Shown here: positions 1-64,000 of the stretch, in pieces | Numbering within the stretch: position 1 is the first letter of the stretch | How the letters are laid out: every line of letters starts with the position of its first letter | NCBI GenBank assembly: GCA_032622095.1 | Contig: CP136065.1 | Span: 246,573,474 to 246,637,473, forward strand | Direction: 5' to 3' | DNA length: 64,000 nucleotides | From: Siphonodentalium dalli | Taxonomy: Eukaryota > Mollusca > Scaphopoda > Gadilida > Siphonodentaliidae | Translations under genes and position numbers: made by a program | Notes under the pieces: model-generated | The model's database searches: none | The model's input: only the letters and a program-made list of their open reading frames with translations | What the model was told of the DNA's origin: nothing

Positions 1-1215
1 GTGATTATTGTACAAATCTGCTAGTTTACTTTAAATTTCTGTGACACAACATCATGTTGATGACATTATATTACTATGATTATCAATCCACACTAACTCG
101 TTCGATAGGCCATTGGGGCTTTTACGAGTATATCATGTAACTGTAAATAGAGCAAATATAATGTTATACTACGACATTGGCCAATACATGCGAAAGCTTA
201 AAATAGGCCTGAAGATCACAGGTAAATCACAGGTAAAAAAAATTGTGACGCTGGGTGAACCTGAAACCATCCAACCAGATGACTATCCGGTATCCGGTGC
301 AGACCGAAGTTTATACCGCACTTCCGGGAAAGTTACGCTCCGGGTACTTTTTTTCAGGGTTCTTGCACAACAACACGCAACTAAATCGAGATTACCCTAA
401 AATTAAAGTTTTGCTATTCTTAAAAAATAGCTAGTTGGTGTTTATACCACCATTGGAAGGCTAGGACAGGTAATTTCACTATATAAGTTTTGAGGGTAAC
501 GTATTATCGTTCCGAAAAACAGCAAATTTCCTAATTTCGATGGGGTAATGAGGTATCGGTCGCAGCGTCTATAGCAACTTCATAACTCTTGACATATCAG
601 GTCTGGCAATTCCCAAATACAGCTATTGTAGCTACATTTGACTATCATAAAGCAATATTTTACCAATTGGCATGGCGCATAGTCATTACTATGGTGACAC
701 AGTAAAAGTTGTAGTCCGATTTGGGGGAGGTGTGGGGGCGGTAAGTTGTGGATCCGGGCCCACTGGCCCCAGGGCCCACTCGCCCCAGGCAGTTTTTGGG
801 GCGAGCTGGCCCAGCTTTCAGGGGCGGGTTGGCCCGGGTATTACATTTGTATTAAAGTTGTAAATAAGCCTCGGTTAATATATATTAATATATTAATTTT
901 TTAAGTTCAGATTATGAAATTTCAGAATTATGTCCATCAATTTTGACATTTAGATTACTTTAGGCACGTTTGTTAGCAAAGATAATAGCCAGTATATCAC
1001 ACTACTAGTTGGTTTTAACAACGAACCGGCGAATTCATAAATAACAATAATGAACTGTTTTCACATTCTGGATATTAAAGTTTCTCTTAGGCCTAAAAAA
1101 AAAATACGTTTGTTTCCGCTAACCCGACCGACCCTATTTTAAGCCGCCGACCCTAAACTTTTTATTGCCAATTTAGGTCCCAATTCATATCATAACAAGA
1201 TGCAAAACATTTATA
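1..1215. other. Upstream region, no gene recognised
   Basis: AT-rich DNA without a supported coding exon. The one distinctive part is 745-840, a GC-rich block with mirrored GGCCC/GGGCC and GGGCGAG/CTCGCCC motifs that could fold into a hairpin, perhaps a MITE remnant. Short open frames here have no coding character. Confidence 0.5.
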
Positions 1216-1826
1216 TCTATTATATATTTTTGGAAGATCTGTGTCTGTGTGTGGTGTGAGGGTGTGTGTGTCTGTGTGTTCGCGATGGACTCGAAAATGG
1301 CCAAACCGATTTCGATGAAACTTGGTATGTGGGGGTATTTTCGGCCGAGAACTGGCATAGGCCTATTAATTTGTCCGTGCGACATGACCTTGACCTTGAA
1401 ATCGGGTAATTTCAAGGTCAAACGCCCGAATATCACGGGATTTCGAGGAAACTTGGTATGTGGGGGTACTTTCTTATGGCGAGTCTCTTAAGCATATTCA
1501 TTTGCCCGCGCGACGTGACCCTGACCTTGAAATCGGGTAACTTCAAGGTCAAATCGTCAATTTTGATGGGATTTCGACGAAATTTGATACGTGGGGTTAC
1601 TTTTGTCCACTGATTGTTTTGGACGGGTCCAATCGTGACCCCGACCAGACCTTGACCTTCAAAATGATAAATTCAAGGTCAAAATCGGGTAAAACCGGAT
1701 GGATTTCGACGGGCACGTTTGTCGGGTACTTGTGTCCGGGCAGTGTTTTTGGACTGGTCAAATCGTGACCCCACTTGACCTTGACCTTCAAGGTCAAAGC
1801 CCGGACGAAGTCGGGTCACCTTCTAG
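1216..1826 (+). mobile_element. Non-autonomous Helitron 1
   Basis: Begins TCTATTATATATTTTT directly after an A (1215), ends in a short GC hairpin (CCCG...CGGG, about 1800-1815) followed by CTAG at 1823-1826, and the next base is T. A 5' TC, a 3' hairpin plus CTRR, and insertion between A and T are the diagnostic Helitron signature. The inside holds three or four diverged units of about 150 bp (GATTTCGA...GGTATGTGGGGGTA) rich in TGACCTTGACCTT. No Rep/helicase coding is present, so it is non-autonomous. Confidence 0.75.
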
Positions 1827-3000
1827 TCTATACTATATATTTTGAGACTTCGTATATATGTGTGTACTTCATAGAATCCAAAACACGTGTACAGATTGAG
1901 ATCAAATTTCGTATGTAAGTGTAAAATCCCACCGACACCGCCGTAATCGTGTTTTCGAGAAGCTCTGAGCACCCTTTATCCACTCCCAGTCATCGAAATC
2001 AGCTCAAACGGCACGGCCGGGGTTAATAACGTCATTATATATATATATGAAGTCAGAGTCTCCAAAGTTATACCGGAACAAACACGTGTTTACGTCGTCT
2101 TGGGGGTCCACGATGGGAGTCTGACTTCAATGCAATGTTATCGCTCGAAACACGTGTTTACTTCGTGTTGAGGTTCACGATGGGTTTGACAATTGTTATC
2201 GCTCGAAATAGTACATTAGGACGGGAACGGCTGGACAGATTGAGCTCAAACTTCCTATCTAAAGGTAAAATAACACGTACGATGTCGTCCACGCGTTTTC
2301 CAGAAGCTCCGAGCACCCGTACTCCACTCCCAGTCATAAAAATCAGCTCAAACGGCACGGCCGGGGTTAATAACGTCATTATATATATATATACGAAGTC
2401 AACGTTATTAGCATCTGCATTGAGTGCATTTCCTAGAACGCAACACGTGTTTTACGTCGTCTTGAGGTTCACGATGGGAGTCATTTCAATGCAATGTTAT
2501 CGCTCGAAACACGTGTTTACTTCGTGTTGAGGTTCACGATGGGAGTCTGACATTTCAATGCAATGTTATCGCTCGAAATATTATGCAGAAAGGCAGATCT
2601 CGGAAACGGGTGGAGCTATCGACCTGAAATTTGCTATGTGAATGTATCTTGCACCGGGTACAAATTTTATCGGGTCGTCGAGCCCATGCGACGCCCGTGC
2701 AGCGCATGCGCAGACGAGATCTCGGAAACGGGTGGAGCTATCGACTTGAAATTTGCTATGTGAATGTATCTTGGGCCGGGTACAAATTTGATCGGGTCGC
2801 CGAGCCCGTGCGACGCCAGCTTCGCGCATGCGCAGACCAGATCTCGGAAACGGGTGGAGCTACCGGGTACAATTTGTTCTTATTGAAACGCGTGGAGCTA
2901 AAAATAAAAAAAAAATATAAACAAATGTCACAATTAACTCATTGAAAAACAAAAAATGTCATGTTTCGGACAAGCCGCCGGTGGCGGGCTACCCTGCTAG
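1827..3000 (+). mobile_element. Non-autonomous Helitron 2, directly joined to Helitron 1
   Basis: Starts TCTATACTATATATTTTG immediately after the CTAG of Helitron 1 and ends with hairpin CCGCCGGTGGCGG then CTAG (2997-3000), followed by T. The interior has two repeat types: 1980-2580, with several units carrying the palindrome AACACGTGTT, and 2590-2870, with units GATCTCGGAAACGGGTGGAG. Non-coding. Confidence 0.72.
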
Positions 3001-3181
3001 TACTATATATTTTGAGAACTCTGTGTATTCGAGAGATAGCCCACACCCTCCGGACCTCAATGATATGATCGTGAATGAGTATTGATATACCCCACTAAAC
3101 TTTGACAAACACCAGTAATGGTGTGTAGATAATTTACATATCTCTCCTATATATTTTGATACAATCTATCTAATTTACATA

Positions 3182-3602
3182 TCTCTCTTATATATTTATG
3201 TTTGTGTGTGTGTGTGTGTGTACTTCATACAAATCTACGATTCTCGACCGATCGGGACGAAACTTGGTACGTGTGTGTAGTTTGACCAGGCGGTGGTCGT
3301 TGTCGTATTGGCGAGCCCGTGCGACGCCCGTGCAGCGCATGCGCAGACGAGATCTCGGAAACGGGTGGAGCTATCGACATGAAATTTGATATGTGAATGT
3401 ATCTTGCGCCGGGTTCAAATTTTATCGGGTCGCCGAGCCTGTGCGACGCCAGCTTCGCGCATGTGCAGACCAGATCTCGGAAACGGGTGGAGCTACCGGG
3501 TACAAATTTTTCTTATTGAAACGCGTGGAGCTAAAAATAAAAAAAAAATATAAAAAAATGTCATGTTTCGGACAAGCCGCCGGTGGCGGGCTAACCTGCT
3601 AG
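3182..3602 (+). mobile_element. Non-autonomous Helitron 3
   Basis: Begins TCTCTCTTATATATTTATG after A (3181), has a (GT)n run, then GGGACGAAACTTGGTACGTG, ends with the same CCGCCGGTGGCGG hairpin as Helitron 2 and CTAG at 3599-3602, followed by T. Its 3' 300 bp nearly match the 3' part of Helitron 2. A second 5'-like sequence (TCTCTCCTATATATTTTG) lies at 3141. Confidence 0.75.
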
Positions 3603-3612
3603 TACTCTATAT

Positions 3613-4290
3613 ATTAACTAAAAAAATATGTAATCAAAGTTGGAAGTGATATTAAAGATACATAGAATAGACCTCTGCACACCCAAAAACCCAATTCCGC
3701 TTTTATAATTAAATTTTTATATGCCTTTTTGAAAAAAAGGTTGTATTTTGTAATCAGTCTGTCCATCCGTCCCTCTGTTAACATTTTTGGTTTCTGATCA
3801 ATAACTCCAGTTTGGAATAATTGATTACAACCAAAGTTGGTATGTGTATTTCCCAGCTTAAAATACAGGCCAAGTTCAAATATGGGCTTCGTCCAATTAT
3901 TTTTACATGAGTTACAGCCCTTTTTCGACTTCAAATTTGGCCGTCCTTTAACATTTTTGGTTTCCGACTGATAACTCCAATTTTGATTATTTGATCTGAA
4001 CCAAATTGGTATGTGTATTTCCCAGCTAAAGATATAGACGAATTTCCAATATAGGTTTCGTCCAATTATTGTTACATGAATTACAGCCCTTTTCAACTTA
4101 GAATTTGACCGATTTCATAGAATTTTGGTTTCCGGCCGATAACTCCTGTTTGGATTATTTTATCTGAACTAAAGCTGGTATGTGTGTTTCCCAGCTAAAA
4201 CTACAGACCAAGTTTGAATATGGGTTCTGTCCAATTATTTTTTTACATGAGTTATGGCCCTTTTTCCACTTAGAATTTTACTGCATTGTG
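3613..4290. repeat. Tandem repeat, about 180-bp unit, roughly four copies
   Basis: Successive units share AACATTTTTGGTTTC, CGATAACTCC, GGTATGTGTATTTCCCAGCT and GTCCAATTATTTTTACATGA. The units read open in some frames, but this is a consequence of repetition and no protein family is seen. Confidence 0.7.
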
Positions 4291-4526
4291 GCATTGAAAT
4301 TAGGGGTATGTCAGATATTCTTTGTAAGCTCAAATTATTATCTTATTTTGCAGTTGTACAAAGGGCATATTTTGCTGCGCACTAGCGATGCTCTTGTTGG
4401 ACCTGTGTTTGTTTATGTTCGTTTGTGTTTGTTGTTTAGTAGGACCACTTGGTTGCTATAATTACCAGTGAACAGAATCCTTTACTGACTCCATCAAATT
4501 TTGGAGAAAATGGGTCCACAAAGCCT

Positions 4527-4722
4527 TTAACCCTTTCAGTGCCAAGTCCAATTTTTGTATCAACCCATATTTCCTTGATCATTTTTAAAATTTATTGATT
4601 ATAATAATGTGATACATTGATGGAAAGAGCTCTAAGAGTTCTTTCCATCAATGTATCACATTATTATAATCAATACATTGTGAAATATGGGTTGATACAA
4701 AAATCGGCACTGAAAGGGTTAA
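4527..4722. mobile_element. TTAA-flanked palindromic MITE (copy T1)
   Basis: Bounded by TTAA on both sides, with ends CCCTTTCAGTGCC and its inverse GGCACTGAAAGGG. The two halves are almost perfect inverted copies that meet around GAGCTCTAAGAG. TTAA duplication and CCCT-type ends are typical of piggyBac-like non-autonomous elements. Further copies are at 28398-28612, 31069-32961 and 53251-55672. Confidence 0.75.
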
Positions 4723-5530
4723 CTAACCAACTATTCATTTAGTTCTTGATTCACAAGTAGCCAGTTAGTGAAAGGAGCCAGAAGCCACAGCAGATTGTTT
4801 CATCCCCATGGGATTTCCAGGAAGAGTTTTATAGTAGATGATTCAGTTGATTGTTAATGTTAGATTCCATAAATTGGCATAAAGGCGTTATTAATTAGGT
4901 AATATTCATATTGTATCCCACTGGGCCTGTGAGTGCATTGTGTGGAATTTATGCTTTGAAAATGATTTCAGAATCAGATATACAAATTTGACACATATTA
5001 AAAGGTACAATACTGGACACATTTCATAATTCGGCTCCGCTCCTCCCATAATGTCATGACCAGGGATGACACTGCTAGGCCATCATTGAAACGGCATGTG
5101 TGCATGGTATATCAACCAATTCACGAAAAAGGACTTCACAATTACATACAACACATTGTTCTTCCTTTGAATTTTAATGATATTTTTAATCCAATTAAGC
5201 AGCATTGATTCAATAATTCAATACATTATACATCAATCGGGCCGAATTCTCAGGAAGGGGGGAACTTCTATTGTATTTCTCTATAGTGAATAAACTACTT
5301 CCTGGTTTGAAACTACAACAGTACTTGAGGGTAGTAACACAGCCCTCGAAATTCGGAAAAATGTCCCACAGCAAATTTAATGCTCTGGCATCTTAGATTC
5401 CACATGTTGCCACAGTGTTTCCCACAGCATTGCTTATTGCCATGGTCGATTTTGAAGACTGGTAACCTGATACATCATGGTCATTATCATATGGTATGTG
5501 ATTTATATTTCCAGGCTGATATTCTTAACA
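4723..5530 (+). other. Upstream of exon 1: probable 5' UTR intron
   Basis: No coding exon seen. A good acceptor (ATTTATATTTCCAG, ending 5513) lies 17 nt before the ATG, which implies that transcription starts at an upstream non-coding exon that I cannot place. No TATA box or other core promoter element could be assigned. Confidence 0.4.
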
Positions 5531-6512
5531 ATGGGGGAGTGCACTGACGGAATTGATGCCCTTATTAGGCACCGGAGCCAGAGACCAACTTTCGCTAGAA
5601 TGATTTCTTGGGAAATGAGCAAAGATGCTGTACCAAGAAAACGGCACAGCTCTAAAACATCAAAGAAGCGACATCCATCTGCTGTCGGAGAGGTGACAAA
5701 TGAAGAGGAGGATGAAATTCCAGATGACGATTTATCTGATTCGTATTCTGATGATAGCATTTATTTAACAGCTGATGAGAGCCCCAATGAACATAGTGAT
5801 GATGATTCTACAAGTGTCGGAACCGAGAGTGTTTCTGAATCGATAACATCATATGTTAGTACAGCCTCCACTGACTGTGACTCAACACCCTCAGAGGGAC
5901 GTCAAAGGCGTTTGAGTAAGAAACAAAGAAAGGGCAAACGCAAAACATTTGAATTATTCTATTGTGATAGCTTATTTGTTAATGAAGATTCTTTTAATAT
6001 CACTGGACTCAATGAATTAACGCTCAATGTTGATGAGTTACTGAATGAATCGCAGAGAGTTTCTGTGCATAAAAGTGTGCCTAGTCTTCTGGAAATTTGT
6101 TTGCAAGTAACATGGAAAAGTGGATTGAAATTTGAGGAAACTCCACCTGGCTTGATGCCACTTATACATTCTCATCGACACGGTGGTAAATTCTCGTCCA
6201 TGCAGCTGAAGACATTGCAAAATTATTTCAAAGATAAAGATGAGGACAATTTACTGACTGATACCTGGCAAATGAACATTAACGGCAATTCTGAGAAACA
6301 CAAGAAAATTCTGTGGAGAGCAAAAAGAAATTTATGGAATGAGCATGATATAGACTGTCCCTGGCGGTCGGGGTCAGAACAAAACATTCCATATCATGGT
6401 TCACTAATGACTTCGTTTCTCCGATGGACATCAGAGCAAGCCTTGTTTATAAATTTAAATGTTAATGATACATCTTCTCAGGATTGGCATGTAACCATGG
6501 CAGCACTGTCAG
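5531..6512 (+). CDS. Exon 1 (residues 1-327), start codon, low-complexity N-terminus
   Basis: Open from ATG 5531 to donor CAG|GTCAGT, phase 1 out. An in-frame ATG at 5477 lies before a good acceptor (TTTCCAG, ending 5513), so 5531 is preferred as the start. The encoded protein has a basic cluster ([14 protein letters not shown]), an acidic and Ser/Thr-rich stretch, a second basic cluster ([15 protein letters not shown]) and then an ordered-looking part rich in Trp, Leu and His (for example [10 protein letters not shown] and [10 protein letters not shown]). It looks like a real coding exon by length and composition. A 50-bp copy of its 3' border lies 345 bp downstream. Confidence 0.85.
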
Positions 6513-9500
6513 GTCAGTATTGTCTCACTGCAATAGATAATTTCTTCAATTTGGTTTGAATGTTTCTGCATCAGTTATTCGAATAACATAGCTTATATAC
6601 TGTCACAGATATTTACTCTTTTATATTCTGTCACAGATATTTACTCTATTAGTGTTCCTAGGCCTCATTCAAAATATTCTTATTTCCCCTCACCCAATGT
6701 TTAAGAGTGAGTAGCTACATGTAGTTAATTAATTTGTCCTTACATTTACCGGAGGTCACTAGATAGGTTCAATAACTGTTATAACTTGAGATTTGTCCAG
6801 ATATAAAAGTATGACATAGATCTCAGAATTGGCATGTTACCATGGCAGCAATGTCAGGTCAGTATTGTCTCAGTGTTAAGTAGTGTTCAGAGGACTACGT
6901 TACGTTCGTCTGTTGTGTTGGATCTGTTGAACCGTTCCACACACATTGCGGTTGCAATTACATCCGTCTTCTGAATTGTGAGAGAAAATAAGTGCTCTCA
7001 CTGTGTTTTCCTCATGGGAAGGAAACTCAATGCGCCAATCCACAACAAATTCAATACAATTAGCTCGTCTGAACACTCCTAGGTCGCCTCGCATATATAA
7101 GAGAATGCATTGGCTTAACACATTAAAAATTATAAAATTGTTAAAGAATGTAAGAAAAAATAGTAAAAAGTGTTAAAAAAAGATTTTTTTTTAGGCCAAT
7201 GCATTCTCTTATATATGCGAGGCGACCTATGGTCGACTCGCATATATAAGAGAATGCATTGGCACAGGGCATAACTGTAACTATCACAATTTGGTCAAGG
7301 AGCCAGTTCCAATGATATCCATATTTGTATTAGAGGTGCCACGATTATTGATTTTGATAATCGATAATCGGTCGTCAATAATCGACTATAATCGATTAAT
7401 CGTACCTAATAACATCAGTACCGGTAGGAGTATTCTGTAATATGGCCTATTGGCTGGGTGCTTGTTAACTGCACTGTCGCTGGTTGTTTGAGGCATCGGC
7501 CGATGAAATCAAACATCCAGAGCGTGGATAACAATCACAAAGATGTGTCCCCACCTGCAAATTGTAGGACTTACAACAAATTAAACATTTTGATAATAGC
7601 GAGCATTCACCGCATGATACGTGATAGCCTGTGCTAGTATCATCTTAGTATAACAATGCAAACAAAGTATAGTCGCAAATGACATCGCGGAGAACATCGA
7701 TGAATAAAATGCTGTAGGTTCCGTGGTTTCCAGAGAATGTCAAACAACTCACCATTGGTCCAATCAGATTCAAGGCTAGTGGCGTTCATTTCATTGAACA
7801 CGGTACCAGTCGGAATATTTCAAAGATATAGTGCTGCCTTTCAAGTATAGATATACAACGACATCGCCATACTAGTAAGTTCAAAGCTTTGTAGAATATA
7901 CAACGACCCGAAGAGTAGCCATGTCACATCATCAATTGAACTGCCGACTGTTTGCAACATATTAAGTTAGTAGTACTCATGTCGGAATCTCTTTGATCTG
8001 CGATCAAAGATTGTTAACCCTTCAGTTGTAGATAAAACTGTGTAAAACAAACAAAGTATTCAATAATATCCAACATTTTCCGACGTCCGAAATAAATAAC
8101 GTAGATTAATCGACTATGGAAATGGTAATCGATTATCGGCTTTATCAACGGTTCATCGATTATACGATTAATCATGGCACCCCTAATTTGTATGGTTCTA
8201 TTGAGACAGACTGAAGATATTTTAGGCTGTTGAAGCCTTATTTGGGCGTTTTTGGCCGGTTTGTTGGGTAAAGGGTTAACAGTTATGCGATGTGTCTGTT
8301 TTACAGGGAAATGAATCGGTTTACATGAAAAATAAAATGGGATGTGTAATAATTTAGCAAAATCAATAAAATGAAAACGGTCGGGGGTGCTGGAATAGGG
8401 GCGGGTGGGTCACCAGAAACACAGGTCTGTTTTATTTTGGCCTTAATATAACGGGTTTTTTTATGTTTTCCAAAAAGCATTTTTGTACAAATCTTAAAAT
8501 GTTAATAATTTTTCTACTATTTTTATTTTGACACAGCTGTCGGGCATGCCATCGATTTAATGTTGCCTTCAACCATGTCACACAGAACCAAGAAAATATG
8601 TGCCACAGATCAGAACTTACTGGATCAGAATCTGAAAGCTGCTGCATCTCGAGTGAAAACCGCTCTTAAGGCGAGGTGCGTACTATGTCTCTAGACAAAT
8701 CTCCACTCTCAAAGAATTTGTGCGTAATCTAATGGAACATTGTCACTTAACAAATCTTGTTTGCAAGGCAAGATGTGTAATCCAATAGCACGGCAATATA
8801 TCAAAATTAACCTCCACTTGCAAAGCAATGTGCAGAATCCAATTTATCAATTTTTGTTGACTCGAATATAGCCGTAAGATCCAATTTCGGTCACCAGTCA
8901 TCTCTGTATACTGGTTTGTTTCTACCAGTCCAGGGAGTCAGTGTGTGGTATTCATGTACCCTACCTTGAGTTGTCATATGCCCTTTGCCAAAATGGATAT
9001 AAACATAAAACAAAAACAAACCTGCACTCCCAAACCAATGGGCGTAATAGGAACTCTTTTGTCTAAAGGTAAGATGTCCCGGTGTCTTAAAGACCCTTCA
9101 TGTGTGTACCGTTAGACTCTTCATGTGTGTACCGTTAGACTCTTCATGTGTGTACCGTTAGACTCTTCATGTGTGTACCGTTGTGTGTTTACTTTATGTG
9201 TGTACCGTTAGACTCTTCATGTGTGTACCGTTGTGTGTTTACTTTATGTGTGTACCGTTAGACTCTTCATGTGTGTACCGTTGTGTGTTTACTTTATGTG
9301 TGTACCGTTAGACTCTTCATGTGTGTACCATTGTGTGTTTACTTTATGTGTGTACCGTTAGACTCTTCATGTGTGTACCGTTGTGTGTTTACTTTATGTG
9401 TGTACCGTTAGACTCTTCATGTGTGTACCGTTTAGAGCTGGGACGGTTATGGGTTTTTCGTGACCGGTTATGAACGGCAAAAAACCGCGATTAACCGGTT

Positions 9501-12500
9501 AACCGCATATTATAGGTATTATTATGGGTGTGTAAGCCCAGTATGCAGAACGGCGATGATTGTGATGCTGGGACATTCCGTGGTGAATTAGAGTTACCTC
9601 CCTTACTGTGTTTCTAACGAAGATGAAGGTCGATTTGAGAATGTATGTCATTCACATTCCATTGCAGGTTTTCATTTCTAATTGACAAGTTGTTTGATGA
9701 AGCATTAGCATATGTCTGTTGGGCGAGAGGCAATGTCAGCCAAGCATCGGATATGTTGATAAAGATCGCAGACAAAGAAGAACTTTGTGAGTATAAAGAG
9801 CTGTTCTGGGATGAAATTTTTCAGAATTTATTTCTGATTTCAGGATTTTTTTGAGACTGGTATCCATTTTATTTCGTTATTGACATACAGTAGCATACGA
9901 TTGAACATGCCATATGGTCACCAGGCTTCAACATTATGGCATCTGTCTCAAGTGTTTCTATAGTAAGATGGCAGAGTGGTATTGTACCATGTCTTAGAAG
10001 GACACTCCGAGATAGGATATAATTAGCCTAGGATACTACATCGTGCCACCTCTCAGTGTTTGCGCTTTCAGTGGCCAAATTAGCCAATGGCTAATCTTTT
10101 TCGAATTTGGCTAATAAAAATTTAATTTGGCTAAACTTTTTTTTACCCCAAATGGAGACGGAAAGCATGGAGCCGGAAAGCTAATTAAAAGCGCTGAATA
10201 GATCGACATTCAAGACGGAGTTAGGCGACCTATTATACGCCGTCGATGACACCGACTATGTAAACAATACTAAACATGTATGCTTTGAAGAGAGTTGTTA
10301 TCAGTGAGCACAATGAATAGGTGATTACCTAGTGATACCGCTGTTGTTTTATGGAGTGTTTTTGTAATGTCCAATAAATAGGCGGATCAGAATAGTATCC
10401 ATCATTCACAATTTCTACAATGAGTAACAAACGCAAGCTACGGACTTTTTCGGACTAAGACAGACATTGCCTTCTATAGACTGACTGTCCTCTAACGGAC
10501 ATACGAAATGATGATAGTAGATGTGAGGAAGTTACTGAACGCTTAAGCTGTATACTGGTTATGTAATTTTTTGTTGATTAGGCAGACTGTAAGATAAAAT
10601 ACCTAAATGCTTTGTTCCTTAATTGGATGAGCAGTTCTTAACTCAATGGTTATGTAATGTGTCATTAACTGCATCCCGTCTAATAACCTGGCTTCACATC
10701 ATAAATGGTTTGAATACAATAGATATTCAACAGTTATCACCTTACTATAATATTTTCACCGGGCTTTTTGCGTATGGTCGGACGTGAAATCCCGCCATAT
10801 TCTATATTAATGCTTTACATTAATTGATCTGTCTGTGGGATATAACACATACCTATGTTCGTATAATATTGTTTTTAAAGTTGTTTTAATTATGTTTTTA
10901 TTCTGAGTAACAAACAAAGTTTAAAACAAATATTTTAGTCATTAATTGTGAACCGCCCAGAAAATGAGGATTTAATTTGGCCAAAGTTTTTTTTAATTTG
11001 GCCAAAAAACATTTGGCCAAAGTTTTTTTCATTTGGCTAATAAAATTTTCATTTTGCTAAACCTTTGGCCACAAGATTTTTCGGTCCAGCGCGAACACTG
11101 GTAGTAAGTGCCAGGGATGTGGTAAGGAGGGGGCTGTAAAGCATTCTGTTACACTATTATGGAAGTTCAGCAGGCAGCTTTTCCTCCTGTGAACTGTGGT
11201 AAATCAAGCATTTACTGATATAACTCAATAATCCAGCATGCTAAATTCTTACCAGATGATATCTCAATTACGTCATTTATTGTGTATTATAAACCAATGA
11301 ATATCACTATCTTTTAAAGACATGTTATGGACTTGTTTGGTTGTATGAAACTGATAAGTTAGTATTCAAGGAATGTAACATTGTACTAACATCAGTGAAA
11401 ATCTGAAGCAAATCGACCATACCATAGAAAACATCGTTTGAACAACGCTCAATTGTAAATATTTACCACTCGTTTCGGGACGCGTCTCTCTGCGATAAAC
11501 TAACGAAAATGATTTCGCCATCAAGAGTCACTGTATTTAATTAATATATAAGAACGACTGTGTGTTTGTCTATGTGGATATAATATCTCAAAAAATTACT
11601 ACTTTGAACAAGATTATTTACCATTTCTGTTTGATCACCCTACCGGAGTGTTTCACATCACTTCAAACGAAACATCATTGTATCCCCAAGTTTCAATAAA
11701 ATGTGCAGTATACTAGATTGACTGTCCATCCATCACGACTGCTTTCAAAAGAGGATTCAATAACATTATATGCATTTTCCATTCTAGAGTTATCCTTCTT
11801 TGTTTATCTGGAAATCTTTATTTTTATCTCAGCGATCGGTTATGAATGAAATGTGGTATCGAGGTTTGCAATCTGGGGTGCTTTCAACGTGCCCAATGAC
11901 CATGTTTGCATTATCCGTTTTTAGTTACCCTTCATTGTTTAACAGGAAGTAGTGGTTTTCTGTCTGTCTGTCTGTCTGTCTGAGTATTTCACATATGCCT
12001 GAGTATTTCACGAATGAAATTTGTTAGGGAGGTTCACCTTCCTGAGTGCTTTCAAGAGTACCCAATGACAATTCTGGAGTTATTCTTCTTTGTTTTCTTT
12101 AGAAATAATAGCTTTTTGTCTGTCTGTCTGAGTATCACAGCCATGGGTATAGGATGAGGCCCCCACCCCCCTGAAATACGGAATACCACTTAACACAGAG
12201 GGTGGAATACGGAATACCAGTTAACAGCCATATGGAATTTTCCGGATAAATTTCTATTGCCGTACGAACGCTGGTCATCCCGCAGTGTCCATGTCTAAAA
12301 TGATCTAAAATGAAGATGATCGACGATCTGTATGTCAAACCGTGAATTTATTGTGACAAAAATCGCATTTATATTATTATTATGATCATTTTTTGGAAGG
12401 TGTCGAAGGTCGGTGTACGAATACCGGTATTTTTGGAATACCGAATACCTCCTAACAGAGGGGCCGGAATACGGCGTACCTCATAACAGGGCATGGAATA

Positions 12501-15500
12501 CGGCGTACGAAAAAGGGGGTGGGGGCCTCTGATCTCAATGACATTTTGCTATGGATATTTACCATCACAAGACCTTTCAATGAAGTGTTGGTAATGTTTA
12601 CATTTTCTCTTATTTATCCTTTGGGTTCCATCCTGCCCATGTTTCAATATTTTCAGTATTTAAATTCGCGCATTACTATTTTTCATCCATCGTTGAGCGA
12701 ATTTATAACTGGGTGAAAAATAGTACGACTCCTAAGTTTATACCAACCACAGAGAAACAAGAAGGCTATATGTTGATGAGTTACGTACATGTATATAGAT
12801 TACGGAAGGTTGGACCAAATATTAGGCTTGCAGGACTATAATTTACATGTGGGCAACAAACATCAAAACCATTACTGATATGTATGATATAAGTATACAG
12901 TAACAAATCATGGTATCATATTATTGCTGTTGAAATAAGAAATACACATATTGCTGACATAAGATGCACGAAAGCACGTCCCCTTATTCACAACGCTAAC
13001 ACTACACCGTGAACGAACATTCTGAGTTAGTCATGTCAACACAACCCACAGTCAAGTTTTGATTTTTTTTCTGATGTAAGTTTATTTTATATGCGGTGTG
13101 GTTTTACTTCTTTCAAGTTGATTTCAATTATTAGTCGAGTTTTTCAAAAACTCGACTTATGGTTTGACGAGGGACGGTGGGCGGGCGGGCGGCGGCGGGT
13201 GGACCTAAAGAATGCCTTATAACTTTGACATTTGTGAACGGATTCAAAAACATTTTGGTATGTGAGTTGCTCCCAATGACTATTTACTGCCTGTAGAAGA
13301 GTTATCCATCTTTGATGACTTTTTTGCAATTTTATCACCTGTTAGCGCGATAACTCAATAAAATATTAACTGATTCAAACCATATTTGATATATGAGTCT
13401 CTTGCAACAATATCTCGGACGAGTTCGAAAACCAGGTTTGTCCGAATTTTTTCCCCGGAGTTATGGGCCTTAGTTTGTCTATTTTTAGCATTTTTTTCAC
13501 CGCTAGCGCGATAACTCAATTAAATATTAACTGATTCAAACCATATTTGGTATATAAGTCTCTTGCAACAATATCTCGGACGAGTTCGAAAACCAGGTTT
13601 GTCCGAATTTTTTTTGCGGAGTTATGGGTCTTAGTTTGTCTATTTTTAGCAATGTTATCACCGTTAGCGTGATAACTCAATAAAATATTAACCGATTTAA
13701 ACAATATATGGTATATGAGTCTCTTGCAACAATATCTCAGACGAGTTCGAAAACCTGGTTTGTCCGAATTTTTTTTCCGGAGTTATGGGTCTTAGTTTGT
13801 CTATTTTAATAACAATTTTATCACCGTTATTGCGATAACTCAATGAAATATTAACGGATTCAATTGATATTTCGTATATAGGTCTATTGCAATGATATAC
13901 CACCGTCCGACTGGACCTGGAGTTGTGCACCTTATTGGCAGAAGTTTGGTTCGACTGCCAAAAAACTCGACAAAAGCATCTTAGATGCGTACCCCTTGTG
14001 TTTATAACTATTTCAATATCAGAATAATTATTTGGAGCATATAAACAGCCGTCTTCACAAGACATTGATGATGTAGTTATGTTAAATTACACACGATGTA
14101 AAGCCACCGTGATGGTGTTTAATATGCACATGTATCTTCATTAACGATTAAGATCTGAAACTTTCATCAAAGCCAAGCATTTTACGAAAATATTTTTGTC
14201 AGTTTTGAATTCGCGCAGCTTGGTGCGCGAATAAAAAGTGCGCGAATTCAAAACTGAGCGAAAAATAGTACTGCGCGAATTTAAATATGAGTAAGTTAGT
14301 ATGAAGCACCAGAGGTTCAACCTCTTGTTTAATCTGAATTGAATGTTGTCCTATCTACATCTATGCTTTTTACACATTTACAGATCTAGAAAAAGCTTTA
14401 CTGCTATCAGAGATTGGTCGAATGTACTCTCAGTTAGATGACCCTCAGCTGGCGACAAAGTTCATCCGTCTGGCATCAGAAGCTGCACACGAAGCCGGTC
14501 GAGTCGATACAGATAAAGATTTCAATGACATTAATCATCAAATGTTACATCTGCTGGCGAATGTCCAGGATCAAGGGTTAGTGGAAAAATAGTTAAAAAA
14601 ATTCTAGGGTTATTGGCAAATAAGATGTCCATCAAACTGTTATTTTTATGTTATCAGAGGATAATCAGATCATACCTATGATCAAGGGATGTTTTGGTGG
14701 CCCCTTTGTGCTCTTCACACACATTTTCATTTAAACATTTTTATTAAAAAAAAAGAAGAAATTTTTTAAATAAAACTCCTTGCTCAAGTTTTGAATATTT
14801 TTTTTAATTAAAAAATCTAAATTCTGAAAAACTAATAACCGATATAACATATGCGGGTACCCCTAGTTACCACACAACATTTGGTTGAAATCGATACAGG
14901 GGTCTGTGAGAAAAATCATGAACAGACATATACAGACAGATCCTACTCTTTTATTATATATACATATCATAAGATATTCTGCAATCAGTGTTTAGTACTT
15001 TAGTTATAGCATGTTTGATAGGTAACAACACAAGCACGTGGGGCGTTATGATGAAAATCAATAGCAAATCCATGGAATGATTGTTTATGATTTTAGTTTG
15101 CAAGCTCACATTGGGCATCCAATTCAATCCCTGATTGGTAAAAAATGTCTTCTCGAGGGATAATTTAGTTTATTAACTGTCACTCCTACAAGGTATTACC
15201 ATTTTTTTTAAAGTAGAATGCAGAATTTCTCAGCCCTGCATAACAGAGACTTGTGGATGGAATGTGCGATAAATTAAAAAAGAAGTTTTTCTGTGAGAAT
15301 GAGGAATCCTTTCACAGATCAATTTTGGAGCATGGTATGTAATATAGTGGCCGCATAACGCCTGTAGTTCTTGATCGTGCAAATTATTCCTGGCTGACTA
15401 TATCTTACTTTCACTCCAATATTAGTGTTGCTTCCCTTAGAATATGACAGTATTTTTAATGTATATGTATAATTTTTTACTCCAGACTGATGACTGAAAC

Positions 15501-18500
15501 CAAATGCAGGGAATCTAAAGCTCTCTGGTTATCAGTAATAAACAGTGGCTACAAACAAATGACAACCACCTCGTACCTCGCGGCATTTGATGCTCTGCTG
15601 TGCTTTCATTCTGGGACATTCCCTGGTAAGTTAGAGTTACCACCCTTACTGTGGTTCCATGGTAGGACATTCCCTGATAAGCTAGAGTTACATCCCTTGC
15701 TGTGCTGGGACATTCCCTGATGATTGAGAGTTACCTCCCTTATTGTGCTTTCTTGTTGGGACATTTCCAGGTGAGATAGAATTACCCCCCATTCTGTGAT
15801 TCCATGCTGGGACATTCCCTGGTTAGTTACATCTCTTACCATGCTTTCATGGTGGGACAGTCTCGGGTGAGTTCGAATTACCTCCCTTACTGCTCTTCCA
15901 TGCTGTTACATTCCCTGGTGAGTTTGACTTACCTCCCTTCTGTAGTGGGTTCAGTGCAGTAACCAATTCTAGGCACACTGGGTGGAGGATGATGTTGGTT
16001 CCGCCGAGGACTCTGATGGTGCTGTGTCCTCAGGTTCAGTGATTCCATCATTGCGGAGTGCCCGTAAGAATAACTCTGGATCACTGTTGCACACGATCCG
16101 GTCTTCCAGTTGGTTCCAATCCAGGATCGTCTTGTTAAAGAAAGAATGTTTTAATTGATTACAGCTAGTACGCCGTGGCTCGAAGGCTCTTACATTTTTA
16201 CATTCTTCTTTTTCGACGATGTTTGTTGTCAGGTAGTTGTTTGCGCTTAATGCTGGCACCATCCCCTCAACTATCGTATGGAACTGAATGAGACGCTGTT
16301 CTCTTCGTCGCTCGTCTAGAGGTTTTAGATCTAGTTCCTCAAGCATGGTGGTGACTGATGTAATTCCTTGGCGACTATAATTATTCTTTATGAATCTCGC
16401 GCTCCTTCGCTGTACTTTTTCAAGGTGGTCAATGTCTTTCTTTAAGTGGGGGTCCCATACCACTGCTCCATATTCGAGCGCCGATCTCACTGTAGCGATG
16501 TAAGCTGTCTTTTTACATTTCTCTGGAGCATGTCTGATGTTACATCTTAGGAGGCCTAAAGCACACTTTGCTTTCTTTGTTGTTTTCCTAATATGGGCTG
16601 ACCATGTCAGGTCGTTGGTAAAGGTCAGTCCCAGGTATGGGGTCTCAGCTGTTGTCTCTAGTATGTGTTCTCCCAGTTGGTACATGTTTGATGATTTGTT
16701 TTTGGTGCTCATGATGTTACATTTTTTGGAGTTGTGTTGTGTGCTTCCATGCTGTGAAATTCCTTGATTAGTTAAGAGTTACATCCCTTACTCTGCTTCC
16801 ATTCTAGAACATTCCCTGGTGATTTAGAGTTACCTCCCCATATTGTGTTTCCATTATGGGACATTCCCTGGTGATTTAGAGTTACCTCCCCATATTACCT
16901 GGTAAGTCAGATTTACAACCCTTACTGTGATTCCATTCCAATTCTCATTATTTTACCTAAACTAAGCAACATTGAGGCCGGTTTCTATTTGAACGGGTGA
17001 TCACCGAGGGATTCTGGGTATGTATCTCTAAGCAACATACACAGTGTGTAATGATATTTATTGGCCTGTGGTAGAAATATTCTAGTGGTGTTTCAAATAT
17101 TGTGCCGCTAGTGGTATCCATAGGCACAGGACTTAGGTTGAAGTGATCAGTTATCCCCAACACTGTTCACTGTTAATTGATGTTGTAATTTTGATAGATA
17201 TATATTTGTAACTGAATAATAATAATAAATCAATTATAATTTCTGCTAGATTAGTATCCAGTTTGATTGATTGGACGAAATTTTATTGGCTGGTTTTGCT
17301 TGTGATAATAGAAGGTCAAGGCCGCTCTATTCAAGATCAACTTGAACGTAAACAAAATTAAACTGACACAGAGGAACAGCGAACTATTATGTCATTAAAA
17401 ATCACTTTCTGAATTGAAAAATATGAATTAGATACTATATGAATGTGATGTGAATCCGCCTGATGCTTTGGCATTCTGCAATTTTACAATATTTATGTCT
17501 CTGGTTATCTCGTTCAAAATCAGTTACTGAATTGATGGGATTCCCTCCATTTCATTGGAGAGTGGCGAAGCATGCGCGTGATTTCATTGGCTTATGGCAT
17601 AACAGATCACTTCACAGATCAGAGGTCATTGATCTGTTGACAAGTTTCCCACGCATTGTCAAACTCAACTATTGTTGGAAAACTGAATACAGGCAATATA
17701 TCCATAACTCATTTTACTCATCGCAATATAGGAGACATCATCTTCGAGTTTTTATCAGTCAACGATATTCGTGACTGATTATTCTTTCGCATCTTGTTGT
17801 ATCTATAACTATTTCTAAATACTACGATTCTCACAAATATTTACTGCACCAGGAATGCACTCCATATTTGGAAATGGTTTATTACGTAATGTTGGGAATG
17901 GCTCGTCATTATAGAAATTAAATTTAGTGGACACATCTAGAGACGTACATCACTTAGGATTATCGTCGTCTTTTTAAAGAATAGAAATGTAGAAGTTATT
18001 GTTTGGCATTTTTTACACTTTCAATTAACTGAGAAAGCATCAGTAACCAAGGACACACAGTAAACATGGAAAATTCCCCTCTGGGATCAAGCCTTGAAAT
18101 AGTGTGTCTGTCATTTGCAGAATGAGGTCCCCAGAGGGTGAATTTAGTGATGCTACCCTGCATAGTGGGCTAGCATCACCAAATTCACCCTCTGGGGACC
18201 TCATTCTGCTGAGGTGTAAGCAGAATGAGGTCCCCAGAGGGTGAATGAGGTCCCCAGAGGGTAAATTCACCCTCTGGGGACCTCATTCTGCAAATGACAG
18301 ACACACTATTTCAAGGCTTGTCTGGGATAATCGACTCTCATGATTGTTAACCTTCACGTATTCCTACGCCAGTGATGCTGCCACATATTTCTTTATACAG
18401 AAATATAAGCAACAAGTAACTAACTAAGGCATTGTGGGGACTTGTCCAATCAGAATGTAGGAAAATGAGAGAGAAAAATATACCCGGTTCAAAGCCCATG

Positions 18501-21500
18501 CCTGTGTTTAAGCCCACCCATATCTTTTGGCCAAATTCCATGCACAGGGGTATATTCGTGTTTAAGCCCACCCCAAATTTTGGTCAATTTCAGCAGTGGT
18601 AAGTAAGTATTTGCTAATGATACTCCCCAAATAAATAATTCCAATATATAAACGGGAAGTATATTCGCAAACGATCGGTGACGGCAAGAATGCCACGAAA
18701 AATGGAAAGTTATACTTCGTAGGTAAGTGATAATATTAAATGAAATCAAATAAAATGAATCTTAAATTCTCATTTGTTTATTCAATTATACTTCCCGGGG
18801 GAAACCAAATACAAAAGAACTCACTCGCTAACAGCATATAGCTTTAAAAACCATTTGCGGCTATGAGCGTGCAATACTTTAATCAAAGCGCACCTGTTCA
18901 ACTACAGTACTGTAAAAACATATTTTTCGTGTTCAGTGACAACGCACCATAGGTATGTTCCTGCATGTGACCAAACACAAAGAATTGGCTTCTTGGTTAT
19001 GTAAACACGCAGTGGGTATAATAATGGAACAGAAGGGGGAACTTGTCATTCCAATGTCTTCCAAACTACGTCAACGTTATTCACTCGAAACCAAAATAAA
19101 GGTTATTGACATCAAACTGCATTTTGTTCACGTTTTACAGTATAAACAATTCAGGAACAATAACACTAAATATTCAAACACGTGCTTTTTTCATTCGGCA
19201 AACCTCGTCAGATTCCGTCACACCCAGAGGTCACACCCAGAGGTCACAGGTCGAGGAGTTCAGAATGGTGCTTTTTTATACGTTTTAGCAGAAATACAAG
19301 CCTTTTGTCAGTCCTGTTAAATAAGTACACTCACTGGCTTTTGTTAAACATGCAATTAGTCGCTATTGTAACATCCTCAATGTGGACAATGGATCACGAA
19401 TAAAGCGCCGGGTTTATTGTTTTCCTAATCGGATTAAGTCTGAACATTGATATAAACTATAGACGTCTGATAGACTATAAGATAAGGGATTTACCCATAA
19501 CCCACACTGCCGCTTACATAATAGTGTCATTTTAACATGGGAATTTTGGGCAATAAAACTACAAGACTTAAAGTGTTATCATATATTTTAATATTCACAT
19601 TTAATTGAAAAATTACTTTCTCAAAGTAACTTATAAATACTTACCTTTACTTAATTTGGAAGCCGGTATATTTCCCAAATAATCGGCGTTAGATCGGCTT
19701 TCATAAGTTTTAATGTCCCGATTTCTTAGGATTTTTGGTCTGCAAAGGGCCATATCCGAGTTTAAGCCCACTTGGATTTTTTAGCTCAAATAAAACAAAG
19801 GCCCCCTGGGCCTAAACGCGGGTCAGTACGGTAGGTGTAATTATATGCAGATAAAACATAATAAAATTTGCATAGATTTCTACATATAACACATGCAAAA
19901 GTCTAGCATTGATATCTAGTCTATGTCTACAAATAATTCATGTATGTTCTCACCTATTACAGGAGGTGACATTGACTGGCTGAAGGATGCGGAAGATAAA
20001 CTGAATAAAGCCGTTAAAATGAGGATTCCCCTTAATATGCATTATTCATTCATTCTGGCATGGCTTGGGAAGACAGAAGAATCTAATTCAGCATTTCTGA
20101 AGCTCTCTTATGGGTAAGGAATTTGAAGATAGAAGAATCTAATTTAGCATTTCTCAACCTATATTATGGGTAAAGATTTCAAACAACCTATTTATGTTAA
20201 TCGGCATTACTCCTTTGTTTTTTCATGGCTCAAGAGAACAGAACAATTTCCCCCTTGTTTTGTGTAGCTTGGGAAAACAGAGAAATCAAATTTTGCATTT
20301 CTCAAACTATCTTATGGGTAAGGTGTTTGAAGACAGAAAACGGAACTCTAATTTATCATTTCTAAACCCATCTTATGGGTAAGACGTTTTAAACAACTTA
20401 ATTTATGTTTATATATTAACATTAACACCTTTGTTTTTGTGTGGCTCAAGAAAACAGAAGAATCAAATTTAGCATTTATGAACCTATCTTATGGGTACGG
20501 TGTTTAACCTTTCATGACAGGAGCAGTGCTGGTGCAGCATTAAAGATCCTGTGCCAATGTATTCAGTGGTGGCTGAAGTGGGAAGGATTGGAAAGTTTCA
20601 GTGGTGTTCACATGCCTTAGTCTTCAAAGTACTTACAATGACCCTATAATCAGTCTATTTTGATCTAATTTGGGCAATTTAAATCACCTTGTATTATATA
20701 AGGTACAATGTAGGATACTGATTCTAGAGATGACTATGACCATTTTTGTCAGGAAGAATAAAATATAAAGAATAAATTTGCATGCCAAAATTGCCTGCAT
20801 AGCAGGTTAGCATCACCAAATTCACCCTCTGGGGACCTCATTCTGCTTAGGCCTCATCTTCTCTGGAAAGTTTTTTTCCTTTATTATAAAATTTCTATGG
20901 AAACTTAGATTCTAAATTTTTTTAGTTTAGTTTCTCTATATCCCCAAATTGGCAGACGATGCATTGCATAATCGACGTTCCCAATGGTGTACATCACAAT
21001 ACTCACCATTTGGGAACTTCAATCTGAGTCTATGTCTCCCATAGCATATGAGGCCATGCAGAGAATGAGGTTCGCAGAGGGTGAATTTAGTGATGCTAGC
21101 CCGCTATGCGGGATAGTGTCACTAAATTCACCCTATGGGGACCTCATTCTGCAAATGACGGACACACTAAACTCAGGCTTGTTGCCCCAATTTTACAAAC
21201 AAGTTGGATGAGAGTCTAGTTATTCATTTATATTGGCCTAAAATGTTTAATATTTCATATCGATTCCCCAAACTCTTGTGTCAGGCTATTTTTACTTAGT
21301 TTAAAATTCATACAAATAATAATACTGCACAAATTTAACTACATGTAAGGCAGTCAAGTCCTTATTTACAGATTTACAGTACCTAGTGGCAGCTGTCATA
21401 ATGAAAGTCTGATGTGTGATAAATGTGTCTAATATTTACAGTTCTCAAGGGCAGGCTTCCTACAAGATGTCCAGTGTGTGGGATCCATTAATAAATGAGG

Positions 21501-24500
21501 TGTTTAGGCGGAAGAGTGAAGTGCGGCCACTCAAGGTCATTTGGAGGACACAACTTCAGCCATATTGTCTGAGTGAAACGTGAGTTTTCATTGGTTGAAT
21601 GATGTCATATAACAAAATAGTGATGTTTGTTCACTGTAATGGAGGTATATAAAAAAATAAAATTCCTCGTTGAAAAAGTAGTAGCAAAGCTTACCTATAC
21701 GATCGTCCAATCGCCGGAATCACTCACCACGGAATTCCAGTATTTTTTTATATCCTTATCGCCAGTTCATATATTTTTACAATTTTCTCCTCCACACCAA
21801 AACATCCACACTTCATCACGTGCCGTGACGTCACACCACTTCCGCCAAGGTTCGCAACTCCTCACAAACACAATTGTCAATTACACTGTAGCTAACTGTT
21901 GACACATTCCTCTCTCATTCTTTTTTTTGGTCATTTTCTGAATTTTCTGAATTCAACGTATAAACAGGAGCATGTCACAAAATGTTATATCACAAAATTA
22001 TATCACATACATCATGAATATATTTTCTTCCCATAATCTCAATACTTCCAATTTCCAACGCATTGCAGAGCTTCTTTGCTGAGGCACATTTCTTTGTGAG
22101 ACAGTCTGCTAATTGATTCACACTATCAATCCATCTAATTTCATGCAGTTCTCCATTTTCTAACATTTCTTTCAAACTAGCTATATCCACCCTCAGTCTT
22201 TTACCGAAGCTAGTTTAGTTGAGTTGATGTTTTCGACTAATGATTTGTTATCTGTGAGAACGTCAATCGGTATCACATTTTGTCTCTTCTCATGATGAAC
22301 AATTTCGCTCAGTAAACTTCCCCGATAAAAGGCACTGTCCACTCCTTCAACCATGGCTAACGCTTCAGCTGCTAAAGTACATTTCACTACTCTTCGATTC
22401 TTCACCGATTTCCAGAACAAAGGATATGATGAATTATTGTTTTCAACAAGGAATACAGTAAAACATGTCTTGAGAGACCACCGTCAACGGCGACCACCTG
22501 CTATTTCCGACCGCATTTCCTGTTCACCGACTGGTTTATTCTATATATCACCTTCAATGTGCGACCACCTGTCAAACGCGACCACCTAATATTTGGTTCA
22601 AAACACGAATTTCACCTGAAATTTATTAACGAAGAAAGAAACAGAAACGTCAGTTAAACTATGCAGTATTGCACGTGAAAAGACACTTGATACAACCGGA
22701 TATGAGTGATCTTCGTCATCAATTTATTTAACCGCTCTGGTAGAGCAACCACACAATACAAATGTGTGTATACAGTGAAACATTAAATGCTAAATAGACA
22801 CCAAATCCTCTCTGATGGACCCAAATGTCGCATCCACAAATATAAAAATATGAAAGTTATTCAGTTAAGAGTTTGAAGTTTGAACAAGCCCGTGTCACAT
22901 AATATTAGTAAGCGAAACCAAACATAAAAAATACGGAATTTCCGATATGACAAATGGACTCGTCTTCACGTTTACCTCAGACATAAATGGACACGTTCTG
23001 TGCACGTGCATAATGCGACTCAATGTTATTCAATGTATGCGTGGTATTATCTGATATTTAATTGGCTTCAGACTGGAGACCATTAACAAATTGGTCCTTT
23101 GTTAAAGTAGACATGGTTGCATATTTGTTTTGACAAATGATTCAGTCAGCTCGTTGGAGAACAATTAATTAATATAATAAGGGATTATGAGGGATGCCCA
23201 AAAATGGTTTTAGTGGATGCGTGTCCGCGGCTTACTTAATGTAAATACACTCGTGTAAGAGTCGTGTTGTCGTATAAAAGCATTTGATAGTTTATGGCTG
23301 GCAGTTGGGATTAAGGAAAGGGCCTCTCGGCCCTTTCGACAATCCTGGGGATAGCCACCCCAAACCACTCACCTCAAATGGCTGGCAGTTTGTAAGTTCT
23401 TAAATTTAAATCATGGATCGTTTTTCTAAATATGCAACGCCACAGAAAAAACGTAAATTCTCACTCTTGAGGAAAGAATCAACGTGATCGACAAGTCTGA
23501 AAAAGGTCTAAGTGCACGAAAAATATCGTTTGAACTATCTATTGGCAAGACACAAATTCAAAAAATTATTCAGAATAATGATTCCATCCGAAAAGAGTGG
23601 GAGAATGGACACAATTGTTTAAAATGAGATTATATCTTTGTGCTTTATGAATAGCTGATCCATGTTCTAATCAACAATCTTATGGTACATAATTTAACTT
23701 TTTTGGTAAATCCACCACCTGTCTTGAAAGACCATTTTTTACCGAAAAAATGGGTGGTCTTTCAAGACAGATTTTACTGTTTTACATGCACTTGAGAATC
23801 CGTCTGGTAAGTTAGCTAGTGATGCATCACAGTAGACTTTCAATCGCATTTGATTGATATCGAACAGTTTGGGAAACTTTATGCTCTAATGTCCAAGTTG
23901 AAGCTTCTTCACTAATTTATTTGCATTTAGAATATGCTCCACTTTAGGTTCCTTCACACAAGTACTTAATTCTAGAGCATCAAATGACGAATCTGGTCTG
24001 GTCTGATTCACAACCCAGTTAATCTGACCAATAGCACATCTCAACTGGGTTACTTCACCTGAGTTAAGAGAGTCATTTTTCCTTGATGCACGATCAACTG
24101 TTATCGGGATCTTGCACATTGAATTGACATAATGTTTCTGATTCATCTCCATACCATTTTCATCCTTAAACAAATCCAGACTCATGTATTTGAAATCATC
24201 TTTAGCTTGTTTTCCAATCTTCAGTCCAACACCATACAAAGTCATCAACATGCATAAGAAACATTCCTTCTAAGCCTTCTGTTGAATGCATGTAGAATAG
24301 AGCAGGATCGTTCATTGATCTTTCACATTTTGCAGACTTGAGAACTTCACATACTCGCATATACCACATCCTAGATGCATCCTAGACACATTTTTTTAGT
24401 CTCCATAGTTTATTGTAATGTGCAATGCCCTTTGGAGGTTTTACAAATATCTCTCTCTCAATTGACTTTCCTTGTAAGAATGCCGCCTTTATGTCTATGA

Positions 24501-27500
24501 TATTACATTTCCAGGAAAAAGCTGATGCTAGTCCAACAAAAACTTTAAGAGTAACTTTACCAGCTGCAGGTGAATCAGTCTTATTCTCAACACTTTCCTC
24601 AAAGCCTCTTGCCACAAGTCTTGCTTTCACTTTAAGTTGTCCTTCTGAAAACTTCTCTGTGATCACCCACCGAGTAGTTATAAATGGCTGACCATTGTCT
24701 GTAACTTCCTCAAAGACCTCAAATTGCTTCCAGTTGCCAATTTCCTGAGATTTTGCTGAGGAAACTGCATCAGGGTTGGCACTGACAACGTTTACTTCCA
24801 CGTCCGTAAGTATTTCACTTTGTATGAGATCTGCCGGTACTGAATTACATGCAGAATGTTCCCATTTCTCCACTTCATGTTTAAAGTCAATACATTTGGT
24901 ATCACCACTAATATCACAGATATTCATCCAATCAGAATACTTTCCACCAACTTTTCCACATCGACTTACAACTTCAGCATCACACCATTCAGCATCACTC
25001 TTTGTAATAAATCTGATCTTATCACCCACTTTTGGCAGTCTGTTAACAGTTACATCAGGATCAGTACATGTAGCATTTTCATCATTACTGTTAATTACTT
25101 CTCCATCAGAATCATCACTTTCAACAGATTGAGAATTTTCATTACTTTGAACCACTGGAACATTGTCATCAGGAATTGTTTCAGAAACAGATGTGTCAGT
25201 AGTAACAAATTCATGTCCAGCTTTAACAAGTCGACATGTAGGAACTCTGATGTAAAGGCTTCCATGACGTACAAACACTATTTTACCGTCCTGTCCAAGA
25301 ACTTTTCCAGGTCCACTCCATTCGTCCCTTTTCACACTTTTGAAATACACTTTTTCACCAACACAATATTTCTCAACACTTGGTCGAATCTGATGTCTGA
25401 GTGCTCTCCTTATTTTCTCCGAAGCTTCTGCTCCAATAAAAGCTTGTCTAGCCGAATGTAGTGCACCTCGCAACTAATCCCTCAAGAATGACAATTATTA
25501 GCAGTGTTAGCAAATCCAGTGAGTTTTGTATCATAGGCAACAGTTCATATTTCCTTAATTCTGCACATGGATTCTGCATTTTTCTCACAGTTATCTCTTG
25601 TGTTTATATTTCCAGACCGATATCTCTAGCTGATTTGTGCAGTACCCAAATTAACCTGCGTTTCACTGTCGATGGATACCTCACCGGGGATATGCAGCAG
25701 TTACTTCCTCCAGTCCGGGGAGTGTACCTTGATCCACATACCGGGTAAGAATTACTTCCCCTGTCAGGCGAGTTATCCTCGATCCACATAGCGGGTAAGA
25801 ATTACTTACCCTGTCAGGCGAGTTGTCCTTGATCCACATACCGGGTAAGAATTACTTCCCCTGTCAGGCGAGTTATCCTCGATCCACATACCGGGTAAGA
25901 ATAGATATCAGCAGTTACATCCCCCTATGAGGGGAGTGTCCTTCAATCCATATACGGGGGTAAGAATCACTTCCCCTGTCAGGCGAGTTCTACTTGATCC
26001 ACATAGCGGGTAAGAATAGATATCAGCAGTTACATCCCCATGTGAGGGGAGTGTCCTTCAATCCACATACCGGGTAAGAATTACTTCCCCTATCAGGTGA
26101 GTTGTCCTTGATCCACATAGCGGGTAAGAATTACTTCCCTTGTCAGGCGAGTTCTACTTGATCCACATAGCAGGTAAGAATTACTTCCCCTGTCAGGGGA
26201 GTGTACCTCGATCCACATACCGGGTAAGAATAGATATCAGCAGTTACATCCCCCTGTGAGGGGAGTGTCCTTCAATCCACAAACTGGGTAAGAATTACTT
26301 CCCCTGTCAGGCGAGTTGTCCTTGATCCACATAACGGGTAAGAATTACTTCCCCTGTCAGATCCACATGCCAGTTGAAAATAGTTCCCATGAATCTTGCT
26401 GAAACAAAAATGAGCTACAGTGTAATGGACAATTCTCTATGTTACTTCAGCAGGAGAAAAATGGGGGTATACTGGGTTGACTTATTCACAAGTGATGATG
26501 TTGAAATGGGTCTAAATTGTATTTGTGAGCTGCAGATGAATTTCTATCAGTCACCTCACAAGTGAAAAAGGACATATATTTCTGTCTGTTTTAAACACAA
26601 ATTCAAAAGTTTGTGTAAACACAGTTTTGAATCGATGCTTATTGATCAACCATACTATGTCCAAACTGACAATAAAATTGATGTTTGTTAGACTGATACC
26701 ATATTATAACAAAGATCTCAATATTTATTGATTTATTGACTTTAATATCTAACACTGCACTATATTTAATAATCTGCACCCCTCAAAATTTACCCTGCAT
26801 CCCACTAAATTTAACATGCACCTCACTAAATTTAACCTGCACCTCACTAAATTTAACATGCACCCACTAAATTTAACATGCACCCACTAAATTTAACCTG
26901 CACCTCACTAAATTTAACCTGCACCTCACTAAATTTAACATGCACCACTAAATTTAACATGCACCTCACTAAATTTAACCTGCACCTCACTAAATTTAAC
27001 ATGCACCCACTAAATTTAACCCTGCTAAATTTAACCTGGACCCACTAAATTTAACATGCACCCACTAAATTTAACTCTGCTAAATTTAACCTGGACCCAC
27101 TAAATTTAACATGCACCCACTAAATTTAACTCTGCTAAATTTAACCTGGACCCACTAAATTTAACCTGGACCCACTAAATTTAACATGCACCCACTAAAT
27201 TTAACCCTGCTAAATTTAACCTGGACCCACTAAATTTAATCTGCCCTTCACTACTTTCTGGTCAGGGGATTGTCTGCAACTCACAAGTAGGTTGCCCCAC
27301 AATTGCATCTGCAGGGAAGTGCCATGTGTCTATTGTCCACCTGTCCGACCATCCATCCGGGCATATCTCTCTTGGGTTATCTGAATGAAAGTTTGTCTGG
27401 AGGTTCACCAGCACGACTGAGGTGAAAACGATGTTCACATTTTTCATTCTGGAGTTATCCTTCTTTGTTTGGGTTCTGTCATGCCTATGTTTCAATTTGG

Positions 27501-30500
27501 CACCGTGCAGATATGCCAACACCAGAGGTGCAAACTGCTTGTTGAGGCAGAGATGATCGACAGTGTTCTGATGCTTGTTCCTTGTTTTCCTTGTTTTCAC
27601 CAGGCAGAGAATAGTTCGATCAAATCCCTGTGATATAAAAATGAACTACATTTTCATTGACACTTTCATTTGTTTTCACCAAGCAGAGAATATAGTTTGA
27701 TCAAATCCCTGTGATATAAAAATGAGCTGCAATTTCATTGACACTTTCATTTGTTTTCACCAGGCAGAGAATAGTCCGATCAAATCCCAGTGATATAGAA
27801 ATGAGCTAAATTGTCATTGACACTTTTTTCTTAGGCCAAAGAATTATTCAATCAAATCATTTGAGACAGAGATGAGCGACCGTGTTATTGATGCTTGTTC
27901 TTTTTTTGTTTTCACCAGACAGAGAATAGTTCGATCAAATCCCGGTGACACAGAAACATGGTTGGACTCTTATGAATGGCTTCAAAAGGTCATCTCCACA
28001 GGTTAGAATCACACCCTGGCATTGAATACATCCCTACCACAGTCAATAAATAGCCATGTTCTCATCCAACTTATCTTATCTTTATAATTTGGATGAATTT
28101 TAGGGCAAATGGGTGAATTAAATTATTTTTTTTTTATTTTTCCAACAGAAATAGTCATGGTCAGTTCTGGAAATTGAAGTGTGCACATTTCAAAATTTTT
28201 CATAGCCTATTTTTGTTCCCCTGATTGATGCTTAAGTAACCCATAGTTCATTCCACTGGAATGATCCGATAACTCATATGTCCTGTAAGTTACCTAAAAG
28301 CTTATGCAAACTGCTTCAATGACTAGAAATTTTCCTAACATACATGGTTATACCGGTATTAGTGATGAATAATGAATAGATAATGAGATATTGATCTTTA
28401 ACCCTTTCAGTGCCAAGTCTGATTTTTGTATCAACCAATATTTCCTTGATAATTTTTCAAATTTATTGTTTATAATAATGTGATACATTGATTTAAAGAG
28501 CTCTTAGATCTCTTTCCATCAATGTATCACATTATTATAATTAATAAATTTGAAAAATGATCAAGGAAATATGGGTTGATACAAAAATCGGACTTGGCAC
28601 TGAAAGGGTTAATAGTCTTCCACTGCTTTTATTCACTAATGATGAGCAATGGTTATTCTTTGTATATGTGGTTTGGTGCACTTGATTGGGTAATTATTGA
28701 GCTAATTAATCAGTGATAACGAGACCTTCATGAAAGTTCTAGGCAACCTGTTTTTCGTCAGCATAACCTGTTTTTCGTTTGCAGCATTTCCATTTTAGGT
28801 AACCTCTAGGTGAACTGAACAGTTGTTCGCAGTCCTGAAATTGAATTAGTATACTACTTTGTATCATACCATGTGCTTCAAGTCCCACTTAATTTTTGAG
28901 TCACTGATTATTTATTTTTTTATAGTGCCTTGATATAAGGTTTTAATAACAATATTTGCCATAAAATATGATTAAAATACTATAATTCATCACCATTTGA
29001 AACCTCTGTGTCTTAAGATATAGAGTTATTCCCCTTCCATTGAAAATAATGAAACTTTACCACAGAACACAGGTCAATATTTCACAGTTCCATTACACCA
29101 AATAAGTTGATAATACAATGGTTTGGAGCTTCCTCTTTCAAATGGTATATCATACTGTATCATATGGCATATATTTTATATAAAATGATCTGGGGGTTTG
29201 AAAATTAAGTGGGCCTTTCAGAAATGCTCAATGTGATCAGATTTGAGTGATTGTAATGAGTTATTGCAGAGTAATTCAACAGTTGACATATGAGACAAAG
29301 AAACTTAAGACTCCAAACTATCAGAATAAAATGGTAATAATCAATAGGAACCAAATTGGACTCGCGATGGTTTTGCCTAAGTCGGCCATGATGATAAGAC
29401 ATCTTAAATAATCACACAGCTACATGTAATTGAAAATTAATTTTGTAATGAAATAATCACTCCATTATTATGAACCAAGCATTATGAATAAAACATTACT
29501 TTCTACAAAATTGCTCATTATTAAATTTCTGTCAAAAAAGTCGAGCCTTATAACCCTTTAATTATGAGAGCTGCGCTGGTGCAGCATTAAAGACCCTGTG
29601 CCAATGCATTCTTGTATATATGCAAGTCTCCCATAGGGCACCTCGCATATATAAGAGAAAGCACTGGCTTACAAGGACAAGGTAACTATTGTTAGGCCAA
29701 TGTATTGTCTTATATATTCAAGGTTCCCTATGAGAGACTCACGTATATTAGAGAATACATCAGCACAGGGTTTTTACAAAATTTCAGGAATTTCCATTCA
29801 TTGAGTACCTTTAACATCTCTCGACCAACTCTCAACCAATTGAATTACAATATAATCTATTGCTGGAATTACCTTCTTACAATTGCAGTCACCATGTTCT
29901 TGCCCACACCACGGCAGTTATATGCTGATGATGACGGCACGACTGTTCATCTTCTTTGTGCCACTTCTAAACTACTGACTTGCATCACAAATGTCAATTG
30001 TTCGATGGCTTCGTTACACTGGCAAGACAGAGAAGGTCATAAGGTCAAATTGAATCTTATACCAATTATGAGGAAATTCGCTTACCAGGTGAGTCAAGAA
30101 TAATTAACTATTTTAGTTTAGGGAACTCCATGGTCTAGTGGTTAGAGTGTGTGGCCTTTCTTCACTGTCTACAGGAGATGAGTTTGCACACTGTCTACAG
30201 GAGATGAGTTTGCACACTGTCTACAGGAGATGAGTTTGCATACTGTCTACAGGAGATGAGTTTGCACACTGTCTACATGAGATGAGTTTGCACACTGTCT
30301 ACAGGAGATGAGTTTGCACACTGTCTACAGGAGATGAGTTTGCACACTGTCTACAGGAGATGAGTTTGCACACTGTCTACAGGAGATGAGTTTGCACACT
30401 GTCTACAGGAGATGAGTTTGCACACTGTCTACAGGAGATGAGTTTGCACACTGTCTACAGGAGATGAGTTTGCACACTGTCTACATGAGATGAGTTTGCA

Positions 30501-33500
30501 CACTGTCTACAGGAGATGAGTTTGCACACTGTCTACATGAGATGAGTTTGCACACTGTCTACAGGAGATGAGTTTGCACACTGTCACAGGAGATGAGTTT
30601 GCACACTGTCTACAGGAGATGAGTTTGCACACTGTCTACAGGAGATGAGTTTGCACACTGTCTACAGGAGATGAGTTTGCACACTGTCTACAGGAGATGA
30701 GTTTGCCTCCTGCCAGTGGATTAACCCTTTCATGATATGAGCTGTACTGGTGCACCTTTAAAGATCCTGTGCCAGTGCATTCTCTTATATATTCAAGTAT
30801 CCCATAGGGAGCCTCACATACATAAGAGAATGCACTGGATTACAAGGTCAATGTAAATATTGTTATTCCCTTTATATGCGAGGCTCCCTATGGTAGACTC
30901 GCATTTACTAGTATAAGAGAATGCATTGGCACAGGATTTTCACAAAATTTCAGGAAGCTCCAGTCATCAAAGGGTTAAGTAACATGTGGCTTTCGAGTCA
31001 TACGCTCTTCAAATCTTGTGCAAAACTTTGACCCTTGAGCACTGGGACTGCTTCACACCAATCAAGCGTTAAGCCTTTCAGTGCCAGGTCCGATTTTTGT
31101 ATCAACCCATATACCCTGTGCCAATTATTCTCTTATATATGCGAGTCGACCATAGGTCGCCTCGCATATATAAGAGAATGCATTGGCCTAACAATTTTTC
31201 ATCATTTGTTATTATTTTTTATAATTTTTTACAATTTTAATAATTTTTTCTTATATTCTTTAACTCTTTCGCTGCCAAACGCGCATAAATGCGAACTTCG
31301 GAGACGCTGCCAATCGCGCATTTTTGCGAATTTGGTATGTAGTCTAATGTATGGGATATAACTCTATTCTTTCCAGCATGTTTGACAGTGTACAATGTAT
31401 TTATCTGTAGTATTGTTGCGCGCGAACAATTTAAAGCGACACTGTCCTCAAGGTCATGCTATTTCTGACGTTATGGGAGTACAGTCAGAGCCGGAATATT
31501 GCGTCATTGTTGTTAGCACGTGGTTATCAGTCGAAAATGGCTGCTCGCAAAAGACTCAGGACTGAAGAAGTTATTGTTATTACCTCTATACTCTAATGAT
31601 CGAGGGGCGCCTGCAGCGCATAAGATACTTATACCTATTATTTATGTGGGCAGTAGCCTCTATAGGGGCGCCTGCGGCGCATAAGATACTATGGGTGGCG
31701 GGATGGGGTGGTGGGTGGGTAACTAACCTTTATACTCTAATGATCGAGGGGCACCTGCGGTGCATAAGATAATTATACCTATTATTTATGTGGGCAGTAG
31801 CCTCTATAGGGGCCCCTGCGGCGCATAAGATACTATGGGTGGCGGGATAGGGTGGCGGGTGGGTAACTAACCTCTATACTCTAATGATCGAGGGTCGCCT
31901 GCGGCGCATAAGATACTTATACCTATTATTTATAATACACCTTTACTGGTTTTGAACAACCCTTGTCTATTGTATCGTTTTCCAGTGGTGATAACAGGCA
32001 AGTAAATCAATTATGCTGGTGAGTTGACCATGCGTACGCCCGCGTGACCCATATAATTCACATAAATCATCGTAAAACCCAATTTTCCTGAAATTCAAGA
32101 TGGCCGCCAAGATCACGTGACTTATAAGGGGCGGAGCAGGGTCATATGTCCCCCTGCAGGTATATATACATATGGGTATGGTTATATATATATATATCTA
32201 TATTTGGAATTGTACCTATCAGGGAATATTCAAGCAACAAAAGCACGAACTCAACAAAGTGCGCCATTGTATCCCATTTTGCTACAAATAGGTGGCAACT
32301 TGCATAAATCCAAAATGGACGCCAAGGTCACGTGATCTATTTTATGTCCAAAGTGGGTTCATATAGGTAGCTCCCGTGTACCTTACTGTTGGACATCGTA
32401 TAATTGGGTTGAAAATTAGAAAACAAACAACACACCCATTCATACCCACACAAAATGTACATATACAGGCAAATAGCCACTAATCCAAGATGGCCGCCAA
32501 TGTCACGTGACCTTGGTGGGCGTGTCCACGGTGGCATTCGACAGGGTATACCTATGTCTATATACATGTGAAGTTTCAACTAATTATATTAGAAACTGCT
32601 TGAGATATAATGTATTACCCATATATACCTGAAATACATGGATATATGTACAGGATGCGTGGCACTGGGGGTACGTCTGTGGTGGCGGGTGGCAGCGAAA
32701 GAGTTAACAGACTTATTTTGTAGGTTTAGTGCCAGGGAATCTTACGTTTTTCATGGGCATCAAAATTATTACTATGATTACTTGGTGATAGTTTTGAGTT
32801 ATAACATGCCCTAAAGGTTTTATCTAGTTTGTTTTTAAATTTGCTATAGCATGCTTAAGCATACCCAAAACAAATTCAACCCAAAAAAATCTTTTTAGGG
32901 CCGATTTTACAGACCGTAAATTAGGGCCGATGAGATCGGCCCCTGGCACTGAAAGGGTTAAAAGTGTACTGAGTGAGGTGGGATGGGATGTATGGGTCTG
33001 GTCACATAAATTACAATACGAATACGCAGTCCTTCCCATGAGGGAAACACAACAAGAGCATTTATTTGCTCCCCCAATTCAGAAGATGGGTGTAATATTG
33101 CACCAATAATAATAATCGTAAGTTGGGTTTTTCTCAAACAAATTGTTATTGTGGGATAGACCTACATGTATGTCCAATTATATTTTCATATGCCCATAAT
33201 TGAACTGAGAAGGGAATTTCCGGAAATGATCTAAATAAACCTTAAAAGAGTTCAATATTGAATCAACAATTACCTTAAGTCACCTTAAGTCTTTGACAAG
33301 ATGGACTAGTGCAAATTTTAGCTCCAGTGAATTGGAATTGAAAATTACGAGTGTGTACGGGTGCTAGAGCAATCGCTCCCGTCTTCTGGGAAGGACTGAA
33401 TACGTATCTAGATATCTCAGGTGAATATACTGAGACCTTATAGTAGTTAAAATCATCTGTGCCTGGTAGCGATTCACCTAGTGTATTTGGGCATCGTAAT

Positions 33501-36500
33501 TGGACAAGATTTTCCCCCAATTCTGGCCCCCATACGTCCCAATTAACATATTACCACTAGTTATGAAGGAGAAAATACACACTGTATGTTGTCATTCGGC
33601 TAACCTTGTATAACTTTTATTGGTATGCATTTGTTGACCAGAGTACCGTTATGCCTTAAATAATCAACTCCTTAACCACAGCAGAATTATGGGTAACTTT
33701 TCAGGATTTAGTCGGAAATATGGCTTGTTGTCATTCATTGGAAAGCTCTCACTGAGAGCATAGTCGATTATTTAGGGCATTACTGTACATTTGGGAAAGT
33801 AGAGTTATCCATTCTGAATCATTCATTACATTGTTGTAAACTTTGCCATGACTGGAGTGGGAAGGGAGGTTAGGGAGATGGGGGGGGGCATCAAAGTCTT
33901 CTGATACATTGAGGGGAAGTAGTATATTTCATCCAAAATTGCCACACAACGAATAATAGTATCATTGTTTTCAGAAGTGGTATGTGAATTTGGAATTCAT
34001 TTCAGGGACCATAATTGGGAAAGCTTAGCTATTTGCAATCGGGATTGGGGTCCCCTGCCATCAGAAAGAAAAATCCTTGTGATCTTATGTTTACCAAAAA
34101 AATGTGGCACTATACAATGTCAGAAAGTCTGGAATTGCTTATACTGGTATTGGTATACTGGTTGAAAACAAAAGTACTTTATCAAATCAAGAAACTTCAT
34201 TTATGCTGCGATACAATACACCTATTGCCGAGTCATATATCACGATTCACTGATGCACCGGTTGTATTTCCCATCCCTACAGCAGGGTGTTAATGGACGT
34301 TGTCACCATTATTATAATGCTGATGCACAGGTATATGCCAAGGGGCCAATGAAATTGATGTCATAGTGCTTTATCAATGTGGGGGGGGGGGTAATATATC
34401 AGATTTATGGAGGCACGGACTCAGTATGAGCAAATATTATTAGGTGTTAGTCCAGGATATATTGGTTGACCTCTGCACCCCCCCCCAGGACTTAACTTTT
34501 CCGCCAAGGAGAAGCCCTCAACTGAACTATATGGATTACGTCTCCGGCCTTGTGTCAATCAGGAGGGTTAAAATTTTATTGCTGTGCCGACCCCACTCAC
34601 ACCCGTGTCCAGATTAGTCTCGCATGAATACACCCGCATTCTATCTATTGTCTAGTCAGTTTTTAATTCCTCCTCGCCAGGACAGGATCGTTTCTATTTT
34701 CTCAAGGTTGTATCTTTCTGTGTTGCGAGTTTATCGACTCAATATTTATTGTTGATATTACAAACTTGCAATTTATTGTACCCGATAGTTAATTAATATT
34801 TCTCACATCCGAAACGGGAACTTTTTTCGTTTCACTGTATCCGTAATTTGTTTCCGTGTTTTTTTTTCTTCCTCCAGACGACTTTATCTTTCAACAATTG
34901 GAATTAAGGGGATGGTAAAGTTTGGTCAAGATGGCCACCGCGGATTGCACCCTACCTCCAGATGATCAATAATTACTCACCGGCCATAGAATGGATAAAC
35001 TTCATATTTTTCACACATAATAATCAATAATAAACAAAGATCTTGTCATTAGTAGAGAAATTTTAGCTGTTAGAATTTACTCGCGGTAGAGTGACAAAAA
35101 ATCATGTCCCCAAATGGCGTTTCTCCAGTTCCAATGGTTAACTTTTTGTACAAACTGAACAGTCAAAATGGTTCTATAAGAATCTGGCTGGAGACAAGGA
35201 GACATCATTTTGAGGAAAAACAAGAACTTTCCCAAATACCCTGCCTGTGAAAATAGTACTGTCATCCTGAATAATGTCAAAATGTCCTCCATTTGCATTG
35301 TTTACATTCTTAGGAACTATTTTTCTTGGTATGGGAGACCATAATATCCTAACATTATTTTGCGATAGCCGATACACATGCCATGGGGGCGGGGCGGCCA
35401 TGATTACAAACAAACCCATCCGTCAATACTAGAATACGATTACGAATGGAAATCGATCAGTATAGACAATCGCGCATGGGATCAAGCTTTTGATTATGCC
35501 CATCAATATATATGGGTTATAAGCTATATGATTGTACCTGATAACCGACAATTTCTCGATTAATTTACATTCAAATGTTATTAAACGTATTTTTCTCCAC
35601 AATGTTTTTATCCCAGTGCACCAAAATAGAATTGACCGGAAGTGAACTCGCACAATGAGTCCGTCGTAAAATATGACATATTTTGTCGGAATACGGTACT
35701 TTCCTATTCATAAATATGTTTTTATATAGGCTATTTGATTTTAGAATAATACAATATTCTGAAACATGTAAGTTTTCTATTTATGTGATTTGCGTAATAA
35801 TACGACATCTTGTAATCTCGCTTTCGACTATAGACTGGTAATTCTAAAAATAAAATATCAACATTTCCATCTGTAAACAGCACAAAACTTCATAAATCGT
35901 GGGTAATCAAGCAACTAAATTAATTACAACAACTTAAATAAACTGAAAGCATCGATTTCATATCATAAACTTGCCTGATTGCAGGATCGAATTGCTTTTC
36001 TGGTCGATTTACATGTACCTGCCGCGAATTAAAAAATGACAACAACATCATGAACATGTGTTTACAATAGAAATATGGCGACTGGCTCCCAAGAAAAACT
36101 GACACGTTTTAGCGGACGTTTTTCAAACGATACAGTGAACATTAATCTAAAGCATAGCTCCTTGGCTCTTAACGGTATGTCACTTATCATAATGGGCTGC
36201 CTAATGATACTGTTGAAGTTATAGTTTTTCACATTTGAATGCCAAAACAGTGCCATAATATTGCAGATATACTCTGTTTCAAAGTCATTTTTCTGGTACA
36301 AAAAGCTTTTTAGCTCACATCTATTCGTGGCACCTCCTTTAACGATATATGCTCTATATATTATCTCTATGTTGTTATATCTATTTCTGTCTGCTTTTAT
36401 GTGAAAAATACCAATTTTGTCAGCCCGTTTCCAGACATTTTTTATGAAACAGACTTTGCCATCCCCTTAAGATGGCCATCTTGACAATGACTAAAGAGGC

Positions 36501-39500
36501 ACATAGCTTACTTGTGGCAAAACCACATAGTGCATATTGTGCCACACATACGGCGTGATGACTATCATGACTTACAATTGAGGACGCAATGTAGTACGGT
36601 ATGCGATATCTCCTAATTTCGTGCTACACGTGCTTCACTTTACATAAGTTTCCGTCGACTCGCTTCGGTTATTTCGTAAGTTCCGTTGCTTTGTATCATA
36701 ATGTATACTGCCAAATCATACATGGCACTGCTCTGTTAATTCGCAGAAAGTTGCACAGGACAGCAATATCCTCCTTTGTAATAATTTACATGAATAAATA
36801 CGAAAGATAGTACTTGTTATCAGATGACAATTCACATTTCTTTCGACTGAGCGATCTGTAACATTGTTTTAACGATCAATACCTGCGAATCTACGCCCGC
36901 GTCTTAGACACATGGCAAATGTAATAAAACATTACAGCGACTTCAAGGTATTTAGAAAATTCTGCCTTGTCTATCACGATTAAATATCATATAACTCATT
37001 GTATCATCAGTACAATAGTTACTAACACTCCGTAACAGGGGGATGGTATTCGTTATCACATATATAACCACACTTCAAATTGATGTGTTGTCTGACGATC
37101 TAAATATTGTGTTGCATTCTTTACATCCATGTATGTACAGTTTGGATTACTACGAAATATTGATCACCAACTGCAATGAAGTGAAAACTTTGTAGCCTGA
37201 CACTCCAGCTACACTTGGCTCACTTTACTTAAACAATGGTGATTCTACCCATGGTAAGAACATTTTGGAGCCATCTTGGATGTTCGACTTGAAGTGAGAC
37301 CACTGGCCTACTTGTGGAGAGTAACCATCTCCAATGGGAACTTGGCAAATAAGGGAAAGCTTCGTCTTCAATATGGCACACCTTGTTCACAACATAGTCA
37401 GGGTGTCGCAACGATTTATTGGCTTGCCAGCATCTCACTGAATTTTAATTCGATTGATGTTTCTCCTTCATAACATCCGCCAGATGATTTAAGATTTACG
37501 CCACACATGGGTTGGCACTTAGAATTGACAATCTTTGTGATGTAACGACTGTGATCAGCAGATGTCACCAACTTGACACATCTGACCTCTTATCCTCAGA
37601 CATTAGTGTTTGTCGATACATTCAATTTCTCGGTCCCATTGACATATTATGGTTTAAGTGCCTCAATGCCATCTTACCGTAGGATCTAATATGCCTCGGC
37701 ATTGGCGAGCTTGCAATAATGTATTGCACGCCGTAATAGTTCCATACATTGTACATGACAATCATATGGTATCAGGGCCTCATGTATGCTGTCAGAACTG
37801 ACTACTAGTATGCTTACATATGGTGAACAGTTTTCATCCCAATACTGTCATACTTTGCAGTTTCATCAGTGAATGATAACGGCAAACAGCGAAATAGAAA
37901 GAATAAATATTGTCACGTGCTCCAGATTCACTGCCAATAGTCTTTCCAGTAGAGACCATCACTTGGCTCACTAACTTCTATTTCCACATATATCAAAACG
38001 ATAATCTGCCAAATAGCTTTCACTCGTGTATGATGCGCAGTTACATGCAACACATTTATATTGCGCAGAATATCATTAAGGACTGCATTTGTATTGTTAC
38101 ATGTCTAAAGCGAGCTTACATGCGCAGCGTTTATATTGCGCACATCTACTGCCAATATATTTCCGAAGCGGCCAAGACATGGCTCTTCGTCTATTGTCAC
38201 ATATCCACTGATTATGTGACAAAACGATTCGATACAATCATGACGAAAATGAAGGCATTCGTATCTTCACGTCCGCTGTAAGCGCACTTTCCTAACGGAA
38301 ACCGCCTAGTTCTTGCCTATGTGCATTCGGAACTCATCGTCCTCATATACGAGAAAAGACAGTATCTTACCTGTCATAGCAGGTAAGATCACGTGGCCAG
38401 GGGTATAACGTAATTATATTAACCTTACTTTCTACTCAATAACCTACAGATTGTATTGTATTATGTCTATTAACCTTGCTTTGTTATAACTAACAGCATG
38501 TCTTGCAGTCGAACGTGATTCGAATTTGCTGGCCACACAGTGCGGGTTGCTCATTCATGGGTGTATTACTTGTTATAGTTGGGTGAGGGCATATTAGTCA
38601 ATGATTACCTACTTTGAGCAACCGTACCAGTCTTTACCTCGGGCAGGACCAGTTCTGGCCCCACCCGGTCCTGCTACGGCAGTGTGAACCAATGGTAGGC
38701 GGGTGCTGCAAGTGGTTGATTCGGGAAACCAATCTTCTCGGGCGATTGCTCCAGCACCTTTCTCTCAGGTGCCTAATGGTAGTGGCAATACGATTATTAA
38801 ATTTCGAGAAAATTCACATCGATCTACTATTATTCCACATAGAGTGAAATTTCTATCAGTATTTTGATTTCGGCCTGGATTCATGCCACGAAGATCTGTT
38901 TATAGGTCATCACAATTATTGGGCACCTGGGAGTAGCCTTTGGCGGCTGTTCTGGGTGGGGAAGACTCGTTGTCACGTGACGCTCTTGCTCTCATAGACA
39001 TAGCGCACCAGCCAAATGGCCTGACTCTTCCCCATGGTGCAGTGGCCCACATCATTACAAGATGGGGTCCAGTCGATCCCCTGGAATCGTAATACCTTCG
39101 GGATACATCCGGGCCTGCTCCTCCGCCGTCATGTGATCATAGTGGTATGTCATCGACATTTATTCCAGTTTGGTCAGGACCAACTGCATTTGGGGGATTC
39201 CATGGAAGGGGCTTCCTCTGATCAAATGGCTCATCAGAACTAATTCCCTCTGGCCTTGGGGGCACAGCTTATTCTACATTTGCCATTGCTCGTGCCCCAG
39301 ACTTTGAGGGGGTGACCTTGGACAGGACATAGCTACTTATCCCAAATGCAAGAGCATTTGTCTTGCGTCGAACCATTTCAGAGTAGGCCTCTTCCACAGT
39401 CTGGTATCCCAACCTGATGCAGCCAATTCTGTTGGCTGGCGTCGATCTTGACATGCTTCTCTGCATCGCGTGGCGTCGGCAGGTTTGACGACGATGAGCA

Positions 39501-42500
39501 AGAATCGCGGGTCGACAGTGGGTCACCAGGCACACTGTCGGACGAGGATTCGGATGTTCCGCTGGTAAGTGATTTTGTACAGGATGAGGATACAGGTTGA
39601 TATCTTATATTGCTTCATTTAATTCAACAATTTGCGATAGGTACAAGTATTTACCTCAGTCAGGAAAGATCCAGCACTGTAGCCGTTGGAGGATGTTCTG
39701 GGTGGGGAAGTGAAGACTTGTTGTTGCGTGCCTCCAAGAGCTGCTCCAGCCTTCTGCCTCTTCCCCACGGTGCAGTGGCCCCCATCTCCACAGATGGGGT
39801 CCAGTCACTCCCCTGGAATCGTACACCTTCGGGATACCTCTAGGCCACTCCTCCACCAGTAGGAAAGAAAGACTGAATGTTCTGGGTGGGGAAGACTTGT
39901 TGTTGCGTGCCTCCAAGAGCTGCACCAACCAGCCTTCTAACTCTTCCCCATGGTGCAGTGGCCCACATCTCCACAAGATGGGGTCCAATCCCCTGGAATC
40001 GTAATACCTTAGGGATACCTCCAGGCCACTCCTTCACCGGTAGGAAAGAAAGGCTGAATGTTCTGGGTGGGGAAGACTTGTTGTTGTGTGCCTCCAAGAG
40101 CTGCACCAACCAGCCTTCTATCTCTTCCCCACGGTGCAGTGGCCCACATCTCCACACGATGGGGTCCAATCTCCTGGAATCGTAATACCTTCGGGATACC
40201 TCCAGGCCACTCCTTCACCGGTCATTTTGCAATTTTGATCATTCTGCTAAATTTGATCATTTCGAAATGTACCCGACACTCGTTATGTGCGCCATCATAG
40301 ATCACTGATGCTTCTATGCTTGTTCATCAAGTCCTCAGTGGTGTTCTCTAATCCCATATATACTGGTATGCAATGATACCTTGGATCATGATGGCGTTCC
40401 CTGCTCTCTACATTATACGAGGCTGGAGTACAGATGTGTGGCATGAACTAGTGAAACCTCATACCTCGCTACGATATCTGCAGCATATCATTTTTATATC
40501 TGGTTTGTGTATCACAGGGAGCAATTTACTTTCGATATTTGATTAGCAAATAATCTCACATTGACATGATTAGATAGCATTTTTATAACATCATACATGT
40601 ATAAAAAATTCCTCGCTATTACCGGTATCCACATTTCAGTAGCAAATCGCGATGCGATTCCAGTTAATTTGCTCCCTGGTGTATCATAAGCATTCTGATA
40701 TCTTATGGCATACACAATGGCTGCATGTGACATCAGTTCATAATGTGAACTGTCGAGAGAGCGAAGAAGATGACAAAGAGAATAGGATGCAGCAAAGTTA
40801 TACTTGCTCGGTTGTCTCGCTAGCATGAATTATATGGCACTACCTGGGATGTTTCTTCCAAAAACAAGGGGGGGGGGGGGGGGGGCGGTACACATTTGAG
40901 CAATGTCGTAATCTGAATTGGGAGCTCTTTCACGTAACATAATCATATCTGATTCATGACTAAATCACATTTACATGAATCCTGTTTCGGAAGAGTACAT
41001 TCCCATCGAATTTGGATATTAATTAACTTTATTGCTCGTGCCTCCTCCTGGGCTTGCATTCTAATCCATATAGTTCAGTTGAGGGCTTCTCCTTGGCGGA
41101 AAAATATAATTTTTATAATTAAAATTACTTTTTCCTTAAGGGAAGCCCGAAACTGAACTATCATAGATCCCTCCCATGGTGGTGCCATTCCCAACCCCGC
41201 GACTCGCAAATCTCATGATTAAGTCGGAAATAAAAAAACTGACTAGACAATAGATAGAATGCGGGTGTATTCATGCGAGACTAATCTGGACACGGGTGTG
41301 AGTGGGGTCGGCACAGCAATAAAATTTTAACCCTCCTGATTGACACAAGGCCGGAGACGTAATCCATATAGTTCAGTTTCGGGCTTCCCTTAAGGAAAAA
41401 GTAATTTTAATTATAAAAATTATATTTCACCCCACTAATTTTCTTCCTTAAGGTCGCCTCTAATTTTGTTCACTTGTTAACAAGAAAAAAGTGGCTGCAG
41501 AGACTCCAGACAAGATGGCGTCCATCATGGCGGCCATTTTAAAAAAATGCACCAGGTCTCTTTGATCGCCATTATAGTAAAGATGATGTCACATGCCATC
41601 TTGTTTTCCGCTCAATTCGTTATGCTAATATACAACCCTTACAAATTAGCCAAAAATCCGACACCAGAATCCAATATGGCGGCCAAGATGGCCACCGAAA
41701 TGTGAAATTATGCTATTTTTCTGACATGTTACCACCTTTCGTTTGTCTCTGTGGGAAAATGTTGGCATCTTTGCGTCATGTTATACATTTATCATATAGA
41801 GGAGTCATTGGCGAACACATGGGGTCCATAATATACATTCATTGCAGGATATTTTTGTCCAATATCACGTTTTCCCAAATGCCGGTATAATAGGTCAAAG
41901 CCGAATCTACGTTAATAACGCGATGTAATGTTTCGAATCAATGAATGTTATTGCTATTATAACAACACCCATGCATATATATGTGCAGGAGATACTCAAG
42001 CTAGGATTCCTCTTATACCTAAGTTGAGGATTATTTACTCAAATCCAAGATGGCGGCCAAAATGGCCACCAGAAATAAAAAATCGCTGATTTTAACATCA
42101 GTGAACATTATTGTCATGACAACTCCACACCTGCTTACTATTGTGAGTTGGGAACACTTAGGCGAAGAACTTTCCTTGTACCGTATCCAAATAAAAGTCC
42201 CCCAAATCCAAAATGGCGCCCACAATGGCGGACAGATTTTGAAAATTCACCAAAATTCCCTCATATTCACATCATTGGGCATTATTGTCGAGACAACTCC
42301 ACCCATGCTTACAATTGAGTTGGAAATACTGAGGTGAAGTAATTACATTAGATCTCATGCAAGAAATTGTTTTCCAAATCGAAGATGGTGGCCAAAATGG
42401 CGACCGAAATTTGAAAACAAGTCTACATTCCTTTACTTTCTTACGATGGGCGTTATTGTTTCGCGATTTCTATCCACCATTACATGTTGATATGGAATAG

Positions 42501-45500
42501 TGACATGAAGTATTCATTAGGGTTTGGCAATTGATACTCACAGCCAAGATCGCTGCTAAATTGGCGGCTAGAAATTGAAAAGAAATCGATATTTTCACAT
42601 ATTAATTTCAACTTTTTGTCATAATATCGGTATGTATGGACGAAACTGTACATAAACCATCTACTAGTTCAACTTAAAGGTATAAAAACGCATAACATAG
42701 CTCGTATCCTTCTGGAAAGATGAAAAACCACAATTAATATCGCGATGTGGCATTTCGAAATCCAGTCTCCACTTAGCGCCGATAATGGCCGTAAGCGTAG
42801 GTGCGCCAAATAGTTATATAAGAACAATTACCTGATAACATATTCTGATTTGCCACGTCACGTCCATAATTATCTTGACCAGCTTCCATTTCTTTGTCTG
42901 ATAAATCTAGGTCGCTCACATCGACAAAGTATTCACCACTTCCTGGGAGTAGGGTCCCTCTAATCATGACTTTTCACACAATTCATTTTCCGGTGTCTAG
43001 CTTACGATTTTAAATATTTGCTAATTATGATATTTGTGCGTCATCTTGAACTAGGAAGGCATATGGCCGATGAGTATACAAGCTTACAGAAGGTCATCTC
43101 TATGTATGTGGGATAACGACATGTACACCTGGCGAACCAGTTAGCTAATCACTTCTCAATACATGGTTCGTCAACTCGCAAACTCAGCGAACGCATTGGC
43201 ATATGTGGACAACTTCGACAGTGTTTCGAAGGTTGCTAGCTGTCTCATTCCCTTGGACAGATGTCTATCTGTTAAGGAGAAGACCCTAGTGTACAGACTA
43301 CCCACACTTCTTGACCATTATCCGAAGCAAACTGTGTGACGCCCCGCAGTTATCTTGTCGAATATCTCCCAGCAGAGAAGAACAATGCTCGCGGTGCTAG
43401 TTTGTGGACATGCGCCATGATAGTGGGAATGAAATGGGCCACTGTATACACCACCCCTACACCTGGTGCATGTTTAAGATATCGAATGTCATGCGTGTCG
43501 GTTTTATTTGGTGTGGTAAAATTGTATTTCCACATCCGTTTCGAAGCCTTTCTTATTCAACTACGTACACTTTTGTCTGGATAATACTATGCTAGCCTCC
43601 CTCAAAACAGTCGGATGGACTAAATGATAATGTCTTTATAGCATGAATGTATGCGTGTTTTGTTATCCTCTCTCGGGGTTAGTGTCAGTACGTGGGCGGT
43701 ATTATTCAAGAAAATGTCAGGAACTGTGGTGCATTTATTTCACTATGTATTTAAAGAACAATTTACATGGCAATGGCTGTGGACGTTGGGGAACGCGACC
43801 TTTATGATCATATAGCTTTATATATATAACATTAGAATAAAGTAGTTAATTTCTCATGTAGGAAAATGGTCGCAATGGTGATGTTACCAAGAAATCACTT
43901 GGTGTACCAACGTTTGTTGAACTGAATGCAAGAGCTCATCAACGTAACATTCCTCTGGATGTTCTTCGCGTTGAACATTTCACCCTTTTGTTGATGGCAT
44001 TTGTACTTTCTTGAACCATACCACCCAGCGTTAGTATAACATATCAACCAACTATCAAATGTATCGCCTTTAAGACTACACCCCAGTCTTGGTGGGGCTT
44101 ATACAGCAGTAGCCAATGGCATACTCCTGGTCCAGTTGTTTAAGAACGGCTTCCAAACGGATGTGAACATACAATCTTAGCATACAAGGAAAGCAAAGCC
44201 ACACATGAGATCCTGTCTGAATCTAAAACATAACAAAATAAGGGGCGGTGCAGTCATGGTCCAATTTCATTTCCACTATCATGACACATACCCACAAACT
44301 AGCACCGTGTGTATTGTTATCATCTGCTTGCAACTGTTCGGTGAGACGATTGCTTGTTCTTATGATCATGTTCAAGGAGTTTGGGTATATTATGCATTAT
44401 GGTCTTCTACGCCTTAGCAGAAATGCATCCATCAAATGTCGGGCTTTCAACATTCGAAGCCATATACAGAAGTTGTCCGGGTACGTCAGTGCATTAGATG
44501 GGTATGTGAATTGATGAACCATATATTGAGAAGTGGCTGTTTGGGAAAATCACCAGGTGTACACGTTGTTATCCCCATTAGGTCACCAAAGCTGACAATA
44601 CGCAGATAGATAGGTCCTTCTGAAGCTACTATACGCATCGACCGAATACCTATTATAGTGTATCGCACAAGATGACGCATATACCCCATATGTAGCATCT
44701 GAATTATACCATAAGCTATACCACGAATGAAGCTCGCTAAGAATTCCAAGCTTTCGAAACAAACACGTGAGCTGGACACCGGCATATGTATTGTTTGAAA
44801 CATTCCGATTAGTGGCACCCTTCTACAAAGAAGAGTAGTGAACTGTTGTTGTGAGTGAGATAGATTAATCTGACGAAGAGACGGAAGCAAGTCTTGATAA
44901 TGCTGAATGTGGCAATTCAGAATAAGCTCAGGTACTGTTGTTTTGATTCTTGGAAGTCATAATATGACTATTCGGCGCACCTATATACGGTTACGGCCAG
45001 TATGAGCCCTTAGTGGAGAATGGATTTTGAAATGCCACATCGCGATTGTGGGTTTTCATCCTTCCAAAAGGCTACGACTTACATTGGAACTAATAGATGG
45101 CTTATATTATGTACCGTTTCGTTTATACAAATTAATATTATGACAAAAAGTTGAAATTAGTATGTGATAATATCGGCTTCTTTTCAATTTCTGCACGCCA
45201 GATTGGCCGCCATATTGACTGTGAGCATCACTTGCCAAACCCTAATGAATAATTCATACATATCAACATGTAATGGTGGGTAGAAATCGCGAAACAATAA
45301 CGCCCATCGTAAGAAAGTAAAGGAATGTAGGTGTGTTTTCAAATTTTGGTCGCCATTTTGGCTGCCATCTTCGATTTGGAAAACCATTTCTTGCATGAGA
45401 TGTAAGGTAATTACTTCACCTCAGTATTTCCAACTCAACTGTACGCATGGATGGAGTTGTCTCGACAATAATGCCCAATGATGTGAATATGAGGGAATTT

Positions 45501-48500
45501 CAGTGATTTTTTTTAATCTGTCCGCCATTGTGGGCGCCATTTGGGATTTGGGGGACTTTTATTTGGATATGGTACAAGGAAAGTTCTTCGCCTAAGTGTT
45601 CCCATCTTACAAGAGTGAGCAGGTGTGGAGTTGTCATGACAATAATGCTCACTGATGTTAAAATCAGCGATTTTCAGCAATTTTTTATTTCTGGTGGCCA
45701 TTTTGGCCGCCATCTTGGATTTGGGTAAATATTCCTCAACTCAGGTATAAGAGGAATCCTAGCTTGAGTATCTCCTGCAAATATATATGCATGGGTGTTG
45801 TTATAATAGCAATAACATTCATTGATTCGAAACATAACATCGCGTTATTAACGGAGATTCGGCTTTGACCTATTATACCGGCGTTTGGGAAAACGTGATA
45901 TCGGACAAAAATATCCCGCAATGAATGCATATTATGGTCCCCATGTATTCGCCAATGACTCCTCTATATGATAAATGTATAACATGACGCAAAAATTCTA
46001 ACATTTTCCCACAGAGACAAACGAAAGGTGGTAACATGACAGAAAAATAGCATATTTTCACATTTCGGCGGTCATCTTGGCCGCCATATTGGATTGTGGT
46101 GACGGATTTTTGGCTAATTTGTAAGGGTTGTATATTAGCATAACGAATCGAGCGGAAAACAAGACGGCATGTGACATCATCTTTACTATAACGGCGATCA
46201 AAGAGACCTGGTGCATTTAAAAAAAAATGGCCACCATGATGGACGCCATCTTGTCTGGAGTCTCTGCGGCCACTTTTTTTTCTTGTTAACAAGTGAAAAA
46301 AATTAGAGGAGACCTTAAGGAAGAAAATTAGTGGGGTGAAGTTAAGTCCTGGGGGGGGGGGGGGGTGCAGAGGTCGACCAATATCTCCTGGACTATGTCT
46401 TTTGGAGCGCAAACCGCCATGTGGCTTTAAAGTTTAGGTTTTACTACCTGCCAAACTATGATTGATGCAAAGGTGTTGTCAGTTTGGAGGAATAAACATC
46501 TGTCCATCGAGTTTACATGATGACAGTAATCCCCATGCATCATAATTGGTAAAATGAAAATAAAATATAGTGGGTCGCACATGGCAAACTAAATGTTTTA
46601 ATTGATATAACACCCGCGTACATTGTCCACTCTAGCACCTGTTACCCTGTCTGTGACCAGATTTTGTTTCCGCTAAACAGTGAAGTTCGACTTAATGTCG
46701 ATCTATTTATCCATGCTAATTTTGATCACTTTGTACAAACCTTTAGCTGGGACTGAGCTCTTGCTTTGACTTACATCGCCGCAAGTGGGTGTATATCTAA
46801 CATTATTCCACACCCATTGACGTGAGGCACATGTTTTCAACGGATTCCCAGCCATTGAGTACATAATAGTTTATACCTCTAGTGGAATACAAGCCGGAAA
46901 TATTCTTGTTGTCATTGTTGCCAAGAAAGATAACATACATAACATCAACGATTCGCTTTGGGTGATGCCCCGATCATTACTGGTTATTCATCAGACTTAA
47001 ATCACAATAAAGGTAGCTATATAGCATCAATGAAAGCGACAGTAATGGATTGAACTTATCTGAAACAACAGTGCAGAATAATTACAGAACACAATTTGCA
47101 TCATAATCTCAAATCTTTTATCGAACTTGTTGTTACATTTCGCTATAGCCTCTCGCGAAATATATACTTGCACCATCCGCAACTCATTCGATAAAATATT
47201 CTCGATTAAGATGCGCGTTGTGTTATCTATTTCTTGATGGAATCTCTTGTTTATCTCAAGAAACACACAATCAAACTGAGCTTGATTTTCATTGATGCAT
47301 CCATTCATTACAGTATATAACAGAAAAGATAGCCAATAACAAAATATCGCAAAAGAAAAGTGACAAGTGGAAGGAGCTATTTGATTGGCTGGCTCAGCAT
47401 GCATACGAGAGAGGCAAGTCACAATGCTTCGGGGTAAGTGCTCATAGCTTACTAGTCTATTCGCTGTTTCAGCTTGGGTATAAGAGAAGAAAGTCATGAT
47501 CCTACTGGGTGAGCAAGCCTTGAAATAGTGTGTCTGTCATTTGCAGAATGAGGTCCCCAGAGGGTGAATTTAGTGATGCTACCCCGCATGGCGGGCTAGC
47601 ATCACCAAATTCACCCTCTGTAAACCTCATTCTGCTGAGGTGTAAGCAGAATGAGGTCCCCAGAGGGTGAATTTGGTGATGCTAGCCCACTATGCGGGGT
47701 AGCATCACTAAATTCACCCTCTGGGGACCTCATTCTGCAAATGACAGACACACTATTTCAAGGCTTGTGGGTGAGTGGTTCTAGCTTACTAGTCTGCTAT
47801 TTGTACCACTGTGAGATTCTGTGAGATTCTGCATAATGACCACATTACACAAATATTGTGCACTCTGCAAAGAATGAAAGAAACTTATCAAGATTTTCTT
47901 TTCCCCATCCTTTTGCAATGCAAATATTGATGTAGATTTGTTCAGAAACTGGCAAAAAGCTCCTCTATAGTATAAATAATGGTATATACCATTGGAAAGT
48001 GGTCAGTCGTAAATGAATTTCGAAGTACAATTGCTAGTCGCGGTCGTACGTCGAACGAAAGAACCCCTCATTTCCGTTTGCACATTCCGGGAAAGCCCTG
48101 GGAAATCCTGTCACCTGATTGGCTGGCGTCTTTAAAAAATGCCAGCTTTTGTATACAAATAAACATGTGGAACATCTAATTTTAGCGTATGGGCGTGGAT
48201 AATCGATAACATAATTACTTCGCGCATGAGCAGTCCAAACAGGAATCTCTTCCGCTTTACATGAATGATGAATTCCGTGGATCTTAACAGTCTTTTGAAC
48301 CGATCTCCGCTCACTGACGTGAAGTTTGTTCGTAGATTGTCTTTAATTGTACAATTTGGTTTCGTTTCTTGGGTCCAAAATGATTGACGTGCATAAAGTA
48401 GTCTATTTTGGGAGTCGCTTGCCAGGATAATGACGTCACTCGCTCTGTTGTTTTTCGAGCTCGAGCAAATGACCTTGACTGCCATTTCGATAAGACGTAC

Positions 48501-51500
48501 CGTGCGCGACTCTGGGAGCAAATGTACGCTAAGTTTACTGGAAAGTGGTCTACTGTTTTAGCGATGCATGTGGTATAACTGTAATGCAAGGAAATACATT
48601 AAGAGTTTTGGGAAACACATTCAATCTTAGGTTTTCTTTGATTGATCAGCATGATACATATTAATTTTGTCTATTGTTTTCGAGGATGCACTGCATCAAA
48701 TTTTGACATATACCTGGATATAGTGTGACTACCGTTTGCAGAATGAGGTCCCCAGAGGGTGAAATTAGTGATGTTATCCCAGGGACCTCATTCTGTGGAG
48801 GCCTCATCTTCTGGGAATTGTTTTAGTTACTTTTTCCCTTCTGTTCAGTTTCTATATCCCCTAATTTCAGAAAATAAAATGCATAATGGAGGTGATTAAT
48901 GGGTGAACATCATCAATTTCAACTGAGAAACTTCAATCTGATCCTAGGTCTGCCATAGCAGTTGAGACCTAAGCAGAATGAGGTAAATTTGGTATGCTAG
49001 CCTGCTAAATTCACCCTCTGGGGACCTCATTCTGCAAATGTCAGACACACTATATCGAAAGGAAGGGTTAATTTAATTTTTAGATATATGTTTTCTCTTC
49101 ATAAACATGTCACCTAATTCTGATGTATGAATTGTCTCCCTTTGTATCTCAACAGTTCAGAAAATATGTCGTGTTTACTATAAACACACAAACATCAGTG
49201 GCAGTAACTCTTCCATGACTTCAATAAATTACGCGAAAACCCTGTGCCAATGCTTTCTCTTATATACACAAGTCTCCCATAGGGAGCCATGCATGTACAT
49301 GTATAAGAGAATACATTAACCTAACAATATTTACCTTGACCTCATAAGCCAGAGCATTCTCTTATATATGTGAGGCTCTCTATGGGAAACATGCATATAT
49401 AAGAGAGTACATTAACCTAACAATATTTACCTTGACCTCATAAGCCAGAGCATTCTCTTATATATGTGAGGCTCTCTATGGGAAATATGCATATATAAGA
49501 GAGTACATTAACCTAACAATATTTACCTTGACCTCATAAGCCAGAGCATTCTCTTATATATGTGAGGCTCTCTATGGGAAACATGCATATATAATAGAGT
49601 ACATTAACCTAACAATATTTACCTTGACCTCATAAGACAGAGCATTCTCTTATATATGTGAGGCTCTCTATGGGAAACATGCATATATAATAGAGTACAT
49701 TAACCTAACAATATTTACCTTGACCTCATAAGACAGAGCATTCTCTTATATATGTGAGGCTCTCTATGGGAAACATGCATATATAATAGAGTACATTAAC
49801 CTAACAATATTTACCTTGACCTCATAAGACAGAGCATTCTCTTATATATGTGAGGCTCTCTATGGGAAACATGCATTAACCTAACAATATTTACCTTGAC
49901 CTCATAAGACAGAGCATTCTCTTATATATGTGAGGCTCTCTATGGGAAACATGCATTAACCTAACAATATTTACCTTGACCTCATAAGACAGAGCATTCT
50001 CTTATATATGTGAGGCTCTCTATGGGAAACATGCATATATAATAGAGTACATTAATCTAACAATATTTACCTTGACCTCATAAGACAGAGCATTCTCTTA
50101 TATATGTGAGGCTCTCTATGGGAAACATGCATATATAATAGAGTACATTAACCTAACAATATTTACCTTGACCTCATAAGACAGAGCATTCTCTTATATA
50201 TGTGAGGCTCTCTATGGGAAACATGCATATATAATAGAGTACATTAACCTAACAATATTTACCTTGACCTCATAAGACAGAGCATTCTCTTATATATGTG
50301 AGGCTCTCTATGGGAAACATGCATATATAATAGAGTACATTAACCTAACAATATTTACCTTGACCTCATAAGACAGAGCATTCTCTTATATATGTGAGGC
50401 TCTCTATGGGAAACATGCATATATAATAGAGTACATTAACCTAACAATATTTACCTTGACCTCATAAGACAGAGCATTCTCTTATATATGTGAGGCTCTC
50501 TATGGGAAACATGCATATATAAGAGAATGCACTGGCAAAGGATCTTTAATGTTGCACCTGCGCAGCTCCCAGCATGAATGGATTTTAAATATTTAGAATT
50601 GATAGCTTAGAGGAACTAAGATATCTGCAAAGGTGAAAAAATTGGTCACTTCTGTGTGAACCCTTGTTGGCAATTGGCCAATTCTGCCTCCAACAGTGTA
50701 AAACCCTGTTGAACATATTTTCCAAAATTTCAGAGGTTGGAACATTACGTCAAAGCCTTCCTTCAGAAACTTGAAAGTAAAAAGGAGAGAGACAAAGTCC
50801 CAGATGAGAAGAAATTTTTCCGAGAAAAAATAAAGGATGACTATGATTTTGATGTGACGATTGAAGCCATACAACAATATGGCAAAACGCTCTTCATACA
50901 ACTGTGTGGACTCGACTATGGCCGAATTAATTTCGTAAGTAGAGCACATTTACAAATTTGGAGGAAGTGCATTGTGCTGTTCCAATATAATGGGAGATCC
51001 ATTGTGTGTCAATATTTAAATCCATTTTTCATTTTTCGCACTTTCGTTTGACTTGGAAATCTCTCCCAACTTGCATAATTTTGTTCGAGCTTGTATTCCT
51101 ACATTTTCCTGTCAATTTTTTGAAAACTTTTCACAGATATTTAGTACAATGGGAAACTGTGCACTTGTGATTTTGAGGTCTGTCCGACTTTTTTTGAGTG
51201 GAGTTATACCCCTTATTCGACTTAGAAACATTTCGAAACGTGCATAATTTTGTCTGAGCTTGTATTCGTTGTGTTTTTTTTTTCTTCAAAAAACAAGTTT
51301 CTTAATATGGCTCATTTGGGGAGTTTTATAGTGATGACGTAATGAAAGATGTCTCTTAAAAGCTGGATAAAAACAGTAAAATTTATTTTCGACCACAGGC
51401 AACACCTATATAACTGTTGTTCATCAAAAAATCTCAAATTTATTTATCTTCTGGTTTCTTCTCTAGTTCTTTGACTGCAGTTCCTCTGAAAGTTTCGAGA

Positions 51501-54500
51501 ATTATGAGCTCTTCACAGAAATTGAGACAATTCATAAGAAGAGGTCAATTTGTCCAAATTTCAGGAACAACTCGATACCTGGTAGTGTGCTATGGATAGC
51601 ATATGGGTATACAAACGGCACGTGAGTTTATAGTATCCTGGTAGTGTGATATGGATAACATATGGGTATACAAACGGCACGTGAGTTTAGAGTATCCTGG
51701 TAGTGTGATGGATAACATATGGGTATACAAACGGCACGTGAGTTTATAGTATCCTGGTAGTGTGATATGGATAACATATGGGTATACAAACGGCACGTGA
51801 GTTTATAGTATCCTGGTAGTGTGATATGGATAACATATGGGTATACAAACGGCACGTGAGTTTATAGTATCCTGGTAGTGTGATATGGATAACATATGGG
51901 TATACAAACGGCACGTGAGTTTATAGTATCCTGGTAGTGTGATATGGATAACATATGGGTATACAAACGACACGTGAGTTTATAGTCAGTCAGCAGGCTT
52001 GTCATTCTGAGGCCCCTTCCCATCATCGGTCACCTAAACTCAAATTTGCGCGGCAGGTTAAAGCCCTCCTCATCGCTATTCTCGCAGATGAGATATTTAA
52101 AGAATATCTATCCAGTCAATCATGTTCCCTGTGAACATGCATCGCTGTGCCAATTGAAAGCGTGTGGAATTGTCATGTACTTATTGAAAACAGACTATAG
52201 TTAGTTTTGCAGATAATTCCATTGTGTATCGATTGCATCACCTGTTACGTACTTTTAGTGTGTGCAGCCGATTGCATCGCAGTAGCGGGGGAAGGGGGGG
52301 GGGGGGGGGGGGGGGTAATATACGTTACCACTTTGGAGAATGTAATGAATGTAACACTAATAAGGGATGACACAAACCTGTTACTGATTAACTCTCTTAT
52401 AACTTTGAACATTCCATGTCCCGTGAACTTTGTCAATAATGGTGAACGTTTTGACAAAATGAAATTTGAAAAATGAAATATAGTCTTATATAGATGCAGT
52501 CCGATGCATGTTGTCCATTTTGGATATAATGATCGCTAATTATCGATCCATAGGAACATAAATTCACAGTTAAACATAATTTATAAACAATGGCAAGGAC
52601 GTAACACGACATCAACGGCAAAGGAAGCCGCTGGCCCATCACTGACTGAGAACATTGTCACACACCAAATCAGACATCAGATGCATCAGAAGTGGCGAGA
52701 GAACAGGCTGTTACATACACTGTTAACTATTACTTCTAGGCATGGCATTTGTGCATGGTACTGCTTAAATACACAACCATACCCACAACCCCCCCCCCCC
52801 CCCCCCCCCCACCCCCCCCCTTGGGCGATTAGTTGATGAAAGTAAATAACCGTCAACTACCACACCTGTCAAAGGTTAGTCGATTAATGCTTGATGGTCC
52901 GTGTCAATAGCCATTGAGTGGGCATTCACTATAAAATGAATGAACGAGGCTTTGGTGTGATGATCCATGATCCCATTTTACTTGTTGCTTGGAAAGTTGT
53001 ATATTTTGACAAGTCTTTAATTTTTCTAGACCACCATGCGATATATTCCTCCTTAAGTTTAGTAAACTTAATTTCTTCAGACCAGGAGTTGATGTTGACC
53101 ATATTTTCATCAAAACAAGGCAAGATATATAGAATATAGTGTTTCTGAATAACAAATTTAATCCACGAGTGGGATTGGCGATTTACACCACGAGCTTGAG
53201 TACCCATGCTTCCAGGACCAATACTGGTACCAATTGAGAAATTATCCTTCTTAACCCTTTCAGTGCCGATTTTTGTATCAACCCATATTTCCTTGATCAT
53301 TTTTATGTGTACCCATACCATGTATGGTACACATAATGCCGACGTCCGGATCAACCATCCGTCGTCCGTCCGTCCATCCATCCGTCTGTCCGTCTGTGCG
53401 TAGACACTTGCTATCCGATTCGATTACTGGAGTATCTTTTATCGGATCATGTTTAAATTTCATGTGCATGTTTACAATGACACACCCCTCACCTGTATAG
53501 TTTTTGGTATAGATCGATTGATCGGTTTAGAAATTATTAACACTTTGCATCCACACATGGGCATGTGCTATCCGATGCAATAACCAAAGTGTTTTTTGTC
53601 CGATTCTGTTCATATTTGAAATGTAGGTTTATGATGAAACACCCCTCACCTGTATAGTTTTTGGTATCGATCAGTTGATTGATTTAGAAAATAATTAACC
53701 CTGCACACAAATTCTATCTGATGCATGTAAGTCAAACAATTTGCTTATGATCTGCCTCATATTTCTTACCTAGATCATTGTTAGCACGTTCTTTATCTGT
53801 ATGGATTTTGGTATTGTTTTGTTAACCCTTTCCACTCTTGTTTTTAAATAGAATTCATCCAAGCTGTGAAGACTTAAATATTTTTCATCTGATCAGCACC
53901 AAATTTGATACATATGATCCTCACCCCAAAATACAAATAAAGTTCAAATTTGGGTTTGATCTGATATATTTTAACAGAGTCATGGCCATTTATAATTCAA
54001 GTAACTGATAATGTAACTAATAGCTGTTGTCTGCCAGTGTGGGGATTTTAAGAGAAGTTGTCATGCCACAGTGCCTCTCTTATTAGTTTTATTTATTTTA
54101 GCTGTACACTAGATTGAGTTAAATAGCCTTGGTGCCTGCAGGTGGCTGTCAAGAATATAATTAATGGATGGGTCTCTATTCTGTTCTGAGCAATATTAAG
54201 TTAACCCATTTGTTGAAACTGGTTCATTATTAGTTAATGTACACCTATTCCAAAATTACAAATTGGAATAGTCCATTGTTTATTTGTTGGGATGTTTTAC
54301 AGACATTTTTGTTTATAGACATTTTTGTTTACACTCACACTGTAACTTAGAAATAAATTAACTCACCCATTCCATAGTTCCATCGTATGATATCATTGAA
54401 CATTATTAACCCTCTCTGCACATCATATGGTCTTCTGATGTTTTCCATCTGATCATTCTCCTATTCTATGTCCAGGTTGATGGTGATCCACTTTTCCCTT

Positions 54501-57500
54501 GCATATTTAATGATATTCTGCTGTTTACAGACATTGTATCTTTCAAATGATCAGCTTAGAATAAAGTTAACCATAGATATACTGTATGCAATCCAATGTT
54601 ATGACTCTAATATTTTCAATCTGACCATTCTCATATCTCACCTTTATTTATCTAATAATTCTGTTTTAAAATATTTTATATCCAACCATTATCAATCACA
54701 TTTAATATCGAGGTCTATACACCCATCACTTGTATAGATGTTCAAGTATTGATTGGTCTCTAAGTCAATGATCTCATAAATTTTTAATATGTAGCTAACA
54801 CAACAATATTATGACTCAGGTTCCAATGTAAGAAGTAGATAAATAGAGTTGTTATGTGCTTAATTTCATAACTATTATATCTTTAACAGCTATGGTGCAT
54901 CTGTCTGACTGTGGTTGGGTTATTTAGCTTTATCACTCTATAACACATACATGTATCTGTGTTGGAGTTACCCACTTTTCGCTTGCATGGATTTTGCGAT
55001 TAAAATTAACCCATTCCATAGACACATGATATCCGATAGGCAGATATTAAATTATCTCTTTCACCTTGAACCAGGTTCAGTAAGGATTTCTATAAGCCAC
55101 CAATTGACCAATATTCATCATCAGATGAAATATCTTATTTTAAAATTCACTCAATTGCATTTGGGCTGCAGAATAATAATGGTGCTGGTATTCTTGAGAC
55201 TACTTATTGGTGAAATATTTCTCACCGATAACTTTTATAATCTCATCCAGGTTAATCATGACACATAAATTTCTTCACCTGTATAAATTTTGGTATTGAT
55301 TGAATGGTTTTGAAAATATTTACCCCATATTTAATAATATTCTGCTGTTTACAGACATTATATCTTGAAATTTAATGCCATATCCATGGTCATATTGTGT
55401 TTATGTGAGCAAGTTGCCCATTAAGTCTGATTCCACTTGGGAACTATTAATTAATGGTAAGCTGTGAATTGTTGAAAGTCTTATACTCATGACAAAATTG
55501 GTATACAGATTTATGAAAATAGCTAATCACTATCATCAAGGTATGGGTTAAACATCTGCCGATCGTTAAAATTTATTGATTATAATAATGTGATTTATAA
55601 TCAATAAATTTGAAAAATGATCAAGGAAATATGGGTTGATACAAAAATCGGACTTGCCACTGAAAGGGTTAACTGGCATTTGTTTTTATTTATCTGTCTG
55701 CCTGAGTATCTCAGCCATGGGTTATCAAATCTGAATGAAATTTGTTATGGATGTTCACCATCAAAAGACCTTTCATAGAATTGTTGGTGATGTTCACATT
55801 TCCCTTATAGAGTTATGTTTCAGTTAAGCACCATGGGGAATGCCAACACACGTGGTGCAACCTCTTGTTGTCACTGGGGAGATTGTGGCATACAATATAA
55901 GTATAAAAATTACTTCCCATTCATTCATGCAGTTCCTTTTTAGTGATGCTATCCTGCATGTTGGGCTAGCATCACCAAATTCACCCTCTGAGAACCTCAT
56001 TCTTCTTAGGCCTGAACTGCTATAGGACCTATAGGGATCAGATTGAAGTTCCCCACTTGAAGTTGGTGATGATCACCCATTAGTCATCTCTATTATACAT
56101 TTTATCTTCTGCAAATTAGGGGATATAGAAACTGAATAGAAGGGAAAAAGTAACTAAAAACAATGTTAATTTGAGACTAAAGATACTTCCAATATGAAGA
56201 TGCCTAAGCAGAATGAGGTCCCCAGAGGGTGAATTGGTGATGCTAACCCACCATGTGGGGATAGCATCACTAAATTCACCCTCTGGGGACCTCATTCTGC
56301 AAATGACAGACACACTATTTCCAGGCTTGGTTGTCTGTGTTAAACCATTCATGTGAGTACATACAGAAAGGCCATAAATAATCGACTCCTTAACCACAGC
56401 AGAATTATGGGTAACTTTTCAGGATTTAGTCGGAAATATGGCTTGTTGCCATTCATTGGAAAGCTCTCACTGAGAGCTTTCCGATGAATGGCAACAAGCC
56501 ATATTTCCGATGAAATCCTGAAAAGTTACCCATAATTCTTCTATGGTTAAGGAGTCGATTATTTAGGGCATTACTGTACATTGCATTATAACACAGAACT
56601 TCCAATTAGTAATTGCAGCTAATAAAGTTCAATATTGGGATAAATGCAATATTGCAAATCAATATTTCTGTATTAAACTGAATATGGAGGTGAATATGGT
56701 TGAGGAATAAATTACGCAAATATGTGGCCTTAAAATTAGCTATTTTTCAAATTTTCGAGTGAAAATGAACTTAAAAAAAAACAACACGCTATATATATTA
56801 TGACGTGTAGATAGCGATATTTTAGAAAATAATAACGTGTAGATGTGGTTTTTTTTGTGACTGCGTGGAATACCTTGCACAAACCACTGCCTGTTCACAA
56901 GGGAATGGCATAGCCTTTCATCAACCCATAATATATTTCTACGATGTCAAACCTGTCAAATCCCAACAACTAACACTTTATTGACATAAATACAAGTAGA
57001 TTTTCCTTTGCTCCAAAGACAGCTACCATCTGTTATTGATTGGAAACAAGAAACCATCAGGACCAATGCCATATAAGTCGTGCGTTCATGCATTATTATT
57101 AATTTCAGCTGAAAATACAGCTCTGAACTATAATTCGGCAGGTGAGAACACGCAACAGGCTCGTCTGAACACTACTTACCGATAACAAATTGTTGATTCT
57201 GATAATGTCACTGATATTTGATTACGGTGGCTCTATTTGTTGTGAAATCTTGCTCCCCGATTCGATTCGAGATTCACTTGAATATAGGAGATATATAACA
57301 GGTACATGAAGGTCTCCAAGATCTCATGTTATATTTTCTTTCTATTCCTTTCTTCAGACAAAGTGTCCGCGTGTATGATAGTAAGGGGACAGAACTGTTC
57401 ACTGTGGATGCGATATCACAGGTGGATACGGAGCCTCCGATCTCTACGCCCTATATACTGGGGAACAGGATGTTTGGAATTCATAATGACGGAACAAGGT

Positions 57501-60500
57501 AGGATTTCTATACATCATGCTGACTTTGTCACACATCCCATCTTGACTCCCTATATACTGGGGAATCGGATGTTTGGGGTGCACGACGGCAAAACAAGCT
57601 ATTGTAAAATTCTTTTAATTCGTGGGGGTCTATTATTATTCATTTCGTGGTTTTGCTCAATCACGAAATTATCCAGCGAAATAATTGGCTCTTGAGTTGG
57701 TAGAGGAACTATCAATATATGAAATGGTCACAAAGATCGGGCATTAAGTCTGTTTTCCACATTTCATAAAAGGGTGGAGAAAAATACGGAAGACGAGATG
57801 CTTTTTAAATAAAAATATCATTCATGATCGAAAACAATATTTATATACTACATCATCTGATCCCTTCTCTAATAGTTTGTATATATAATGCTTAATTAAT
57901 TATTCTCTTAATAAAGGCTAGTGGTTTCACTGAACACTGGCAGCATAAAAAAATATAAAAAACTACCAATGTGGAAATGAAGCCGGTAGATATCAGTTTA
58001 GTGATTGTGTGATGCGCTTTTGGCGCCGGAATACCTGGGGGTCTCAATAGTGACTTGTCAAAGATGTCATAATCCTGCTATTGTAGGACCTGTTTGTGGT
58101 GTATGTCGGTCCGTTTCAGGAATGACTTTTAGATTCCGCGTTTTAACGTTGTGGCATTTGTGTGTTCTGTTTTGTACTTCCGATTGAATAAAATCGATAT
58201 TTGGAACCACGTGTATTGATTATGTGTGTTGCATGAAATGGCAGCCCGATTCAATTAACAAACATCAAAGTCATGAGTGTTGATGTGGATAAATTTATCA
58301 ACGAATTCAATTCCCCATGAAAAAGCCTTTTAATGAGAAACCATGAAAATTTATACTGACGAAATCAAAGCTATTCACAGTAGTATTCATCTTTTTGTCA
58401 CCATGTCTGTTAGTCCGTTGTCATAGGCCTCGTATATATCCTCGTATATATGCTGGGGATCTGGATCTTTAAAGATGCCCAAACCCATAATAAGGTAGGA
58501 TTCCTATATACATTATGATGTCAAGCTGCCCGTTATCACAGGTCCCTATTTAACACCCTATATACTGGGAAATTTGGTGTCAGGTTCCACTCAGGTAAAA
58601 CAAGGTAGGATCCCTATATATTTAATGCTGTCCCTGTGTCTTCGTGTCCTGTTGTCAGAGATAGATATGGAGCCTCACATCTTTAGACCCTATATATGGA
58701 GATTATCTGTCAAATCGCTTGAAATTGTAAAATGGGAAAGTACATTAAACCTTTCATGATGGGAGCTGTGCTGGTGCAGCATTAAAGATCCTGTGCCAGT
58801 GCATTCTCTTATATATGCGAGTCTTCCATACGGAGCCTTGCATATATAAGAAAATGCACTGGCTTACATGGTCAAAGTAAATATTATTTAGCCAATGCAT
58901 TCTCTCATATATGAGAGGCTCCCTATGGGAGACTCGCATATGTAAGAGAATGCATTGGAACAGCCTTTTCACAAGATTTCAGTAAGCTCCAATCATGGAA
59001 GGGTTAAGAAGTCACATGATTTTGTCCAAATATAAAAATATAACTGACTGGAACCAGGGCCTTCTTCCTTCTCGCCTCTTTGTCTGAACCAAAGTTGAAA
59101 TAAAATAGACATGAAAGACCCATGCATATATAGGGTATTGAGTTTACCATATATATCATACCTGAATTAAAGGTACACAACAAGCATATATAAGTTATAC
59201 ATTTGCCAAATTTTATTGGTGCTGTCCCATACATAAAAGTCAAATTTGAGTTAATTTTGTGCAAGTATGATATATGTGCTTATCCATGATATATAAAGCA
59301 CTAACAACTATTGGGTTCCATGCGAGTTAAATAAAAACGCTCTTTATATATATTTCCTTAGTTATGTGTCTCTGTTATCATAATGCGTGATTTCTTATGT
59401 CTAGTCATCCACACACTGTCACAAAAAGGTTTTTAATGTTCGTTTGTTGTTTGTGTGATTTCAGAGGTTTCACATTGATACACCATTGAAATCCATATTG
59501 CCACTACACATTTTAATTTTATGATCTGCTTACAGGATTTTGGTAAATAACGGCTGTATGGACAAGACCATTGATGAGGTTGGTGCGTTTCCGATGATAG
59601 AAGCGATAAATATTGTTGGGAATCTAGTCTTGGTTCACACCAAAGATGGCATCAGTTTTCTGGAACCAGATTCGATGCTGCCAAACCTAATATTATTAGA
59701 TGAGAAACGGTGAGTTAACCCTTCAAAAACGAAGCTGCTAGGCTTATATTAATTATACCTCCCACAACAAAGTTGTGGGGGGTATACTGGAATCAGCTTG
59801 TCTGTCCATCCGTCTGTCATCGGTCCGTGGACACAAATTTGTCCGGAGTTTTTCTCAGTCGTTTTTTTGTTGTAATTTTCCTTTAAACTTGGCGCAGAAA
59901 TCTAACACCATGGGAACCTGTGCACCTGCGATTATGACGTGTCAGACTTTTTTTTAGTGGAGTTATCCCCCTTCTTCAACTTTTTACAACATGTATAATT
60001 TTGTCCGAACTTTTATTCCTACTTGTTTAGGTCATTTTTTTTAAAACTTGGCACATATATTTAGTACCATGGGAATCTGTGCACCTGCGATTATGACGTC
60101 TGTCTGACTTTTGTTTGAGGAGTTATCCCCCTTTTTCGACTTAGAAAATTTGTGCAACATGTATAATTTTGTCTGAGCTTTTATTCCTACATTTTTAGGT
60201 CAATATGTTTAGGATTAGGGATAGGGGTTAGAGTTGTGCACCTGCAATGGGAATCTGTAATTTTATTATTTCAACTTAATATTTACTGACACGGGATACA
60301 TCCTTAGTCCCATTAGGACAGTCACACCTCTAGTTGGATCCCTATTATTCAGCTGAATTGAAATCCCCTTTACCACCATTACGTTTGTTTAGCTGACCAT
60401 ACCGAGCCAATACCCAGCCTTATTAAAATCAAACTATTGAACAATTTATACAATTTTTAGACAGTGCATCTGAACATCATTCCTATTGCCGTCGCTATGA

Positions 60501-63500
60501 ATAGGTTCACTATGCACATTTCTCATTGAAATTAGTTTTTTGATTGATATATAATAATAATAATATATAGCATTTGTATAGCGCTTCATCCCCGGTGTAG
60601 CTCGAAGCGCTTGGGACTCTATATACAGGTTATATACATGTACAGACATTAGAATATTTACTATCAGTGGATACGGAGAATGATGCAATGTTGCTATCTA
60701 CGGCTAGTTGTGTGCAGGTAAATATTGAACAGGTGCGTCTTAAGTCGTTGCTTGAAGATGTCGATAGAGTGCGAACGACGAATTTCGAGAGGGATGGAGT
60801 TCCAGACACTTGGTGCGGCGTGTGTAAACAGACGACGTTCAATTTTCTTATATTTACCCATGTGAACAGCCAGAAGCTGTTTTTCCTTTGAACGGAGGTT
60901 ATCACGGCCTGGTACATACAATGTAAGAATGTCCGAGATATATGCTGGTGCAGATGAATTAAAGTGACGATAGCAGAACGTTGCTAACTTGAAATCAATT
61001 CGCGCGCGCACTGGGAGCCAATGTAGGTTTTTCAAAATTGGAGAGACATGGGTCGATTTCGGAACACGCACTACAATCCTCGCGGCTGAGTTCTGTAGAC
61101 GTTGCAGACGACTTAATTGTTCTTGTGAACTTCCCACGAAAAGCGCATCGCAATAGTCCAATCTTGACATAATATTACAAGAAGCAACCTTTTTCGCCGC
61201 AGGCATTGTTAAGTATGGACGAAGACGACTAAGGCGCATAAGTTCAATTAGTATTGTACAGGAAATGTGTTGTACTTGAGCGTCCATGGATAACGAATTA
61301 GAAATTTTGACACCGAGATTTTTCGCACACGTCGTAGGCTCAATTTCACATCCACCGATGTTCAAACTTCTGATTGTGAATAGTTCGTGCTTACCGGCTG
61401 GGGGACACACAATTACTTCAGTTTTGTCATCATTTAATTTAAGCTTATTAGACAACATCCACCTCTTGACGTCAGAGACACAAAATTCCACTTTCTTATT
61501 AAAGACGACAGGCCATATGGAGGGACAGAACCGTAAATTTGCGTGTCATCCGCGTACATATGTACGTTGAGTCCATGTTTCCGAATCAAGTTTCCCAGAG
61601 GTAGAGTGTACAATGTGTAGAGAACCTCCTATAGATATAGATATCTCCTTTCGGTTTCACAAATAACAAATTCGGTGTTAACTGTTGAAATTCTTGGAAA
61701 TACTTCAACTCTATTCTCCTTGCTAGGTATTATTTGCCGATTGTGGACTCCTCAGAGATGGTTTTTAGTGTTTAATTAGTTGTCATAAATATCTCTAAAT
61801 TTGTAAACACTGTATGAAATTAGCAATGTGGCAGAAAAATTTTGCACTATTTTTATCTATGTGGCGAGGTTTACTGGAATCGAGGTCTCTGTGTAGGAAT
61901 TCTGACAATCACCTTATTGGCTTCATCAAATTACCGTGGAATATTTGATTGGTTGACATTGTTAGCTCAACTTTACTTTGTAAAGTTTGAGCTATTGCCA
62001 TGGCTTGGTATCCGTCGTGCGTGTGTGTGTGTGCGTGATTCGTCAACAATTTCCTTTAGCACGGGCTACAGTTCGTACCTTTGGTCCGATTATTATGAAA
62101 TTTGTCATGGATGTTGACATTGACATGTAGATGGGAACGAGTCATTTTGGGGTCATTCGGAAAAAAAACATGGTCGCCAGTGGCCATCTTGGATTTCAAA
62201 ATGCAATCCATTAGCACGGGCTACAGGCCGTACATTTCGTCTTATTGTCATGAAATTTGTCATGGATGTTAATATTGACATGTAGATGGGAACTAGTAAT
62301 TTTGGGGTCATTCGGCCAAAAAACATGGCCGCCGGCAGCCATCTTAGATTTTAATCTTTGCATGACTAAATCTTTTGACACGGGCTACAGGTCGTACCTT
62401 TGGTCGGATCATCATAAAATTTGTCGTGGATGTTAACAATGACATGTAGATGGGAACGAGTCATTTTTGGGTCATTCGGCCAAAAAACATGACCGACAGC
62501 TGCCATCTTGGATTTTACTCTTTGTATGACTAAATCCTTTAGCACGGGCTACAGGTCGTATCTTTAGTCTGATCATCATGAAATTTGTCATGGCTGTTGA
62601 AATTGGAATTTAGATGGGAACGAGTGATTTTGGGGTCATTAGAACAAAAAACATGGCCGCCAGTGGCCATCTTTGATTTCAAAATTTAATCCATTAGCAC
62701 GGGCCACAGGTTGTACTCTTCGCCTGATCATCATGAAATTTGTCATGGGTGTTAATATAGACATGTAGATCGGAACGAGTAATTTTGGGGTCATTCGGCC
62801 AAAAAACATGGCCGCCAGCAGCCATCTTGGATTTTACTCTTTGTATGACTAAATTCTTTAGCACGGGCTACAGGTCATACCTTTAGTCTGATCATCATAA
62901 AATTTGTGATGGATGTTAATATTGACATGTAGATGGGAACGATTAATTTTGGGGTCATTCAGCCAAAAAACATGACCGCTGGCAGCCAACTTAGATTTTA
63001 CTCTTTGTATGACTAAATCCTTTAGCACGGACTACAGGTCGTACCTTTAGTCTGATCATCATAAAATTTGTCATGGCTGTTGAAATTGACATGTAGATGG
63101 GAACTAGTCATTTTGGGGTTATTCGGCATTAAAACATGGCTGCCAGTGGCCATTTTGGATTCTACTCTTTGCATGACTAAAGCTATCAAATGTTGGAAAA
63201 CATAGCCGCCAGCAACCATCTTAGATTTTACTTTTATATACATGTATATATATATATCTCTTCATTTTGATAAACTAGTATTAGACATTCAACTTTCCAC
63301 ATTCCTAATCACTCCATCGACAGTAACACATTAAATTATTCCCTTTCCAAGTTGAGTTACAGTGTCATTGACACTTTCATTGTAATACTTCTTGGAAGTA
63401 TAATCGGATTCCCTGTTATTCAGTTAAGACTACAGATTGTGAAGCTTTTTCAATATTCTGATTTTAATAAGACTGACCTGTATCTAACCTTATTCTGTTA

Positions 63501-63662
63501 TTTTAGTGCTCCTTACCTGTCAATTAATGAGGACTCCTCCTGTCTCAAAGGAAACTACGAGAAAGTGAAAGTGTTGGAAGAGAAGAAAGTGAAGAATGTG
63601 ATTCAGGCGGTAATCAGCTTTGACAACCTTGTCTGTGTCATCCACTTCCAGTATGAAACGAG
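5531..63662 (+). CDS. Multi-exon host gene, 15 coding exons, 3' end outside the window; TPR-like plus propeller-like protein of unknown family
   Basis: Joining 15 GT-AG exons (5531-6512, 8537-8675, 9668-9786, 14384-14576, 15486-15625, 19963-20113, 21442-21579, 25616-25744, 27919-28001, 29889-30088, 50734-50934, 51467-51621, 57358-57498, 59536-59709, 63507-63662) gives one open frame of 3,101 nt, and every junction agrees in phase. The N-terminus (about residues 35-137) is basic, then acidic and Ser-rich, then basic again, so it is probably disordered and may hold nuclear-localisation-like clusters. Residues about 330-620 are predicted helical and TPR-like. Residues about 765-800 form a charged helix. 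Residues about 825-1033 alternate hydrophobic strands and turns like a beta-propeller. No catalytic motif or signal peptide is visible. The start is ATG 5531, in good context (ACAATGG), 17 nt after an AG acceptor, so a 5' UTR exon probably lies upstream. The family is not recognised; domain calls are inference from pattern, while the exon structure is read directly. Confidence 0.85.
6513..7085. repeat. Intron 1 left part with a copy of the exon-1 border
   Basis: At 6825-6874 a 50-bp stretch (AGAATTGGCATGTTACCATGG...TGTCAGGTCAGTATTG) repeats 6479-6530, which is the end of exon 1 plus its donor, with few differences including the GTCAGT donor. Also present is a short direct repeat of CTGTCACAGATATTTACTC (6600-6650). 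The rest is unassigned. Confidence 0.75.
7086..7265. repeat. Palindromic repeat, TATATATGCGAG family
   Basis: Two inverted hairpins (GCATATATAAGAGAATGCA and its complement) flank an AT-rich core. The family recurs at 29551-29805, 30721-30977, 31108-31195, 49225-50575 (tandem) and 58745-59007. Full copies end in TTAA plus CCTTTCATGAT, so this is a second TTAA-type MITE family. Confidence 0.7.
7331..8185. mobile_element. Non-autonomous hAT element with 8-bp target duplication
   Basis: ATTTGTAT occurs at 7323-7330 and again at 8186-8193. Between them the element starts TAGAGGTGCCACGATTA and ends TAATCATGGCACCCCTA, an inverted repeat. An 8-bp duplication with these ends is characteristic of hAT elements. 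The ends are rich in ATCGATTA. No transposase is encoded in its 855 bp. Confidence 0.85.
8186..8536. other. Rest of intron 1, nothing recognised
   Basis: No coding potential or repeat with a clear boundary; ends at the exon 2 acceptor. Confidence 0.4.
8537..8675 (+). CDS. Exon 2 (residues 328-373)
   Basis: Found by phase matching: acceptor GACACAG, phase 1 in, donor GCGAG|GTGCGT, phase 2 out. It encodes a helical Ala/Lys/Leu-rich segment ([34 protein letters not shown]). It is needed to join exon 1 (phase 1) to exon 3 (phase 2 in), which gives independent support. The intron just after it (8680-9060) has loose repeats that resemble the exon end and donor, but too diverged to be sure. Confidence 0.75.
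8676..9079. other. Intron 2 left part
   Basis: Loose repeats at roughly 90-bp spacing (AAGGCAAGATGTGTAATCC, AAAGCAATGTGCAGAATCC) resemble the exon 2 end and donor (AAGGCGAGGTGCGTACTA), but they are diverged enough that a chance match is possible. Otherwise unassigned. Confidence 0.35.
9080..9432. repeat. Minisatellite, 24-bp unit with higher-order 47-bp unit
   Basis: Tandem copies of GACTCTTCATGTGTGTACCG, alternating with TTGTGTGTTTACTTTATG in the right part, give a higher-order repeat. It lies in intron 2. It is followed by a fragment (9434-9520) with mirrored GGTTATGG/CCGGTTA motifs that looks like the end of another DNA transposon. Confidence 0.85.
9561..9615 (+). repeat. Isolated copy of the exon-5 border repeat in intron 2
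   Basis: GGGACATTCCGTGGTGAATT and AGAGTTACCTCCCTTACTGT match the minisatellite unit at 15.6-15.95 kb, which is built from the end of exon 5. Here the unit lies about 6 kb upstream, just before exon 3. Confidence 0.7.
9668..9786 (+). CDS. Exon 3 (residues 374-413), TPR-like helices
   Basis: Acceptor CATTGCAG, donor CTTT|GTGAGT, phase 2 in and 1 out. It encodes [19 protein letters not shown] and [16 protein letters not shown], two amphipathic helices with the Ala and aromatic spacing of TPR-like repeats. The frame stays open past the donor to 9854, so intron retention would add about 23 residues; the GTGAGT donor and the phase of exon 4 favour splicing here. Confidence 0.8.
10054..11100. mobile_element. 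MITE-like DNA transposon with inverted ends
   Basis: Starts CAGTGTTTGCGCTT and ends GCGCGAACACTG, with inner inverted repeats built from TTTGGCTAATAAAA, TTTGGCCAAA and their complements. CAGTG ends are common in hAT or similar DNA elements. No target duplication could be confirmed and no transposase frame is present in the 1,047 bp. Confidence 0.6.
11101..12155. repeat. Intron 3: diverged interspersed repeat (GTCTGTCTGAGTAT family)
   Basis: From about 11520 the text has GTGTGTTTGTCTATGTGG, several TCTGTCTGTCTG runs and the phrases CCCAATGACAATTCTGGAGT and ATTCTTCTTTGTTT. Relatives occur at 12530-12650, 27290-27500 and 55680-55860. Ends not defined. 11101-11520 is unassigned. Confidence 0.5.
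12156..12529. mobile_element. Short MITE with 15-bp perfect inverted ends
   Basis: GAGGCCCCCACCCCC at the left end and GGGGGTGGGGGCCTC at the right. The inside carries repeated GGAATACGG motifs. It sits inside the GTCTGTCTGAGTAT repeat, because the flanks rejoin to match the copy at 55700. Target duplication unclear. Confidence 0.65.
12640..12730. repeat. Hairpin AATTCGCGC repeat
   Basis: AAATTCGCGC...GAGCGAATTT with CTATTTTTCATCC / GGGTGAAAAATAG inverted. A related copy at 14200-14285 has GAATTCGCGC...GCGCGAATTCAAAACTGAG. Probably a small MITE family. Confidence 0.5.
13133..13985. mobile_element. Hairpin-headed tandem-repeat element A
   Basis: Begins with hairpin AGTCGAGTTTTTC/AAAAACTCGACT (13133-13157), then a GGGCGGGCGGGCGG stretch. 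It continues as about four tandem units of roughly 150 bp (CGCGATAACTCAAT...GGTATATGAGTCTCTTGC...CGAGTTCGAAAACC...GGAGTTATGGG). The end region has AAAACTCGACAAAAG and palindrome GCATCTTAGATGC (13977-13989). Frames open across units are by-products of the repetition. Confidence 0.65.
13990..14383. other. Intron 3 right end
   Basis: Contains the AATTCGCGC hairpin copy (14200-14285). Otherwise unassigned up to the exon 4 acceptor. Confidence 0.4.
14384..14576 (+). CDS. Exon 4 (residues 414-477), TPR-like helices
   Basis: Acceptor ACATTTACAG, donor AAGG|GTTAGT, phase 1 in and 2 out. It encodes helices such as [37 protein letters not shown] and [12 protein letters not shown]. The spacing of Gly, Tyr, Ala and Leu is TPR-like. 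The donor is weaker than its neighbours, but it is the only choice that keeps the phase to exon 5. Confidence 0.82.
14577..15485. other. Intron 4, nothing recognised
   Basis: AT-rich, with A/T runs at 14735-14825; no repeat family with clear ends and no exon found. Confidence 0.4.
15486..15625 (+). CDS. Exon 5 (residues 478-524)
   Basis: Acceptor TTTTTACTCCAG, donor CCCTG|GTAAGT, phase 2 in and 1 out. It encodes [20 protein letters not shown] and [16 protein letters not shown], continuing the helical repeat region. The exon end and donor (GGGACATTCCCTG|GTAAGT) are the unit of the minisatellite that fills the next 1.3 kb, so the exact donor in use cannot be proven from sequence alone. Confidence 0.78.
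15626..15950 (+). repeat. Minisatellite built from the exon-5 donor border
   Basis: Units of about 45 bp repeat the exon 5 end and intron start: CTGGGACATTCCCTGGT followed by GAGTTAGAGTTACCTCCC and TTACTGTG. About seven units here and four more at 16740-16930, on the other side of a retroposon insertion. Several copies keep GGTGAG or GGTAAG at the position of the donor. Confidence 0.85.
15950..16735 (-). mobile_element. 5'-truncated non-LTR retroposon fragment (CR1/jockey type), RT C-terminal part
   Basis: The minus strand has an open frame of 247 codons from 16712 to 15969. It shows the standard C-terminal end of jockey/CR1-type reverse transcriptases: [47 protein letters not shown] and [16 protein letters not shown]. 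The frame also extends upstream to about 16735, where similarity stops. Endonuclease and catalytic RT motifs are missing, so it is dead. The insertion splits the exon-5 minisatellite, so it came after the array formed. Confidence 0.85.
16740..16935 (+). repeat. Right part of the split exon-5 border minisatellite
   Basis: Further units TCCATTATGGGACATTCCC and GGTGATTTAGAGTTACCTCC continue the array interrupted by the retroposon. Confidence 0.8.
16936..18087. other. Intron 5 middle, nothing recognised
   Basis: No supported exon. A + strand frame at 17463-17774 and a minus frame at 16957-17163 have no family resemblance and no splice support. Confidence 0.4.
18088..18320. mobile_element. Palindromic MITE, GAATGAGGTCCCC family, short copy
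   Basis: Ends CAAGCCTTGAAATAGTGTG and its inverse. Two nested hairpins of GCAGAATGAGGTCCCCAGAG face each other. Same family at 47514-47767 (short) and 20783-21182, 48713-49065 and 55935-56329 (long). No protein is encoded. Confidence 0.8.
18478..19835. mobile_element. Possible eroded DNA transposon in intron 5
   Basis: GTTTAAGCCCA motifs occur at both edges (18505-18575 and 19755-19815), and the right edge ends GGGCCTAAACGCGGGTCAGT. A short frame between them includes [16 protein letters not shown], which resembles the start of pogo-type helix-turn-helix domains. The ends are not symmetric enough for a firm call. Confidence 0.35.
19963..20113 (+). CDS. Exon 6 (residues 525-574), TPR-like helices
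   Basis: Acceptor CCTATTACAG, donor TATGG|GTAAGG, phase 1 in and 2 out. It encodes [20 protein letters not shown], then [20 protein letters not shown] and [19 protein letters not shown] and [14 protein letters not shown] look like consecutive helices of a TPR-like unit. Several diverged copies of its 3' half and donor follow. Confidence 0.83.
20114..20510 (+). repeat. Diverged copies of the exon-6 3' end and donor
   Basis: At least four copies of the exon 6 tail (GAAGAATCTAATTCAGCATT...CTTATGG|GTAAGG) follow the exon: about 20123-20175, 20255-20330, 20331-20385 and 20440-20508. Each ends CTTATGGGTA or TTATGGGTA. Copies are 15-25% diverged, hence old. Confidence 0.8.
20511..20782. repeat. Fragment of the TATATATGCGAG TTAA family
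   Basis: 20508-20570 reads TTTAACCTTTCATGACAGGA and GGTGCAGCATTAAAGATCC, the left end of that MITE; the remainder is missing. The rest is unassigned. Confidence 0.55.
20783..21182. mobile_element. Palindromic MITE, GAATGAGGTCCCC family, long copy
   Basis: Left GGTTAGCATCACCAAATTCA...GACCTCATTCTGCTTAGGCC, a central AT-rich part with TCTATATCCCCAAATT, then GAATGAGGTTCGCAGAG and a hairpin, ending GACACACTAAACTCAGGCTTG. Shares the centre with the copies at 48.7 and 55.9 kb. Confidence 0.7.
21183..21441. other. Intron 6 right end
   Basis: AT-rich, nothing recognised before the exon 7 acceptor. Confidence 0.4.
21442..21579 (+). CDS. Exon 7 (residues 575-620)
   Basis: Acceptor ATATTTACAG, donor AAAC|GTGAGT, phase 2 in and 2 out. 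It encodes [20 protein letters not shown] and [19 protein letters not shown]. Trp-rich and basic, with no recognised motif. No copies of its borders are seen nearby. The 3' LTR of the Copia fragment begins about 60 bp downstream. Confidence 0.83.
21990..22450 (-). pseudogene. Copia RNase H, C-terminal part
   Basis: [38 protein letters not shown] and [20 protein letters not shown] are followed, after a frame change, by [17 protein letters not shown], the usual RNase H end of Copia pol. The preceding half lies at 23780-23885, beyond the pogo-like insertion. Confidence 0.85.
22456..23779 (+). mobile_element. Pogo/Tigger-like DNA transposon remnant inside Copia
   Basis: Inverted ends CAGTAAAACATGTCTTGAGA and TCTTTCAAGACAGATTTTACTG (the latter as its last 22 bases). 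A TA precedes the left end; no second TA is visible on the right. At 23413-23625 the + strand encodes an N-terminal helix-turn-helix of the pogo/CENP-B kind ([15 protein letters not shown], then [20 protein letters not shown] and [16 protein letters not shown]), broken by a one-base frameshift and ended by TGA. The catalytic DDE part is absent. Removing it restores the Copia frame (..CKIFLV..). Confidence 0.8.
24382..25473 (-). pseudogene. Copia integrase C-terminus and reverse transcriptase N-part
   Basis: Open frame of 363 codons on the minus strand. Integrase tail, an acidic linker and RT up to WRLKKCV; then TAG, after which the same frame continues [20 protein letters not shown] and [10 protein letters not shown]. 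The family is the invertebrate Copia type with [16 protein letters not shown]. Not functional because of the stop and missing 5' part. Confidence 0.88.
25616..25744 (+). CDS. Exon 8 (residues 621-663)
   Basis: Acceptor TTATATTTCCAG, donor ACCGG|GTAAGA, phase 2 in and 2 out. It encodes [35 protein letters not shown] and VYLDPHTG; the strand-turn pattern suggests the helical part ends here. The exon is wedged between the broken 5' edge of the Copia fragment and a roughly 50-bp minisatellite built from its own end. Confidence 0.85.
25745..26350 (+). repeat. Minisatellite built from the exon-8 donor border
   Basis: About twelve units of roughly 50 bp: GATCCACATACCGGGTAAGA, ATTACTTCCCCTGTCAGG, CGAGTTGTCCTT. 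The GATCCACATACCGG|GTAAGA core is the last bases of exon 8 plus its donor. Some units are longer, with AGATATCAGCAGTTACATCC inserted, which also matches exon 8 (CAGCAGTTACTTCC) and shows that more of the exon was taken in. Confidence 0.9.
26351..26775. other. Intron 8, between two minisatellites
   Basis: No exon found; a 63-codon frame at 26374-26565 has no splice support. Confidence 0.4.
26776..27245. repeat. Minisatellite, CACTAAATTTAAC unit of about 20 bp
   Basis: More than 20 copies of CACCCACTAAATTTAACATG or CACCTCACTAAATTTAACCT, some shortened to CTGCTAAATTTAACC. AT-rich and unrelated to exon sequence. Confidence 0.9.
27290..27500. repeat. GTCTGTCTGAGTAT family fragment
   Basis: Contains GAATGAAAGTTTGTCTGG, AGGTTCACCAGCACGACTGA and TTCTGGAGTTATCCTTCTTT, matching the phrasing of the copies at 11.8 and 55.7 kb. 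Confidence 0.5.
27585..27905 (+). repeat. Tandem copies of the exon-9 acceptor border
   Basis: Three clear copies (about 27590-27650, 27665-27725 and 27748-27805) of TTGTTTTCACCAG|GCAGAG followed by AATAGTTCGATCAAATCCC, and one decayed copy near 27828-27870. They repeat the acceptor and start of exon 9, which follows as the last unit. Each copy carries an AG acceptor with pyrimidines before it. Confidence 0.88.
27919..28001 (+). CDS. Exon 9 (residues 664-691)
   Basis: Acceptor TTTTGTTTTCACCAG, donor CACAG|GTTAGA, phase 2 in and 1 out. It encodes [20 protein letters not shown] and LQKVISTG. Upstream copies of the acceptor and exon start (27585-27905) carry differences and GTGATAT in place of GTGACAC. 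Only this copy continues into the full exon with a donor. Confidence 0.8.
28398..28612. mobile_element. TTAA palindromic MITE (copy T2)
   Basis: TTAACCCTTTCAGTGCC at the left end and GGCACTGAAAGGGTTAA at the right, nearly perfect inverted halves joined at GAGCTCTTAGATCTC. Same family as 4527-4722. Confidence 0.85.
28613..29550. other. Intron 9 middle, nothing recognised
   Basis: AT-rich without repeat ends or coding signal. Confidence 0.4.
29551..29805. mobile_element. TATATATGCGAG family MITE
   Basis: TAACCCTTTAATTATGAGAG, GGTGCAGCATTAAAGACCC, then two inverted hairpins with TATATATGCAAG / CTCGCATATATAAGAG, and a right end near TTTCAGGAATTTCC. It lies just upstream of exon 10, diverged from the family consensus. 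Confidence 0.65.
29889..30088 (+). CDS. Exon 10 (residues 692-758)
   Basis: Acceptor TTACAATTGCAG, donor TACCAG|GTGAGT, phase 1 in and 0 out. It encodes [56 protein letters not shown] and [11 protein letters not shown]. Four Cys residues are present, but they are not arranged as a known zinc site. It is followed by the 20.6-kb intron 10. Confidence 0.85.
30119..30160 (+). repeat. tRNA-like SINE head
   Basis: AACTCCATGGTCTAGTGGTT followed by AGAGTGTGTGGCCTTTC has the A-box pattern of tRNA genes (TGGTCTAGTGG). The B box and the rest are missing because a minisatellite starts within it. A complete tRNA is ruled out. Confidence 0.45.
30160..30710. repeat. Minisatellite, 28-bp unit
   Basis: About 19-20 nearly identical copies of CTGTCTACAGGAGATGAGTT followed by TGCACA; a few read CATGAG and one lacks CTA. 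The high identity suggests recent expansion. Lies 70 bp after exon 10. Confidence 0.92.
30721..30977. mobile_element. TATATATGCGAG family MITE with TTAA ends
   Basis: TTAACCCTTTCATGATATGA at the left and CATCAAAGGGTTAA at the right, with two pairs of inverted hairpins between. Shows the full element, including TTAA at both sides. Confidence 0.8.
31069..32961. mobile_element. TTAA element T3, host of two nested elements
   Basis: TTAAGCCTTTCAGTGCC at the left and GGCACTGAAAGGGTTAA at the right are the ends of the T1 family. Inside are a TATATATGCGAG core (31108-31195) and a complete second TTAA element (31260-32707). Remaining T3 sequence at 32708-32961 carries GGGCCGATGAGATCGGCCC. Confidence 0.75.
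31260..32707. mobile_element. TTAA element T4 (CTCTTTCGCTGCC ends), nested in T3
   Basis: TTAACTCTTTCGCTGCC at the left and GGCAGCGAAAGAGTTAA at the right. Internal 31590-31950 repeats GGGGCGCCTGCGGCGCATAA three or four times. 32095-32515 has three copies of (A)AGATGGCCGCCAA or its variant followed closely by TCACGTGA. TTAA and CTCTTTC ends fit a piggyBac-like non-autonomous element of 1.45 kb. Confidence 0.75.
32962..33640. other. Intron 10 spacer, nothing recognised
   Basis: No exon or repeat border identified. Confidence 0.4.
33648..33790. mobile_element. Palindromic MITE half, ATAATCGACTCC family
   Basis: TAAATAATCAACTCCTTAAC...GGAAAGCTCTCACTGAGAGC and then GTCGATTATTTAGGGCAT. It matches the left half of the full palindrome at 56372-56572 plus its right tip, so it is a deletion derivative. 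Confidence 0.7.
34904..36470. mobile_element. TTAA element T5 (GGGGATGG ends)
   Basis: TTAAGGGGATGGTAAAGTTT at the left and AGACTTTGCCATCCCCTTAA at the right, followed outside by GATGGCCATCTTGAC, which mirrors GTCAAGATGGCC inside the left end. A 1.57-kb element without a recognised protein. Confidence 0.7.
36471..39620. other. Body of the composite insertion, function unknown
   Basis: No coding family found. 38620-39110 has early, diverged copies of the unit that becomes tandem at 39.6-40.2 kb (TTCCCCATGGTGCAGTGGCC). 39483-39564 looks like a small exon, described among the findings. Confidence 0.4.
39620..40225. repeat. Tandem repeat, about 178-bp unit, 3.4 copies
   Basis: Units share TGTTCTGGGTGGGGAAGACT, CTCCAAGAGCTGCACCAACC, CCCATGGTGCAGTGGCCCAC and GGAATCGTAATACCTTCGGG. 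Both strands read open across the units by coincidence of length; no protein family matches. Confidence 0.85.
43862..44014 (+). other. Exon-like open stretch at the centre of the foldback palindrome
   Basis: After TTCTCATGTAG the frame [40 protein letters not shown] runs for 50 codons to TGA. The composition is coding-like and an AG acceptor sits at its start, but no family is recognised and no donor is needed because it ends in a stop. It may be a captured host exon or the tail of the element's own gene. Confidence 0.35.
46396..47513. other. Intron 10 spacer after the foldback
   Basis: No repeat borders. A 156-codon frame on the minus strand (47497-47027) has no recognisable domain, no splice context and AT-rich codons; it is not called as a gene. 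Confidence 0.4.
47514..47767. mobile_element. Palindromic MITE, GAATGAGGTCCCC family, short copy
   Basis: CAAGCCTTGAAATAGTGTG at the left and its exact inverse at the right, with two inner hairpins AGCATCACCAAATTCACC / GGTGAATTTGGTGATGCT. Nearly perfect symmetry over 254 bp, the best-preserved member in the window. Confidence 0.88.
47768..48712. other. Intron 10 spacer
   Basis: Minus-strand frames at 48132-48589 have no family match. CpG and GTCA motifs are somewhat more frequent than in neighbours, but no exon is supported. Confidence 0.35.
48713..49065. mobile_element. Palindromic MITE, GAATGAGGTCCCC family, long copy
   Basis: CCTGGATATAGTGTGACTAC, GCAGAATGAGGTCCCCAGAG, a centre with TCTATATCCCCTAATTTCAG, and a right end CCTCATTCTGCAAATGTCAG. 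The left hairpin is partly deleted (AGTGATGTTATCCCAGGGAC). Confidence 0.75.
49225..50575. repeat. 96-bp satellite made from a TATATATGCGAG MITE
   Basis: Thirteen units with CATTCTCTTATATATGTGAG, GCTCTCTATGGGAAACATGC, ATTAACCTAACAATATTTAC and CTTGACCTCATAAG, spaced 96 bp (two about 79 bp from an internal deletion). The right edge keeps the MITE end (AGAATGCACTGGCAAAGGAT, TGTTGCACCTGCGCAGCTCC). It ends about 160 bp before exon 11. Two variants (GCCAGAG at the left, GACAGAG in the rest) show stepwise growth. Confidence 0.92.
50734..50934 (+). CDS. Exon 11 (residues 759-825), charged helix
   Basis: Acceptor CAAAATTTCAG, donor AATTTC|GTAAGT, phase 0 on both sides. It encodes a highly charged helix ([32 protein letters not shown]) followed by [20 protein letters not shown]. 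Exon 11 begins about 170 bp after the end of a 96-bp satellite. Being 201 nt with symmetric phase 0, it could be skipped without shifting the frame. Confidence 0.85.
50935..51466. repeat. Intron 11 with a GGAGTTAT...CGACTTAGAAA repeat
   Basis: 51060-51270 has two units of CATAATTTTGT(T/C)(C/T)GAGCTTGTATTC and GTGGAGTTAT, the same family as 59860-60200. No exon. Confidence 0.5.
51467..51621 (+). CDS. Exon 12 (residues 826-876), start of propeller-like region
   Basis: Acceptor GGTTTCTTCTCTAG, donor GGCAC|GTGAGT, phase 0 in and 2 out. It encodes [20 protein letters not shown], then [17 protein letters not shown], which continues with [14 protein letters not shown] in exon 13, a typical propeller blade pattern. 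An earlier GT (after 51592) would give phase 1, which does not fit exon 13, so the later donor is chosen. Its last about 35 nt and donor are repeated six more times downstream. Confidence 0.82.
51622..51990 (+). repeat. 59-bp minisatellite built from the exon-12 donor border
   Basis: Six units after the exon: GATATGGATAACATATGGGT, ATACAAACGGCACGTGAGTT, TATAGTATCCTGGTAGTGT. The end of exon 12 (ATACAAACGGCAC|GTGAGT) is the parental unit. Copies are almost identical (the last has CGACAC), so expansion is recent. Each unit carries a perfect GTGAGT donor. Confidence 0.92.
51991..53250. repeat. Intron 12 left part with long G and C runs
   Basis: A run of 22 G (52294-52315) and about 470 bp on a run of 22 C (52789-52810) followed by nine more C. 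Otherwise unassigned; frames here have no support. Confidence 0.6.
53251..55672. mobile_element. TTAA palindromic MITE (T6) split by hairpin-headed element D
   Basis: Left half TTAACCCTTTCAGTGCC...CCTTGATCATTTTT (53251-53304) and right half AAAATTTATTGATTATAAT...GGGTTAA (about 55567-55672) form one T1-type palindrome. The 2.26-kb insertion starts with hairpin ATGTGTACCCATACCATGTA / TGGTACACAT (53305-53334) and continues GTCCGTCCGTCCATCCATCC, then units of about 180 bp with ACACCCCTCACCTGTATAG and TTTTTGGTAT. Confidence 0.75.
55673..55934. repeat. GTCTGTCTGAGTAT family fragment
   Basis: TCTGCCTGAGTATCTCAGCC, ATGGGTTATCAAATCTGAAT and GAAATTTGTTATGGATGTTC; the intact form of the sequence interrupted by the MITE at 12156-12529. 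Confidence 0.6.
55935..56329. mobile_element. Palindromic MITE, GAATGAGGTCCCC family, long copy
   Basis: GCTAGCATCACCAAATTCAC...CTTCTTAGGCCTGAAC at the left, then AAATTAGGGGATATAGAAAC in the centre, then GCAGAATGAGGTCCCCAGAG and a hairpin, ending GACAGACACACTATTTCCAG. Same length class as 20783-21182, with its centre inverted relative to 48.7 kb. Confidence 0.78.
56372..56575. mobile_element. Full palindromic MITE, ATAATCGACTCC family
   Basis: AAATAATCGACTCCTTAACC, GGATTTAGTCGGAAATATGG and GGAAAGCTCTCACTGAGAGC fold back onto their inverses up to GGTTAAGGAGTCGATTATTT. About 200 bp with nearly perfect symmetry; a shortened copy is at 33648-33790. Confidence 0.85.
56576..57357. other. Intron 12 right end, nothing recognised
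   Basis: No repeat border or exon before the exon 13 acceptor. Confidence 0.4.
57358..57498 (+). CDS. Exon 13 (residues 877-923), propeller-like
   Basis: Acceptor CCTTTCTTCAG, donor ACAAG|GTAGGA, phase 2 in and 2 out. It encodes [20 protein letters not shown] and [17 protein letters not shown]. The alternation [15 protein letters not shown] is typical of WD-like or NHL-like blades, though no WD dipeptide is present. Diverged copies of its 3' end lie at 57541-57600 and 58440-58690. Confidence 0.83.
57541..58700 (+). repeat. Diverged copies of the exon-13 donor border
   Basis: 57541-57600 has CTCCCTATATACTGGGGAAT and CGGATGTTTGGGGTGCACGA, close to exon 13's CGCCCTATATACTGGGGAAC and ATGTTTGGAATTCATAATGA. 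Weaker copies at 58445-58510 and 58548-58620 (AAAACAAGGTAGGATCCC keeps the ACAAG|GTAGGA donor), and part at 58660-58695. 57601-58440 is otherwise unassigned. Confidence 0.75.
58745..59007. mobile_element. TATATATGCGAG family MITE with TTAA ends
   Basis: TTAAACCTTTCATGATGGGA at the left and CATGGAAGGGTTAA at the right, two inverted hairpin pairs between. Most complete member of the family. Confidence 0.85.
59008..59535. other. Intron 13 right end, nothing recognised
   Basis: No repeat borders found; AT-rich. Confidence 0.4.
59536..59709 (+). CDS. Exon 14 (residues 924-981), propeller-like
   Basis: Acceptor CTGCTTACAG, donor AAACG|GTGAGT, phase 2 in and 2 out. It encodes [40 protein letters not shown] and [18 protein letters not shown]. 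The unit [16 protein letters not shown] is a clear strand-turn-strand. A hairpin-headed repeat element starts 45 bp after the donor. Confidence 0.85.
59754..60290. mobile_element. Hairpin-headed tandem-repeat element C
   Basis: Starts with hairpin TATACCTCCCACAAC / GTTGTGGGGGGTATA (59754-59786), then GTCTGTCCATCCGTCTGTC, then units of about 170 bp with CATGGGAA(C/T)CTGTGCACCTGC, GGAGTTATCCCCC and ATGTATAATTTTGTC. Right end not defined. Confidence 0.65.
60545..61615 (-). mobile_element. L2/CR1-type non-LTR retroposon fragment with 3' tail
   Basis: Minus strand: [10 protein letters not shown] (reverse transcriptase YADD core, near 61545), then, after a frameshift, [68 protein letters not shown] and [20 protein letters not shown], the C-terminal sequence of L2/CR1-like reverse transcriptases. 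It ends in a structured 3' tail (GCGCTTCGAGCTACACCGGG, AAGCGCTATACAAATGC) and ATT repeats. 5' truncated; not functional. Confidence 0.88.
61964..63240. mobile_element. Hairpin-headed tandem-repeat element B, about 145-bp unit
   Basis: Head hairpin AGCTCAACTTTACTTTGTAA/AGTTTGAGCT (61964-61993), a (GT)n run, then seven or eight units: TTAGCACGGGCTACAGGTCG, CATGAAATTTGTCATGGATG, TTGACATGTAGATGGGAACG, TTTTGGGGTCATTCGGCC and ATGGCCGCCAGCAGCCATCT. Last unit truncated near (TA)n. Confidence 0.82.
63507..63662 (+). CDS. Exon 15 (residues 982-1033), last exon in window
   Basis: Acceptor TCTGTTATTTTAG, donor ACGAG|GTAGGT, phase 2 in and 2 out. It encodes [40 protein letters not shown] and [12 protein letters not shown], the last a strand pair (LVCVIHFQY) as in the preceding blades. 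The donor shows that the gene continues to the right of the window. Confidence 0.85.
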
Positions 63663-64000
63663 GTAGGTTCATGTAAACACTTTCGATACTAGATGGATTC
63701 TTTCATCCAGCTATAAATAGATAGAGCCGTACAGTTTTGGGACGGGAAGTGATTATCGCACTCTAGATTTTTTGTTAATTATGAGAAGTTTTTTTGATGG
63801 AAATTAATTCATTATTTTGCAGCAATGTTGGAATCGCAAAAATAAGATATTCTTGTTATGTTGCCTGTAGTAACGCCATGATATAGCTTGCCGCAATAAA
63901 ACATCAGGATCGCTCTAGCCTCGTCGTTCGAGGAATGAAATCTGAATTCTGTTGAAAATTACCACACAGTTGAAAGTCATTGCTTTTAGTGAGAATACAA
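63663..64000 (+). other. Start of intron 15
   Basis: Begins with the GTAGGT donor; no further exon in the remaining 338 bp. Confidence 0.6.

Follow-up and report, generated by a model that had tools for sequence, protein, structure and literature searches.

A gene of the scaphopod Siphonodentalium dalli carries, inside its introns, repeated copies of its own exon-intron borders. In the window analysed here, a stretch of 64 kb (C5:246573474-246637473) in a 2.23-Gb assembly of 9 contigs, direct copies spanning the border were found for 7 of the 15 donors and 1 of the 14 acceptors of this gene. By comparison with published cases, these repeats appear to be of the same kind as the minisatellites already named 'mirages' in amphioxus, and they are probably near-neutral by-products of local tandem duplication that the gene tolerates. 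New here are the presence of several mirages in one gene, their bias towards donors and the availability of seven paralogs among which they seem to turn over fast.

Gene model and paralog cluster

The gene lies on the plus strand and was modelled with 15 exons, for which candidates were scored on codon usage and splice signals with generic splice matrices. One border pair was corrected by hand, the end of exon 12 being moved by one base to 50934 and the start of exon 13 to 51467. With this correction all borders of the model are GT-AG; the frame runs unbroken from the ATG at 5531 and the phases all agree. Searching the assembly at the protein level revealed seven sister genes clustered on C5, hereafter called A (the gene of the window) and B to G. 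The amino-acid identity of exon 1 to that of A is 79-95% in the other six paralogs, and the last 201 bases of exon 1 (5531..6512) are 71-97% identical, with the same GT, in six paralogs. When the exons of A were projected onto paralog sequence pieces, 14 of the 15 had GT/AG where their ends fell, each of them in at least two paralogs. Gene model and paralog alignment combine in this way for exons 2 (8537..8675), 3 (9668..9786), 4 (14384..14576), 10 (29889..30088) and 12 (50734..50934, end corrected), as they do for exons 5, 6, 7, 8, 9, 13 (start corrected), 14 and 15. Exon 11 (47314..47433) fits the frame and has GT-AG borders, and is treated as a putative exon; the protein search of the genome matched only A's own copy of it and none in the paralogs.

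Exon 15 (59536..59709) is the last exon modelled. Further downstream, DNA comparison of the flanks gave mainly repeats, among the matches listed. Searches of Pfam and PDB gave nothing convincing as to the identity of the gene; the best PDB match, to a transporter ATPase, had an E-value of 0.0055 over 79 residues and was taken as chance. At gathering scores, nothing in the window matched an Rfam family.

Border copies in gene A

Copies were sought with queries of 100 bp centred on each border, on the direct strand, within 3 kb and at E<=1e-3. The repeated units span the exon-intron boundary and include the GT or AG. In A and its paralogs, border arrays are tandem and direct, with units of 50, 51, 59, 88 or 25 bp; those at exons 1, 6, 7 and 14, though direct, are not contiguous and were not called by TRF as border arrays. 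Inverted spanning copies, which would be a sign of transposon spread, were absent from every border tested across the paralog set. All exons and repeats of A described below lie on the plus strand.

The donor border of exon 8 (25643..25744) is repeated in a 50-bp array (25701..26360) that has higher-order units of 114 and 214 bp and contains 11 spanning copies. A 51-bp array (15598..15943) starts inside exon 5 (15486..15625) and repeats its donor, for which nine copies were counted; more copies (16740..16936) are parted from the main array by a minus-strand open frame (15972-16778). A non-local copy of 50 bases of this border (9565..9614, 88% identity) sits in intron 2, at a distance of 6 kb upstream. 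The first two units of the exon 5 array gave 32 matches in a genome-wide DNA search that skips very common words, all of them in the C5 cluster and spread over all seven paralogs. The unit is therefore no genome-wide dispersed repeat, within the sight of this search.

The donor of exon 13 (51467..51621) is followed by six copies, 95-98% identical, in a 59-bp array (51578..51986) of seven units, each made of 44 exon and 15 intron bases. Four copies of the donor border of exon 6 (19963..20113) lie at 20125..20505 and are 77-85% identical. The copies of the exon 14 donor (exon 57358..57498), within 57549..58637, look old: two of them span the border (58447-58520 and 58556-58637; 67-72%) and one is partial (57549-57601). 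The donor of exon 1 (GTCAG|gtcagt) has a single copy of 37 exon and 18 intron bases (6821..6875, 93%), and that of exon 11 a single weak one (47729..47795, 70% over 67 bases). On the acceptor side, copies were found only for exon 9 (27919..28001), upstream of which lie three with an 81-bp unit (27550..27801, 72-83%).

A first-pass annotation of this DNA had named seven borders with copies, all of which are among the eight found here; its exons 12 and 13 are exons 13 and 14 of the present model, and the weak copy at the exon 11 donor is an addition. Its statement that the units hold coding bases together with the functional GT or AG agrees with the spanning direct copies described above. The range of divergence it gave, from nearly identical to about 20%, is borne out by exons 13 and 6, with exon 14 older still. 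The minisatellites that it placed at 9.1, 26.8 and 30.2 kb exist as well. The last of these has a 26-bp unit in 21 copies (30163..30706) and begins 75 bp past the exon 10 donor, the border itself not being included.

Turnover among paralogs

Donor arrays at exon 5 are present in all seven paralogs, and arrays at exon 8 in A, B, D and F, the four genes whose sequence covers that site. The exon 13 donor, compared in A and in C to G, has a unit of 59 bp in A, 88 bp in D and 51 bp in F, and none in C, E and G. Over 2137 exon bases the divergence between D and F is 1.7%, yet their exon 13 units are of different length. At exon 10, a 25-bp border array occurs in C (7 copies) and G (55 copies), a 20-bp array starts at +11 in D and F, and the 26-bp array from +75 is shared by A and B (2 copies in B), so that A, B, D and F are all without spanning copies at this border. 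The copy of the exon 1 donor lies 309 bases away in A and 285 in B; a different copy lies at +48 in D and F, and C, E and G have none. Donor copies at exon 7 (21442..21579) are present in D and F and absent from A and B, those at exon 6 were found only in A among A, B, D and F, and those at exon 14 only in A among A, D and F.

Acceptor copies occur at exon 4 in C, D, E, F and G, at exon 9 in A and in neither D nor F, and at exon 7 in B (69% over 48 bases). Longer duplications also include acceptor copies, in F at exon 5 and in B at exon 8; B carries a second whole copy of exon 8, 649 bp downstream.

For exons 6, 10, 13 and 14, the exon end lies in the same place in paralogs that have no spanning copies. 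Since the exon end is unmoved with or without an array, the exon-adjacent donor would be the true one and the array an addition to it. The different units found at one donor in sister genes are most simply explained by separate births, and at the exon 13 donor array births were probably repeated among the paralogs, in line with the earlier proposal that the process recurred over time. Some arrays, above all between D and F, may instead reflect the replacement of an older array. Judged from these sequences, border arrays turn over fast between close paralogs.

Chance and enrichment at donors

Whether border copies exceed chance at donors depends on the null model chosen. Local direct copies are common in these introns: 23% of intron positions have one in A, 35% in D and 34% in F. 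Measured against these raw rates, the donor counts (7/15 in A, 5/14 in D and 5/14 in F) correspond to p=0.03, 0.57 and 0.55. Free placement of whole arrays gave a similar answer, with 1.55, 2.65 and 2.59 donors expected to be covered in A, D and F against three seen in each gene (p=0.19, 0.52 and 0.51). This comparison, which comes close to the one that the first-pass annotation had named as able to refute its claim, thus does not uphold an excess.

Arrays inflate raw rates and are not tolerated deep inside exons, and we therefore also used a copy-weighted and an exon-constraint null. Repeated positions are indeed rare in exon interiors (5/159 in A, 0/157 in D and 6/157 in F), as expected if coding duplications are purged. 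In the copy-weighted null each intron position is weighted by inverse copy number, so that each array counts once, and the background falls to 7.5% in A, 11.1% in D and 9.8% in F. Donors exceed this background in all three genes (p=5e-5, 0.014 and 0.009), whereas acceptors show no excess (1/14 in A, 1/13 in D and 1/13 in F). When arrays were allowed to overlap an exon by at most one unit, 0.48, 0.72 and 0.54 arrays were expected over donors in A, D and F (p=0.0105, 0.030 and 0.010). Tandem arrays, with the border inside or not, also start preferentially between -60 and +100 of donors (5 of 19 in A, 6 of 23 in D and 5 of 20 in F, with 0.98, 1.15 and 0.89 expected; p=0.0016, 0.0006 and 0.001), and array ends near acceptors are at expectation in the same three genes. 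These p-values are not independent, as A, D and F are related, and those for A are biased, as this gene was picked for showing the pattern. Simple chance at donors is rejected under the copy-weighted and exon-constraint nulls, is borderline under raw rates in A, and stands under raw rates in D and F and under free array placement. The earlier claim that repeated hits on exon edges would not be due to chance is borne out in part: it fits the donors of A, D and F set against the copy-weighted background, but not the acceptors, nor the donors of unrelated genes described next. At a locus where 23-35% of intron positions are repeated, chance falls on borders fairly often.

Unrelated genes

Of 53 hits to the chaperonin family (PF00118), 20 supplied donor sides for comparison, as did 8 of the 30 hits to the adaptin family (PF01602). 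The pieces were picked before their sequence was viewed, near-identical duplicates and single-frame genes being left out. Donors in these pieces are predictions, called by signal score and open frame, and one piece (L065) had no callable donor, which leaves 27. Border copies were present at three of these 27 predicted donors (L058, L067 and L068), all in chaperonin genes. Mirages are thus not confined to the gene family of the window. Over the 28 pieces the copy-weighted background amounts to 6.8% (raw, 82/564 positions), so that 1.8 donors with copies would be expected (0.068 x 27) against three seen; the unrelated donors are therefore near background, and no donor excess emerged among these 27. 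TRF arrays numbered three within 4320 bases near donors and four within 12956 bases farther away, a density ratio of 2.2, in which the near count takes in an array without border (L078) and leaves out L058, for which TRF made no call, and one of the four far arrays is a continuation of that of L068.

Donor copies as potential decoys

Many intronic copies equal or surpass the true donor in score, and may be regarded from their sequence as potential decoys. GT is kept in all copies at exon 8 (11/11), exon 6 (4/4) and exon 13 (6/6) of A, at exon 10 of G (35/35) and at exon 13 of D (19/19); it is kept less well at exon 5 of A (7/10) and exon 8 of B (1/5). At exons 6 and 14 of A, conservation of the donor 9-mer surpasses that of either flank. 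In A, D and F, the arrays at exon 8 keep it at 0.89-0.96, against 0.73-0.79 on the exon side and 0.88-0.90 on the intron side. At exon 5 the order is reversed in the arrays of A, B, D and F, with 0.60-0.76 for the 9-mer and 0.78-0.90 for the flanks. The support for selection on the copies as decoys is thus mixed and weak, and we rejected selection to keep donor signals because conservation is inconsistent across arrays, though the result is not cleanly negative. We also followed the reading frame from the exon into near-copy donors, defined as 12-mers with at most three mismatches within set distances of exons 1, 5, 6, 8, 13 and 14 of A. Readthrough would meet a stop codon in 26 of 27 cases over these six borders.

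Discussion

We favour a passive origin for the border copies and hold it to be the probable one. A short stretch of DNA that happens to straddle a 5' splice site, and seldom a 3' one, would be duplicated in tandem, presumably through slippage or unequal exchange. The duplicates would then grow, shrink and diverge like the other minisatellites of the same introns. The copy touching the exon would remain the working splice site, and those farther away would be intronic, spliced out and close to neutral. Donor-side copies could survive because the first donor past the exon remains in use. Acceptor-side copies are plausibly rarer in that an AG copied upstream, or disruption of the pyrimidine tract or of the branch region, would cause mis-splicing. 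This passive reading is supported by the direct orientation of the copies, the existence of array-free paralogs, the restriction of the exon 5 unit to the C5 cluster in the search made, the fast change of arrays between D and F, the border copies in unrelated chaperonin genes, the rarity of coding duplications and the stops met by near-copy donors, as well as by excerpts of the amphioxus papers in which splicing is reported to be undisturbed (PMC3087553; PMC3902484).

Two observations fit this passive origin poorly. Simple tandem growth leaves the copy of the exon 5 border 6 kb upstream unexplained, and a neutral filter alone predicts donors near background, whereas donors of the gene family stand at about three to six times the copy-weighted background and arrays start near them five or six times per gene where about one start is expected. 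Fewer transposons near splice sites, together with the longer visibility of exon-derived halves, could account for part of this. The donor excess in the gene family is nevertheless an unexplained remainder, for which the dullest reading is the dilution of mid-introns by transposons and the boldest a mutation bias linked to donors.

Under the bolder reading, the stretch of ~100 bases that follows a transcribed 5' splice site would be a mutational hotspot, prone to recurrent tandem duplication through, for example, RNA-DNA hybrids or replication-transcription conflict, in which arrays are born with or without the border. We regard such a hotspot as unlikely. The clustering of arrays between -60 and +100 of donors, and not at acceptors, speaks for it, as does the presence of different arrays at the same donor across paralogs (three units at exon 13, three arrays at exon 10, two copies at exon 1), some of them within 2% exon divergence. 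The clustering comes, however, from three related genes; the near-to-far ratio of just 2.2 around the 27 unrelated donors stands on three and four arrays, and transposons filling the mid-intron could dilute arrays there. A more specific proposal has mutation directed to donors, probably in connection with transcription or splicing; sister genes would have seen one and the same donor duplicated afresh several times, and mirages would be the visible part of this process. We regard it as equally unlikely. Selection offers a different account, in which intronic donor copies bind U1 snRNP and so buffer splicing or shield long introns from premature polyadenylation. The high scores of many copies, the complete retention of GT at exon 8 of A, exon 10 of G and exon 13 of D, and the conservation of the 9-mer far above the exon side in the exon 8 arrays would be expected from it; young or homogenised arrays hold their GT anyway, however, the 9-mer falls below its flanks at exon 5 and GT is nearly lost at exon 8 of B, and arrays are gained and lost between close paralogs. 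Selection for splice buffering, which the first-pass annotation had offered as one inference, finds little support: the 9-mer is better kept at exons 6, 8 and 14 of A but falls behind its flanks at exon 5, and readthrough into near-copy donors nearly always meets a stop. We consider decoys maintained by selection very improbable.

It is equally improbable, in our view, that the order of events was reversed and that exons 5 and 8 were born out of pre-existing intronic arrays, the array being older than the exon end. The idea draws on the arrays found at these two exons wherever the sites were seen, on exon 8 units that often resemble a 27-base in-frame exon between AG and GT, and on the second whole exon 8 of B, but exons 1, 6, 7, 9, 10, 13 and 14 are without spanning copies in some paralogs. 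An artefact of the assembly or of an incorrect gene model is hardly credible. One paralog piece (L019) does contain a run of 100 Ns, both copies of exon 8 in B resemble each other across the 100-base donor query, and exon 11 has no counterpart in the paralogs; against this, the open frame and phases hold across 15 exons, the borders of 14 are conserved in paralogs and similar arrays occur in separate paralogs.

The original mirage paper reportedly appeared in Nucl Acids Res in 2002. Excerpts of later work describe splice-spanning minisatellites in the amphioxus globin genes BflGb6 and BflGb9, citing Adh3 and others (PMC3087553), and in PGBD5, citing Adh and TnC (PMC3902484). According to the same excerpts, units measure 10-72 bp at Adh3 and 150-160 bp at the globins, those of BflGb6 are 81-100% identical, copy number is unstable, and intron gain from such repeats has been proposed (PMC3087553; PMC3902484). 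The repeats of S. dalli resemble them in being tandem copies of the exon-intron boundary that hold the GT or AG, on the 5' or 3' side, with a similar range of units. They differ in that multiple borders are affected within a single gene and in its paralogs, with a bias to donors. The 2.23-Gb genome in 9 contigs also departs from lancelet genomes, which have about 0.5 Gb and 18-20 chromosomes; the families of mollusc haemocyanin (PF14830) and annelid erythrocruorin-linker (PF16915) had no matches in it, and none in the control genomes either. Amphioxus mirages, whose reported host group is the cephalochordates, vary in copy number between alleles and even somatically, whereas the variation known here is between paralogs. 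In human genes of segmental duplications, minisatellite units at exon-intron boundaries also differ between paralogs, as here; the portions of that study available tie them to new introns and altered splicing (PMC2812944), whereas the true border seems unchanged in S. dalli. Among the papers listed by literature searches, none was recognised as reporting further border-spanning arrays beyond the amphioxus mirages and this human study.

The model of Rogers (1989; cited in PMC3087553, as seen in excerpt) derives intron gain from the tandem duplication of AG/GT proto-splice sites. As in that model, a segment with splice signals has been duplicated here; unlike in it, there is only the potential for a new intron, in the 27-base units at exon 8, and none of the introns is known to occupy a new position, the borders of A agreeing with those of its paralogs. 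Should the donor bias prove true across the genome, a mutational process linked to splice donors would be indicated. Mirages have been proposed as raw material for new introns or exons, and the amphioxus evidence, as far as the excerpts go, comes from a handful of genes. The seven sister genes of S. dalli, in which the same borders occur with and without arrays, make the direction and rate of change accessible and the route to intron gain testable.

Exon-border copies in gene A and its paralogs

Direct repeats that span an exon end and the adjoining GT differ between closely related genes of the family. Four copies of the exon 6 donor border follow exon 6 in the window's 15-exon gene, A (20114-20510), and none is found in intron 6 of its paralog B, although exon 6 itself is 97% identical between the two. 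The start of the B intron bears a loose likeness to the sequence 3' of the last exon 6 donor copy in A, and intron 6 of B may perhaps represent a contraction to one unit; however, that stretch also resembles the end of a dispersed element.

One border copy lies far from its exon. Intron 2 holds, at 9565-9614, a lone repeat of the donor border of exon 5 (88% identity), 6 kb upstream of that exon and 50 bp 5' of exon 3. Downstream of exon 8, several 50-bp units (25768-26337) appear in the candidate-exon list as resembling a 27-base in-frame exon with AG upstream and GT downstream, and the gaps of about 23 bases between these exon-like stretches are probably too short for introns. Larger duplications occur in the paralogs: B carries two whole copies of exon 8 (C5:246673465-246673566 and C5:246674114-246674215), offset by 649 bp and each with both splice sites, and paralog F has a second copy of the opening portion of exon 5, acceptor included, about 1.3 kb downstream.

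Gene cluster and other repeats

The seven sister genes lie at C5:246.58-247.43 Mb (including window positions 5531-59709), five on the plus strand and two on the minus strand. Pfam and PDB searches revealed no convincing relative of this unnamed protein family. Compared exon by exon, the DNA of A and D matches very unevenly, with 96% identity in exons 2 and 8 and 67% in exon 12, which suggests gene conversion or uneven constraint.

Intron 7 of A contains a minus-strand Copia-like reverse transcriptase fragment (21993-25473; Pfam RVT_2, E=1.2e-13 for 24385-25473). Two minus-strand open frames (15972-16778 and 60697-61545) look LINE-like by eye; a Pfam search of both gave no convincing match. 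The ends of a 96-bp array (49298-50526), CATATATAAGAGAATGCA, resemble by eye pieces elsewhere in the window, for example at 58790-58960.
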